Origin: Fulvia fulva | Taxonomy: Eukaryota; Ascomycota; Dothideomycetes; Mycosphaerellales; Mycosphaerellaceae | Length of the DNA: 64,000 nt | Direction: 5' to 3' | Assembly (NCBI RefSeq): GCF_020509005.1 | Contig: NC_063013.1 | Coordinates: forward strand, 5,146,001 to 5,210,000 | Translations under genes and position numbers: made by a program | Notes under the pieces: model-generated | Seen by the model: the letters and a program-made list of their open reading frames with translations, nothing else | Told to the model about the DNA's origin: nothing | Database searches by the model: none | Part shown: positions 1 to 64,000 of the stretch, piece by piece | Layout: every line of letters begins with the position of its first letter | How positions within the stretch are numbered: the stretch's first letter is position 1

Positions 1-655
1 CTTCGGGAGGTATAACTACCTTATCTACAAAGACCTAAAGAGGGCGGAAGCAAGTATAGCTATCTAGATTCGCTCTAAGCATATTAGGCTAAGAGCATAC
101 TTGTACTAAAGAAGAGTCCTAGGATACGATTCTAAACGTTGCCCCTATAGCTACCTATCCTAAAACCCGGAGTATATAGTACTGAACTGTACTAAGTAGG
201 TAAAAGGGAGAAGCTAGTAGAGGGCGAAGGCAAGAGACAGGTAATACTAGGCTATTATCTAGAATAGACAAGATATAAGGAGAGTAATAAGATAGATCCT
301 TAACGAGGACTACCTAGAGTAATTCTCCCTAGTAGTAGAAACGGAAAGGTAGATAGAGAGGAGGGAGAGAGAGAAGAGCCGGGGAAATAGAAGCGAGAAA
401 GGGAATCGAGAGGAGGACATTACTAGGGTTACGGGCAAGGTAGTTATAGGGTAATAACTATAACACTAGCGTACCCTAAAGGAAGGAGAACGAAAGGACA
501 AGATAGGAAAGAACGAGGAGGGCAAAGACGAGGAGGTTTTTATCCGTTAATCGGGTTTCCTACCTATACAAATAGACCTAAATAGCGAGAGACCTATATA
601 GGCTATAGGGCACTAAAACAGGCGAATAAATAATCTATCTATCTATCTATAAAGA
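1..655 (+). mobile_element. LINE (non-LTR retrotransposon) 3' end, RIP-mutated, cut by the window edge
   Basis: The segment is nearly the same as 45559-46202, the 3' end of the full-length LINE later in this window, and it ends in the same short tetranucleotide tail (ATCT repeated, about 633-652). A simple-repeat tail is the usual end of a Tad1-like LINE. It has many in-frame TAG/TAA codons and few CA or TG dinucleotides, so it is dead. The two copies differ at scattered C/T and G/A sites in both directions, meaning they were mutated independently by RIP. The 5' part lies outside the window. Confidence 0.8.
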
Positions 656-659
656 TATA

Positions 660-1640
660 CGACGCGTCTCAAACTATACTAGGGTATCAATTAAATAGAC
701 GACCTCCTCGGGGTGACTACGAGCCTAATTCGAAGAAGCTTATAGAGCTAGAAGAGAGGGTAATACTTAAGTATATACTCGAGCTAGATCTTAGAGGTTT
801 CCCGCTATTAAAGGCTAGTATACGAGAAATAGCCGATTTATTACTATAAGAGAAGAGTCTTAAGCCCGCTAGTCTTAATTAGATAGACAGGTTTATTAGG
901 CGGTATCGTAAGGTAAAGGTTCGTATAACGCGTAGATACGATCGTTAGCGAGCCCTAATAGAAGATCTAGACGTTATCGAGAAGTAGTTCTTACTTGTAC
1001 GTAATATAAAGGAGAAGTATAGTATCCTTAACTAGGACACCTATAGCTTCGACGAGATAGGGTTTATAATAGGTGTTATTACGTCTTAGAGCGTCGTTAC
1101 GGGTTTAGAAAGGCGTAGTAGAAAGAGAAAGGTCGTTTAACAGGGTAATAGAGAGGGAGTAGAGAGATAGCGTATTAGATAGCTCTTATACGAAGCGAGA
1201 TTAGTAAGCTACGTAAGTCTAACGAGGCCCTTATATAGCGGAAAGTACGAAAGCGCAAGTATATTCAGTCTAGAGGGTCTCTAACCTTCGATAAGGCGTC
1301 GTAATTAATACCTCTAGAGGATACTAGGAGGTAGGAAGTGAGTAGAGAGTCGCTAGATAGTGTTCGGCTAGTACTAAGGCTACGACGTAATAAGCAATAT
1401 ATCGAGTCGGGGTATAACGTACGTACCTACTAAGTAGACTCGCTAGATAGCGAAGAATCTAAAGAGAAATTGTCCTCCTAGTAATAATTCTATAGGATGT
1501 CGTTATATTAAGATACCGTCGTAATTAAAGTAGAAGTAGTATAGTTGTTAGTAAAAGTAGCCCGCTCGGTAGTATAGTCCGCTCGGTAGTAAAGTACGTT
1601 ATAAGTATTAAGATAGATAATATAATAAGCGTTAAAGAGG
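660..1640 (+). mobile_element. Fot1/pogo-like DNA transposon remnant, internally deleted and RIP-mutated
   Basis: Read through its stops, 700-1120 gives the start of a Fot1/pogo (Tc1-mariner superfamily, CENP-B-like HTH plus DDE_1) transposase: an N-terminal RRxxYxPNSKKLxELEE block, then GFP, then Y-S-I-L-N-x-D-T-Y-S-F-D-E-x-G-F, which is the catalytic NFDETGF block with RIP changes, then VVTGLERRxR. About 1160 the sequence jumps to the C-terminal tail (KRKYIQSRGSLTFD) and a decayed C-terminal zinc knuckle followed by VDSLDSEES. The central part of the DDE domain is missing, so this is a non-autonomous relic. The region 1480-1670 has no coding signal and holds a short tandem pair (CCGCTCGGTAGTA, about 1562 and 1580). 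Confidence 0.7.
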
Positions 1641-1681
1641 GTTAGAATAAAGCGGTATATTGGCTATCGAAGGTAATTTAT

Positions 1682-1919
1682 TGTTAAATAGGTACGGATT
1701 TATAGTAGCGGAGTAGAGTAAGAGATCTATTACGATATAGTATCTTAAAGGGAGTTAATAATTAGGAAGTGATCTAGTAGCCTAAGGCATCTACGATAAC
1801 TTAGCTTATAGAGAGACGATCAATATATTAGTTCCTAATATATTGCTATATACTCGTACTATTAGTTAGTTAAAGATTGATCTCTTACTCTACTCCGCTA
1901 CTATTAATCCGAACCTATT
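1682..1919. repeat. Folded-back Copia LTR (44-bp forward piece against an inverted LTR)
   Basis: Positions 1682-1725 are the first 44 bp of the Copia LTR seen at 14066/19447/32471 in + orientation. Positions 1728-1919 are the same LTR in reverse complement, with about 40 bp deleted internally and RIP changes. The result is an inverted repeat of about 44 bp (1682-1725 against 1876-1919) around a 150-bp loop. The right end stops a few bases short of the LTR terminus, where the Gypsy-1 LTR begins. Confidence 0.75.
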
Positions 1920-2103
1920 TGTCACGGGTAGCCCGCGACCCCTTACTATAGCTACGTCGGCCCGGGTGAACCGCGGACCTTCCGTATCGGGTTAGTACGG
2001 CTTGGCTCTACTTTATAACTTCGCTACGCCTCGCACTCCTCTTTCGTAGCTTCGTAGAATAACAACTCTCTTATTCGGACCCTACGGTACGCGCGCCCTT
2101 ATA
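1920..2103 (+). repeat. Gypsy-1 5' LTR (184 bp)
   Basis: It begins TGTCACGGG and ends CGCCCTTATA. The other copies at 6417-6600, 13448-13631, 21574-21757 and 50572-50755 are also exactly 184 bp. The unmutated ends were probably TGTTACGGG...CCCTTACA, giving the usual TG...CA. The 5 bp before it (CTATT) do not match the 5 bp after the 3' LTR (ATAGT). The inversion described in the findings explains this. Confidence 0.85.
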
Positions 2104-5100
2104 GTTTATTCTACTACTCTACCTAGATCGCGGATCTAGGTAAGGCACACGTAACAATAGGAATAGACAGAACTATAGAACTCGAAGGACGCGTAGAGTC
2201 GTATTAGAACATAGAACACGGTAAGGCGTATAGCGCGTAAATACCTAGAGAACGTAACGCGGCGATATTATTAGTAGGTAGTCGCGCGCTCGTAGACAGT
2301 TAGGAAACAGGCATCGTTACGCCTCCCCTAAACCTAGATAACATAACTTTATAGACGAACGGCGGTATACTACCGCTACTAAAGCCTAAGAGTAAAAGTA
2401 AGTAGCGTATATCTCTTTTCTCCGACCTCGCCTCTTTTCCTTAGAGTTAGATATAGGACGATAACCGGCGGGTTATAGTAGACACCGGTGTCGCGCTATA
2501 ATAGGAAATTGATAAAGCTTACTAGAAAGCCTTCGAGCGAGAGAGAAGGTAGTAAGATTGACTTTATAGAACTATTCGAGTTTAAGCTCGAAGAGAACCT
2601 AGGCGGCGACCTAGACGAGGTATACCTATTACTCGACGAAGTAGAGTACATTCTCGTATCCGAATACTAGAATGTTATACTAGAAAAACTTACGACCCTC
2701 GTATCCTAGTACCCGAAGACTACCTACGACTTTGTGCTATAGGTAGTAAATATAGCGATTACTAAAGGTAGACAACTCGATATAATAGAGCGAGCTAATA
2801 ACCTCTAGAACACCTAGTATACTACGCTATATACCGAGTATAACCGCATCTATAAGATACTACGAAGCGAGGAGGCTATAATATAGAAGATGGCCGTAGA
2901 CCTAAAGAGTAAGAAGGATTATAACCTAGCAAAGTTATAAGAGGTAGAGAAGAAGTATAGGGAGGCTAATAACCTATATAGTAATTTAGCGAGATTTACG
3001 AAAAGGAGATAAGGATGATATAGGATGCCGAAGCTAAGAACTAGGCTCTATAGAAGGAGGTTAACAATCTAAAGACTCGACTCTAAGCTACTAAAGACAC
3101 TATATAGAAGAGAGGTAGGGGCCGCTCTAGTCGCCGACCCTCCTATTTACCTCCGCGCGAGACTTTACTTAAGTAGCTAATACGTAAGTATCGTAAAGCT
3201 ACTAGTAGAGGCGGCGGCGGAGGCGGTAGTAATAATAATAACGACGGTAATAGTAATAACGACTAAGGACGTAATAGAAACCATCTACGACCTAATAATA
3301 ATAACGGTCGCGACCCTCGAGCGCGTAATACCCGTATATAGACTCCTCTAACCGAACTTTTAGAACGCCTATTTACTATTAACCGTACTCTAATACGCGG
3401 TATCGAGGTTAGTAAGGGCGTACCTAACCCGAAGTACTTTAAGAACGATAACGACCCTAACTTCGATAGTTAGTATAGTAGCGTACTTCTTAAGCTAACT
3501 ATAACTACTTTCCGCTCCGAGGTAGACGGCCTACGTTTTATATATAGATAGATATAGGGTGACCCTTAGAGAAGTATTAAGCCGAGGATCCCCGTACCTA
3601 GACAACAATTATTTAACGAGTTCAAGACTAGTAAAGAACTACTAGATTAGATAACGCGCTAGTACGGTACCTATAACGAAGGAACTAAGGCTATAGTTAA
3701 TATCGCTACCTATAAGTAGGAGTAGGGCGAGACCTTTATTACCTTCTACGCTCGCTACTCGAAGCTACGTACTTAGATAGAGTAGACCGACGAGACTAAG
3801 CTAATACTGTTTCGTAACCGCCTAAACCGTAAGTACTTTATTAAGACTTTTGGCGATAGGGAAGTAGATAGACGCTTATACGATATATAGGATATTGTTA
3901 AGGAATATACGGTATTAGATAAGAGCTTCTACGAGACCGACCGACTGTATCTATAGAAGGAGCGCCTACGTAGTAACCCTAATTCGAATAATAACGGCGT
4001 ATAGAGCGGTAGTAATACCGTAGGCGCCGTAGCTACTAGTACGACCGCTATAATCGTCTAGTAACTACTATAATACGTAGGTACGAAGAAGAAGGAGGAC
4101 CTACCGGTTTACTTATAGAACCTACCTTTATTCGGCCGAAAGTAGCGGGAGGACCTTAAGAAGTAGGGTAAGTACTACCGCTACCGTATAGGCTCGTACG
4201 TATTAACGAACCCCGAATACTCGATATATAGTTACGACGGCGACTACCGCTCTCTACGCCTACGAAATAACGAGAACGCTAACCTAAACCTTAGCTCCCT
4301 TACTACCGACCTATAGTAATAGGGAAATAGTACGACCGCTACCTAAGCGTAGTAGATAGCGGTTAGTAACCGAACTTTCTAAGATAGAAAGAGTATAAGA
4401 TTAAGAGATATAGAATATAAGAGACGGACTATAGTAAGGAGCTTAAGATATCGGTATATATACTAGATAAATAACAACTAGCTATACACCCTTATATAGT
4501 ATTACCCGTAATAATGAAATATAAAAAGGCTCGCGGCCTTATAGATTCTACCTCTACCTCTCTCTTTCTTAATTTGAAATTTATATATAAATATATAACC
4601 CCCTTAATCCCTTTAACGAAGAACAGACGATTAATACTAGGAGATAGATCCGCTATAGCGCGTTAGATTATATATATAGCCCTTATAGACGTAGTTATCG
4701 GCGGTTATTACGAGTAGATACTATACTACGTTACCGACCTCGAATACGACATCGTCTTTAGACTACCGTAGCTCTCCGCGTATAACCTAAACATCTTCTA
4801 GGAAACTAGCGAGGTAGCGTTTAGATCTAACTACTGCTTCGGTCACTATCTATATAATAAGAGACCAATAATAGTACAATCTCTAAACTATATTAGTAGA
4901 ATCTAGTAAACAAAATATAGACTAAAGCCCTTTACTAGCGAGTGAGTAGGATTTATAGCCGGAGGGGCGGAGCTAAATATGTCCGCTCTAGAGGTAGATA
5001 AAGAGGTAGATTACTAGGAAGTCTCGTAGCGCGTATAGGAGATATACGCGTACCGGCCTAGGGCCGAGTACTTCTATATTATACCTATAGGGCGCGAGGA

Positions 5101-6411
5101 TAACGACAATAACGATAATAGCCTTAAACTAAGCGCGATAGTAGCTAATGACCTAGATTAGTTCTTAAACAAGCAGTTCAACTACAATCCTAAAGAGAAG
5201 CTCCCGCCTATATACTACGACATTATAGATACTTTCTTAGTAAAGGACTACGAGGGACTCCTACCTTACCGACTAGGTATCGACTACGAGATTTATATCA
5301 AACCCGGTAGACCTTAAGAACCGCTATATCAAAAGCTATACGGACTAGCCGAGAAGGAGAATAAAGCCGTTAAGAAATAGTTACTCGAATAGACTTTAGA
5401 AGGTAAGGTACGTAAGGCCGGTTAGAAAACAAGCTAGTTACCGGCACCGGTATTAGTAGTAAGAAAGCCTAGAGGAGGGCTACGAGTATATATTAACTAT
5501 CGTAGGCTAAACGCTATTACTATTAAGAATTACTATCCTATTCTATTAATATAGAAAACGCTTAACCGTATATACGGAAAGAGGTACTTTACGAAAGTAG
5601 ATATTATAGTAGTCTTTAATAAGTTACGTATCGCGGAAGGGTACGAGTAGCTAATAGCTTTTGTAATACGCTACGGTATATACGAATACCTCGTATTACC
5701 GTTCGGCCTCTATAACGGACCCGTAACCTTTTAGTTATATATTAATAAGGTTCTATAGGAACATCTAGATAACTTTATATTAGTATATCTAGATAACGTC
5801 CTTATCTTTAGCGACACTCTAGAGGAACACGTCGAACACGTACGAAAGGTATTAATTAAGCTACGAGATACCGGGCTTACTATTAATATTAATAAGTCCG
5901 AGTTCTACTAGAAACGTATAAAATATCTAGGCCTTATTATTACACCCTAGGGCATCGAGATAGACCCGGAGAAATTGGAATGTATATAGACCTAGGAAGT
6001 ACTAACTAATCTTAAGGATGTCTAAGCCTTCCTAGGATTCGCGAGCTTCTACCGTAGGTTTATCGAGGCCTTCTCTCGTATTACATCCCTATTAACTAAC
6101 CTAACAAAGTTAGATAGGCCTAGTAATCATAAGAACCGTAGAATCAACTAGACTGATAATTACTAGAGGGTATCCGAGGCGTCAAAAGTAGCGTTTAGTA
6201 AGGCGGGTATACTAGTATACTATATACCGGGTAGGTAGACCGTCGTCGAGACTAACTCCTTAGACTTTATTAATATAGGTGTGCTCTTACAATACGACGA
6301 GTAGGGAGTATTATATCCTATAGCTTTCTATTCGAACAAGCTAAGCCCCTAGGAGTATAATTACGAGATCTACGATAAGGAACTCCTCGTAATTATTAAA
6401 GTTTTTAAAGA
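2104..6411 (+). pseudogene. Gypsy-1 gag, protease and reverse transcriptase remnant
   Basis: A 60-codon open stretch at 2488-2670 (starting MSRYNRKLIK) belongs to an N-terminal helical region. It is followed by a coiled-coil gag (2700-3150), a retrotrans_gag region (3400-3950) and a decayed CCHC knuckle (about 4160-4200). The RT spans about 5440-5850: [19 protein letters not shown], then FTKVDI, LPFGLYNGPVTF, and YLDNVLIFS in the place of the YLDD catalytic box (the second D is N). RNase H begins near 6370 (YDKELLVIIKVFKE) and is cut by Gypsy-2. Stops are mostly TAG from CAG or TGG, the RIP outcome. Confidence 0.8.
2127..2149. repeat. Palindrome beside the Gypsy 5' LTR
   Basis: A perfect arm pair CCTAGATC / GATCTAGG around a CGC/GCG centre lies about 30 bp inside the 5' LTR. 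The same palindrome occurs at the same place in Gypsy-2 (about 13416-13436) and Gypsy-3 (about 50534-50554). It is retained in three RIP-mutated copies. It could be a priming or packaging stem, but no tRNA-like primer site is obvious there. Confidence 0.5.
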
Positions 6412-6416
6412 GTAGC

Positions 6417-9400
6417 TATAAGGGCGCGCGTATTATAGAGTCCGAACGAGATAGTTGTTATTCTACGAAGCTACGAAAGAGGAGCGCGAGGCGCGGCGAA
6501 GTTCTAAAGTAAAGCTAAGCCGCGCTAACCCGATACGGAAGGTCCGCGGTTCAGCCGGGCCGACGTAGCTATAGTAGGGGGTCGCGGGCTACCCGTAACA
6601 GTATCCCCCCTCCTAAAACACGCCTTAGTCCTCTAAGCGTTATCTACCTTATAAGGCCACTTACCTATCGAGCTCTAAAATCGCGCGAACGCCTAATCAT
6701 CCTCTAGTACCCTATCGTTATCCGATAATATCGCATTCGCTCTATTAAGACTATCCTCGACCGGCTTCCTTCGAGAGATATGTTACCTAGTTAGCTAGCT
6801 TGCCCTAGACCTACGTCTATCTTCGGCTAGTACTCGCGTATAATCCTTATAACTAAAGTTAGGTATTATTATAGGCTCTATAGGCTCTACTCGAGTATCG
6901 AACATATACGGAGCAGATTCTATTAGAGGTAAGGCTCGAGGCGACTTATTCGTAACGGTGTCTTTCGGAATAACCCTAATCGTATTGAGCCCGAGCACCT
7001 TAGTAGCTAGTAGGGACTAGTTAGATAGAGCTACGAAGCCTATAGGCGTAGACAACTCCGGCCGGTTATAGTGAAAGTCTATAATAGCGGCGGCCGTATG
7101 TTCAAGTATGTCCTCTATAGGTTACTAGGTCTTACTATCCTCCTCGTTCTAATATCTAGCCTATTTTACCTTATACTATATATCTACCTTACGCTTATAC
7201 CCCTTCTTCACCTTACCTACCCGCTTACGGGTATATATATTAAGGATCTTTTCTACCTCGTATATATACGTAGGTACTACTACTATATCGGCTACTATAT
7301 TAGCCTCGGTAGTGTTAGGTTCGATAGTTATCGGTAGTAGCGGCGCTAGATACTACCCTTTAAGTAGTAGGAAATCGGGGTGGTCGGCTCGTTATAGTAG
7401 TAAGGTGTAGAAGTAGTTATTAAGTCCTACTAGAGCGTCTAATAGTTTTAGTCGATAAGAGAGTCTAGCCGGCATAACTTCCGTAATCTAGTAAGGGCCG
7501 GTATATTTCCTATCTAGCTTCTTAGATAGTCGAGTCGTACGGATGTTCTTAGTGCTAAGATACACCTAATTACCTACCTTATAGTCTAGAGGAATACTTC
7601 GGTAGCGGTTTGCTACTTCTGCCTAGAGAGCTTATAACATTCGTATATTCTCTTAAAGGTGCTTATAAAGCTCGTAAATTCGACGTATAAAGGTTTCTAC
7701 TGATCGCGTATCTAGTCGCTAGAGAGTAGTTAGTCCTCCCTCCTTTCTAGCGTTCAGGTCAACTCGCTCTATAAACTTAGGGTTGTAGCCTAAGGTAGCG
7801 TAGAACGGCGACACACTAGTAGTCTCGGATAGGTGATTATTGATCGCGGGCTAAGTAAGGCATAGCTATTCTGCCTAGTCATCCTATGCCTTATTAGTAA
7901 ACATACGAAGATACTGTTCTATTACCTAGTTAGTACGTTCTAACTGTCTATTAGTTTCTAGGTGATATAAAGAACTTAGCTTACGATTTGTACGGAGCAT
8001 CTTATAGTGTTTCTTCTAGAAGGTAGTAACCTACTACTTGCTACGGTCTAATATAATAGTGTTAGGAAACCCGCGCCGATAGAACATATGTTTAAGGAAA
8101 AGCCTTGCCGCATTCTGTACTATCATTACGCTAATAGGGATTAGCTCGAATTCCTTAGTAAGCCTATTAGTAACGGTCATAATATTGTTATAGACTATGC
8201 CGTTAAGAGTGCTGTCTAGGAGTCCGACAACGAAGTCGACTATAATATGTTTCTAGGGCCGATCTAGAACAGGAAGTGGCTATAATAATCCTAGTGGCTA
8301 GGAGTGTAGAGATTTTATTATACGGTAGGTACGGCAATTCGCGGTGTATCTACGTACGGATCTCGCTAATCTAGGCTAGTAGAATTTACGTACTACGAGT
8401 TTATAAGTACGAGCTCGTCCTAGATAGCCTACTACTAGAGCATTATAGTTTATCTTGATTATCCTAGTCTATAAGGCTTAGTCATTTAGTACCTATAAGC
8501 TCTAGCCGTCGTATTGATTTCGAACATATAGTAGGTCGCTATCTACTTTATAGTGTGCTAGGTGAATCTTCGCTCTCTATAGTAGTGTAGGAGTACGGTC
8601 TTTCTATAGGTCCTCAATCGCGGTCTTAAGCTCGTTATTGGTTACGTACGCCGTCGACATTCGATACTCGAGTTCGGCTTTCCGTTGACTTTTACGCGTC
8701 GCCGGTTATTTAGTAGGCGTATCTCGTTCTATAGGTATAAACTCTTTAGCTTTAGGGTCTAGCTATACTAGTTCCTCTTCTTCCGGCGTATCTTCTACTA
8801 TTGCCTATAGTGAGGCAATCTTAAGGAATCGCTTAGGAGGTAGTAATGTCTAATGCTAATGCTAGTTCCGAGGGTCGTTTACTCCCTATAGAAGGTCCTA
8901 GCTACGTCTCGTTAGGCTGTCTAGCTTTATACCTTGAAGTCCTAGACGGTATATTATCTTGAAGTTGAACTATAATAAGAACTTAGCCTAACGCGCTTGT
9001 CGCCGATTTAGCTACTTTGTCTTTATAAAGTATTCTAGGTTCTTATAGTCGGTATAAATCTTGACTAGCTATAAGTCCTTATTATCTACTTCGTAGGCGA
9101 GCTCGGGTCTCTATCCTTAAAAGCCTTAATAATAGCTAACAGTTCCTTATTATAGATTTTATAATTGCACTCCTATAGACTCAACTTCTTCGAGTAGAAG
9201 GCTATAGGATATAGTATACCCTTCTCGTTATACTACGAAAGCACGCCGGCATTTATAAAATCTAAAGAATCTATCTCTACTACCGTTTCCCTACCTAGTA
9301 CATAATATGCGAGTATGCCGGCTTTGCTAAACGTAGCTTTCAAATTGTCAAAGGCTCGTTAGTAATCTAGTGACTATTGAATCCTTCTGTTCTTGTGATT

Positions 9401-12400
9401 GCTTAGTCCGTCCGACTTGGTCAGGTTTGTAAGAGGAGTAGCTATACGCGAAAATGCTTCGATAAACCGCCTATAGAAGTTGGTAAATCTAAGGAAGGCC
9501 TAGACATCCTTCAGGTTCTTAGGAGCTTCCTATGTCTAAATATATTCGAGTTTCTCGGGGTCTATCTCGATACCGTTAGGGGTTATAATTAGCCTAAGAT
9601 ACCTCACCTTCTATTAGTAGAATTCGCTTTTATCGATGTCTACTATAAGTCCTACATTGCGTAGCTTAGTAAGAACCTTCCGTACGTGTTTAATATGCTC
9701 CTCTAAGGTGTTACTAAAGATAAGTACGTTATCTAGGTAGGCCGACACAAAGTCGTCTAGGTGTTCTTATAAGACCTTGTTAATATATAATTAGAACGAT
9801 ACTGGTCCGTTATATAAGCCGAATAGCAGCACTAGACACTCGTAGATGCCGTATCGAGTCGCAAACGCCGTTAACTACTCGTGCCCTTTAGCTATCCGTA
9901 ACTTGTTAAAGGCTACTATAATGTCTAGCTTCGTAAAGTACTTCTTACCGTATATACGGTTAAGCGTCTCTTATATTAAGGAAATCGGATACCGGTTCTT
10001 AATAGTGATCGTATTTAATCCTCTATAGTCTATATAAACACGTAGCCCACCTCTAGGCGTATATACTACTAGCACTAGTATAGGAGACTAGCTCGTCTTT
10101 TGCCCTACTTTCCGTACCTTCCCTTTAGATGTTTACTCGTCTAGCTATTTCTTGACTACCTCGTTCTCCTTCTTAGCTAGGTCGTAGGGCTTGCGGTATA
10201 GTAGCTCTTATAGACTATTAGGCTTAATATAAATCTCATGATCTACGCCTAGTCGGTAAGGTAGGAGTCCTTTATAATCCTTAGCTAAGAAAGCGTCCGT
10301 AATATCGTAGTACATCGGCGGTAACTTCTCCTTCGGGTTGTGATTAAACTACTTGTTTAAGAATTGGTCTAGATTATTAGTAGCTATTATACTTAGCTTA
10401 AGCTCTCCGCCGTCGCTCTTACGCCTAGTAGGCATAATATAGAAGTACTTAGCCCTAGGCCGGTACGCGTATATCCTCTACGCGCGTTAAGAAACGCCCT
10501 AGTAGTCAACTTCTTTATCGTCTATGTCTTCTAGGTTATATAATAAGACGTTCAGCTCCGCCCCTCCTACTATAAAGCTCGCTACTTCTCTAGTAAAGGG
10601 CTCTAGTCCGTACCGTACTAGTGCCTACTTCTTCTTCTCGCGATAGTTTAGGGATTATACTATTATCGATATCTTATTCTATAGACAGTAACTAAAGCAG
10701 TAATCCGATCTAAATGCCACCTCGCCTATCTCCTAGAAGATGTTTAGGTTGTACGCTATAAGCTACGGTAGGCCAAAGACGATATTATATTCGAGGTCGG
10801 TAACGTAGTATAACATTTACTCGTAATAATCGCCGATAACTACGTCTATAAGGGCCGCGTATATAATCTGCCGTGTAGTGGCCGTTCTATCTCCTAGTGT
10901 TAGTCGTCGGCTTTACGTTAAAGGGATCAGGGGTATTATATATTCGCGTGTGAATTTCTAGTTAAGAAAGAGAGAGGTAGAAGTAGAATCTATAAGGCCT
11001 CGAGCCTTTCTATATTATATTATTACGGGTAACAATATATAAGGGTATATAGCTAGCTATTGTTTATCTAGTGCGTATACCGATATCTTAAGCTCCTTAC
11101 TATAGTCTGTTACCGTCTCTTACATTCCGTGTCTCTTAATCTTATACTCTTTCTGTCCTAGGAAGTTCGGGTGACCGCTATCTACTACGCTTAGGTAGCG
11201 GTCGTGCTATTTCCCTACTACGGATCGGCGGCTAGGGAACTGAGGTTCGCGTTCGGATTTAGCGTAGTATTACGTAGACGCGGTAGGCGATAGTCGCTAT
11301 CGTACCTATATATTAGGCATTTAGGGTTGGTCGATACGTAAGAACCTATACGGTAGCGGTAGTACTTACCCTACTTCTTAAGGTCTTCGCGCTACTTACG
11401 GTTAAGCGTAGGTAGGTTCTATAGATATGTCGGTAAATCCTCCTTCTTCTTAGTACTAGCGTACTGTAGTAGGCGCTATACTAAGGCACCTACTACACCG
11501 GTAGCGGTACTAGTAACTACGTTACCGTTATTCTAGTTATTCTAGCCGCTATTGCCGATCGAGTTACTATTACTTCGGGGGCGCTCCTTCTACGGGTATA
11601 GTCGATCTGTCTCGTAGAAGCTCTCGTCTAGTACGGTGTACTCCTCGATAACGTCTTATATACTATCTAGGCGGCGGTCGACTTCGCGGTCGCCGAAGGT
11701 CTTAATAAAGTACTTACGGTTTAGTCGGTTACGGAATAGTATAAGCTCGGTCTTATCAGTCTATAACATCTAGGCGCGTAACTTCGAGTAGCGGGTATAG
11801 AAGGCTATAAAGGTTTCGCCTTGTTCTTGCTTATAGGTAGCAATATTAACTATAGCCTTAGTTCCTTAATTACGTATACTATATTAGCGTATTATCTAAT
11901 CTAATAACTCTTCTCTAGTCTTGAACTCGTTAAAGGACTACTGTCTAGGCATAGGGATCCTCGGCTTAATGCTTCGCTAAGGATCACCTTACGTCTACCT
12001 ATATACGAAGCGTAGACTATCTGCCTTAGTACGGAAGGTTACTATAGTTAGCTTTAGGAGAACACTACTATACTAGCTATCGAAATTAGGGTCATTATCG
12101 TTCTTAAAGTGCTTAGGGTTAGGCACACCCTTACCGATCTCTATACCGCGAGTAAGGGTGCGGTTAATAGTGAAGAGACGTTCTAGAAGGTCAACTAGTA
12201 GTGTCTAGGTACGGGTATTACGTATTCTCGAGTCACGACTATTATTAGGTCCTAGTCGCGGACGGTCGTTATTACGTCCTCGGCTATTATTACTATAGTT
12301 ATAGTCGTCTCTATCGTTATTACTACTACCGCTACCGCTACCTCTACTAGTAGCTTCGCGATACCTACGTAATAGCTACTCGAGTAAGGTCTCGCGTAGG

Positions 12401-13631
12401 CGGGAACGAGAGGGTCGGCGGCCTAAGCGGCCCCTACCTCCGTTCTATATAGTATCTCCTACCTTAAGCCGAGCCTTTAGGTCATCGACTTCTTATTATA
12501 GGGCCTAGTTCTTCACCTTAGCATCTTATGCCTTCTTCTTCTCCTTCTCGTAGATCTCGCTAAACTACTTATATAGGTTATTAGCTTCCTTATATTTCTT
12601 CTCTAGCTCTTATAACTTAGCTAGGTCGCAATCCTTCTTACTCTTAAGATCTACTACTATTTTCTATATAACAAGCTCTTCACTTCGTAGTATCTTATAG
12701 ATACGGTCGTATTCGGTATATAGCGTAGTGTACTAGGTGTTCTAGAGGTCGTTAGCTCGCTCTATTATATCGAGTTGTCTACCCTTAGTAATCGCCGTAT
12801 TAACTACTTATAGTACGAAGTCGTAGGTAGTCTTCGGGTGTTAGGATATAAGGGTCGTAAGGTTGTCTAGGGTAACATTCTAGTATTCGGATACGAGAAT
12901 GTGTTCTGCCTCGTCGAGTAATAGATATACCTCGTCTAGGTCGCCGCCTAGGTTCTCTTCGAGCTTGAACTCGAACAGTTCTATAAAGTCAATCTTACTA
13001 CCTTCTTCTCGCTCGAAGGCCTTCTAGTAAGCTTTATTGATCTCTTGTTATAGCGCGACACCGGTGTCTACTATAACCCGCCGGTTGTCGTTCTATGTCT
13101 AACTCTAAGGGAAAGAGGAGAGATCGGGGAAAAGATATATACGCTACTTACTTTTACCCTTAGGCTTAGGTAGCGGTAGCATACCGCCGTTCGCTATTTA
13201 TAAAGTCATATTGTCTAGGTTCGGGGGAGGCGTAACGGTGCCTATATCCTAACTATCTACGAGCGCGCGACTACCTACTAATAGTGTCGCTACGTTACGT
13301 TCTCTAGGCATCTACGCGCTATACGCCTTACCGTGTTCTGTGTTCTAATACGACTCTACGCGTTCTCGAGTTCTACGGTTCTGTCTATTCCTATTATTAC
13401 GCGTCCCTTACCTAGATCCGCGATCTAGGTAGGGTAGTAGAACAAACTATAAGGGCGCGCGTATTATAGGGTCCGAACGAGATAGTTATTGTTCTACGAA
13501 GCTACGAAAGAGGAGCGCGAGGCGCGGCGAAGTTATAAAGCAAAGCCAAGCCGCGCTAACCCGATACGGAAGGTCCGCGGCTTAGCCGGGCCGACGTAGC
13601 TATAGTAGGGGGTCGCGGGCTGCCCGTAATA
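6417..13631 (-). mobile_element. Gypsy-2, complete LTR retrotransposon nested in Gypsy-1, RIP-dead
   Basis: Both 184-bp LTRs are present (6417-6600 and 13448-13631) and it is flanked by a 5-bp TSD, GTAGC (6412-6416 and 13632-13636). In the minus sense the order is 5' LTR (right), gag coiled coil (about 13070-12700), gag and CCHC (12450-11330), protease, RT (about 10300-9600, with YLDNVLI at about 9750-9718 on the complement), RNase H (about 9250-8850), integrase (about 8450-7500), polypurine tract (complement of 6601-6615) and 3' LTR. Total length is 7.2 kb. It is full of TAG/TAA stops and poor in CA/TG. It belongs to a slightly different subfamily from Gypsy-1 and -3, judging by LTR and gag differences. 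Confidence 0.85.
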
Positions 13632-14060
13632 GTAGCGCCCGGAGCTTATATACAAAGTAGACGAGAATAGCGATCTAGTTAAAGTGTTTATAGACTATAA
13701 GAACCTCGAATATTTTACGACTACGAAGTAGCTAAATTACCGATAAGCGCGATAGGTAGAATTTCTATTACAATTTAACTTCTAGATTATATACCGCCTA
13801 TTTATATAAGGAACGAAGCTAGATAGCCTAACAAGACGTAGCTAGGACCTTCTGTAGGGAGTGGACGATCCGAGAAATTAGTACTAGTATTAGACATTAC
13901 TTCCGCTAGAGCGATTCCTTAAGATCGACTCTATACGAGCTACTATCGAAGATACGCCCGAAGAAGAAGAGACGACTCCTCTGAATCCTAAAGCAATCGA
14001 GTTTATTCTAGAACTAGAACAGGTACTATAAACATAGCTAGTACTAGCTTAGGAAGTATA
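13632..14060 (+). pseudogene. Gypsy-1 RNase H segment
   Basis: This resumes Gypsy-1 after the Gypsy-2 target duplication. Read through stops it gives LVKVFIDYKNLEYFTTTK followed by a tether region with DTPEEE. The homologous stretch of Gypsy-3 is on the complement of 38092-38645 and is uninterrupted at this Copia insertion site. It ends at the Copia TSD (GACTA, 14061-14065). Confidence 0.75.
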
Positions 14061-14065
14061 GACTA

Positions 14066-14300
14066 TATTAAACAGGTACGGGTGGATGGCAGCGGAGTGG
14101 AGTAAGAGATCAATCTTCAACTGACTAATAGCACGAGCATGCAGCAATATATCAGGAACCAATATGTTGATTGTGTTGGATGTCTATCTAAGCTAAAGGG
14201 GAGAGAAGGTATCTCCCTACAAGCTGAGTCATTGTGGATGCCTCAGGCTGCCAGATCACTTCCTGATTGTTGACTCCCTTTGAGATGCTACATCTTAACA
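14066..14300 (-). repeat. Copia 3' LTR
   Basis: 235 bp, ending CTTAACA. It is identical to 19447-19681 except at its outer edge, where TGTTG has become TATTA. Both changes are TG to TA. Confidence 0.9.
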
Positions 14301-14365
14301 CTCCCACTCATCTCGTATGGGAGGTTACAGTCTGCTCACTTCCTGTCAATAGTACTTGGACCTTT

Positions 14366-17300
14366 TTATGACAGGTTCAGCTGGCTTACAAACCTCTGGA
14401 AGTGTGGACCAGTCTTTGGTTTTGTAAACCCGTCTGCAACCATCTCAGAGGTTGGGGTGTACTCAACAGCAATAAGCCTCCTCCACCAAAGTTTCCTAAC
14501 AGCGTTATAGGCAATGTCAATGTGCTTCGACTTGTCATGAACATGTGCATCTTTCACTAGGGTGAGGGCAGCTTGATTGTCACCTCTTAATTGGACTGGT
14601 CTCAAATTTGATACAGTCTCCTGGTTTCCAGTGATTCTTGGTTGATGGGAACAGTCTCCCACTAACTCTGGACAATCCATTTCCCTCAGCAGTGAAGCTA
14701 GGAATTGGGACTGCTTCGCACATGCATTCATAGCTATGTATTCAGCCTCCATTGTGGATGTTGCTACAGACTTTTGCTTCTTGCTCATCCAAGAAACTGG
14801 TGCCCCACAGAGGAAGAAGACATACCCAAGGATTGAGACTCTGTCTGCTTTGTCTATTGCATAATCAGAATCACAGTATCCAATAAGGTGTCCTTTTCCA
14901 GACTTTGAGAACTGAAGTCCTAGATCAGGGTATGATCTTAGGTACCTAGTGATCTTCTTCAAAGCCTTCATGTGGTAGGTGGATGGGTCACTCACAAATG
15001 AGCTCATCCTTCCTAGGGCAAAAGCAATGTCTGGCCTTGTGATTGTTGCTGGCCACATCCAAGTACCATTAATACTCTGGTACTCTGCCTTGTCACACCT
15101 CTCATCCATGTGGCTTGAAGGTTTGAGGGCCTCATAGCTGTCCATGGGTGAGTGTGTAGGTGCTGCCTTCTCATGGTTCATTCCCATCTTGGCTAGGCTG
15201 TCCCTAACAAAGTGTCCTTGGTCAAGTTTCAGGATTCCTCTCTTCCTGTCCCTTGTGACTCTCATGCCAAGGATCTTTTCAGGTTCACCTAGATCTTTGA
15301 TCTTGAAGATCTTGCCAAGTTCTCTTTTGAACCAGAGAACATCTGTCAACTTTGGTGCAGCAATTGGAATGTCATCCACATGTATAAGGATTATGATCTC
15401 CCTCTTCTTATGGATAAGTAGGCATGGATCCACTTCTGACTGTGTGAATCCAATCTCTCTGAGCTTTGACACACAGAGTTGATTCCAATCTCTAGCTGCT
15501 TGCTTAAGTCCATACAAGCTTTTGAGGATTTTGAACACCATGTTTGGTGGAAGCTCAACTCCTGGTGGTGGTAACATGAAGATGTCTTCATGGAGGGTGC
15601 TTTCTGTGAATGCATTGTTCACATCCACTTGGTGAAGATGAAGATCCTTCTTACACACAATAGCCATAAACACCCTAAGGGTGTCCTGTCTTACTGTAGG
15701 TGCAAATGTCTCCATAAAGTCAACACCAAACTTCTGTGAGAAGCCCCTTGCAACTAGTCTAGCCTTGAACTTTTCAATAGCTCCACTAATGCTTCTCTTA
15801 ATATCAAAGACCCATCTTGATGTAACCAGATTTGCTCCTTTTGGTGGAACAGAATTTTCCCAGGTGTTGTTACTCTGTAGAGCATCTAGTTCCTTTTGGA
15901 TTGCTTCCTTCCAAAGATGTCCCCATTTCTTGTCATTCACAGCATCCTTGTAGGATTTTGGAATTGGGACCTCTTGCTTGTATGCAATGGCTTCTACAGT
16001 TGCTGCAAAGGCCATTTCCTCAACTTCTTCCAGGAATTCGCTATCCCATGGTATTGAACTGTCCACTAATTGCATGGCTGCAAAGAAAGCTTGGTGAAAA
16101 GCAGCAAGGTTCTCTGAGAGGTCCATTGCTTCTCCCACTTCAGTGGTTAGTTCGGGCTTAGGGACCATGGATCTTGGGGCTTTCTGTTTCATGTCATAGC
16201 CCTCAACATTATAGTCAGCCTTTCTCTTTCCAAGGGATGATTTAGGGACCGTCACTTGTGACCTAGTAACGTCTATTTCCTGGGGATCTAGGGAGCTTCT
16301 CTCAATTGGCTGATCGATTTTCTGAAATTCCCCTACGTTCTCCGGAGGCTGGGGAAGTTGCACAAACAGCTTTCTCGGCTGAGCGACTTTAGGGCTCTCA
16401 ATTGGCTGATCTATTTCGGGGGGGCTCTGATGGACGCCTGAATGGTAGGTAGATTGTCCTAAGGATACGTTCTTCCTCGGCCTTCCTAAGGGCTTCCTAG
16501 CTGGTGCACTGCTTGGTAGATTCAATGTTGGAACATTGAGACCCATATCACCTCCAGGCTGGTCCTCAAAGAAGTCTGCATATGTGTGTTGTTTAACAGC
16601 TCTCATGTCTGGTTCCCAAAAGAGCCAGGCTTTAGCTGTGTTTTCAACATACCCAATAAACACTGCTTCTTTACCCCTATTCATTAGCTTGTCACTTCTT
16701 GCCCATTGAGGTTGGGATCTTGTGTCCATATAGACAACAGCTTTGCATCCCCAAACTTTCAAATGGTTGATGGTCGGTTTGATACCATCAAAAGCCTCAT
16801 CTGGTGAAACCTTGAACCCATCGTAATCTGGGCCATTTGGCAGTTTGTTCCTCATATAAGTTTGGGCCTCTAGTGCTTCAGGCCAAAATTCAACCGGCAT
16901 TTTAGCCTCTTCAAGCATTGCCCTTATAGAGTCCTCTGAGGTTTGTATTGACCTCTCAACTGGTCCATTCTGTAGAGAGTTGTATGCCTCAGTCGGCTCG
17001 AGCCCAATCCCCAAATCCTTCTCCCACTGCTTCACTAATGCAATAAGTTCTTTTGCATTGTCAAGTCTTACTGCTTTCAGCTGCGCTGATGATTTCCTCT
17101 CTGCTTTGATCTTCCAGTTCTGGAGAGCAACTGGAGCATCTTCTCTTTTCCTAAGAGGAAAGGTCCACTTCTTCCTAGAGAAGTTGTCAACAATCTCAAG
17201 CCAGTATTTGAATCCTAGTCTTGAGATTGGTAGTGGGCCACATATGTCAATAGATACAAGGGCAAGTCTTTCAGGTCTTCTCTCTGTAACTTTGCCTTTG

Positions 17301-17407
17301 TACTTCTTCATCTTTGCTATTGAGCATACTCTGCACTGGTGAAAGCCATCCTTAGGGATAGGAATGGGTTCTTTCAAGTCTGTTACCTTGTGAAGATTCT
17401 GGAGCAA
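14366..17407 (-). CDS. Copia pol: integrase, reverse transcriptase, RNase H
   Basis: The open frame encodes 1013 residues from the first Met, but the frame is open back to 17446 and is in phase with gag. The integrase zinc-binding motif starts upstream of that Met (LWHRRFAHFG at 17443-17410) and ends with CRVC near residues 25-28. The integrase core has VSIDICG, VRLDNAKE and GPVERSIQTSE, giving the D, D and E. RT shows ETFAPTVRQDTLR, QVDVNNAF and the catalytic box HVDD (usually YVDD). RNase H shows YCDSDYA, TSTMEAEYIA and SKHIDI. No internal stop occurs. The missing N-terminal residues imply that pol is made as a gag-pol fusion by reading through the single TAG at 17447-17449, or that this copy is one nonsense mutation away from function. 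Confidence 0.9.
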   Translation of the reverse strand: MLQNLHKVTDLKEPIPIPKDGFHQCRVCSIAKMKKYKGKVTERRPERLALVSIDICGPLPISRLGFKYWLEIVDNFSRKKWTFPLRKREDAPVALQNWKIKAERKSSAQLKAVRLDNAKELIALVKQWEKDLGIGLEPTEAYNSLQNGPVERSIQTSEDSIRAMLEEAKMPVEFWPEALEAQTYMRNKLPNGPDYDGFKVSPDEAFDGIKPTINHLKVWGCKAVVYMDTRSQPQWARSDKLMNRGKEAVFIGYVENTAKAWLFWEPDMRAVKQHTYADFFEDQPGGDMGLNVPTLNLPSSAPARKPLGRPRKNVSLGQSTYHSGVHQSPPEIDQPIESPKVAQPRKLFVQLPQPPENVGEFQKIDQPIERSSLDPQEIDVTRSQVTVPKSSLGKRKADYNVEGYDMKQKAPRSMVPKPELTTEVGEAMDLSENLAAFHQAFFAAMQLVDSSIPWDSEFLEEVEEMAFAATVEAIAYKQEVPIPKSYKDAVNDKKWGHLWKEAIQKELDALQSNNTWENSVPPKGANLVTSRWVFDIKRSISGAIEKFKARLVARGFSQKFGVDFMETFAPTVRQDTLRVFMAIVCKKDLHLHQVDVNNAFTESTLHEDIFMLPPPGVELPPNMVFKILKSLYGLKQAARDWNQLCVSKLREIGFTQSEVDPCLLIHKKREIIILIHVDDIPIAAPKLTDVLWFKRELGKIFKIKDLGEPEKILGMRVTRDRKRGILKLDQGHFVRDSLAKMGMNHEKAAPTHSPMDSYEALKPSSHMDERCDKAEYQSINGTWMWPATITRPDIAFALGRMSSFVSDPSTYHMKALKKITRYLRSYPDLGLQFSKSGKGHLIGYCDSDYAIDKADRVSILGYVFFLCGAPVSWMSKKQKSVATSTMEAEYIAMNACAKQSQFLASLLREMDCPELVGDCSHQPRITGNQETVSNLRPVQLRGDNQAALTLVKDAHVHDKSKHIDIAYNAVRKLWWRRLIAVEYTPTSEMVADGFTKPKTGPHFQRFVSQLNLS

Positions 17408-17446
17408 ATTCTTCCCAAAGTGTGCAAATCTTCTATGCCAAAGCTC

Positions 17447-19021
17447 CTACTGCTTCAGGTCGGTCTCTGATTGAGCAGTCACAAAGGCATTCTCCATTGG
17501 TGGTGCACATGATGAGTAATGTGCCCGTTCTTGTAGGAGAGGAGAAATCTCATCAATGAATGGAACCCCCCCAAGGAGCTTTGTCTGGACAACAGTCTCA
17601 CCAGAGGGGGAAACAAGAGAAAATGATGGAGGTTGCACACCAAACTGCTTGCTAAACTGGTTCCATGAAACCAGGTTCACTCCTAGCTTGGGTACAAGCA
17701 GGACATCTTCCAAAACAACTTTTCTGCCAGCTCTCCCACTCATCTCTGCATTCCCAATATGAGTGGCCAATAAAAACCCACCTCCCACTTTGATCCATTT
17801 CTTCCTTGTCAAGGGAGTCATAGATCTAAAGAGGCAGCTTTGGTCAGTCATATGGGATGAAGCACAGGAGTCAAGTAACCACTCTGACGAGGGGAACTTG
17901 CCTTGGACTTCTGCAGTTGAGTGAGCCACTTCATCATACTCATCATCATCAGACATTGTCTCTGGGGATGAGCTGCATGGTGACTCTTGGGCGGAGAAAC
18001 CTTTTCCAGTCTTCTTTGCTTTAGAGGTATAAGACTGGGCCTGGTTCTTCTGGAGTGACAGCATGTCAGAGCTGAGTTTCTTCACCATTTTCTTAAGTTC
18101 TTCCATAGAGGACTTCTCTCTTGGTGTCCTCCTTGAAGTGGGTGGTGGAGTTCTCTTCTTCTTGACATGTGTTGTATTCTGGGAAGATGGTGGTTGGGAA
18201 TGAGATCTAAGGACCTTTCTTGCCTTAGGCAAACTAGGGCAGTCCTTGATCAGATGATCCTTCTCACAGAGAAGGCAGGAGAGTGGTCTTGCTAGACCTG
18301 AGGGCTTGACCCAGGTGGCTGCCATGCCATACTCAGCCTTAGAGGGATCCAACCTGGCTTCTTGAGCTTCAAGGATCTTTAAGGTCCTTTCATGATCCAT
18401 CTTTGGCTGAGCCATGATAGTATCCCTGGCTACATAGTAGTCAGGTGGCAGTGAGCTTAAGAGCTGGGTCATCCTCACATCAGCTTTCCTGTAATGCTGA
18501 CCCTCTGGGTCAACATCAGCAATCCTTTTTCCAAGAGAAACCAGGTGTGTCCATGCGGATCTGATGGTGAACTCTTCACTCATCTCAAAGGTCACAAATT
18601 GCTTTGTGAGCTCATGTGCATGGGTTGGTAGCACCTGGCTATACTTGTTCCAGAGATACACCCACTTCTCAGCAGCTCTTCCAGATTCACATAAGCCCTC
18701 AAGCTCAAATTCATCTTCTTCTGTGATCCTACTAAGGATACTGAAGTTGCATACTGCATTGTGTCTTGTCCATGTTGGCGTATTGAGGATCTCTTTGGTT
18801 GTAGCCTCTTCTTGGAGTTTCAGAGTCTTGCCCTTGATGTTGTCAAAAGACACTTCCATTAGGTCATCAATTGCAAAGAATGCTGATTGGCTCTCCATCT
18901 TGTATCTCTGAAGGTTGAACCATCTCTTCCAATTGTCCCTCCCAAGAATTGGGATTTTGCCTCCCTTCTCCTCTGTCTTCTCTTGGTATGAATCCATAAT
19001 AAATTGGATGTAATGAAACAA
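17447..19021 (-). CDS. Copia gag and aspartic protease
   Basis: 524 residues; the Met at codon 9 (about 18997) is an equally good start. The N-terminal UBN2-like gag region (WKRWFNLQRYKM onward) binds and packages RNA. Next come a zinc knuckle CLLCEKDHLIKDC (C-x2-C-x3-H-x4-C, one residue shorter than the usual C-x2-C-x4-H-x4-C), a lysine-rich linker, an acidic patch, and the protease active site WLLDSCASSHM. The usual motif is D-S-G-A, so here Cys replaces Gly. The frame ends at TAG and continues in the same phase straight into the integrase domain of pol. Confidence 0.9.
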   Translation of the reverse strand: MFHYIQFIMDSYQEKTEEKGGKIPILGRDNWKRWFNLQRYKMESQSAFFAIDDLMEVSFDNIKGKTLKLQEEATTKEILNTPTWTRHNAVCNFSILSRITEEDEFELEGLCESGRAAEKWVYLWNKYSQVLPTHAHELTKQFVTFEMSEEFTIRSAWTHLVSLGKRIADVDPEGQHYRKADVRMTQLLSSLPPDYYVARDTIMAQPKMDHERTLKILEAQEARLDPSKAEYGMAATWVKPSGLARPLSCLLCEKDHLIKDCPSLPKARKVLRSHSQPPSSQNTTHVKKKRTPPPTSRRTPREKSSMEELKKMVKKLSSDMLSLQKNQAQSYTSKAKKTGKGFSAQESPCSSSPETMSDDDEYDEVAHSTAEVQGKFPSSEWLLDSCASSHMTDQSCLFRSMTPLTRKKWIKVGGGFLLATHIGNAEMSGRAGRKVVLEDVLLVPKLGVNLVSWNQFSKQFGVQPPSFSLVSPSGETVVQTKLLGGVPFIDEISPLLQERAHYSSCAPPMENAFVTAQSETDLKQ

Positions 19022-19434
19022 GGTGTGTATGTTCCAAGGTGGTGGCTCAGATCCTGCTGAGGCTTCTGGTGTAGAATGGGAAAGTTCGTAGGTGTGGATA
19101 CCAAGGCCTGCTTGGTAAAGTAAAGAAGGAGCGGTGTGAGGTCTCGGGGCTAGGACACAGGTCTGTCTCTCCTAGCAGAGCTTCAAATAACTTACTTGAA
19201 GTCCTTCTTGATAGTATCTCGATGCAGTTCTGCCTACAGAGTATCTTCAAGGTATTGGCTTTGAGTTAAGCCGCACAGAGTCCTTGTCTGGGTTACCTAT
19301 CACTTAGTATCGAACTAAGCTCCTTGATAGGATAGACGGGGTAGACTTCTGATTCCCAGATGTTTTCTGCTACGATAGCAAGGGATACAAGTAACCTGTA
19401 CTGATATAGGTTGCTCTTATTCCTGCACAAACCC

Positions 19435-19446
19435 GGGCTCATAACC
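19435..19446 (-). other. Copia primer-binding site (initiator tRNA-Met anticodon-arm type)
   Basis: The 12 bases touching the 5' LTR read, on the element strand, GGTTATGAGCCC. The complement GGGCTCATAACC is the anticodon arm of initiator tRNA-Met, with the CAT anticodon inside it, not the tRNA 3' end. Internal (half-tRNA) priming of this kind is known for Drosophila copia. The same 12 bases are preserved in the RIP-hit copy at 37845-37856. Confidence 0.75.
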
Positions 19447-19681
19447 TGTTGAACAGGTACGGGTGGATGGCAGCGGAGTGGAGTAAGAGATCAATCTTCA
19501 ACTGACTAATAGCACGAGCATGCAGCAATATATCAGGAACCAATATGTTGATTGTGTTGGATGTCTATCTAAGCTAAAGGGGAGAGAAGGTATCTCCCTA
19601 CAAGCTGAGTCATTGTGGATGCCTCAGGCTGCCAGATCACTTCCTGATTGTTGACTCCCTTTGAGATGCTACATCTTAACA
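19447..19681 (-). repeat. Copia 5' LTR
   Basis: 235 bp, TGTTGAACAGG...CTTAACA, directly followed by the TSD GACTA. It serves as the promoter end for the minus-strand transcript. Confidence 0.9.
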
Positions 19682-19686
19682 GACTA

Positions 19687-21573
19687 CGAATAAAGCCGAA
19701 GTCGAAGCTAAACTCGAGTACTATATAACGACTACTTACGCCCTAGACTAAGAACTTAAGGCGGTAATTAAGATACTACGGAAAGATAGTGCTATCCTTT
19801 TACTCTTATAGAAGGCGAAGATACACCCTACGCACTATAAGGTAGATAGTAACATATTATATATACGAAACTAGTCCGATAGTTAGAGCCTATAGATACC
19901 TAATAACTAGGCCCTCCGGACTCGGCTTATTAGAATGAATTATAACGCTCTAGTAGTAGGACATCTAGGACGAGCTCGAACCTATAAACTCGTAGTACGA
20001 GAATTCTACTGGCCTAGCTTAGTAAGATTAGTACGTAGATATACCGCGAATTGCCGTATATACCGTACGACGAAATCTCTATACTCCTAGCCACCTAGAT
20101 TATTATACCTACTTTTAGTACCGGACCGACCTTAGAGGTATATCGCGGTAGACTTCGTAGTCGGACTTCCTAATAGCACCCTCGATAGTATAACCTATAA
20201 CAATATTATAACCGTAATAGATAGGCTAACGAAGGAAGTCGAGCTAATTCCGATCGGAGCGATAACTATATAGAATACGGCAAGACTTTTCCTTAAGTAT
20301 ATATTCTCCCGACGCGGATTTCCTAATACTATTACTTTAGACCGCGGTCAGTAATAAGTTACTACCTTCTAGAAGAAACTTTATAAGATACTTCGTACAA
20401 GTCGTAAGCTAAGTTCTTTATACTACCTAGAAACTAATAGACAGTCGGAACGTACTAACTAAGCAATAGAATAGTATCTCTATATATGTACTAACGAGGT
20501 ATAAGATGACTAGGTAGAATAGCTTTATCTAGCTTAGTTCGCGATTAATAACTACCTTTCTAAAACTACTAGTATGTCGCTATTCTACGCTACTTTAGGC
20601 TATAACCCTAAGTTTACAGAGCGCGTAGACCTAAGCGCTAGAAAAGAGGGAGGACTAACTACTCTCTAGCGACTAGATACGCGATCGGCTAAAGCCTTCG
20701 TACGCCGGATTTACGACCTTTATAAGTACCTTTAAGAAAATATACGGATGTTATAAGCTCTCTAAGCTAAAGTAGTAAACCGCTACTAAAGCATCCCGCT
20801 AGACTATAAAGTAGGCGACTAGGTATACCTAAGTACTAAGAATATCCGTACGACTCGACTATCTAAGAAGCTCGACAGAAGATACGCTAGCCCGTACTAG
20901 ATTATAGAAGTTATACTAGCTAAGCTCTTATATAAACTAAGATTGTCGGACGCTATAGTAGGACTTAATAACTACTTTTATACCTCGTTACTTTAGCGAG
21001 CCGATCATCCCGACTTCCTACTACTCGAAGGCTAGTATCTAGTACTACTACCGCCGATAACTATCGAGCCCAATACTACTAAAGCCGATATAGTCGCTAA
21101 TATAGTCGTAATACCTATATATATATATATAAGGTAGAGAAGATCTTAGGTATATAGACCCGTAAGCAAGTAGGCAAAGTAAAGAAGGGGTAGAAGCGTA
21201 AAGTAGACACTTAGTATAAGATAAAATAGCTTAGATATTAGAATAAGGAGGATAGTAAGACCTAGTAACTAGCTAAGAACATATTTAAATACGCGGCCAC
21301 CGCTGTTATAGACTTTTACTATAGCCGGCCGGAGTTGTCTACGCCTATAGGCTTTGTAGCTCTATCTAATTAGGTCCCCCTAAGCATTTCTCGAAGGGAG
21401 CCGGTCGCGGATAGGCTAGTTATAGATAGACTAGATACAGATATATTACTAGACAATAATAAGGCATTAGAGGATAATTAGACTTTCGTACGGTTATAGA
21501 GTAGTACGGGCAAGTAGCCGTATAAGATAGATAACGCTTAGAGGACTAAGACGCGTTTTAGGAGGGGGGATAC
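19687..21573 (+). pseudogene. Gypsy integrase and chromodomain remnant
   Basis: The zinc-binding HHCC region lies at about 19940-20070 (VGHLGRARTYKLVVREFYWP, with CR). The integrase core is at about 20130-20530 (DFVVGLPNS, VIDRLTKE, then LDRGQ). A chromodomain-like end is at about 21210-21330 (YKIKxLRYxNKEDS, then AVIDFYYSRP). RIP stops are numerous. A polypurine tract (GGAGGGGGGATAC, 21561-21573) touches the 3' LTR. This 3' segment is physically linked to the hAT 5' half. Confidence 0.75.
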
Positions 21574-21757
21574 TGTTACGGGTAGCCCGCGACCCCTTAC
21601 TATAGCTACGTCGGCCCGGGTGAACCGCGGACCTTCTATATCGGGTTAGTACGGCTTGGCTTTACTTTATAACTTCGCCGCGCCTCGCGCTCCTCTTTCG
21701 TAGCTTTATAGAATAACAACTCTCTTATTTAGACTCTACGGTACGCGCGCCCTTATA
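21574..21757 (+). repeat. Gypsy 3' LTR abutting the hAT
   Basis: A 184-bp LTR, TGTTACGGG...CCCTTATA. The next five bases, ATAGT (21758-21762), are the target-site copy inside the hAT gene. On the hAT strand they read ACTAT, a RIP-decayed version of the ACCGT found at 50756-50760. Confidence 0.85.
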
Positions 21758-23833
21758 ATAGTTAAGGGTAGCTCGAGCTCCTTATCCGATACTCGTTTAA
21801 GTATTATATTAGCCGTTATTCGAGACCGCGGTAGTATATACCGTAGTAGCTAAAGTAGATACCTCTCTCGCTACTCTTCGAAGTATTATATTACGCGAGC
21901 GAAAGTAGATAGTACCTACTAGATTATACCGAAGTTACCGCCGGTATTACCTTATAGAGTTATCGTTACGTCCTTTAACGGCCGAAGGATCTTAATATGT
22001 CGCTTAATAATAGTCTAATTGTTAGCGGTAAGGGTATCGCGTACGATTAAAGGAGGTTTATAACTAGGCTCTATACCGCGCTCTATATAGCGGCGTAGAT
22101 AGTTATACTAGCTATCGACTTCTCGGCGTATAAACTCGTCGATAGTTAGTATTAGGTACGCGGCTCTCTCGGTACTATTAATATAGCTATTCTAGCGTAT
22201 CTCGATAGCGTAGATAATACCGTATATATCTTAAGCGCTATCCGACTTCGTTAGAGTAATAAGGTCAAGTTATAGTTAATCTAATAGCTCTAGGCGCTAA
22301 GGTAACGAGTTAATAAAATATAGTACGTAGTGAGACCGCCGATAGGCTCTCGCTTTCGCTATAGTAGTAGATTAGCCTCCTTAACCAATTTAATAGCGAT
22401 AAGCTCGTCTTCGAAGCCCTACGTAATATCGCCTACGTACTTACCGAAGAGCGTAGCTTATATAGTAAGGTTAAAGGTATAACTAGTATAGCGAAGCTAG
22501 TACTACTTCTAATCAAGTCCGTACTCGGTAGATATAAAGCCTATTACCTTCGGGTTGTTACTAGCGTTATTAGTAATAAAGTAACCGATCTTCTACTCTA
22601 CGCCGTAGTAGACAAGCGTATTACTAATTGTCTCGGAGATATTATATCTAGAATAACGACCTTGCTATCGTAGTAATACGAGTAGTATCTTCGTAGCTTT
22701 ACCGTCCTTATTAATAAAGTAATTAACGAGCCTAAGTAGAACGAGCTTATTCTTCGAAGTCTATAAGTCGAAGCTATAGCTGATCTTGCTTAATAATAAG
22801 GCCAATTCTTCCGTAATATAGCCTATTATCTTATTGTAGATTGTGTCGATTATTAAGCTAGTAGTAACTTAATACGGTAGATAGGACTTATCGCGCTCTT
22901 AAAGGTAGACAAGTAGTCGTCTAAAGCGTACTGTCTAGACCTTACGATAGGGGATATTGTCTTTAATAATCTAGCTATAAAGTAGTATAAGAAACTCGTC
23001 CTTATCGAATTCGATAGTACGCTCGTTATTAATCTACTACCTACTATAATATTAATCTAAGCCCTTTCTCTTCTCCTCTTTCGGTTAAATAATACCGTTA
23101 CTATCGATATGGTGCTTCGTCTTTATATAGTTCGAAGCACTAGTCGTAGAGACGTTAGTCTTATAGATGCCCTTCTCTTTTCTACTAGCGCTATAGTATA
23201 GCTTATAGAGCTAGTATTCGAGCCTATCTTTGTCCTTAATAAGCTAGCCGTGGTTCTAAATGAATAATAAGTGGTTACGGTCTTATGAGGTACGGCAATA
23301 GGCCTTTAGTCGCGTCTAAGCTAGCTAGTTAAGTAAGTCGTGCTTTCTCTTCCCTAGTACCTTAGATATATCGGCTTTATTACTCACGGCGTCGATCTCG
23401 ATAGTCGGCGCGAACAGATCTTTAGTATCTAGTACGGTTGAAAGCACACTGCTAGTCTCAACTTACTACGAGTCTATATTATGGTATAGTGAGGTCGTGA
23501 AGCTGATGCTTGGAGGTTGAGATAGACGCGTCGGAATTGAGAAGTCGGGAAAACTGAAGCGGAAAAGCACGTGACCATCGGTACGTAATCCGATTGGCTT
23601 AGAGATAGGTCCGCACTTCCTAGATTTCCACCTTCTTAGATCGACATGACCTTGAATGTCATTAACAACACCTTATAAAACGACACAGACATGCTCATAA
23701 GGCTTGCAAATGAAGGAGAAAACACCGCTTGATTGTTTGAAAATACTGACTAAGCTATAGGCTTCCAACTTGCTTGCTTGTGACAAGGCTTGATTGCAAA
23801 CCTTGGAGAATGACTTGCTTGTTGATCAGACTG
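21758..23833 (-). mobile_element. hAT DNA transposon, 5' half (TIR, BED finger, catalytic core start)
   Basis: On the complement the terminal inverted repeat starts CAGTCTGATCAACAAGC at 23833. A 5' leader almost free of RIP follows (about 23833-23480), then the RIP-mutated transposase. A BED zinc-finger half is at about 23190-23110 (TTSASNYIKTKHHID). Further on come SFDLxTSKNKLVLLRLVNYF, the hAT block with the first catalytic Asp, GRYSxYNISET, the DNAxNNPKVIG-like block and GFISTEYGLD. The frame ends at the Gypsy LTR with ELPLT. It continues in phase in the fragment at 50756. The 8 bases beyond the TIR (GCCAGACG, 23834-23841) are the inverted complement of those beyond the other end. Confidence 0.9.
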
Positions 23834-24650
23834 GCCAGACGTGTGCGGCGCACCCTCACATGGAACGTCAAGTCCTGATAGCATTCTCTGCAAGTAGCAT
23901 GGCATAGCAAAAGAGCAAAACAATCGCCGCTGCCGCAATGGCTAGCCACAGTGACAAAGAGAGTGTCATACTTTCTGACAACTTGCTCGCGATCATGACG
24001 CTCTGGGGCAAATTGCATCAAGCAGGACGCCTTACCATTGCGCCAACCACAATTGTCGAGAGGACTGGAAAGATGCGAGATCATATTGACTTAGACGAGC
24101 TAGAGCGTGTGAAGGCGGACAGAGGGTCATCTCTGACACTGAGCCAAAGAGGTGGCCGTCCAGAACATTCGACGTCAACAGTTGGACGGGCAAAAAGGAA
24201 TCCTCGCCATTGCTGCAATCGCGAACGCTTGCTCATTCTGCTCTAGTCTTGCTGAGCTTCCTTTGAAGAGCCCCTATCTGTATGCTGGAACAAAACATGA
24301 GCGAGTGCTCGCAGAGTTCTCCTGTCGGCTCGTGAACGCGTCTTCTTCTCCTGTCGCAACACTTGATCTATCGAGCTAAGAGCAAAAGAACAATCACCGC
24401 TGGCACAACAGCATCAAGCCGATGAGGAGGCCGACCCCACGCAGTCTACATGCGTCGAAGGGGCAGGCACACCAAAGCTTTTCTGTGATACCTTTGCGGG
24501 AACCACTTTGCCATTGTGCCAACGACGATTGTCGTCCATTATGTATGCCTCCCGTGAAGTACGGTTTTGCATGTGATCGTGAAGCTCACTTGAGTCAGGA
24601 GCCCGATCACATGCTTACCAAAGCTTGTTCAGATCCATAAGTAGACTGGG
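23834..24650 (-). repeat. Degenerate ~265 bp tandem repeat array, left part
   Basis: On the complement, two blocks recur: a TTGTGGTTGGCGCAATGGT-like block (24060-24030 and about 24530-24500) and a GATTGTTTTGCTCTTTTGC-like block about 120 bp later (about 23930-23900, a diverged one at 24225-24185, and 24400-24378). The same two blocks in the same order recur on the + strand at 51670-52350. Spacing is roughly 190-285 bp here. No open frame spans it and I see no protein homology. The unit sequence is highly diverged. Confidence 0.6.
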
Positions 24651-25179
24651 AAGTGCTCCCTCTCGATAAGCATCTCTGTCTGTATGGCTCAGTGGTTGAC
24701 GAGGGCGGTATTGGCTCATTCTTCACTCGCCCAGATAGGTGATGGCTTCTTCGTGCTGGCCACGTACCAAGAGCGCGTGGCGCTGTAGCTTGGAGTGCAT
24801 CGTCAAGCCTTATGGACAGGGGTGCTTGTTCTTTTTACCTCCCGACGAAGTCCTCACAGCTCACTCAAATGGGGGGACGATAAGGTCGAATGAAACATGA
24901 GCCAAAGTGGTATGTTGTTCCTCCATCCGCGTATCATCGTATCTAGGTATCTACGTACAGCTATCAATGTTCGCGTGGTATATATTTCGCCATAGACACT
25001 GCCAAGCTCCTCCAGTATGCCTTCCCGAACTCCACGCTCGCTATACAAGAAAATCCTCCAATGGTATCACATCAAAAAGATCAAAACTCCGCCCCATTGC
25101 TTCGCTTCGCTCGCTGAATGTACGTGATGCTGAATGCAAACAAACATATTCTCGCTGACGATGACATGCCCGGTAGACC
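24651..25179. other. Intergenic, nothing recognised
   Basis: About 530 bp downstream of the CBM48-domain gene. It has balanced composition, no RIP signature, and only short overlapping frames on both strands. It would hold the 3' UTR and terminator of the minus-strand gene, but I cannot pick a poly(A) site. Confidence 0.4.
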
Positions 25180-26805
25180 TCAAAAGCCCAACTCGCTAAA
25201 GATGTCCTCCGCCATGGATATTCCTTCACCTTCACTGAAAATGGTCGGGGTGGGTATGTATACTTCGTGCCTTGATCGCGGTGCCTGTGGTTGTTGTGGT
25301 GGTGACATTGTAATGGTCTTGGCCAGGGAATGGTTGCTTTCTGATGCCAGATTTGGAAGGGAGTAGTTCACAAATGTCGGCGATAGAAGGCGCGGGTGTG
25401 ATCGGCCGTTCGTTGTGGCGCTTCCTGCCTCGTACTGAGCTCGATCCTGGCTGGAGCTAAGCGACCAGTGCCGACCCGCATCTGCTTCAGGCACGTTTTC
25501 ATCGTTCACTGTCGCATGCTCACTGCCGGTGTAAGACGTCTGCGATGACATTGTGAAAGGCGAGTCATGATCCTCGGTGTCTACAGTCGATGCGGTGAAA
25601 GTTGGTGAGATCAAGTCGAACCCGGCGCCATCACTGACCGGTGTTGGATTCTCATCGACATCCTCCGATGCACGATGGGAGTAACATGACGTTGGAGACA
25701 CCGGTGAGCTTTCGTCCAGGTAGTCTCGTATTTCCATGTTTGGCAGAGAGTACATTCGAGGCCGGTGCTGTTCTGGATCCTCCGTCAAGCTGGTCCCCGG
25801 ACGTGAGCCGTAGAACTGTACATTCTGTACAGACTTCGGTCCGAGACTGAGCTCAGATATCCTCCTCATCTGCTTGCAAGTATCTTCGTCGAGTTGCTCG
25901 CTGTCATGTGCGTGTAACACACTTGCGATCACATCGTCAGACGTGAACATTGCTGCTGCTAGAGCCTCGTCCGACCCGAGCGGAGTTGGGCCAAGATCAC
26001 AGGGATATGGGAAGCTCGGAAGGTCACGAGGATCGTAGTTCTCCGAGTACTCCGAAGCTCCCAGGTCGAAGGTATCGGAGAAGACGCTCCCAGCTGCCTT
26101 GTGTGCACTCTGTGTTGGGGAGGCAGACTCTGGCTGGACATCCTCATCCTTCACTGGCAGATAATGTGACAGCTTGCTGTCGCGCGTCCCTTGAGGAGCC
26201 TCATGGTGTGCAGTAGAGACTGGCGAAACAACCTCGTCCACCACATTCACCGGTCCATTCTGATTCTCGAGCCGACCATCGAGTGCTTCATCGGACAGGC
26301 ACCGAGAGTGCACCTTTGAAATGGGCGGTGGCTCAAGGGCAGCCATCTTCTGAGCCGGATCGAGCGTCTTTTCCTCGCCGACATTCGCTAGACTGCCAGC
26401 AATGTCCTCTGTCACCCCGTATGCGCTGTGACACCGTGTTGGGGGCTCCACCATCTCATATGGTACATCAATGACGTTCACGGCCTGTCCAGGTAATAGC
26501 GGGCAGCCTGTGGTGTATTCCTGCCTGTCGTCGTAGGCATCGATGTCGTAGTTCAGCCGGTAGTAGTACCAGTAAGTGCCGCCCTGCTTGAGTCCTCCAC
26601 TACGCGGCTTGGTCCACTGGAATTCCTCGCCATCAAAGATGATATTCTCGAATTTGAAACATCCGCTCCAGAAGCCATTCCCTCGTCTTCGATCATGGTG
26701 CATACGGTATGGTTGGTTGAAGTTGTCCCATGATCCCATGAGCTCCACTGTCCGTACCTCAGGAGGTGCTCTGAACAGGAACGTGACAAGCGCTTCCGGG
26801 TCCAT
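25180..26805 (-). CDS. AMPK1-type glycogen-binding (CBM48) domain protein with long disordered tail
   Basis: 541 residues in one exon from the Met of MDPEALVTF. An upstream in-frame Met at 26859 would add 18 residues that do not fit the domain. Residues about 5-115 form an E-set/CBM48 fold as in AMPK beta subunits: VTFLFRAPPEVRTVELMGSWDNF, FWSGCFKF, GTYWYYYRLNY, and a final NVIDVPYEM. The family binds glycogen-like polysaccharide; Aspergillus EsdC is a fungal relative that affects sexual development, and I do not claim orthology. Residues about 120-541 are low-complexity, rich in Ser, Pro, Asp and Glu, with no other domain. It lies inside the inverted segment yet shows no RIP. The coding frame is clean, so it is likely functional. 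Confidence 0.8.
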   Translation of the reverse strand: MDPEALVTFLFRAPPEVRTVELMGSWDNFNQPYRMHHDRRRGNGFWSGCFKFENIIFDGEEFQWTKPRSGGLKQGGTYWYYYRLNYDIDAYDDRQEYTTGCPLLPGQAVNVIDVPYEMVEPPTRCHSAYGVTEDIAGSLANVGEEKTLDPAQKMAALEPPPISKVHSRCLSDEALDGRLENQNGPVNVVDEVVSPVSTAHHEAPQGTRDSKLSHYLPVKDEDVQPESASPTQSAHKAAGSVFSDTFDLGASEYSENYDPRDLPSFPYPCDLGPTPLGSDEALAAAMFTSDDVIASVLHAHDSEQLDEDTCKQMRRISELSLGPKSVQNVQFYGSRPGTSLTEDPEQHRPRMYSLPNMEIRDYLDESSPVSPTSCYSHRASEDVDENPTPVSDGAGFDLISPTFTASTVDTEDHDSPFTMSSQTSYTGSEHATVNDENVPEADAGRHWSLSSSQDRAQYEAGSATTNGRSHPRLLSPTFVNYSLPNLASESNHSLAKTITMSPPQQPQAPRSRHEVYIPTPTIFSEGEGISMAEDIFSELGF

Positions 26806-28295
26806 GGCTGCCAACAAGCAGTGCAGTGACTGCTCTCGTGAAGTGGTTCTTATCCACAATCAAATCGGTCTGCAACGCTCCCCAGACGACACCGTTGCTA
26901 CCATGCCATCGTTGTTCGTATTGTGCGCAACGAAGAAGAGGTGGAGATGCAGCACAGGTAATCAGGCAATCGGTTGGTAAACAGAGGTTGGAAAAGGCAT
27001 TGGACGTTGAATAGAGTTCGTGCACGATCGCCAGATCCCAACGGCTACCATGTGCGTCTTGCCCAGTGGTCCTTCCTTCCAGATGTAGACGCGGGACCTC
27101 TCGAGTCCAGAGCCGCCCTCGGTTCGGACACGCTAGATGAGGTCAGCAAGTGGCGGCGGCGCATTAGGAAGACGCGCGTGCCAAACGCGACAATGAACAG
27201 CGGTATATGAGAGACAGGGAACAACGCTCAATAGCGGGCGCGAAGACAGTTACATGTACATATGTACCTGAGCGCGAAGCGAAAGCAAAAGCCGCTGTGA
27301 CGTCGGAATTATAAGGTACATGTACCTAGGTAGCCTGTAGGCTGTAGGGATTCGAGCGAGGAGGAAAGCATAGCAGGGGTGACGGGAGCGAACTGGTGGA
27401 AGGTGACAAGGGTGTGTTCATGCGTTGTGGAGCAAGCTGATATACCACTCTTCCGAATCGGTAGACGCCGTTGCCATGCCACAGCCACTTCTGTCGCCAT
27501 TAGTCTCATTCTTGGCCGCTGGCGTCGAAACCTGGCGGCCATCAATACATCTCGTCCTTTTCGTGGTGCAGGAGCGGTCGACGTGGCCGCGACGATCTTC
27601 AAAGTCCTGTTGCTGGTGGCACGATCACATGCTGCACGAGCGCATGTCCCTTCTCAACCAGCCAGCTCTCCGCAGCAGTAACGGCTCTCCTCCCACCAAC
27701 ATGTTACATATCTTTGACGCGCTGGCTCGCTGAACGTACCATTTGGTTATCAAGAGACTAGAGTTGTGGCTTAACCCTTGCATGCTTGCCTCGATTGCGC
27801 TACGATTAACCGCCGGCGCAGGCAAACCCTCGCTGTAATTACGGAGGCAGGAGCGGTTGGCCAGGGCGAGGTCAAAACAAGGAACACAATTGACGTGCAT
27901 GAGCGTGTTGTGAATCTGATTCGGTGGTTCGTGGCTGTGATGGCTCCACTCGCTGATCTCCGTCTCGGCTGTACCGTTCCGGCCCTCTCGACGGTATACG
28001 TGCGAGGTAGATCCGATATGAGGTATTGGGTGGCTCGATGTGTGTCTGCTTCACCGACTTCATCAGCAGTGTCATCAGGAAGGCGCAGCAGAGGACATGG
28101 TCGTGTGGACATTCAAGTTGGCATTGAGCGCCCGAGGGGCCCTGATTGAGTTCATCACCCCACACGGAGACGCAGACAAGGAGCTCCCTGCTGAAAAGTC
28201 CCGAGCGGATGGTTACAATACCATGACCCGAGACGACGGCCACGACTTCTCGATTCGCCCTGATTGCTCTTCGCTACACACAAACAATGTCCGTT
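26806..28295. other. Intergenic region with TACATGTA palindromes
   Basis: About 1.5 kb separates the CBM48 gene from the S10 pseudogene and includes the promoter of the former. Two palindromic blocks stand out: ACATGTACATATGTACCT (27252-27269) and GGTACATGTACCTAGGTA (27314-27331). ATGTAC-type palindromes and CTAGGTA words are common in ascomycete intergenic DNA. Many short frames overlap on both strands, and none has a recognisable domain or a convincing start. Confidence 0.4.
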
Positions 28296-29597
28296 CATCT
28301 TCATAACATGTCCATCTTCTTCTGGCTATTTGACGCACGCACCAACTCAGAGAACGCCCCTCTTGTAGCGTGGCTGAACGGTGGCCCGGGGTGTTCCAGC
28401 ATGATTGGAAGAACATGGCCCTTGCAAGTTCTTCAATGCATCCTCTGAGCCGTCCAATAACCCCCAGAGCTGGAGTGAGTGGGATGATCCCCAAGGGTGG
28501 ATGCATCTTTCACATGCTGGCATGGGGTAGACCAGGCAGCTAACATGCTGTATATCGATCAACTAATCAACACTGGCTTTTCCTACGGGTCCCCCAACTT
28601 CAATTCGACGTTCAACGCAGCGCCCTACGTTTACACCTTCTTGCAGAAATGCGTCCAAGATTTCCCGCAGTACAAGCCCCGCGAGCTGAGTGTCTTTGGG
28701 GAGTCCTACGGCGGCCACTGGATCTATTACGCAGAGTACATTGCCGAGCAGAATGATTTGATCAAAGCTGGCAAACTCAACGCCACGCCCTTGAACCTCG
28801 CCTATGTCGGGTTGAACAATGCCTGGTACAACCCCATCTTGCAGATGAAGGCGCACGTCGACTACAGCTATACCAACGGCTGATGGGACATCATCAACGA
28901 AACTGAACACACGTACTTCCTTGGTCAGTACGAGAAGTATTGCGTGACTTCTGAAGAAAAGTGCATGACACAGTACGGCAACGATCAGGCATGCATAACC
29001 GCAGGCGACGATTGTTACAACTACGTTGAAGCCCCGTTGATCGCGCAGAAGACGTACGAATTGTACGATGTCAGAGAGCCAGTCGCCACTAATCCTCCGG
29101 AGACATACGTGCAATATCTCTCTCGTGCAGATATTCAGAAACAAATCGGAGCCAAGGTCAACTACACCGAGTGTGCGGCGGGCGACCGAAGTCCTGGCTA
29201 TCGCTTACAGCTCACGGGAGATAGTACGTCAATCTACCTGATGCACATTCAAAGCTAACAGCGACTCAGACGCGAGAACAATGCTCCCATATCTCGAAAA
29301 TTTCGTGAACCGTGGCATCCCCACCTTGATATGGGCTGGAGATACCGACTGGATCTGCAACTGGATGGGAAGTTTATATGTAGTCGATGCGGTCAACTTT
29401 CCCGGTGATTCTCAATTCCGTAACGCGACCCTCGCGCCTTACGATATCGCGGGCAAGAAAGTTGGACTTACAAGAAGCAAGGCACCTTGTCGTTTATGAG
29501 GGTGTTTGAAGCAGCCCATGAGATCGCCGTGTATCAGCTGGAGACTGCGCTGCATGTTTTCAGCCAGTTCTTGAAGACGGGGACAATTAGTGGCTGA
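28296..29597 (+). pseudogene. Serine carboxypeptidase (peptidase S10), frameshifted and truncated
   Basis: Secreted acid carboxypeptidases of this family remove C-terminal residues. The body is recognisable from end to end. [18 protein letters not shown] and LNGGPGCSS lie at 28314-28410. [18 protein letters not shown] appears in a shifted frame at about 28408-28462. ANMLYIDQ, GFSYG and the nucleophile GESYGGHW lie at 28540-28722. WAGDTDWICNW (catalytic Asp) is at about 29332-29365 and AAHEIAVYQLETAL (catalytic His) at about 29510-29552. Two introns are plausible (28476 to about 28542; 29224-29269). The breaks are a frameshift near 28406, an in-frame TGA at 28881-28883, and a frameshift near 29465. 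The signal peptide and N-terminus are not found. All three catalytic residues persist, so decay is recent or the breaks are assembly errors. Confidence 0.8.
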
Positions 29598-30330
29598 GCG
29601 TGAGACTATCGTGCTCAAGATCACCGAGAGAGAAGATTGTGCTGGGGAGAATTGCACTAAAGATCGTGAGGCCAGTCGGGAGGGTCGGTCTCGAGAGCTT
29701 TCGTAAGACTCACAACTCTTGTCCCAACGCACGACCATGATATGAGAGGGTGTGCAAGTTGTCATGCCATTGAAGTCTCAGACAAGCATCACGCGCTTGA
29801 AGAAGGGTTCTGCACTGCATACGCCGAGCCTTACAACCACAGTGCCAACCGCTGCTACTTTTCTGCGCACCAACACTTGGCTTTCCCGTGTCGTAGGGGA
29901 CTTCAGGACGTCGATCGTCTTGAGCTTGAACAACTAGCCTCCGACGTACATGATCCGGCATTCGGAGTGGAAGCCCGGGCGGGGGTGGGATGGCTGCGTT
30001 ACATGTACAACACTACTACCTTCACTGGAGGGACAGTGAGAACCGTTCACGAAACGTGAGGAGATACGTACCAAGCTAATGTAAAGGCGGATCACTACGC
30101 GCTGGCTCATTCGGGAGCTGTTGATGCTATCCGTTCGAAGGAAAGGTCCGGCCTGGCTATCGCCTTTCGTTTGGGGTGATAGAGGGGTTCGACGGCTGTT
30201 CGATCCTGTCTGAATGATGGCTCTTACGGATGCACAACGCAAGAGTCAGCTTTGACGATCTTCGAAGCTTCTCACTATACCCAGTGGACGGTGTGACTTG
30301 CTGCTATCAGCGCTATGAGTCCGGTCCTCA
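29598..30330. other. Gap between the two peptidase pseudogenes
   Basis: About 730 bp with only short overlapping frames. Part of it (about 30200-30330) could be the scrambled N-terminus and propeptide of the S53 pseudogene: an AIS...GPQ stretch resembles the ISDPxSxxYG region but is in the wrong frame. A lone TTACATGTACAA word lies at 30000-30011. Confidence 0.35.
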
Positions 30331-31782
30331 GAAGAAGTCGTTGAAGCATTTAAACCAGCAGATCAGTCCATCGCAGCAGTCACTCACTGGCTTACCAGCA
30401 GCGGCAACATCCACCCAGATCGTATCTCCCTGACCTCGAACAAAGCTTGGTTGGCTCTTAACGTCTCCGTGGCGGAAGCGGAGGACTTACTCCACACCAA
30501 GTATTACTGGCATGGCCCAGACGGCAACTTGGCAGGCTGTGATGACTATCGAATTCCCCAGCACCTTGAGGAGCATATCGATCTCATAGTCCCGGGCGTC
30601 AAAAGTCCCCCATCGCAATGAGACAGCCCGGCACAGTCCCATAGACAGTCGCAACCACCTGTGGTTGGATCCGCCAGGCTCGCCGTGAACAGCGCTTCCT
30701 CGACCGCCAACTGTTCCAACAGTGTCACTCAAGCTTGCCTTCAAGCTCTGTACCAGTTTGAGACACTTCCGAAGAATGCACCTGTATCTTCAGCAAATCG
30801 CCTGGGTATACTGCAGTTTGGCTACTACGCAAAGGAGGACCTGGACAGCTACTTCTCCCAATTCGCTCCTTGGGTACCACAGGGCACTGAACCAATCAAC
30901 CAGGGTATCAACGGTGGTTGCCCGTCGACCAACGTCTCCTGTGCATCTGGGGAGACAGAGCTGGATTTCGAGATGTCTATGCCCATCATCTACCCCCAGT
31001 CGACAGTGGACTACTCAATATACAACTACCACTACGCAGACGGCGGTACTGGCAGCTTCAACACCTGGCTTGATGCACTAGATGGATCATACTGTCACTA
31101 CACTGCATTCGGCGAGACTGGCGATGACCCTGCGATTGATCCCGCTTATCCCGACGCGAGCGGTTACAATCATCCTCAGCAATGCGGTGTGTACAAACCT
31201 GCAAACGTGATCCCCATAGCTTGGGGCAATGGCGAGCAAGTGTTACCCGCTTCTTACCAGCGGCGGATGTGCAATGAGTTCACGAAGCTTGGCATGCAAG
31301 GCGTTGCTCTCTTGCAAGCGTCCGGAGATTTCGGCGTGGCTCCGAATCCAAGCAGTACCGACAGCGGCTGCCTCAAGGACGGCACGGTCTTCAATGTCGA
31401 GTGAGTAGTCCCAATCTCGAGGTTTTTCCACTCGCTAACAACCAGTAGGTTCCCAAACTTGTGCCCGTACATAACTTCCGTGGGTGGCACGCAGATCGAG
31501 CCTGGCAAAACCGTCCACGACCCTGAAGGAGCCTACCATGTCCCGACTAGTGATCCTGCCATCACGTATGCTGGAGGCGGCGGATTTTCCAATCTATGCA
31601 CGGCCCCCGATTATCAGAAATCAACCCTCGACGCTTAATTCCAAAACCACAACCCACCATATGAGTACTACACAGACGGCAACTGCAACACAAGCTCCGG
31701 TGTTTACAACCGCAACGGTCACGGTCTTCCAGACGTCGCTGCCAACGCCGTCAACATCACCGTCGTGATCGACGGCAATACG
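30331..31782 (+). pseudogene. Sedolisin / tripeptidyl-peptidase (S53), truncated by transposons
   Basis: These secreted acid serine peptidases release N-terminal tripeptides. The pro-kumamolisin domain starts EEVVEAFKPADQS (30331) and runs through WLTSSGNI and WLALNVS to CDDYRIPQHLEEHID. The peptidase domain (from about 30700) has SVTQACLQALYQF, GETELDFEM (catalytic Glu and Asp), SYCHY, CGVYKPANVI and QASGDFGVA (usually SGDSGVA). An intron (31401-31448) is followed by FPNLCPYITSVGGTQI, GGGGFSN and PDVAANAVNI. It lacks the terminal segment with the catalytic Ser (GTSAS). Breaks are a TGA at 30619-30621, a TAA at 31636-31638, frameshift damage before 30331, and the 3' truncation next to the Tc1/mariner fragment. 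Confidence 0.82.
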
Positions 31783-31849
31783 TAAGAGTATGGAGCAGAT
31801 TGAATGCATAGAGAGCAATTTTTAAGGGTCCGCGAAGGTGTCGCACAGG

Positions 31850-32470
31850 CCTTATTCTCAACTGTATATCGCCACTAGAAGGTGTAATTACTGTCTTAAT
31901 ATCGTGTCTATATTCTACTAACGCGTATTACCTCTTTTAGTTTTATTAGTATGCCCTTAATATATTTAATAAACTAGCAGGGGTCTATTTTATTCTATAG
32001 CTCTTATATAATTGCCTTTAAGTCCTTAATCTTCGTAGGGAACGGCTCTATCTATAAGATACGTGCCTTTATCTATTACTATACCTTCTTAATTAGATTA
32101 AGGTCCGGTAAAGAAGGTAGCTAGTTTTCTAATAGCCTATAGGTAAGATTAAGCTTCTTCCGTACCTTCTTAGCCTAGTTAAGATAATGCTTTGCTCTAT
32201 CTTCTATAAAGATAAGGTTCTTATCCTCTATAATATACTAAACAATATTATTAGAATCTAATTAGAGTAGTCCTATAAGTTAATCCCTTGTTTACCGTAC
32301 TTATACTTTATAAAGACTAGTTTAGACTTAAAGCCCTATCTAATAGTACCCTAAACTATAAATAATAATCTCCCTAAGTAGTAGATAGACTATATATAGT
32401 CTTAGTACTAGGCTTCCTTCAAAGAGCGTATAATATAAAGCCGCCTACGCTTACTAACTATAAAGGAGGA
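31850..32470 (-). mobile_element. Tc1/mariner transposase fragment, RIP-mutated
   Basis: On the complement, read through stops, it shows a DDE_3 transposase core: GFKSKLVFIKYKYGKQGIN, an EDKNLIFIEDRAKHYLNQA block (the MEDNAPxH catalytic Asp region) and LPSLPDLNLIKKV (the SPDLNPIE block). Only the central and C-terminal part is present. The N-terminal side is cut exactly at the start of the Copia LTR (32471). The left edge at the S53 pseudogene is not sharp. Confidence 0.7.
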
Positions 32471-35400
32471 TGTTAAATAGGTTCGGATTGATAGTAGCGG
32501 AGTGGAGTAAGAGATTAATCTTCAACTGACTAATAGCACGAGTATGCAGCAATATATTAGGAACTAATGTGTTGATTGTGTTAGATGTCTATCTAAGCTA
32601 AAGGGGAGAGAAAGTATCTCCCTATAAGCTAAGTCATCGTAGATGCCTTAGGCTACTAGATCACTTCCTGATTGTTGACTCCCTTTAAGATGCTACATCT
32701 TAACACTCTAACTCATCTCGTATAGGAGGTTACAGTCTGCTTACTTCCTGTCAATAGTACTTGGACCTTTTTATAATAGGTTAAGCTAGCTTACAAACCT
32801 CTAGAAGTGTAGACTAGTCTTTAGTTTTGTAAACCCGTCTACAACTATCTTAGAGGTTAGGGTGTACTTAATAGCAATAAGCCTCCTCTACTAAAGTTTC
32901 CTAACAGCGTTATAGGCAATGTCAATGTGCTTCGACTTGTTATAAACATATACATCTTTTACTAGGGTAAGGGCAGCTTGATTATTACCTCTTAATTAGA
33001 CTAGTCTCAAATTTGATACAGTCTCCTAGTTTCTAGTGATTCTTAGTTAATAGGAATAGTCTCCTACTAACTCTAGACAATCCATTTCTCTTAGTAGTGA
33101 AGCTAGGAATTAGGACTGCTTTATACATATATTTATAGCTATATATTCAGCCTCTATTATAGATGTTGCTACAGACTTTTGCTTCTTACTTATCCAAGAA
33201 ACTGGTGCCCTACAGAGGAAGAAGACATACCTAAGGATTAAGACTCTGTCTACTTTGTCTATAGTATAATCAGAATTATAGTATCTAATAAGGTGTCCTT
33301 TTCTAGACTTTGAGAATCGAAGTCCTAGATCAGGGTATGATCTTAGGTACCTAGTGATCTTCTTCAAAGCCTTTATATAGTAGGTGGATAGGTCACTTAC
33401 AAATGAGCTTATCCTTCCTAGGGCAAAAGTAATGTCTAGCCTTGTGATTGTTACTAGCCATATCTAAGTACTATTGATACTCTAGTACTCTGCCTTATTA
33501 CACCTCTTATCTATATAGCTTGAAGGTTTGAGGGCCTTATAGCTGTCTATAGGTAAGTGTATAGGTACTGCCTTCTTATAGTTCATTCCTATCTTAGCTA
33601 GGCCATCCCTAATAAAGTGTCCTTAGTCAAGTTTCAGGTTTCCTCTCTTCCTATCCCTTATGACTCTTATGCTAAGGATCTTTTCAGGTTCACCTAGATC
33701 TTTGATCTTAAAGATCTTACTAAGTTCTCTTTTGAACTAGAGAACATCTGTTAACTTTAGTGTAGCAATTAGAATGTTATCTATATATATAAGGATTATG
33801 ATCTCCCTCTTCTTATAGATAAGTAGGTATAGATCCACTTCTAACTATGTGAATCCAATCTCTCTGAGCTTTAATACACAGAGTTGATTCCAATCTCTAG
33901 CTACTTACTTAAGTCTATATAAGCTTTTAAGGATTTTGAACACTATGTTTAGTAGAAGCTCAACTCCTAGTAGTGGTAACATAAAGATGTCTTCATAGAG
34001 GGTGCTTTCTATAAATATATTGTTCACATCCACTTAATAAAGATGAAGATCCTTCTTATACACAATAGCTATAAACACCCTAAGGGTGTCCTGTCTTACT
34101 ATAGGTACAAATGTCTCTATAAAGTCAACACTAAACTTCTGTAAGAAGCCCCTTATAACTAGTCTAGCCTTGAACTTTTCAATAGCTCCACTAATGCTTC
34201 TCTTAATATTAAAGACCTATCTTGATGTAACTAGATTTGCTCCTTTTAGTAGAACAGAATTTTCCTAGGTGTTGTTACTCTATAGAGCATCTAGTTCCTT
34301 TTGGATTGCTTCCTTCTAAAGATGTCCCCATTTCTTGTCATTCATAGCATCCTTATAGGATTTTGGAATTAGGACCTCTTACTTGTATATAATGGCTTCT
34401 ATAGTTACTATAAAGGCTATTTCCTTAACTTCTTCTAGGAATTCGCTATCCTATAGTATTGAACTGTCCACTGATTATATAGCTATAAAGAAAGCTTAGT
34501 AAAAAGCAGCAAGGTTCTCTAAGAGGTCTATTGCTTCTCCTACTTTAGTGGTTAGTTCGGGCTTAGGGACTATAGATTTTAGGGCTTTCTGTTTCATATC
34601 ATAGCCCTCAACATCATAGTCGGCCTTTCTATTTCTAAGGGATGATTTAGGGACCGTTACTTATAACCTAGTAACGTCTATTTCCTAGGGATCTAGGGAG
34701 CTTCTCTTAATTAGCTGATCGATTTTCTGAAATTCCCCTACGTTCTCCGGAGGTTAGGGAAGTTGTACAAACAGCTTTCTCGGCTGAGCGACTTTAGGGC
34801 TCTTAATTGGCTAATCTATTTCGGGGGGGCTCTAATGGACGCCTGAATAGTAGGTAGATTGTCCTAAGGATACGTTCTTCCTCGGCCTTCCTAAGGGCTT
34901 CCTAGCTAGTACGCTACTTAGTAGATTTAATGTTAGAACATTGAGACCTATATTACCTCTAGGCTAGTCCTTAAAGAAGTCTATATATATGTGTTGTTTA
35001 ATAGCTCTTATATCTGGTTCCTAAAAGAGCTAGGCTTTAGCTATGTTTTTAACATACCTAATAAATACTGCTTCTTTACCCCTATTTATTAGCTTGTCAC
35101 TTCTTACCTATTAAGGTTAGGATCTTGTGTCTATATAGACAATAGCTTTGCATCCCTAAACTTTCACATAGTCGATGGTCGGTTTGATACTATTCAAAGC
35201 CTTATCTAGTGAAACCTTAAACCTATCGTAATCTAGGCTATTTAGCAGTTTGTTCCTTATATAAGTTTAGGCCTCTAGTGCTTTAGGCCAAAATTTAACC
35301 GGCATTTTAGCCTCTTTAAGCATTGCCCTTATAGAGTCCTCTAAGGTTTGTATTGACCTCTTAACTGGTCTATTCTATAGAGAGTTGTATACCTTAGTCG

Positions 35401-38091
35401 GCTCGAGCCCAATCCCTAAATCCTTCTCCTACTACTTTACTAATGTAATAAGTTCTTTTAGATTGTTAAGCCTTACTACTTTTAGCTACGCTAATGATTT
35501 CCTCTCTGCTTTGATCTTCTAGTTCTAGAGAGCAACTAGAGCATCTTCTCTTTTCCTAAGAGGAAAGGTCCACTTATTCCTAGAGAAGTTGTTAATAATC
35601 TTAAGCTAGTATTTGAATCCTAGTCTTAAGATTAGTAGTAGGCTATATATGTCAATAGATATAAGGGCAAGTCTTTTAGGTCTTCTCTCTATAACTTTGC
35701 CTTTGTACTTCTTTATCTTTGCTATTAAATATACTCTACACTAGTGAAAGCTATCCTTAGGGATAGGAATAGGTTCTTTTAAGTCTGTTACCTTATAAAG
35801 ATTCTAGAGCAAATTCTTCCTAAAGTGTATAAATCTTCTATACCAAAGCTTCTACTACTTTAGGTCGGTCTCTAATTGAGTAGTCACAAAGGCATTCTCT
35901 ATTAGTAGTGCACATAATGAGTAATGTGCCCGTTCTTGTAGGAGAGGAGAAATCTTATTAATGAATAGAACCCCCTTAAGGAGCTTTGTCTAGACAATAG
36001 TCTTACTAGAGGGGGAAACAAGAGAAAATGATAGAGGTTGAACACCAAACTACTTGCTAAACTAGTTCTATAAAACCAGGTTTACTCTAAGCTTAGGTAT
36101 AAGTAGGACATCTTCTAAAACAACTTTTCTACTAGCTCTCCTACTCATCTCTACATTCCTAATATAAGTGGCTAATAAAAACCCACCTCCTACTTTGATC
36201 CATTTCTTCCTTATTAAGGGAGTTATAGATCTAAAGAGGTAGCTTTAGTCAGTTATATAGAATAAAGCATAGGAGTCAAGTAACTACTCTAACAAGGGGA
36301 ACTTGCCTTAGACTTCTATAGTTAAGTGAGCCACTTTATCATACTTATCATCATCAGACATTGTCTCTAGGGATAAGCTATATAAGTCACGTAACTCTTA
36401 GGCGGAAAACCCTTTTCTAGTCTTCTTTACTTTAGAGGTATAAGACTAGGCCTAGTTCTTCTAGAGCGGCAGTATATTAGAGCTAAGTTTCTTCACCATT
36501 TTCTTAAGTTCTTCTATAGAGGACTTCTCTCTTAGTGTCCTCCTTAAAGTGGGTAGTAGAGTTCTCTTCTTCTTAACATGTATTATATTCTAGGAAGATA
36601 GTAGTTAGGAATAAGATCTAAGGACCTTTCTTACCTTAGGTAGACTAGGGCAGTCCTTAATCAAATGATCCTTCTTATAGAGAAGGTAGGAGAGTGGTCT
36701 TACTAGACCTAATAGCTTGACCTAGGTGGCTACTATACTATACTTAGCCTTAGAGGGATCTAACCTAGCTTCTTAAGCTTCAAGGATCTTTAAGGTCCTT
36801 TTATAATCCATCTTTAGCTAAGCTATAATGGTATCCCTAGCTATATAGTAGTCAGGTGGCAGTGAGCTTAAGAGCTAGGTCATCCTTACATTAGCTTTCC
36901 TATAATACTGACCCTCTAGGTCAACATCAGCAATCCTTTTTCTAAGAGAAACTAGGTGTGTCTATATAGATCTAATAGTGAACTCTTTACTTATCTCAAA
37001 GGTCACAAATTGCTTTATAAGCTCATATATATAGGTTAGTAGCACCTAGCTATACTTGTTCTAGAGATATACCCACTTCTTAGCAGCTCTTCTAGATTTA
37101 TATAAGCCCTTAAGCTTAAATTCATCTTCTTCTATAATCCTACTAAGGATACTAAAGTTGTATACTATATTATGTCTTGTCTATATTAGCGTATTAAGGA
37201 TCTCTTTAGTTATAGCCTCTTCTTAGAGTTTTAGAGTCTTGCCCTTAATGTTGTCAAAAGACACTTCTATTAGGTCATTAATTATAAAGAATACTAATTG
37301 GCTCTCTATCTTATATCTCTAAAGGTTGAACTATCTCTTCTAATTGTCCCTCCTAAGAATTAGGATTTTGCCTCCCTTCTCCTCTATCTTCTCTTAGTAT
37401 AAATCTATAATAGATTAGATGCAATGAAACAAGGTGTGTATGTTCTAAAGTAGTGGCTTAGATCCTACTGAGGCTTCTAGTATAGAATAGGAAAGTTCGT
37501 AGGTGTAGATACTAAGGCCTGCTTAGTAAAGTAAAGAAGGAGCGGTATAAGGTCTCGGGGCTAGGACACAGGTCTGTCTCTCCTAGCAGAGCTTTAAATG
37601 ACTTACTTGAAGTCCTTCTTAATAGTATCTCGATACAGTTCTACCTATAGAGTATCTTTAAGGTATTGGCTTTAAGTAAGCCGTATAGAGTCCTTGTCTA
37701 GGTTACCTATTACTTAGTATCGAACTAAGCTCCTTGACAGGATAGACGGGGTAGACTTCTGATTCCCAGATGTTTTCTGCTACGATAGTAAGGGATACAA
37801 GTAACCTGTACTGATATAGGTTGCTCTTATTCCTACATAAACCCGGGCTCATAACCTATTCAATAGGTATGGGTAGATAGTAGCGGAGTAGGGTAAGAGA
37901 TCAATCTTTAACTAACTAATAGCACGAGTATATAGCAATATATCAGGAACTAATATGTTAATTGTGTTAGATGTCTATCTAAGCTAAAGGGGAGAGAAGG
38001 TATCTCCCTATAAGCTAAGTCATCGTAGATGCCTTAGGCTACTAGATCACTTCCTAATTGTTGACTCCCTTTAAGATGCTACATCTTAATA
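32471..38091 (-). mobile_element. Old Copia element, RIP-mutated relative of 14066-19681
   Basis: It is co-linear with the young copy along its whole length, with 235-bp LTRs at 32471-32705 and 37857-38091. Differences are mostly C to T in CA or G to A in TG, producing stops throughout pol (complement of about 32760-35800) and gag (about 35860-37420). An 85-codon RNase H shard survives at 33110-33367. Some non-RIP substitutions and small indels show that the two copies came from slightly different sources. The flanking five bases differ (GAGGA left, GTATA right), and the flanks belong to different elements (Tc1/mariner left, Gypsy-3 right). It is therefore probably a recombinant. Confidence 0.88.
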
Positions 38092-38658
38092 GTATATATA
38101 ATATATTACTATCTACCTTATAGTACGTAGGGTGTATCTTCGCCTTCTATAAGAGTAGAGGGATAGTACTACCTTTCCGTAGTATCTTAATTGCCGCCTT
38201 AAGTTCTTAGTCTAGGGCGTAAGTAGTCGTTATACGGTACTCGAGTTTAGCTTCGACTTCAGCTTTATTCGTAGTCTATACTTCCTAAGCTAGTACTAGC
38301 TATGTTTGTAGTACCTGTTCTAGTTCTAGAATAAACTCGATTACTTTAGGATTTAGAGGAGTCGTCTCTTCTTCTTCGGGCGTATCTTCGATAGTAGCTT
38401 ATATAGAGTCGATCTTAAGGAGTCGCTCTAGCGGAAGCAATGTCTAATACTAGTACTAATTTCTCGGATCATCTACCCCCTATAGAAGGTCCTAGCTACG
38501 TCTCGTTAGGCTATCTAGCTTCGTTCCTTATATACCTAGGCGGTATATAATCTAGAAGTTGAATTATAACAGAAATTCTACCTATCGCGCTTGTCGGCAA
38601 TTTAGCTACTTCGTAGTTATAAAATATTCGAGGTTCTTATAGTCTATAAATACTTTAA
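38092..38658 (-). pseudogene. Gypsy-3 RNase H and tether segment
   Basis: The complement matches 13640-14060 joined to 19682-19880 of Gypsy-1 with no Copia insertion, so this copy keeps the empty site. It runs into the LINE at the target duplication (38645-38658). Stops are RIP-type. Confidence 0.75.
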
Positions 38659-38846
38659 GACTACTATATAAATCGTACTAATTCTTTAGAGTATAAAAAA
38701 TGGCGACGACGACGGTAGTAGACGACCGAGAGTAAGGGGGAGACGAGTAGAGGACGCTCTATAAGAAGGCGGAAGAGATAGTAGCGGTAGAAGAAGGGAG
38801 ATTTCCGGAGAGAGTACTAAGGGGAGTAATAAGCGAACTACTCGGG

Positions 38847-39142
38847 TGTTAGGAACCGCTGTACGTTATCCCAACCGGGCTTGGATCTTTGCAGTGATGT
38901 CTCTGACTCGTTGAGAAGGTAGTGGTCCCAAACAGTATATGGTGTATACTTAAAATGAGTTGAGCACGAGGCTCCTATCTACTCGTAAAGAAGCGTCGTC
39001 TATATAGTGCCATGTCTTGGCGTGATCTGTCCTGCTCTCTTAATCTCTTGTCCTCTTGATCTCTTGCTCTCTGTCCCACAGGTTTCCTTGCTCTCATCGC
39101 GTAGTGAATGGCTGTGGGGTTCCCACGAATCGAACCGTAACA
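38847..39142 (-). repeat. LTR of the pol-less element (3' LTR)
   Basis: 296 bp, identical to 40918-41213 as read. It abuts the polypurine tract and lies about 50-75 bp before the antisense ORF start, so any promoter activity reading outward on the + strand would drive that ORF. Confidence 0.9.
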
Positions 39143-39192
39143 CCATCCCCCTTCTAGCTTAGCTTCGTCCCGAAGCTTATAGTCGTTCGGGT

Positions 39193-39870
39193 GTGCATCT
39201 TCTTCAGCGGCAAAAGATGTCGTCTTCCTTACCATCACCCGCACACCGTCGCAAACCAAAGGTTTCGTCCACTCTCCGTCGTCTGGATCTCTATACCGAT
39301 ATCGAAACAAACGGTACTGAAATGGCGCCCTGTTCTTCCTGCAAGTCCGTCGTAGTCGCACCCGGCGAAGTTCGTCCTCGCTGCATTGTTGGTCCTCGCT
39401 CGTCGAAGTGCTCCGAGTGCATCAAGCACAACCGGAAATCCTGCGACGTCTCTCTGGCCTTCTCCCAGTGGGAGAAACTTCGGAGCGCGAGGGAGGCGCT
39501 GCGTCGTGATATTGAATCGTTGGAGGAGGAAGAGGTGGAAATCCTGCAACGCCTGTCTCGCGACCAGCAGGCGTTATCCGAGAGGAGAATGAAAAAGATT
39601 CGTCTCAGGAAACAACTGCGTCTCGCCGAGAACCGCGTTGACGGCGCCACTGCCTTGGCACTCGAGGAACTGGAGTCCGAGGATCCCGCTCCCGAGTCCG
39701 TTCTCCCTTTCTCTGTTCCTTCCGGCGTAGAGGTACCGGATCAATCTTTCTTTCATGGCATTCTCGAAATGCCTCTGGACCACTGGAGTACGATAACGGG
39801 TGTCCCTCTCGACGATCCGTTAAAGGGTCTCTTTTCTCCCGAACCTTCACACCAAGAGTCCGCGGTGTGA
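39193..39870 (+). CDS. Antisense ORF of the LTR element: cysteine-cluster plus coiled-coil protein
   Basis: 225 residues; the Met at codon 9 (MSSSLPSP, 39217) is an alternative start. Six cysteines at residues 47, 50, 64, 73, 76 and 84 form C-x2-C-x13-C-x8-C-x2-C-x7-C, a likely zinc-binding cluster. A charged coiled coil follows (about 92-147, rich in R, E, L) and an acidic C-terminal tail that includes LDHWSTITGVP. It runs opposite to gag and stops 25 bp from the gag stop. The long open frame, lack of RIP and orderly domain make-up argue that it is real. I know of no named function. It could be a nucleic-acid-binding accessory protein of the element. Confidence 0.65.
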   Translation: MHLLQRQKMSSSLPSPAHRRKPKVSSTLRRLDLYTDIETNGTEMAPCSSCKSVVVAPGEVRPRCIVGPRSSKCSECIKHNRKSCDVSLAFSQWEKLRSAREALRRDIESLEEEEVEILQRLSRDQQALSERRMKKIRLRKQLRLAENRVDGATALALEELESEDPAPESVLPFSVPSGVEVPDQSFFHGILEMPLDHWSTITGVPLDDPLKGLFSPEPSHQESAV

Positions 39871-39895
39871 GGCCGTTGTCGTCAGGTTGTTTCTG

Positions 39896-40891
39896 CTAGG
39901 CAGATTTCGAGAAGAAGTTCTCGCATTCCCCGTACGTCGTCGTTGCCCGATCCATAGCGTTGAACTCGCGGCTAACAATATTCTTCTTCGGACAGTCTCT
40001 AGCATAGTGGCCTTTCCTTCCACATGCATAGCAAGTTAGATCTCTTGTTAACTGCTTGCTTCGTCCGCGCCTTTCCGTGGCGTCGAGCTCCATCGGCTCT
40101 CCATAATCAGGGTCATGACTTCTGGCCTTGAAGCCCCCTCTTCCGCTTCTCGCGGGTCTCTGGAATCCAGGCTGTACGAATCGGTCGTACTTCAACTCCT
40201 GGAGTCTCTCGTCGATTTCCTTTGCAGCCTTGACCATCGCGGCCAAGCTGGTGAGACTGGAGTTTCGAGATAATTCGGCTTTGACGTTGTCCTTCAAGCC
40301 TAGGTAGAACTGGGAACGAAACGCTGCGTCGTTCCACTCGAGGTCGGCGGCATATCCCTGGAATTCAGAAGCATAGACGGCAACTGAGGTGTTCTGTCGG
40401 AGTTGTCGGATATGTCGGTCGGCATGAACCTCTTCATTAGGTATCCCGTAGAGATCATTCAGTTTGATCTCGAACTCATCGTAGTCGGCAAATATCTTCC
40501 GGGTTTCTGTCTTCGGGTTGTCTCCTTCGTCCTGGTTGTTGAGCCAGTCTTTGAGGTATGGTCTGAACCCCCGGGCTGCCCTGCCCCTTAGGAAGGATGC
40601 GGCGTACAAGACCTTAGAGGCCTCGCCATTAAACTGTTGGGCGTTGAAGTAGAGGTACAGCTGAACCTGCAGCTGAAAAGCCTCCAGCTTCCCTTGTGTC
40701 CCATCGAACGTCTCCGGTGGTGACACCTTAGGTGCCTTGGTGAACTCGTGCATGCTGTTCGAGCTTGCAGAGGGTGTTGATCGTTTTCCGCTTCCAGTAA
40801 TCGACATTTCGCTCATTCGTTCCGTGATGCCAGTTGACTGTGGCTGTTGTCGTGACGGACTCCGGGTAGCGTCTCTCCCAGACATGTGCAA
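39896..40891 (-). CDS. gag: Gag of the pol-less LTR element
   Basis: 331 residues. An N-terminal Ser/Thr/Gln-rich stretch leads into a Ty3/Gypsy retrotrans_gag fold (PPETFDGTQGKLEAFQLQ at about 58-75, then FLRGRAARGFRPYL and the FEIKLNDLYG...RQLRQNTSVAVYASEFQ region). A basic linker and one CCHC knuckle CYACGRKGHYARDC (C-x2-C-x4-H-x4-C) near residue 290 follow. It would assemble the particle and bind RNA. The frame closes soon after the knuckle, where a full element would enter protease, so pol has been lost. Confidence 0.88.
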   Translation of the reverse strand: MHMSGRDATRSPSRQQPQSTGITERMSEMSITGSGKRSTPSASSNSMHEFTKAPKVSPPETFDGTQGKLEAFQLQVQLYLYFNAQQFNGEASKVLYAASFLRGRAARGFRPYLKDWLNNQDEGDNPKTETRKIFADYDEFEIKLNDLYGIPNEEVHADRHIRQLRQNTSVAVYASEFQGYAADLEWNDAAFRSQFYLGLKDNVKAELSRNSSLTSLAAMVKAAKEIDERLQELKYDRFVQPGFQRPARSGRGGFKARSHDPDYGEPMELDATERRGRSKQLTRDLTCYACGRKGHYARDCPKKNIVSREFNAMDRATTTYGECENFFSKSA

Positions 40892-40917
40892 AGGGCCCTG
40901 GTGGTGGTGCTCAAAGT

Positions 40918-41213
40918 TGTTAGGAACCGCTGTACGTTATCCCAACCGGGCTTGGATCTTTGCAGTGATGTCTCTGACTCGTTGAGAAGGTAGTGGTCCC
41001 AAACAGTATATGGTGTATACTTAAAATGAGTTGAGCACGAGGCTCCTATCTACTCGTAAAGAAGCGTCGTCTATATAGTGCCATGTCTTGGCGTGATCTG
41101 TCCTGCTCTCTTAATCTCTTGTCCTCTTGATCTCTTGCTCTCTGTCCCACAGGTTTCCTTGCTCTCATCGCGTAGTGAATGGCTGTGGGGTTCCCACGAA
41201 TCGAACCGTAACA
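40918..41213 (-). repeat. LTR of the pol-less element (5' LTR)
   Basis: 296 bp with TG...CA ends. It is the promoter end for gag, whose ATG lies 27 bp inside it. No standard tRNA 3'-end primer site is obvious in the bases next to it (element strand ACTTTGAGCACC). Confidence 0.88.
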
Positions 41214-44200
41214 TCGGGGGACTAAAGGCGCTTAAACGACAAACAAGTACTACGATTAATATAGCAATCGAGGCAGCAATACGAAACGTAAGAAATAACC
41301 CTTAAAGAGGCCCGAGACAGACCTAGGGCCTAACGACCTAGGTAATAATCGCGAGCCAACCTACCCCCCCTTAGAGTATAGTACTACGAGTCTATATTAC
41401 GGACTAGAAAGAGAAGGAAGAGATAGGAAAGAGGACTAGGAGGGAGATAGTCGAGAAGATTGGAGTAAAGGGAATAGTAGGGGCAAGGGTAGATAATAAA
41501 GGGGTCAAGCTGTTTATAGTATACGTATAGGACAAGAAGGCCCTCGAAATAAACAAGGAGTAGGCACTAAAGATCGGGAGTATAGCGAAAGTCTCCTATC
41601 AATAGTATATAGTAATTGCGTATAGGGTCCTACAAACCTTTAATATATAAAGGGATGTACTAAACCTCTAGAGGTAAAACTAGGTAATAGTACTAGGACT
41701 ATAGATCATAAAGATAGCGTAGGTCAAGAAGAAGATAGAGGAGGGTAAGAGGGCCTCCTCGCTGATCTTATAGGTTATAATACTAGAGTAAGCGAACAAG
41801 GTCTTAGACTAAGGGTTATACTAGGACTTTAAGAGGCTAGATATAGAAATCTATTAGAGTAACTATAGAATCCTTTAATGTTTTAACTATTAACAGTACG
41901 GATATATTGCCCTAAAGTGTAGTAAAGCTATAGTAGTCTACTCCTACTATACTAGTGATCACGCGACCTAAGAGTACTAAAAACGGAAGGAGGACATAAG
42001 ATACGTAGTATATAGGAGAAAACACCCGGCATAGTCAAACTAATACCTAGTTAGACTATTAGCCTAGTAGAGAGCGCGGGAAGCAAGGGTAACAATACTA
42101 ACTAGGTTCCTAGTAGGTAAATAGAAACAACTAGAGAGAACTACCTACCCGAATAAGAGACCCCGACTATAAGAGAAGCCACAAATAGTACTAGTAATAG
42201 GGAGACTAACGTTCTTATATAAGGTAGCGTAGAGCAATAGACAAATAAGAATCAACTAAATGATAGGGAGCTAACCCTAAAGGGAAGAATAGGAGGAGGG
42301 ACGGGAAAACTAATAGTAAGACTAATAGTAAGACTAAACGGACCTAGACACAAACATGTCCTAATGCCTCACACTAGTAGACTATTAATCATTTAGTATA
42401 ATGTGAATAGAAGCAAAGACAAGGTCTAAAGGAGCTTTCTATAAGCCTTAGACCCGGAGGAACACTATATTATAGCAATATAGGAACCGTAGATCAACCT
42501 ATACTCTAGGATTCTATTAACTATACGAGACCCGAGATACTACGTAGTAATAAACAGAACCGAGGGAGTCCTACGAACATATATCTATATTAGTAAGAAG
42601 GTACTAGTAGAGGACTAGTAGGCCTAGCCGAGAACCGATAGGGATATTACTATAGTATAGCTTAAAACAACTTAAGGCTAGGTCCTAATCTATAGCGTAT
42701 ATAACCTAACTCTAGAGTCTAGAAGTAGTACATAACTATATACGCTAGGAAGGCTCCCGGAAGTAATAGACTAACAAAACCACAATATCGTAATAGGAGA
42801 TTTTAACCTCTACTACCTAAAGTAGGGATCGGACTTTACCCTAGTACACTACTTCTTAGTAGGGAGGCTTATTAGTCAGATAGAAACAGCCTAAATAGAC
42901 TTAATCACGCTAAAGGGAACAGAAACTTAGGCTAGAAACAACAGTTCTAGCACGCTAGACCTATACTTTATATCCTACGCCTTAATACGACGGGTAGAAA
43001 GCTATATAGTTAATGACTAACTAGAGTCCTTATTAGACCACTATCTAATCCAAACCGACATCTAACTTATAGTTAAGGAGGAGAGGGAACCTAAGAGGAA
43101 GCTCTGCTAGAAGTAGGCCGAGTAGATACTAGTATAGTAGCGGCTAGAAGGCGAACTAGAACAGGTAAATATTAACGATATATATATAACGGAGGGGATC
43201 GACTAAGTAGTAGAGTAGCTAATAGAAGCTATATAAAGGGCAGCCTAGGCCTATATACCTAAGAAGAGATAGTCGCTATACTAGAAGCTATACTAGACAC
43301 TAGAGTATATAGCTAAAGTCAAGGAGGCAAGGAATGTAAGAAGGAGATAGGAGTAACGACGTACCTAAGTAAACTAGGAAGCCTATAACAACGCGTATAA
43401 AGTAAAGAAGGCGTAGATTAGAAGAGACAAGACGTAGGAGTAGAGGTCAACTATAGGAATGATTATAGAACACCCGGATCAAATCTAGAGACTAGTAGAA
43501 TAGGCTAGGAAACTAGACGAGGAACGAAACTCCCCGCCCTAGTTTCCCTTAATATAGGACTAAGACGGGAAACGCAAACCACTCCGATAGGGAAAGCGAA
43601 AGCATTTGTAGACCACTTCTTCGGGACTTAGGTAGAGGCAGACCTAAGCAACATCCTAGGAATATACATTCCTCCGCTAAGGGAGGCTAACTAGTAAGTA
43701 TCTACTATAGAGATTAGAAACATTATTAAGAAACTAAAGGGCAACAAAGCCCTAGGCCTAGACAAGATCCCTAACTATTACCTAAAAGCTAGTAGTAGCC
43801 TTATTACTCTAGTACTTACGCCAATCTTTACCTAGTATATAAAGTAGGGGTATTGCCTAAAGGCCTTTAGGTAATTACTAACTATTAAATAGGTACGAGT
43901 TGCGTAGTAGTAGAAGACGGCGGATTATACAAAAGACAAAGAAGGACCTAATAGGATAGCGTGTATCTATATATAGTATCGCCGGTGTTAGTGTAGGTAG
44001 ATACTAGGTGTCCGGATGTTTACTAGCCTATAGGCTAGCAAACCCTAATCACGTGATCTCGTTATATAACACACCCACACCTATATACTTGTCCTACGGC
44101 CTATATGTTCTTAACACTAACTTACGTCCTAAGGAAACCCTAAAAGGAAGACTATACTAAGTTGAAGTCATATAGACTAATTACGTTACTAATTATACTA

Positions 44201-46202
44201 GGGAAGCTCCTAGAGAAGGTCGTAGCTATAAGGCTTACCGGAATAGTAGAAGAACATAACCTCCTCCCGGTAACGTAACTAGGGGGAGATAAAAGAGATC
44301 TACCCTTATAGTAGTCGAACTGATTATAGAGCAAATCAGACATATCTAGTACTATAGTAATAATAAGGTAGCCTTACTACTTTTACTAGACATATTAGGG
44401 GCTTTCGATAACGTGTCCTACGTAAGGCTCCTATATATCCTTAGAATAAAAAGAATCCTAGCCTAGATAGTACACTTTATATAGTCATTCCTTAAGGACA
44501 GAACAACCTAGATCCTCCTAGGGTCCTTTAAAGCCCCGTAGACCCTAATTACGAACACGGGCATCCTATAGGGCTCTATACTCTCCCTAATTCTGTTCCT
44601 CCTCTTTATAGCCGACCTGACCCTACTCCTAGAAATAGTAAACACCTTAGTATCGGGGTTCGTAGATAATACAAATATCCTAGCGTAGTCGGGGTCTATA
44701 GAGGAAAACTACGCACTCCTAGAGGAGAGATATAGACAATACGAAAAGTGGGCAAGAGAGTATAGGGCAAAATTCGTACCGGATAAGTACTAACTTATCT
44801 ATTTTAGTAAGGTAAAGACAAAACACAACTTAGTAGTACTAGTAAAAATCTAGGGGTTCGAGACCTATCCTATAAGGGAACTTAGAGTCCTTAGGATATA
44901 GCTAGACCCGAAACTTAGCTAGGGACTATAAGTAAAGAAGGCGTAAGCGAGAGCGGACACTAATAGACAATTAATCGAGAGACTTACTACGTTAACCTAG
45001 GGGGCGACCTTCACAAAGGCCTAGACTATATACAAGGCTATTATCAAGCCCGTAATGCTATATAGAGTAGCAATTTAGGTAGCGGAAAAACACATCCCGA
45101 AGAGAATTAAGGACCCCCTTAATAGAGCGTAGGTAGCTTACCTAAAGAGAGTACTAGGGGTATATAAGTCAACCCCTTATAGGACAATAGAAATGGAATT
45201 AGGTATAGCCCCTATTAGGGAGTACCTCTAGGGCATGAGGTGTTAATACGTAGAGAAGACATTAGTATACCTAGCCTAGGGAACTATTTAAGTAGCTACT
45301 TAAAGGATAAGAACCTAGTAGGAGAGGAGGAGAAGACCTAACCGGCTATATATAATCCTATAGAAGGAAGTAGACCTAAAAACATTATAGGAAATCCTAG
45401 CAGCCCTTAAATAGAGAGAAGCTCTAAGGGAGCAAGCTAATATAGGGGACAAAGGGACAAAGAAGTAAAGCTAAGTAGAAAGGATCGTAGGTCACCTATA
45501 GGAAACGCGTTAGAACCAAAAACCGGTAAGGCTAGGAGCCCTACTAGCGGCTAGGACCTTCGGGAGGTATAACTACCTTATCTATAAAGACCTAAAGAGG
45601 GCGGAAGCAAGTATAGCTATCTAGATTCACTCTAAGTATATTAGGCTAAGAGCATACTTATACTAAAGAAGAGTCCTAGGATACGATTCTAAACGTTGCC
45701 CTTATAGCTACCTATCCTAAAACCCGGAGCACATAGTGCTAAACTGTACTAAGTAGGTAAAAGGGAGAAGCTAGTAGGGGGCGAAGGTAAGAGATAGGCA
45801 ATACTAGGCTATTATCTAGAACAGACAAGATATAAGGAGAGTGATAAGATAGATCCTTAACAAGGACTACCTAGAGCAATTCTCCCTAGTAGTAGAAACG
45901 GAAAGGTAGATAGAGAGGAGGGAGAGAGAGAGAAGAGCCGGGGAAACAGAAGGGAGAAAGGGAATCGAGAGGAGGACATTACTAGGGTTACGGGCAAGGT
46001 AGTTATAGGGTAATAACTATAACACTAGCGTACCCTAAAGGAAGGAGAACGAAAGGACAAGATAGGAAAGAACGAGGAGGGCAAAGACGAGGAGGTTTTC
46101 ATCCGTTAATTGGGTTTCCTACCTATATAAATAGACCTAAATAGCGAGATACCTATATAGGCTATAGGGTACTAAAACAGGCGAATGAATAATCCATCTA
46201 TC

Positions 46203-49200
46203 TATAAACACTTTGACTAAATCGCCGTCCTCGTCTACTTCGTAAGTAAGCTCCGGGCGCTACTCTTTGAATACTTTAATAATCGCGAGGAGTTCCTTAT
46301 CGTAGATCTCGTAATTATACTCCTAGGGGCTTAGCTTCTTCGAATAGAAAGCTATAGGATGTAATACTCCCTACTCGTTGTATTGTAAGAGCACACCTAT
46401 ATTAATAAAGTCTAAGGAGTTAGTCTCGACGACGGTCTACCTACCCGGTATATAGTATACTAGTATACCCGCCTTACTAAACGCTACTTTTGACGCCTCG
46501 GATACCCTCTAGTAATTATCAGTCTAGTTGATTCTACGGTTCTTATGATTACTAGGCCTATCTAACTTTGTTAGGTTAGTTAATAGGGATGTAATACGAG
46601 AGAAGGCCTCGATAAACCTACGGTAGAAGCTCGCGAATCCTAGGAAGGCTTAGACATCCTTAAGATTAGTTAGTACTTCCTAGGTCTATATACATTCCAA
46701 TTTCTCCGGGTCTATCTCGATGCCCTAGGGTGTAATAATAAGGCCTAGATATTTTATACGTTTCTAGTAGAACTCGGACTTATTAATATTAATAGTAAGC
46801 CCGGTATCTCGTAGCTTAATTAATACCTTTCGTACGTGTTCGACGTGTTCCTCTAGAGTGTTGCTAAAGATAAGGACGTTATCTAGATATACTAATATAA
46901 AGTTATCTAGATGTTCCTATAGAACCTTATTAATATATAACTAAAAGGTTACGGGTCCGTTATAGAGGCCGAACGGTAATACGAGGTATTCGTATATACC
47001 GTAGTATATTACGAAAGCTATTAGCTACTCGTACCCTTCCGCGATACGTAACTTATTAAAGACTACTATAATATCTACTTTCGTAAAGTACCTCTTTCCG
47101 TATATACGGTTAAGCGTTTTCTATATTAATAGAATAGGATAGTAATTCTTAATAGTAATAGCGTTTAGCCTACGGTAGTTAATATATACTCGTAGCCCTC
47201 CTCTAGGCTTTCTTACTACTAATACCGGTGCCGGTAACTAGCTTGTTTTCTAACCGGCCTTACGTACCTTACCTTCTAAAGTCTATTCGAGTAACTATTT
47301 CTTAACGGCTTTATTCTCCTTCTCGGCTAGTCCGTATAGCTTTCGATATAGCCGTTCTTAAGGTCTACCGGGTTTGATATAAATCTCGTAGTCGATACCT
47401 AGTCGATAAGGTAGGAGTCCCTCGTAGTCCTTTACTAAGAAAGTATCTATAATGTCGTAGTATAAAGGCGGGAGCTTCTCTTTAGGATTGTAGTTGAACT
47501 GCTTGTTTAAGAACTAATCTAGGTCATTAGCTACTATCGCGCTTAGTTTAAGGCTATTATCGTTATTGTCGTTATCCTCGCGCCCTATAGGTATAATATA
47601 GAAGTACTCGGCCCTAGGCCGGTACGCGTATATCTCCTATACGCGCTACGAGACTTCCTAGTAATCTACCTCTTTATCTACCTCTAGAGCGGACATATTT
47701 AGCTCCGCCCCTCCGGCTATAAATCCTACTCACTCGCTAGTAAAGGGCTTTAGTCTATATTTTGTTTACTAGATTCTACCGATATAGTTTAGAGATTGTA
47801 CTATAATTGATGTCTTATTATATAGATAGTGACCGAAGCAGTAGTTAGATCTAAACGCTACCTCGCTAGTTTCCTAGAAGATGTTTAGGTTATACGCGGA
47901 GAGCTACGGTAGTCTAAAGACGATGTCGTATTCGAGGTCGGTAACGTAGTATAGTATTTACTCGTAATAACGGCCGATAACTACGTCTATAAGGGCTATA
48001 TATATAATCCAACGCGCTATAGCGGATCTATCTCCTAGTATTAATCGTCTGTTCTTCGTTAAAGGGATTAAGGGGGTTATATATTTATATATAAATTTCA
48101 AATTAAGAAAGAGAGAGGTAGAGGTAGAATCTATAAGGCCGCGAGCCTTTTTATATTTCATTATTACGGGTAATACTATATAAGGGTGTATAGCTAGTTG
48201 TTATTTATCTAGTATATATACCGATATCTTAAGCTCCTTACTATAGTCCGTCTCTTATATTCTATATCGCTTAACCTTATACTCTTTCTATCTTAGAAAG
48301 CTCGGTTACTAACCGCTATCTACTACGCTTAGGTAGCGGTCGTACCATTTCCCTATTACTATAGGTCGGTAGTAAGGGAGCTAAGGTTTAGGTTAGCGTT
48401 CGCGTTATTTTGTAGGCGTAGAGGGCGGTAGTCGCCGTCGTAATTATATATCGAGTATTCGGGGTTCGTTAATACGTACGAGCCTATACGGTAGCGGTAG
48501 TACTTACCCTACTTCTTAAGGTCCTCCCGCTACTTACGGTTTAATGAAGGTAGGTTCTATAAGTAAACCGGTAGGTCCTCCTTCTTCTTCGTACCTACGT
48601 ATTATAGTAGTCGCTAGACGATTATAGCGGTCGTACTAGTAGCTACGGCGCCTACGGCATTACTACCGCCCTATACGCCGTTATTATTCGAATTAGGGTT
48701 ACTACGTAGGCGCTCCTTCTATAGATATAGTCGGTCGGTCTCGTAGAAGCTCTTATCTAATACCGTATATTCCTTAATAACATCCTATATATCGTATAAG
48801 CGTCTATCTACTTCCCTATCGCCGAAAGTCTTAATAAAGTACTTACGGTTTAGACGGTTACGGAAAAGCATTAGCTTAGTCTCGTCGGTCTACTCTATCT
48901 AAGTACGTAGCTTCGAGTAGTAAGCGTAGAAGGTAATAAAGGTCTTACCCTACTCCTACTTATAGGTAGCGATATTAACTATAGCCTTAGTTCCTTCGTT
49001 ATAGGTACCGTACTAGCGTATTATCTAATCTAGTAGTTCTTTACTAGTCTTGAACTCGTTAAATAATTGTTATCTAGGTACGGGGATCCTCGGCTTAATA
49101 CTTCTCTAAGGGTCACCCTATGTCTATCTATATATAAAACGTAGGCCGTCTACCTCGGAGCGGAAAGTAGTTATAGTTAGCTTAAGAAGTACGCTACTAT

Positions 49201-50571
49201 ACTAACTATCGAAGTTAGGGTCGTTATCGTTCTTAAAGTACTTCGGGTTAGGTACGCCCTTACTAACCTCGATACCGCGTATTAGAGTACGGTTAATAGT
49301 AAATAGGCGTTCTAAAAGTTCGGTTAGGGGAGTCTATATACGGGTATTACGCGCTCGAGGGTCGCGACCGTTATTGTTATTAGGTCGTAGATGGTTTCTA
49401 TTACGTCCTTAGTCGTTATTACTATTACCGTCGTTATTATTATTACTACCGCCTCCGCCGCCGCCTCTACTAGTAGCTTTACGATACTTACGTATTAGCT
49501 ACTTAAGTAAAGTCTCGCGCGGAGGTAAATAGGAGGGTCGGCGACTAGAGCGGCCCCTACCTCTCTTCTATATAGTGTCTTTAGTAGCTTAGAGTCGAGT
49601 CTTTAGATTGTTAACCTCCTTCTATAGAGCCTAGTTCTTAGCTTCGGCATCCTATATCATCCTTATCTCCTTTTCGTAAATCTCGCTAAATTACTATATA
49701 GGTTATTAGCCTCCCTATACTTCTTCTCTACCTCTTATAACTTTGCTAGGTTATAATCCTTCTTACTCTTTAGGTCTACGGCCATCTTCTATATTATAGC
49801 CTCCTCGCTTCGTAGTATCTTATAGATGCGGTTATACTCGGTATATAGCGTAGTATACTAGGTGTTCTAGAGGTTATTAGCTCGCTCTATTATATCGAGT
49901 TGTCTACCTTTAGTAATCGCTATATTTACTACCTATAGCACAAAGTCGTAGGTAGTCTTCGGGTACTAGGATACGAGGGTCGTAAGTTTTTCTAGTATAA
50001 CATTCTAGTATTCGGATACGAGAATGTACTCTACTTCGTCGAGTAATAGGTATACCTCGTCTAGGTCGCCGCCTAGGTTCTCTTCGAGCTTAAACTCGAA
50101 TAGTTCTATAAAGTCAATCTTACTACCTTCTCTCTCGCTCGAAGGCTTTCTAGTAAGCTTTATTAATTTCCTATTATAGCGCGACACCGGTTTCTACTAT
50201 AACCCGCCGGCTATCGTCCTATATCTAACTCTAAGGAAAAGGGGCGAGGTCGGGGAAAAGAGATATACGCTACTTACCTTTACTCTTAGGCTTTAGTAGC
50301 GGTAGTATACCGCCGTTCGTCTATAAAGTTATATTATCTAGGTTCGGGGGAGGCGTAACGATGCCTGTTTCCTAACTGTCTACGAGCGCGCGACTACCTA
50401 CTAATAATATCGCCGCGTTACGTTCTCTAGGTATTTACGCGCTATACGCCTTACCGTGTTCTATGTTCTAATACGACTCTACGCGTCCTTCGAGTTCTAT
50501 AGTTCTGTCTATTCCTATTGTTACGTGTGCCTTACCTAGATCCGCGATCTAGGTAGAGTAGTAGAATAAAC
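46203..50571 (-). pseudogene. Gypsy-3 gag, protease and reverse transcriptase remnant
   Basis: In the minus sense it runs from the 5' LTR at 50755 through a 60-codon shard (50187-50005, identical in protein sequence to 2488-2670), a gag coiled coil, gag, a decayed CCHC (about 48540-48480) and RT (about 47260-46850, including the YLDNVLI box) to the RNase H start. It is then cut by the LINE at 46203. It shares most mutated and many unmutated sites with the 5' part of Gypsy-1, for example the spared CA words just inside the LTR. Close common descent or gene conversion between the two inverted copies is likely. Confidence 0.8.
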
Positions 50572-50755
50572 TATAAGGGCGCGCGTACCGTAGGGTCCGA
50601 ATAAGAGAGTTGTTGTTCTACGAAGCTACGAAAGAGGAGTGCGAGGCGTAGCAAAGTTATAAAGTAGAGCCAAGCCGTGCTAACCCGATACGGAAGGTCC
50701 GCGGTTCACCCGGGCCGACGTAGCTATAGTAAGGGGTCGCGGGCTACCCGTAATA
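50572..50755 (-). repeat. Gypsy-3 5' LTR abutting the hAT 3' half
   Basis: 184 bp, the same family as the four other LTRs and closest to 1920-2103. It is directly followed by ACCGT (50756-50760), the unmutated copy of the hAT-internal target duplication. Confidence 0.85.
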
Positions 50756-51590
50756 ACCGTAGAGGGTCACTTCTCTATAGCAATTAACCTTACTTAGTAG
50801 AAGATAAGTAAATACTTTATACGATTAGACGACACGCCTATATACGTACTAGTAGTCGTATTATACCTAAGAATAAAGTAGCGTTAGCTTAAGTATAACG
50901 AAGCGATAGCCGCTTTAGTCCTACTAATACGTAGATTATAGGCCGTAAGAAAGAGGTAATAAAGCTCTAGCTAACCTATAAGCTAGTCACAATTAAGAAG
51001 AAGTAGCCGTAACAGTCCTTATACCTTACCGTCGATAAGGGCTTCGTCGAAGATTACGAGAGCGACGAAGATTACGCTTAACGAGGCCTCGATAAGATAG
51101 AGCAGTATATACGCCTACCGCGGTGCCCTTAAGCTAAGCTTGCTATTACTGATTCACCTATCAAGTATTAGGTTGATAAGCTACCGTAATGGCCTAATCT
51201 AGTACGAATAGCGCTCGATATCTACTGCTGCCCTATAATAAGTGATGAGCCGGAGCGATAGTTTAGTCAAGTAGGTGATATTCTTATACCGAAGCGAAGG
51301 CACATAGAAGCAAGCACTATCAACAACCTAATGACCTTGAAAAGCTGGTGCAAGCAAGGGGTGATAACGATTGAGAAAGAGCTGTTCAATAGGGTGAGAA
51401 CTCCGGCAACAACACCTCCGACAGCAACACTAGCAACGACGACGATATAGGTCTTGGCACGTCACAAGTTGAGCAACCAAGGCAAGTCAGATGCTGTGTA
51501 TTCACTTGCAAGGCAAGTCACGAGCTAGCAGGGTACAAACAATCAAGTCATCTACCTCATTTTTGACTCGTTTGTTTGTTGATCAGTCTG
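50756..51590 (+). mobile_element. hAT DNA transposon, 3' half (C-terminal dimerisation domain and TIR)
   Basis: Read through a few stops it gives TVEGHFSIAINL, KISKYFIRLDDTPIYV (the hAT TPxYxAA block) and then, in un-RIPed sequence, IALDIYCCPIISDEPERQFSQ, GDILIPKRR and INNLMTLKSWCKQG, which is the hATC dimerisation domain. The transposon ends at 51590 in GATCAGTCTG. On the complement this is CAGACTGATCAACAAAC, the mate of the TIR at 23833. The next 8 bases, CGTCTGGC (51591-51598), are the target duplication. The first codons continue the frame that stops at 21758. Confidence 0.9.
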
Positions 51591-51598
51591 CGTCTGGC

Positions 51599-52520
51599 GG
51601 TACTTTGAACAGGGGCTATAGGTATAACCTATTTATGTTTCCAAGAATCAGCTTCATCTGACCGTCGCTGTTGTCTCAATGGTAAGGCGGCTCTTGAGCC
51701 AAAGACTCGAGATGCGATGTCGACAAGCGATCATGGTATGATTACTTGTCGATCGCTTCCTTTCGAGGTACATTGGGGCAATAGCGATTGTTCAATTTTT
51801 CTTTTTGCCTTTTCAGTGTCCTTTGCAAACACAAGTACGTCTCGTATTTTCCTTTGCAAGATCCAGACGCTTTACTTCCACGATCCAGACCAGTCCATAT
51901 ATGTCATCAAAATACCGATATTCTCGAGAATCCCGGCTGTCTCAATGGTACGGCGTCGTGCTAAGCACAGCGCAGTGACTCGGGCCTGTGTCCTGTTCAA
52001 CAAATGCCAGCATATGGTATCCGTTGATGGTGATGCGGGCATCCGGGAGATCATCGAGGCAGTTGTGATTGTTTTGCTTTTTGCCTGCTGTGTGTTGCGT
52101 CCTTCTTCAAGTCTGGTTCGTCACTTCTGCATAGAGGAAGCTTGCCGGCCTTTTGACCTTTCAACAGGGCAGGGGGCTTTGGAACCGATTGTGGTTGGTG
52201 TCAATGGTGTGGCGTTCAGTTTGATGCGCCCCATTTGCTGAGCGCCTTTTCGAGGACTACACTTGATCGCATGGGTGATCAGGCAGTCTTCAACGACTGC
52301 GCGACCATTGCGGCAACAAGTGATTGTTTTTTTGCCTTTTGCCTCCTATCTATCTCCCTGGAATACTGTCTGAAAGTCAGCATATCATATCACCGTCCCA
52401 CTCCCAAGTCCACCGGGTGTTCGCGCACAAAGATGCCTCGAGAAAATGCTGGATCTCAACATCTCATATACTTCAACAACTTCTTCATCTCCAAGCATCT
52501 GAATGCTAGATATCAATAAG
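51599..52520 (+). repeat. Degenerate ~265 bp tandem repeat array, right part
   Basis: Three diverged units begin near 51671, 51938 and 52198 with TGT(CT)CAATGGTAxGGCG-like blocks. Each is followed about 116-128 bp later by GATTGTTxxxCTTTTTGCC (51787, 52066, 52322). The 24-kb array on the complement has the same block order. Joining the two arrays across the removed hAT restores a spacing of about 263 bp between neighbouring GATTGTT blocks. Frames inside it (for example 51717-52241) show no known domain. Confidence 0.6.
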
Positions 52521-52777
52521 CGTACACTGCCACTTACTCAAAAGAGTCAACACCCCCTAACTCCGCTGCTACATGTCTGCAGCAGCTCAACTCCCCAAAC
52601 GCCAGATCTCGTCCATGCATGACCCACCCGATGCAGCGCTAGGCCGCTTCTTCCCATGAAGCAGCAATTCCACCCTTTTGAACACCTTGAGCGCCTCTGT
52701 ACATCCTGTTCCCAATCTTTCCTTCGTGTTCTGCGTGTAATCTATCCAGGCGTAGTCGCGTCTCCTGCCGATGGGTG

Positions 52778-54257
52778 TCACCGTCGAGTCTTATCGAAGC
52801 TTTTCGCGCTAGCTCTCACGCTTTCCGACCCGACTGTGCCTGTCCTTCTGGGCGCGTTGAAGGAATTGCTCTCGCTATTGCCGTTCATCACGACCCTCCT
52901 CCCGTTTGCGTCGTCGAAGCTGGTTCGTTTTTGATTCGACTGCGAAGTGTCCTCGTCGCTGTCCTCGGCCAATTCGCCTAAGAAATTCGCTTCCAGGTCG
53001 TAGTTATGTATCAGCTGCTCTCCTTCTCTTCCAAACCCTTGCTGTCTCCTTGTCCCGCTTGGACTTCGTAGACTCCAACTACTGCTCCTTCTGTGGTGCC
53101 CACCATCTTCGCTTCTCCTCGCCTGCATGCTCAGCCTCGTCTGGAGACCTGTAAGGCCATCCGTTGGGATGCCATCGACTTCGTGATATTCACCTCGGCG
53201 ATCTCTGATGCCCAGGTTCTCGCCATCGGGGTCTTCACGGGCAAGATTGAGAAGGTAGACGCCGGAGAAGATCGTGAGGAAGCCGCAGAGGAGGGAGATG
53301 GTGTTGACCGGGTCGGAGGTGTTGAAGCCGCGGAAGAGGATGAAGGAGGCGATGAGTGTGCAGGTCGTGAATAGAACGAAGTAAAGTGGGTTGACACTAT
53401 CATCCACGTCAGTACCTCCAGGCTAGCACCGTAGGGTTTTGCGACTCACATATTCGTGTTGAACTGACTCAACGCCTTGTTGAAATAGTTCATCTGTGTC
53501 ATGATGCAGACTACCACCACAGTCGCAAAGACATACGTCGAAGGATGGCTGAACTGGTTATTCCCTCCCAGCGTAAGCTTGACCGCAATACCAAATCCCT
53601 TGATCGCCATAATCGAAATCGAGCCGACACTCGAGCAGATGCTGAGGTATATCATCGGGTTCTTCTTCCCATAAACCGGCGCGATCTTGTAAATCATGAC
53701 AATCGCAAAGATTGTAACAATCGTACAGTAGGTCAGAAATCCTGTCCGTCACTGTCAGCACTTGCCCCTTCCTCGCCCGCGAGATCATGCCTATACGTAC
53801 CAAGCTGCATAGCATAATGCAACAACTCATCAATATTCTCCAATTCCTTGTCAGGCGGCGCATGCAACACAATCACCACACTCCCCAACAAACAAATCGC
53901 ACACCCGACCCGCCCCAAAATGCCCAGCTTCTCCCCCAGAAAGTAACTCCCCAACACCGCTCCAATCAATACAGACAACGCCCCCAGCGGCGTGACGAGA
54001 ATCGCCGGCGCAAACGCGTACGCCGAAAAGTTGCAAATCTCACCGACGACCATTGTCAGTATACCAGCCCACCAGACGGGGTTCTTGAGGTATGCGAAGC
54101 CATCTCCTTCGAAGCCATGGCGCTCGGCGGCGGCGTTGAGGCCCTTTTTTGTGATGACGAAGGAGGCGCCGATGCCGAGGGTGGAGGTTACGGCCAGGGC
54201 GAGGCCAACGTACTTGTCTTCTATCATGACAGGTGGGAGTGTGGTATGCGCGGGCAC
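52778..54257 (-). CDS. NIPA-like magnesium transporter
   Basis: Three exons on the complement: 54257-53801, 53741-53450 and 53396-52778, total 1368 bp, 455 residues. The introns are 59 bp (GTACGT...ACAG) and 53 bp (GTGAGT...ATAG). The splices restore MQLGFLTYC and NTNIVNPLYF. The Met at 54227 (MIEDKYVG) is an alternative start. The family (NIPA/DUF803) imports Mg2+ at the plasma membrane or endosomes. Hallmarks are KKGLNAAAERHG, YLKNPVWWAGILTMVVGEICNF, AFAPAILVTPLGALSVLIGAVLGSYFLGEKLG and the GCAICLLGSVVIVLHAP helix, then several more membrane helices and FTTCTLIASFILFRGFNT. The C-terminal 120 residues are a hydrophilic, Ser- and Arg-rich cytoplasmic tail. It is the first intact host gene right of the transposon block. 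Confidence 0.9.
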
Positions 54258-54274
54258 GGGTCGTGTCGAGGGAT

Positions 54275-54304
54275 CTGCGATGCGATGCGATGCGATGCGA
54301 TGCG
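54275..54304. repeat. Pentanucleotide microsatellite (TGCGA)n
   Basis: About five perfect copies of TGCGA lie 20-45 bp upstream of the transporter start, probably within its 5' UTR. Confidence 0.8.
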
Positions 54305-55093
54305 GGTGCGCTTAGGGCGTGATCATGGTCCGGCTGTGGTGTGGAGTATGCGAGGTGTGGTGGGAATATCGCGAGGATCGGTGGGTGACTGTCGCTGGGA
54401 GACAAGGAGACTGTCGCTGTTGTCGGTATGGGATGCAGGATGTGTGAACTGCAGGACTCGCGTCTAGCAGCAGGGATGTGGATGTGGTATGTCCGTATGT
54501 CCGTATGTGGCCGCTTGCTATTTCTGGCGGGACCCTTGAATGCTTAGCAATGGCTGCGATGCCCGTTCCTGAATCTGTGCCAGATCCTTCAATGGCGGTA
54601 GATCGTGCTCTGTTGTTGTATATGATACTGTACTGTGAAGAATGCTACAGTGCCGTCTATTTCCACGTGCAAGTCTCCAGCAGAGTGGCAGGGCGTCGCT
54701 ACGATCAGACCAGATGGCGATCTGTCTCCACCATGCCTCGGGTGCAACGTCCGTCTCCACCGAGCTCGCGCCATCGCTCTATTTTCACAAGCTTTCGCCA
54801 TAGTCTAACGATTTGCTCAACGTTTGATCGACGACGCAACGTGTGATAGTCATACTACACACTGTATGCATAGAGCATGTGAGAAGACGTCAAGACATAT
54901 GTATGGACTGCTGTGCATTTCTCATGTCTATCTATTGAGGAGCCATTATCTCATTCTCCATAATTTCCATCCCTATCCCAGATCATCCCTCAAAACGCCT
55001 GCGCCCGCTTGAACGCTTTCACAAAATCCTAACTCGTAAATCATGCCTCATGTCCATGTCCCCGTCCATGGCCTTCAATCTTTTATCATTCAT
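54305..55093. other. Intergenic: promoter of the NIPA-like gene and 3' side of the disaggregase gene
   Basis: About 790 bp. No frame here has a recognisable domain. A direct repeat of TGTCCGTATG occurs at 54490-54507. Nothing else stands out. Confidence 0.4.
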
Positions 55094-57895
55094 TTATTCG
55101 CCATAAAGGTCCATGTCGCCTCCGTCACCATTGAGCTCCTCGACTGCATCCTCCTCATCCCACATCTCCTCGTCATCGTCTTCGAGGTCGCTCTCGCCGT
55201 GGTTTGGAAGGACAACGATGTGGCCATCCTCAATCTCGACGCGAGCATTCTCACCATCCCTGACGGAACCTCTGAGGATGAGCACTGCCAGGCGGTTGAG
55301 AACCTCCTTCTCGATGAGTCGTTGCAATGGTCGAGCACCATATGCAGGTGAGTATCCAGCTTCGCCAAGGTAATTTTTGACCTCATTCGACAGTACAATC
55401 TTAACGTTTCTGCCATTGCCTTGTAGTCGCTTCTGGATCTCATCCAACCTGACGTCCACGATCTTCCGGATCTCCTTCTTCGTGAGTCGGTTGAAGATGA
55501 CGATGCTGGAGATGCGGTTGAGGAATTCGGGCAAAAAGTAGTTGCGCAGAGCCTGCATCACGAGCTCCTTTGTCGTAGGGTCGATCCGGCCATCTGCCGC
55601 ATTTGGCCTGGCGAGGTACTCGGCTCCCAAGTTGGAGGTCATGACGACGATGCAGTTCTTGGCGTCAATCACACGACCTTGTCCGTCAGTAATGCGACCA
55701 TCGTCCATAAGTTGCAGCAAGACGGTCAAGACTTCCTTGGCCGCTTTCTCAACTTCGTCGAACAGCAAGATACTGAAAGGCTTCCGACGAAGCGCCTCAG
55801 TCAGTTGACCACCAGCATCGTGACCGACGTATCCTGGTGGAGCACCAATCATGCGTGATAGCGAGTGTCGCTCTTGGTACTCGGACATGTCGAATCGGAT
55901 CATCGACTTGGGGTCGTCAAACAGGAACTCGGCAAGCGCCTTAGTGAGCAGCGTCTTACCAGTACCTGATGGACCGCAGAAGAGGAATGACGGAGGTTGG
56001 CCAGGGTTGGCGAGGCCAGAACGCTGTAATCTGATCGAATTGGCGACAGCTGTGACGGCCTCCTTCTGACCAACGACTTGGTGGCCAAGTACCTTCTCCA
56101 TCTGCAGCAACTTCTCTTTTTCTGTTGTCTTCAGTCTCGTGACTGGGATGCCCGTCCAGCGACCGACAATCTCGTTGATCTGATCGGGTCCAACAGCGTC
56201 TGCAACCAACGAATGCTCGCCACTAGCTGCAAGACGTGCTGCATCTTCTTTGTCCGCAACAGCCTTTGCTCTCTCGAGCTCATCGATACGATGCTCGACA
56301 TCGGGAATGGCGTAGTACTTCAGATCAGAAGCAGTCTGCAGGTCGCGTGTACGTTCAGCTTCGAGCTGTTTGTTGCGGAGCTGGTCGAGCTTGATTTTCG
56401 CTTCTTGGATTTCCTTCGACCTGGCCTTTTCACTTTCGTACTTCTCGCGCATTGGTTTGAGCTCCTCTTCGATGTTCGCCTTCTCTGCACGAGCTTCGCG
56501 GAGTCGTGCCTGTGATGCTTCGTCCTTTTCACGATCAAGGGCGTGGATCTCGATCTCGAGCTGACGAAGCTTGCGTTCCATATTGTCGAGAACCTCGGGC
56601 TGCGACTCACGTGCTACTCGGACTGCGGCAGCTGCTTCGTCGACCAAGTCAACAGCCGAGTCGGGTAGTCGTCGTTGGGTGAGGTAGCGTGCGGCAAGTG
56701 TCGCAGCTGATACGATTGCACCATCGAGAATGGTGACACCGTGGTGTACTTCGTACTTCTCCTTGAGGCCACGGAGGATGGAGATTGTCTCTGGGATCGA
56801 AGGCTCCTTGACCAAGACCTGCTGGAAACGACGCTCAAAGGCCTGGTCCTTCTCGATGTACTTCCTGTACTCGGCGAGAGTTGTGGCACCGATACAGTGA
56901 AGTTGACCACGTGCAAGCATGGGCTTCAGCAAGTTTGCTGCGTCCATTCCACCTTCGCCTGACGAACCAGCGCCCATGAGCAAGTGGATCTCGTCAACGA
57001 AGAGCACGATCATCTCCTTGCTGTCTTCAATCTCCTTGAGGACGCCCTTCATGCGCTCCTCAAACTCTCCCCGATACTTGGAGCCCGCGACCAGGGCACC
57101 AACATCGAGGGAGAGAAGCTTGCATGCTGCAAGACCCGCCGGCACATCTGCGTCGACAATCCTCCGTGCCAGACCTTCGACAACAGTCGTCTTTCCGACT
57201 CCAGGTTCACCAATCAAGACCGGGTTGTTCTTTGTCCGTCTTGAAAGAATTCTGATAACTCTCCTAATCTCTTCCTCTCGACCAATGACAGGATCAATCT
57301 TGCCTTCTCTTGCCATTGCCGTCATGTCGATGGTAAACTTCTTGAGGTTCTCGTGCTCCTCCTCGGCATCTGCAGTCTTGCTGTCCACTCGCTTGGTGCC
57401 TCGAATCGCCTGGACTGCATCTTGAATCGTCTTTGGGTTCGGTACGTTGGCTTCCGCGAGGCACTTCTTGATTGTGTCGTCCTGCACGAGTGTCTGGATA
57501 AGATGGTCGACTGCGATGTATGAGTCCTTCTGCGTCTTGGATAGCTCGTTCGCGCTACGCAGGACCTTCGAGAAGGAAGGCGAGACCGAGACGTTCTCCG
57601 GCGGAGGGTCTTGTGAGGGTGTTCGCACTAGTACTCGGTTCAATGATCGTTCCAGCAGTTGTGGGTCGCCATGTGCTCGTTCAATGACCTGCTTGAACAG
57701 TGGTGCCGAGCTCCCTGCGTGTGATGCGTGTGCTGAGTTGTTCTGTTGGTCTTTCGACGGGTCTGGTAGTGGATCGATGAGGGCCACCGCCAGATGTATG
57801 GGCAGCATTTGAGAGTGTGCATGCTGCTGTGCGATGTCTTGTGCGTCTGACAGAGCCTGCGTGGCCTTGTCCGTAAAGGACATTCCTTGCGCCAT
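55094..57895 (-). CDS. Hsp104/ClpB-family protein disaggregase (fungal Hsp98)
   Basis: 933 residues in one exon, the usual fungal Hsp104 size. I chose the Met of MAQGMSFTDKATQAL because the Clp N-domain starts there; the Met at 57997 adds 34 residues with no match. Domains: Clp_N (about 1-165), NBD1 with Walker A GEPGVGKTT (229-237), pore loop KYRGEFE (about 274-280) and Walker B VLFVDE (297-302), a coiled-coil middle domain (about 425-555), NBD2 with Walker A GPSGTGKT (641-648), GYVGHD pore loop and LLFDEV (710-715), and a small C-domain with an acidic end. It works as a cytosolic hexamer that threads aggregated proteins with Hsp70 after heat stress. All ATPase motifs are intact. Confidence 0.95.
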   Translation of the reverse strand: MAQGMSFTDKATQALSDAQDIAQQHAHSQMLPIHLAVALIDPLPDPSKDQQNNSAHASHAGSSAPLFKQVIERAHGDPQLLERSLNRVLVRTPSQDPPPENVSVSPSFSKVLRSANELSKTQKDSYIAVDHLIQTLVQDDTIKKCLAEANVPNPKTIQDAVQAIRGTKRVDSKTADAEEEHENLKKFTIDMTAMAREGKIDPVIGREEEIRRVIRILSRRTKNNPVLIGEPGVGKTTVVEGLARRIVDADVPAGLAACKLLSLDVGALVAGSKYRGEFEERMKGVLKEIEDSKEMIVLFVDEIHLLMGAGSSGEGGMDAANLLKPMLARGQLHCIGATTLAEYRKYIEKDQAFERRFQQVLVKEPSIPETISILRGLKEKYEVHHGVTILDGAIVSAATLAARYLTQRRLPDSAVDLVDEAAAAVRVARESQPEVLDNMERKLRQLEIEIHALDREKDEASQARLREARAEKANIEEELKPMREKYESEKARSKEIQEAKIKLDQLRNKQLEAERTRDLQTASDLKYYAIPDVEHRIDELERAKAVADKEDAARLAASGEHSLVADAVGPDQINEIVGRWTGIPVTRLKTTEKEKLLQMEKVLGHQVVGQKEAVTAVANSIRLQRSGLANPGQPPSFLFCGPSGTGKTLLTKALAEFLFDDPKSMIRFDMSEYQERHSLSRMIGAPPGYVGHDAGGQLTEALRRKPFSILLFDEVEKAAKEVLTVLLQLMDDGRITDGQGRVIDAKNCIVVMTSNLGAEYLARPNAADGRIDPTTKELVMQALRNYFLPEFLNRISSIVIFNRLTKKEIRKIVDVRLDEIQKRLQGNGRNVKIVLSNEVKNYLGEAGYSPAYGARPLQRLIEKEVLNRLAVLILRGSVRDGENARVEIEDGHIVVLPNHGESDLEDDDEEMWDEEDAVEELNGDGGDMDLYGE

Positions 57896-58724
57896 GCTTG
57901 CGAGATGTCCTCTTACAGTTGCGGTGGGTAGTAGTTGGTGTGGCAAGAAAGGTGGTTGAGAAGTGAAAGGTGTGTATGTTACGGCTCGCTTGAGCACTCA
58001 GAATGTGTGGTTCGCACGTTGAATATTGTGTTTGGACAGTGGAGAGGGAAGAGTTGGTAGCGGAAGTGTAGCAGGAATATGTACGTTTGAGGCCCAAGAT
58101 CTCGATTGGTCGAGTCGCTGCTGGCATGCACGAGTAGCATCGTGAAGCCCAAACCACGAACCTTCTCGTTTCTACCAGAAGGCAGGAGCGCGTCATAAGC
58201 TAGTCTACTTAGAGTATGGTTTCCGCTTCGGCTCGGGCGAAACCTGGCGGAGCGCACGTGAGCAGTGAATGTTGCAACTTGCAACAACCTGGAAGCAGTC
58301 TCTGCACCACGGCTCTTGACTCTCGACAATCGATTGCTGGACGCAGAGCTTATGAGCATCTGCGCTTCGAAGCCACCGCTGTGCACTCGCCATCACTAAA
58401 GTCGAACAGCGCCAAGAAGTGTATCACGATCTTGCACGAGACGCCAGCATCAGGCCACGACCCACACAAGGAAAGGACTGCCCTTCCGGACGCTTCGCTG
58501 GAGTCCATCATATCGGCACACGTCTCCACCGCATCTCACGATGCTGCATGCACGACTCGCTACGTGGAAGCACCGATGGCGAGACCTTCGAGGGACTGCG
58601 ATGGACTATGCGAACTTCCTCACTTGTGCGCTTGTATGTACGCATTCTTGGTATCTTGAAAACTACTCGCAAATCTGTGCTACCTATAAGCATGCTGTGC
58701 GCATTTCTGAGTGCTGTCGTTAGA
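57896..58724. promoter_or_regulatory. Disaggregase promoter region with possible heat-shock element
   Basis: The 830 bp upstream of the Hsp104-type gene also carry the 3' end of the GH43 gene. At 58158-58165 a GAAccTTC pair occurs, followed by TTC (58170-58172) and GAA (58178-58180). This GAA/TTC cluster resembles a gapped HSF site about 265 bp from the ATG. The spacing is imperfect, so the call is tentative. The remaining frames on both strands show no protein signature. Confidence 0.3.
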
Positions 58725-59818
58725 TCATACGAGCACAGGCCAGCCGCTCGAGAAGCTGAGCTTGTTCCATCCAAACTGCTTCTGATCGTTCGCATAGCCA
58801 ATGTTGGTGTTGACTAAGGGACATGGCGTTAGTTGGGTGTCTGAGACTTCTGAGCACTCTTGTGATACTGCACTCACCATAGTGATATACCATGATCCAG
58901 CCATTCTTTGGGTCGTTGTAAACGGACTGGCCTCCTCCACTATAGATGTTACCATGCGAGGCGAGAATGGTCGTTCCGCCGCCGCTTCGACACGATGCGC
59001 CGTTATTGTCGACCTGTACAGCGTCAGCAAGGCGGCAGTCACTCTCGTATGGAAAGACTTACGAATCCACTGTTCGGACTTGTAGACCGGCAGACTTTGA
59101 CATGGTACTCTGTCCCTGCCGGCGCTGGGTTCGTGTCAAACCCGCAGCACTGACCTGCCGAGAAGAACAGGTAGTAGTATTTGCCGTTCTTGATGAGCGC
59201 AGGGCCTTCCACCTTGTGATCACCAGCTGGATCGTACGCAACCTGGACCGATATACCGGAAGTTCCTCGCGGTGGATTGGCCATGGGCACTTGATATAGG
59301 TTGTTCCAGAAGGACCCGAACGTCATGCGATACACACCACCATCGTTGAACAAGTTCGCGTCGATGGCATTGTAAGCAGAGCCATCTCGAGAGGTAATGC
59401 CAACGCTTCCTACGTCGGTGAACGATCCACAGTTCATCGTTTTTGATGTGGCCAAGCCGATACCACTATTCTGTGTGCCAAAGGTACTGACACTGTAGTA
59501 GACGTAGTAGGTGTCGCCTATGAGACTGACATCGGGAGCCCACAGATCACTGCCTGGGTTGCCGTGCTTGGTCACTTTCGAGTTGGTCGACAACATCTTG
59601 CAGGCGAAGGTCCATGGTCCGGTGATATCTGGAGCGGTGTGTATCGAGATCAATCCTCCTGTCGAGAAGCGAAAGTAAGTGCCATCGCTGCTGCGTCGGA
59701 TGACTGAAGGGTCGTGTGTGTCGACGCAAACACCGGTACATGCTCCTGGCTTGGCGTACTGTGCCTGAACGTATCCAGACAGACAGCCCAGGGCCAGCAG
59801 GGCGGACTTGTATAACAT
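58725..59818 (-). CDS. Secreted GH43 endo-arabinanase (arabinan endo-1,5-alpha-L-arabinosidase)
   Basis: Three exons on the complement: 59818-59063, 59013-58878 and 58813-58725 (981 bp, 326 residues), with 49- and 64-bp introns (GTAAGT...ACAG, GTGAGT...TTAG). The start is the Met of [15 protein letters not shown], a signal peptide ending near AQ20; an upstream Met at 59836 would precede the signal with charged residues. The GH43 residues are Asp36 in DTHDPSVI (base), Asp153 in NAIDANLF (pKa modulator) and Glu204 in KVEGPAL (acid). Further family marks are [26 protein letters not shown] and the final NTNIGY...FGWNKLSF. It cuts the alpha-1,5-arabinan side chains of plant pectin outside the cell and completes a normal full-length gene. 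The final Val is followed by TGA. Confidence 0.93.
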
Positions 59819-60708
59819 CTTCCCAGATATGTACAATGGAAGGTGAAAGCAAAGCGGTGCGAAAGTATCGAGCCTCAGGACCTTCGGCCGGGGCGAGGAG
59901 GAACGTCCTTTTTCTTATACAGTGCACCCCTCAAACAAAGCCAACGCTCAGCACGAGATACGAAGACGGACACTCGATCGCGGTAGGAATAGATTAAGCA
60001 TACTTCCACCCCAATCTTGCAGAGCCCAGCAGAGTCCCGTGGGAAATAGCACATTTTGCCGCCAATAAAACTGGGTGAAGCTTGCCTGTCGCATGTACAG
60101 TAACACGACGTCCATACTTTCCGGTTGCAGCATATCCTTGCTGATCCGGCAAATCGGAAGTCGCACACCTCGTTATCAACCATCGCAATTTTCCGTAGAA
60201 GCTCGCTTGGAGGAAAGTGTGAAGGACCGAATCGACGCTGTTGGAGTGCACCAGACGATTGCCACAATGAGGCATGTCGTCGAACAGGGCGAAACGAGCG
60301 AGAGGACTACAGTCTACATGTAGGACGGGGATGCAAACAGAATGTGCAGGGAAGGAAGGTGAAAGTGAGTTTCGTTTGGATGCATGTTTGATTCGCTGCC
60401 TGAATTGTGGTGTTGTGCCTGCCGAGGTGAAGGTCAACTTCACCCGACTTCACAATTCACGTCGCCAAGCTGCGTTGTCCGTCTCTTGTCATCTCCAACA
60501 GTGTGCCAATACCTGGCCCATGAGTTGTCATGTGGCATGCTGTCGAGCTTCCGCGTGACGTGCTGTTGGTACTGTCGTTGACGTTGTTCAAGAGAGCGTG
60601 TTGAGCAAAGGCCAATGGTGTACACGCGAGCCTGTGACACGCGTTAGCAGGTGATGTCTCGCGGTTGGGCGCTGTTGAAGACTCACATGCAAGTGCCATA
60701 GTCTGCTT
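59819..60708. other. Intergenic, promoter of the arabinanase gene
   Basis: About 890 bp with overlapping short frames only, none with a recognisable domain. It contains the GH43 5' region (with TATACAGTG-type sequence around 59917) and the 3' end of the tail-anchored gene. Confidence 0.4.
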
Positions 60709-61505
60709 TCAGCAGATGCCCTTGTTGCGGCCGAAGAAGAACATGACGAGCATGCAGCAGAGGAGGACGAACTTCAGCCTGAAAAAGACGCGTCAGTCGG
60801 TGAGGATCCCCATTCCAACGCCTTCGAAGACTTACACGAGAGTGGCGTAGGCTGCGCGGCCGCCCTTGGTGTCGGCGGGTGAGTGCTGGACGCTCTGGAC
60901 ACGCGCCCAAGCGAGCTCTCGAGCAGTCTCAGCGTTGAGCTTGACCACACGAGTCATCTCGTCACGCAGAAAGGCGGCCTCAGCTCGAGAGGCGTCGCGT
61001 GCGGTGAGAGCTAGAAAGCATCAGCATTAGCCATGAACATCACTGGTGAGGACGACATACCGTCTTTGACATAGTCGCGGAGCCCCGCCGACACGTCGAG
61101 CTCTGGTGCCAAGCCGAGAACGGAGTAGTCGACGATGGTGAAAGCCTTCTCAGCCAGCTGTACTGGACCATCCACACCCTCACGACGGCGGGTAGTCTCC
61201 ACAATCTCCTCATCAATTGTATCCATCATTTGCTCTGCCTCACTGCTGCCGCCCTGAATGTCCTCCGCCAAGGTCTGGAAGACCTCACCAGCGAGGTTGA
61301 GGTAGTTGAAGGAATGACCCTCATCTTCGACTAGGGTGCCTACCATGAGGGAGTTCTTGATTTGAATGTACCTTGGGCAGAAGGCGTCATTGAGATTCTC
61401 AATGGCCTGGCGGGTGGCGGCGACGGCGTCACCGGCGCTATAGAGGGTGAGCGCCTTCTTGTAGTTGGCGGCGGCAGCGCCTGGTGGTGGGACGGTGAGA
61501 GTCAT
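60709..61505 (-). CDS. Conserved-looking tail-anchored protein of unknown function
   Basis: Three exons on the complement: 61505-61061, 61010-60836 and 60778-60709 (690 bp, 229 residues), with introns of 50 and 57 bp (GTATGT...CTAG, GTAAGT...TCAG). The start MTLTVPPPG has a good context. Residues about 10-60 form a helical, TPR-like segment (NYKKALTLYSAGDAVAATR, AIENLNDAF), followed by an acidic helical middle and a charged helix (ARDASRAEAAFLRDEMTRVVK). One hydrophobic segment LKFVLLCCMLVMFFFG ends 6 residues before the C-terminus (RNKGIC). That layout is a tail-anchored membrane protein with a cytosolic helical domain. I do not recognise the family. The correct splicing of all three exons supports a real gene. 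Confidence 0.75.
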
Positions 61506-62294
61506 CTTGCTGGTGATGGCTGTTTGCTGGTGCTGGAGAGGTAGAATGAAGGTGGGTAAAAGAGGATGTGGAGGGAAAAGAGTGGTGAGGGAAGTCGGTG
61601 GGAGGAAGAAGTTTGTGGGCGGAGGTGAAAATATATGTGTGCGTCTGGTGGCTGGCCAACGGGCGACCCCTTTCACTTTGGCTTCAGTTCCTCACCTGAA
61701 ACGCAGCTCGACGAATTGGTACGTCACGCGTTTACGCTGCAGGGAGAAGCGATGAGAATCTCGTGAGGACAGGACGACAGAAATGAACGATTCGGACCTC
61801 TCGAATGTTCATCCAGCAGCATGATCTATGGAGGATGGCTGGAGGTCTCTGCTGAGGCCGCTGCGGTCGACACCATGGTGCTTGTTGTGTCTACAGCACG
61901 TTGTTGTCCTGTAGGGCCGTTGATGCTGAGTCACCATGGCAGCCATGTGCTGCTGCAGGCCCTGGCACGAGATCTGGTTGCCCTGCATATTAGCCACTCA
62001 CAGTGCTCTATTTGCAAGCACCGACCACCGCGAGATGAAACTCGATCGTTAAGGGTCAAGAAGCCTCCGGAAGAGCGGCAGTGAAGGTGAGAATGGCCAT
62101 CTGAGGTGAAGTGAGCAGAGTATTGCCACCATCCTCGCGAACAAAGCTCACCCAGCCCAGGCTTGTTACCACTTTCACGTCTTCCCCATTCTACTGTCCT
62201 CCGAGCCGAAAAGCCCCAGCAGCCAACAGAGAGCACTTGTAAGTTCTAGCATCTCCTGCAGATGAGACACTACTGACCCACGCAGTCCGCAACC
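61506..62294. other. Divergent intergenic region
   Basis: About 790 bp between two divergently transcribed genes, so it holds both promoters. A polypyrimidine-rich stretch on the complement of 61545-61620 probably belongs to the 5' UTR of the minus-strand gene. I see no other element. Confidence 0.4.
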
Positions 62295-62858
62295 ATGACT
62301 TCCCTCCTCGATCAGGTCCAAGAGGCCGTTCCAACCATGGCCAGAATCAATCTACGCTACCTCCAAGAGCTGATCAACAAGCAACTCAAGACCATGCCCC
62401 TGACCGAGTGCCTCCTCCTCAATATTCCACGAGAGCTCCGCGACCGCATCTACCTCTTCGTCGCCATAGCCAGCATCCAGGACCCCAATAACAAAAGCGA
62501 GAAACCAGTCTCTGGCCTGTCTAGGGCTTGCAAACAGACTCGGCTCGAGTTCGACGAAATCATCTACAGCAGCAAAATCATCAAGATCGAATACTACGAT
62601 GGCGCTGCTTCCGACTGGAATCTCATCGAGGAGCCAAGAGTCCTCAGAGCACTGCTCAATGGCAAGGTTCCTTCTTTCTTCTGCCATCCCACTAGCTTCG
62701 ACACGCGGGCGGCATTGCGAGAGCAGGTAGAGGGCGACAGCAAGTGGGGACATATTGGCATTGAGGGAGTTATGGGCTTGGTGACGGCAGATGAGGGTGG
62801 TGGTTTGTACAAGTTTAGGGTGTCACGCGAGGAGCTACGGGAGGCATTAGCAGGATGA
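62295..62858 (+). CDS. Small F-box-like protein
   Basis: 187 residues, intronless, start context CAACCATGAC. Residues about 42-58 read LLNIPRELRDRIYLFVA, the LLxLPxELRxxIYxxV motif of a very large F-box-like family in Dothideomycetes. SGLSRACKQTRLEFDEIIYSS follows, matching the second helix of that family. The C-terminal half is not recognised. These proteins are assumed to be substrate adaptors for SCF ubiquitin ligases, but the family also contains many uncharacterised lineage-specific members, so the role is inferred. Confidence 0.7.
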   Translation: MTSLLDQVQEAVPTMARINLRYLQELINKQLKTMPLTECLLLNIPRELRDRIYLFVAIASIQDPNNKSEKPVSGLSRACKQTRLEFDEIIYSSKIIKIEYYDGAASDWNLIEEPRVLRALLNGKVPSFFCHPTSFDTRAALREQVEGDSKWGHIGIEGVMGLVTADEGGGLYKFRVSREELREALAG

Positions 62859-63051
62859 AGTGCGCGCTAGAAAGGGCGAAAGGGGAGATGGATGGCGTGG
62901 TCGGTGGCCGGACGGTGAGGCACATGGATAGCACGAAGCAATCTTCCACGTCAAAAAGACGACACCAATGCACCACGCGATGCGTGCCTCCGAGGGTGAG
63001 CAACTTCCAAGCCATGCTCATTGCCTTTCGACTAATATTGCTACAGCAGCG

Positions 63052-64000
63052 CTACTCGAATGGCGAGAATTTCTCCAGCCAATTCAACGCGTCAATGTGC
63101 TCCGTTTCCAAGACATTTCTATGCCTCTCACTCCTCACTCGAATCACACACTCGAGACTCTGCGGCCTCATATTGAACCCGTCCGTATACGCGAAGGTAT
63201 CATAGTGTTTGCCCTCTATCGGTAAGATATCGTACGCCCAAAACAGCTTACCGAGCGCAATGAAGAGACTGTTGACTGCCAGATCAGCGCCTGGACATAT
63301 CCGACGACCCCAACCAAACGAAGAGTGCCCTGCTTTTGAAGGGTGGGCCTTGTTCCCAAGGTATGCCGATTTCTCGATGCCGAGTTGAGCGCGCTCAGAA
63401 TCAGACAAGAACCTCACAGGGTCATAGCGGTGTGGGTCGGGATAGTACTCTTCATTGAGATTGATGGCCCAATTGTTACCCAGAATCGTGATGCCAGCAG
63501 GTCAGTGGTATCCCTGATACACATCATATTCAGTGGATGCATGCGGCGTGCCACATAGCACAGCTACGGATCGCCATCGCAAAGTCTCCCTAACCAGCGC
63601 GCGCAGGTAGGGTAGTCTTGGCTCATCCTCGGAAGTAGGACTTCTGCCCTCACCGACAACAGCGTCAAGCTCAGTCTGCGCTACCATCAGCACGTTCGGA
63701 TGTGTGACAAGTCCCAAGAACGCAGAGCAAAGCGTACTCGCGGTCGTGTCCGAGCCAGCACCGAACAGCGAAGCAGGAATGTACGAGAAGTGCTTCTCGC
63801 TCAGGGGCACTTCCTCCCTCTCCCTCAAGTCCAGCAACATCTTACACAAGCTATCCGGCACCGCTTCTGGGCATCCTTTCGCGCTTGCTTCTGCTACCTC
63901 CCTGTGGACCATTTCCAATAATGCCAGATTCGCCTCACCCTCCAGTCTCCCCATATCCTGAACTTCTCTCTTCCACCTCGCAATCCACGACGGTAACCGC
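63052..64000 (-). pseudogene. Cytochrome P450, C-terminal two thirds, one in-frame stop
   Basis: The gene continues beyond the right edge (frame open to 64000, with LPSWIARWKREVQDM). P450 landmarks in order on the complement are helix I AGSDTT (within FGAGSDTTAS), helix K ETLR, a PERF-equivalent region (YPDPHRYDPVRFL) and the heme loop FGWGRRICPG, whose Cys is the iron ligand. A TGA at 63502-63504 interrupts between YQGYH and PAGITILGNNWAI, exactly where the family has an intact beta strand. No GT...AG pair bypasses it. The upstream part (63954-63502) and downstream part (63501-63052) are in one frame. It is a pseudogene, or one base is wrong. Substrate cannot be told. Confidence 0.82.

What the first reader, a model, noticed from the sequence alone, without database searches (positions are those of the whole stretch)
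21758..50760. A hAT transposon cut in two and separated by a ~29-kb inversion
Three independent junction tests agree. (1) The two hAT fragments (23833->21758 on the minus strand; 50756->51590 on the plus strand) have matching TIRs, CAGTCTGATCAACAAGC and CAGACTGATCAACAAAC. (2) The 8 bases outside them are the same: CGTCTGGC at 51591-51598 and its complement at 23834-23841. (3) The broken transposase frame rejoins exactly: ...ELPLT then TVEGHF..., with the T codon shared through a Gypsy target duplication, ACCGT right and ACTAT (RIP-decayed) left. A Gypsy therefore jumped into one hAT, and the interval between was later inverted. The breakpoints lie inside the oppositely oriented Gypsy copies. 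Genes at 24-32 kb are thus in flipped orientation relative to the ancestor, and the mismatched TSDs of Gypsy-1 are explained. The two fragments together make a ~2.9 kb hAT.
Basis: partly seen in the sequence, partly recalled or inferred. Interest (0 to 1): 0.9.

Follow-up and report, generated by a model that had tools for sequence, protein, structure and literature searches.

The report
Transposon halves mark an old inversion
One jumping gene in a tomato-mould fungus was interrupted by a second jumping element, and its two halves now face opposite ways because the DNA between them was flipped: an ordinary kind of rearrangement, reconstructed here unusually completely.

Summary
Confirmed, with corrections. 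The window lies in a 67,169,167-base, 14-contig genome whose size and contig number match the published Cladosporium fulvum Race 5 assembly. The two hAT pieces are halves of one insertion. Their outer 8-bp flanks are identical once reversed (CGTCTGGC); of 309 non-pair end combinations in the family, only this one matches fully. In 19 of 19 uninterrupted copies examined, the inner edges lie exactly 5 nt apart, as a 5-bp target duplication predicts. Gene order in relatives agrees: the genes flanking the two halves carry consecutive locus tags in five of eight relatives with both tags visible and tags two apart in a sixth. Undoing the inversion restores that adjacency. The breakpoints lie inside oppositely oriented Gypsy copies, so the inverted interval is 18-49 kb today, not 29 kb. 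A 4.5-kb, 98.4%-identical tract of the two Gypsies is the likely crossover zone. The far side is further damaged: a protease-like gene is truncated, a Copia has mismatched flanks, and one Gypsy has lost its 3' part. Ectopic recombination between TEs is a known mechanism (Drosophila Galileo): a new example, not a new kind.

The parts
21758..23833 (-). hAT left half (TIR at 23833; N-terminal and central part of the transposase gene, full of stops)
50756..51590 (+). hAT right half (C-terminal dimerisation domain; TIR at 51590)
   Evidence: Dimer_Tnp_hAT E=1e-9
23834..23841 (-). 8-bp target duplication of the hAT, left copy (CGTCTGGC on the minus strand)
51591..51598 (+). 8-bp target duplication of the hAT, right copy (CGTCTGGC)
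21758..21762 (-). 5-bp duplication made by the Gypsy insertion, left copy (ACTAT on the minus strand)
50756..50760 (+). 5-bp duplication made by the Gypsy insertion, right copy (ACCGT)
1920..6416 (+). Gypsy-1, 5' LTR and first part; 98.4% identical to the inverted 46259-50755
6417..13631 (-). Gypsy-0, full-length copy nested in Gypsy-1 (duplication GTAGC at 6412-6416 and 13632-13636; the site is empty in Gypsy-2)
13632..14065 (+). Gypsy-1, middle part
14066..19681 (-). Copia-1 nested in Gypsy-1 (duplication GACTA on both sides)
   Evidence: RVT_2 and other Copia-type domains
19682..21757 (+). Gypsy-1, 3' part with integrase zinc-binding domain, and 3' LTR abutting the hAT left half
46201..50755 (-). 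Gypsy-2, 5' LTR (abutting the hAT right half) and first part with reverse transcriptase and RNase H domains
38092..38658 (-). Gypsy-2, middle part; the rest of its 3' part is missing
32471..38091 (-). Copia-2, with unlike flanks GAGGA and GTATA
25180..26859 (-). gene next to the hAT left half (its homologues carry precomputed PF28357)
   Evidence: no Pfam match in the scan
28497..28880 (+). serine carboxypeptidase (Peptidase_S10) gene fragment inside the flipped segment
30661..31790 (+). protease-like gene cut off at about 31.79 kb; a paralogue (C3) matches only to its residue 340 of 446
52778..54257 (-). NIPA magnesium-transporter gene next to the hAT right half
55094..57997 (-). Hsp98/ClpB-like gene, next after NIPA

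Best explanation
A hAT DNA transposon inserted between the PF28357-family gene (now at 25180-26859) and the NIPA gene (52778-54257), duplicating CGTCTGGC (read directly from the sequence). A Gypsy retrotransposon then inserted antisense into the hAT transposase gene, duplicating ACCGT (read directly). RIP-like decay followed (inferred from dinucleotide composition). Another Gypsy copy in the opposite orientation lay on the far side of the PF28357 gene and its neighbours, inside a Copia LTR (its natural 5' end at 1920 is in the sequence). A crossover between the two opposed Gypsies inverted everything between them and left two chimeric Gypsies, each with one half of the hAT at one end (inferred; most likely within 1920-6416 / 46259-50755). 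A separate event, probably recombination between two Copia copies, removed the 3' part of the second Gypsy and the end of a protease-like gene (inferred). The structure has no function of its own; it is a scar.
For: Matching outer 8-mers with family control. Exact 5-nt junction in 19 of 19 copies. Both halves have the same highest-scoring other copy, C1:754035-756944. Gene order: PF28357-gene and NIPA tags are consecutive in Dothistroma septosporum (69996/69995), Cercospora berteroae (09600/09599), Meristemomyces frigidus (003906/003907), Recurvomyces mirabilis (000950/000949) and Saxophila tyrrhenica (009687/009688), and two apart in Vermiconidia calcicola (016286/016284); 14 contig lengths occur in both lists. 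In Zasmidium cellare NIPA and Hsp98 are consecutive (PRZ48_002770/002771), as in the window. In the window the PF28357 gene and NIPA are 26 kb apart. Gypsy-1 has unlike flanks, CTATT and ATAGT. The 5' tracts of Gypsy-1 and Gypsy-2 differ at 73 of 4497 positions, the shared later pieces at 39 of 614 (Fisher p = 1.7e-10). Of the 36 copies scored (of 1,576 candidates) against Gypsy-1's 5' part, Gypsy-2 ranks first after itself at 98%; the next is 96%.
Against: The 3' end of the second Gypsy is missing, so the exchange of flanks can be checked on one side only. The 98.4% tract may come from later gene conversion instead of the crossover, and 96% for the next copy is not far below. The left duplication differs at two positions (both transitions). 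Two of the eight relatives with both tags visible (Baudoinia 274926/274873, Cercospora zeae-maydis 29392/109148) do not have neighbouring numbers, though the contig length is shared; Cercospora zeina has different contig lengths in the two lists. Tags in JGI style, Dothistroma's included, need not follow position. No reads and no DNA of a relative could be examined.
Confidence: 0.85

Rival explanations
1. Assembly error: the real chromosome still has the PF28357 gene beside hAT and NIPA, and the assembler flipped the segment between the inverted Gypsy arms.
For: The arms are an inverted repeat of 4.5 kb at 98.4%, and the un-flipped order is the one in relatives.
Against: The published assembly used PacBio reads of mean 14,638 bp at about 125x; Sniffles called only two possible variants, neither supported by Illumina reads (passages of PMC9453070). 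Arms of 4.5 kb with 73 differences are short for such reads. An error between the arms would not explain the truncated protease-like gene or the mismatched flanks of Copia-2.
Confidence: 0.06
2. A real inversion, but made by another route: breaks repaired by end joining inside the Gypsies, staggered breaks with inverted duplication, or aberrant transposition of hAT ends.
For: Only one of the two expected exchanged flanks can be checked; the second Gypsy is incomplete.
Against: Gypsy-1 is continuous across its whole length (with two clean nested insertions, GTAGC and GACTA) and begins at a natural LTR end at 1920, not at an arbitrary point. The hAT ends each keep one copy of their own duplication, so no new hAT transposition is needed.
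Confidence: 0.08
3. The two pieces are halves of different hAT elements that happen to lie near each other.
For: At least 18 other copies of the family are in the genome.
Against: Identical 8-bp flanks, unique among 309 non-pair combinations; exact 5-nt complementarity at the break; adjacency of the two flanking genes in relatives.
Confidence: 0.01

Closest known systems
Galileo-generated inversions of Drosophila buzzatii (2z3 and others; PMC2775673, abstract and passages seen)
   Same: Two copies of one TE in opposite orientation at the two breakpoints, unlike (exchanged) target duplications, chimeric copies, other TEs nested at the breakpoints.
   Different: Here the TE is a fungal Gypsy, the segment is small, one breakpoint copy is incomplete, and the marker that proves the join is a second transposon (hAT) that one of the recombining copies had inserted into.
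TE-associated rearrangements in Cladosporium fulvum (PMC10823647, passages and one section seen)
   Same: Same species; rearrangements at repeats, including a nonreciprocal translocation linked to a 5.6-kb Copia with 240-bp repeats, much like the Copia of this window.
   Different: Those are differences between isolates; this one is read from a single genome and is not among the three large variants that the paper lists.
Nested interrupted hAT copies elsewhere in this genome (e.g. C12:2419197-2435581, C9:191486-208325)
   Same: Same family, split by insertions, identical 8-bp flanks.
   Different: Their halves stay on one strand; only the window's are on opposite strands among the pairs found.

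Membership tests
hAT DNA transposon | 8-bp target site duplication | tested here: met
   CGTCTGGC at both ends; 10 of 11 same-strand pairs of the family agree
hAT DNA transposon | short terminal inverted repeats | tested here: met
   CAGTCTGATCAACAAGC / GTTTGTTGATCAGTCTG, 15 of 17 complementary
hAT DNA transposon | C-terminal hAT dimerisation domain in the transposase | tested here: met
   PF05699 E=1e-9 in the right half; no Pfam match in the left half
Gypsy (Ty3-type) LTR retrotransposon | LTRs with 5-bp target duplication | tested here: met
   Gypsy-0 flanked by GTAGC on both sides, empty site in Gypsy-2
Gypsy (Ty3-type) LTR retrotransposon | order reverse transcriptase, RNase H, integrase (order recalled) | tested here: met
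   RVT_1 and RT_RNaseH in the first part; Integrase_H2C2 and SH3_Tf2-1 in the 3' part; pieces scanned apart in two copies
TE-mediated inversion by ectopic recombination | two copies of one TE, opposite orientation, at the two breakpoints | tested here: met
   Gypsy-1 plus, Gypsy-2 minus
TE-mediated inversion by ectopic recombination | exchanged target duplications at both breakpoint copies | tested here: inconclusive
   Gypsy-1 flanks unlike (CTATT/ATAGT) and its 3' flank pairs with the 5' flank of Gypsy-2 up to two transitions; the fourth flank is lost
TE-mediated inversion by ectopic recombination | gene order flipped relative to an outgroup | tested here: inconclusive
   Adjacency of PF28357 gene and NIPA in relatives fits; strand in relatives could not be read
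TE-mediated inversion by ectopic recombination | both breakpoint copies chimeric | not testable with these tools
   needs the un-inverted parent sequences

The most novel reading that the evidence does not exclude
The two opposed Gypsy arms still recombine: the segment with the PF28357 gene flips back and forth, or the arms are kept alike by gene conversion despite heavy RIP, so both orientations occur among isolates or nuclei.
Probability: 0.07. Interest if true: 0.6.

Novelty: new member of a known kind. Interest (0 to 1): 0.35.

Why it matters
RIP is often expected to make repeats too unlike to recombine (recalled, from no call). Here the RIP-decayed copies of one Gypsy family that were scored mostly still match at 92-96%, and two of them appear to have served as crossover partners. 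The locus also shows that a hAT's 8-bp duplication can work as an address label: it pairs separated fragments and tells which arrangement came first from a single genome, here backed by gene order in relatives. The same scan over all DNA transposons of a genome could date and polarise old inversions.

Tried and rejected
Two unrelated hAT elements: rejected by the flank control and the exact 5-nt junction. Nested insertion without inversion: rejected because the halves are on opposite strands; six other interrupted copies with identical 8-mers keep both ends on one strand. Missing end of the protease-like gene: sought with a C3 paralogue in the window and in 20 kb to its left; beyond residue 340 there was no significant match (E above 0.05); the rest of the genome was not searched for it. 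The stretch 31860-32469 matched only itself in the genome and stays unidentified. Absence of Gypsy-1 from the 40 scored matches is no evidence, since its piece is split by Copia-1 and scores less for that reason. Literature: the listings showed no title on this locus; supplementary files could not be read, so it may be described there.

Full report
Where it is. The window is contig C2, bases 5146001-5210000, of a genome of 67,169,167 bases in 14 contigs. The published assembly of Cladosporium (Fulvia) fulvum Race 5 has 67.17 Mb in 14 chromosomes (passages of PMC9453070). The species name rests on that match.

The hAT. Genome searches with the two pieces separately gave 43 matching rows for the left (40 of 54 candidates scored) and 27 for the right, including several uninterrupted copies of about 2.9 kb. 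The highest-scoring other copy is the same for both halves, C1:754035-756944. The right half holds the hAT dimerisation domain (PF05699, E=1e-9); the left half gave no Pfam match. Outer flanks: 10 of 11 same-strand end pairs in the family have identical 8-mers, one (C7) does not; among 309 non-pair combinations only the window's opposite-strand pair is identical. Inner edges: in 19 of 19 distinct uninterrupted copies exactly 5 nt separate the two flanks, most often ACCGT; ACTAT, the form at the window's left junction, is also found in 2 of the 19. The two pieces are therefore one element cut by an insertion with a 5-bp duplication.

The Gypsies. Self-comparison and junction reading give this order. 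Gypsy-1 runs on the plus strand from 1920 to 21757 and holds two clean nested insertions: full-length Gypsy-0 (6417-13631, duplication GTAGC) and Copia-1 (14066-19681, duplication GACTA). Gypsy-2 runs on the minus strand from 50755 to 38092; its site for Gypsy-0 is empty, and it is interrupted between 46201 and 38658 by other repeats. Its 3' part is missing beyond Copia-2 (32471-38091). Gypsy-1 ends against the left half of the hAT, and Gypsy-2 begins against the right half. In the hAT's own direction this is one antisense Gypsy insertion: 3' LTR against the left half, 5' LTR against the right half. Gypsy-1's own flanks do not match (CTATT and ATAGT). Reverse transcriptase and RNase H lie in the first part and integrase domains in the 3' part.

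The inversion. The 8-bp duplication says that the flank at 23842 (towards the PF28357 gene) and the flank at 51599 (towards NIPA) were once adjacent. Gene order in relatives tests that independently. Homologues of the two flanking genes (best 120 of 208 and best 120 of 3295 listed) share 14 contig lengths, which I take to mean that they lie on one contig. Both locus tags are visible for one assembly in eight relatives: consecutive in five, two apart in one, not neighbouring in two (Baudoinia, Cercospora zeae-maydis; contig length shared). JGI-style tags, Dothistroma's included, need not follow position. Cercospora zeina has different contig lengths in the two lists. In Zasmidium cellare NIPA and Hsp98 are consecutive, as in the window. 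In the window a carboxypeptidase fragment, a truncated protease-like gene and the repeats now lie between the PF28357 gene and NIPA. Turning the segment back puts the PF28357 gene beside NIPA with the hAT between. The strand in relatives could not be read; the prediction is that the two genes are convergent there.

Where the crossover lay. Any point in the shared Gypsy sequence would do, so the inverted interval is between 19867-38091 (18.2 kb) and 1920-50755 (48.8 kb) today; later insertions have changed its length. The first 4.5 kb of the two Gypsies differ at 73 of 4497 positions, the later shared pieces at 39 of 614 (p = 1.7e-10). Against Gypsy-1's first part, Gypsy-2 is the best of the 36 copies scored (98%), followed by a copy 18 kb beyond the window's right end at 96% and the rest lower. 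This points to exchange in that tract, by crossover or by conversion. It does not prove which.

The far side. Copia-2 has unlike flanks (GAGGA, GTATA), not explained by C-to-T changes alone. The protease-like gene before it stops matching its paralogue at residue 340 of 446. The 610 bases between are single-copy. The simplest reading is a Copia-Copia recombination that deleted the 3' part of Gypsy-2 and the end of the gene; this is inference. The published C. fulvum work describes rearrangements at a Copia of like size.

Misassembly. It remains the main rival, because the un-flipped order is also the one in relatives. Against it stand the read length and depth reported, the authors' variant check, the shortness of the arms, and the extra damage at the far side. 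The 2024 comparison of five isolates lists three large variants, none on Chr2, and gene-order blocks covering 98.8-99.8% of genes, which suggests, but does not show, that the arrangement is common to the isolates.

Novelty. Inversion by ectopic recombination between opposed TE copies with exchanged target duplications is known from Drosophila Galileo (PMC2775673, abstract and passages). This is a new, small, well-marked fungal example in RIP-decayed repeats.

Noticed in passing
38847-41213: A young LTR element with two identical 296-bp LTRs and duplication TCGGG on both sides, GC-rich and without the RIP-like composition of its surroundings. It lies inside the repeats that interrupt Gypsy-2.
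   Followed up: partly
31790-32470: Single-copy, AT-rich stretch between the truncated protease-like gene and Copia-2; origin unknown.
   Followed up: partly
1682-1919: A 44-bp start of a Copia LTR followed by a nearly complete Copia LTR in reverse orientation that lacks its last four bases where Gypsy-1 begins; a palindromic remnant.
   Followed up: no
L059 (G000:C7:2354788-2356499): A short hAT copy whose 8-bp flanks differ at 4 of 8 positions, unlike 10 other pairs; perhaps another rearranged or recombinant copy.
   Followed up: no
G000:C6:2231738-2247906: Right-half pieces of the same hAT family on both strands within 16 kb; a possible second inverted hAT, or a fragment of another copy.
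   Followed up: no
28200-29260: The serine carboxypeptidase stretch looks like a decayed gene with frame changes.
   Followed up: no
1-646 and 45558-46205: Direct repeat at 95.7%, continued left of the window in L044 (97%): ends of another RIP-decayed repeat family, one copy of which interrupts Gypsy-2.
   Followed up: partly
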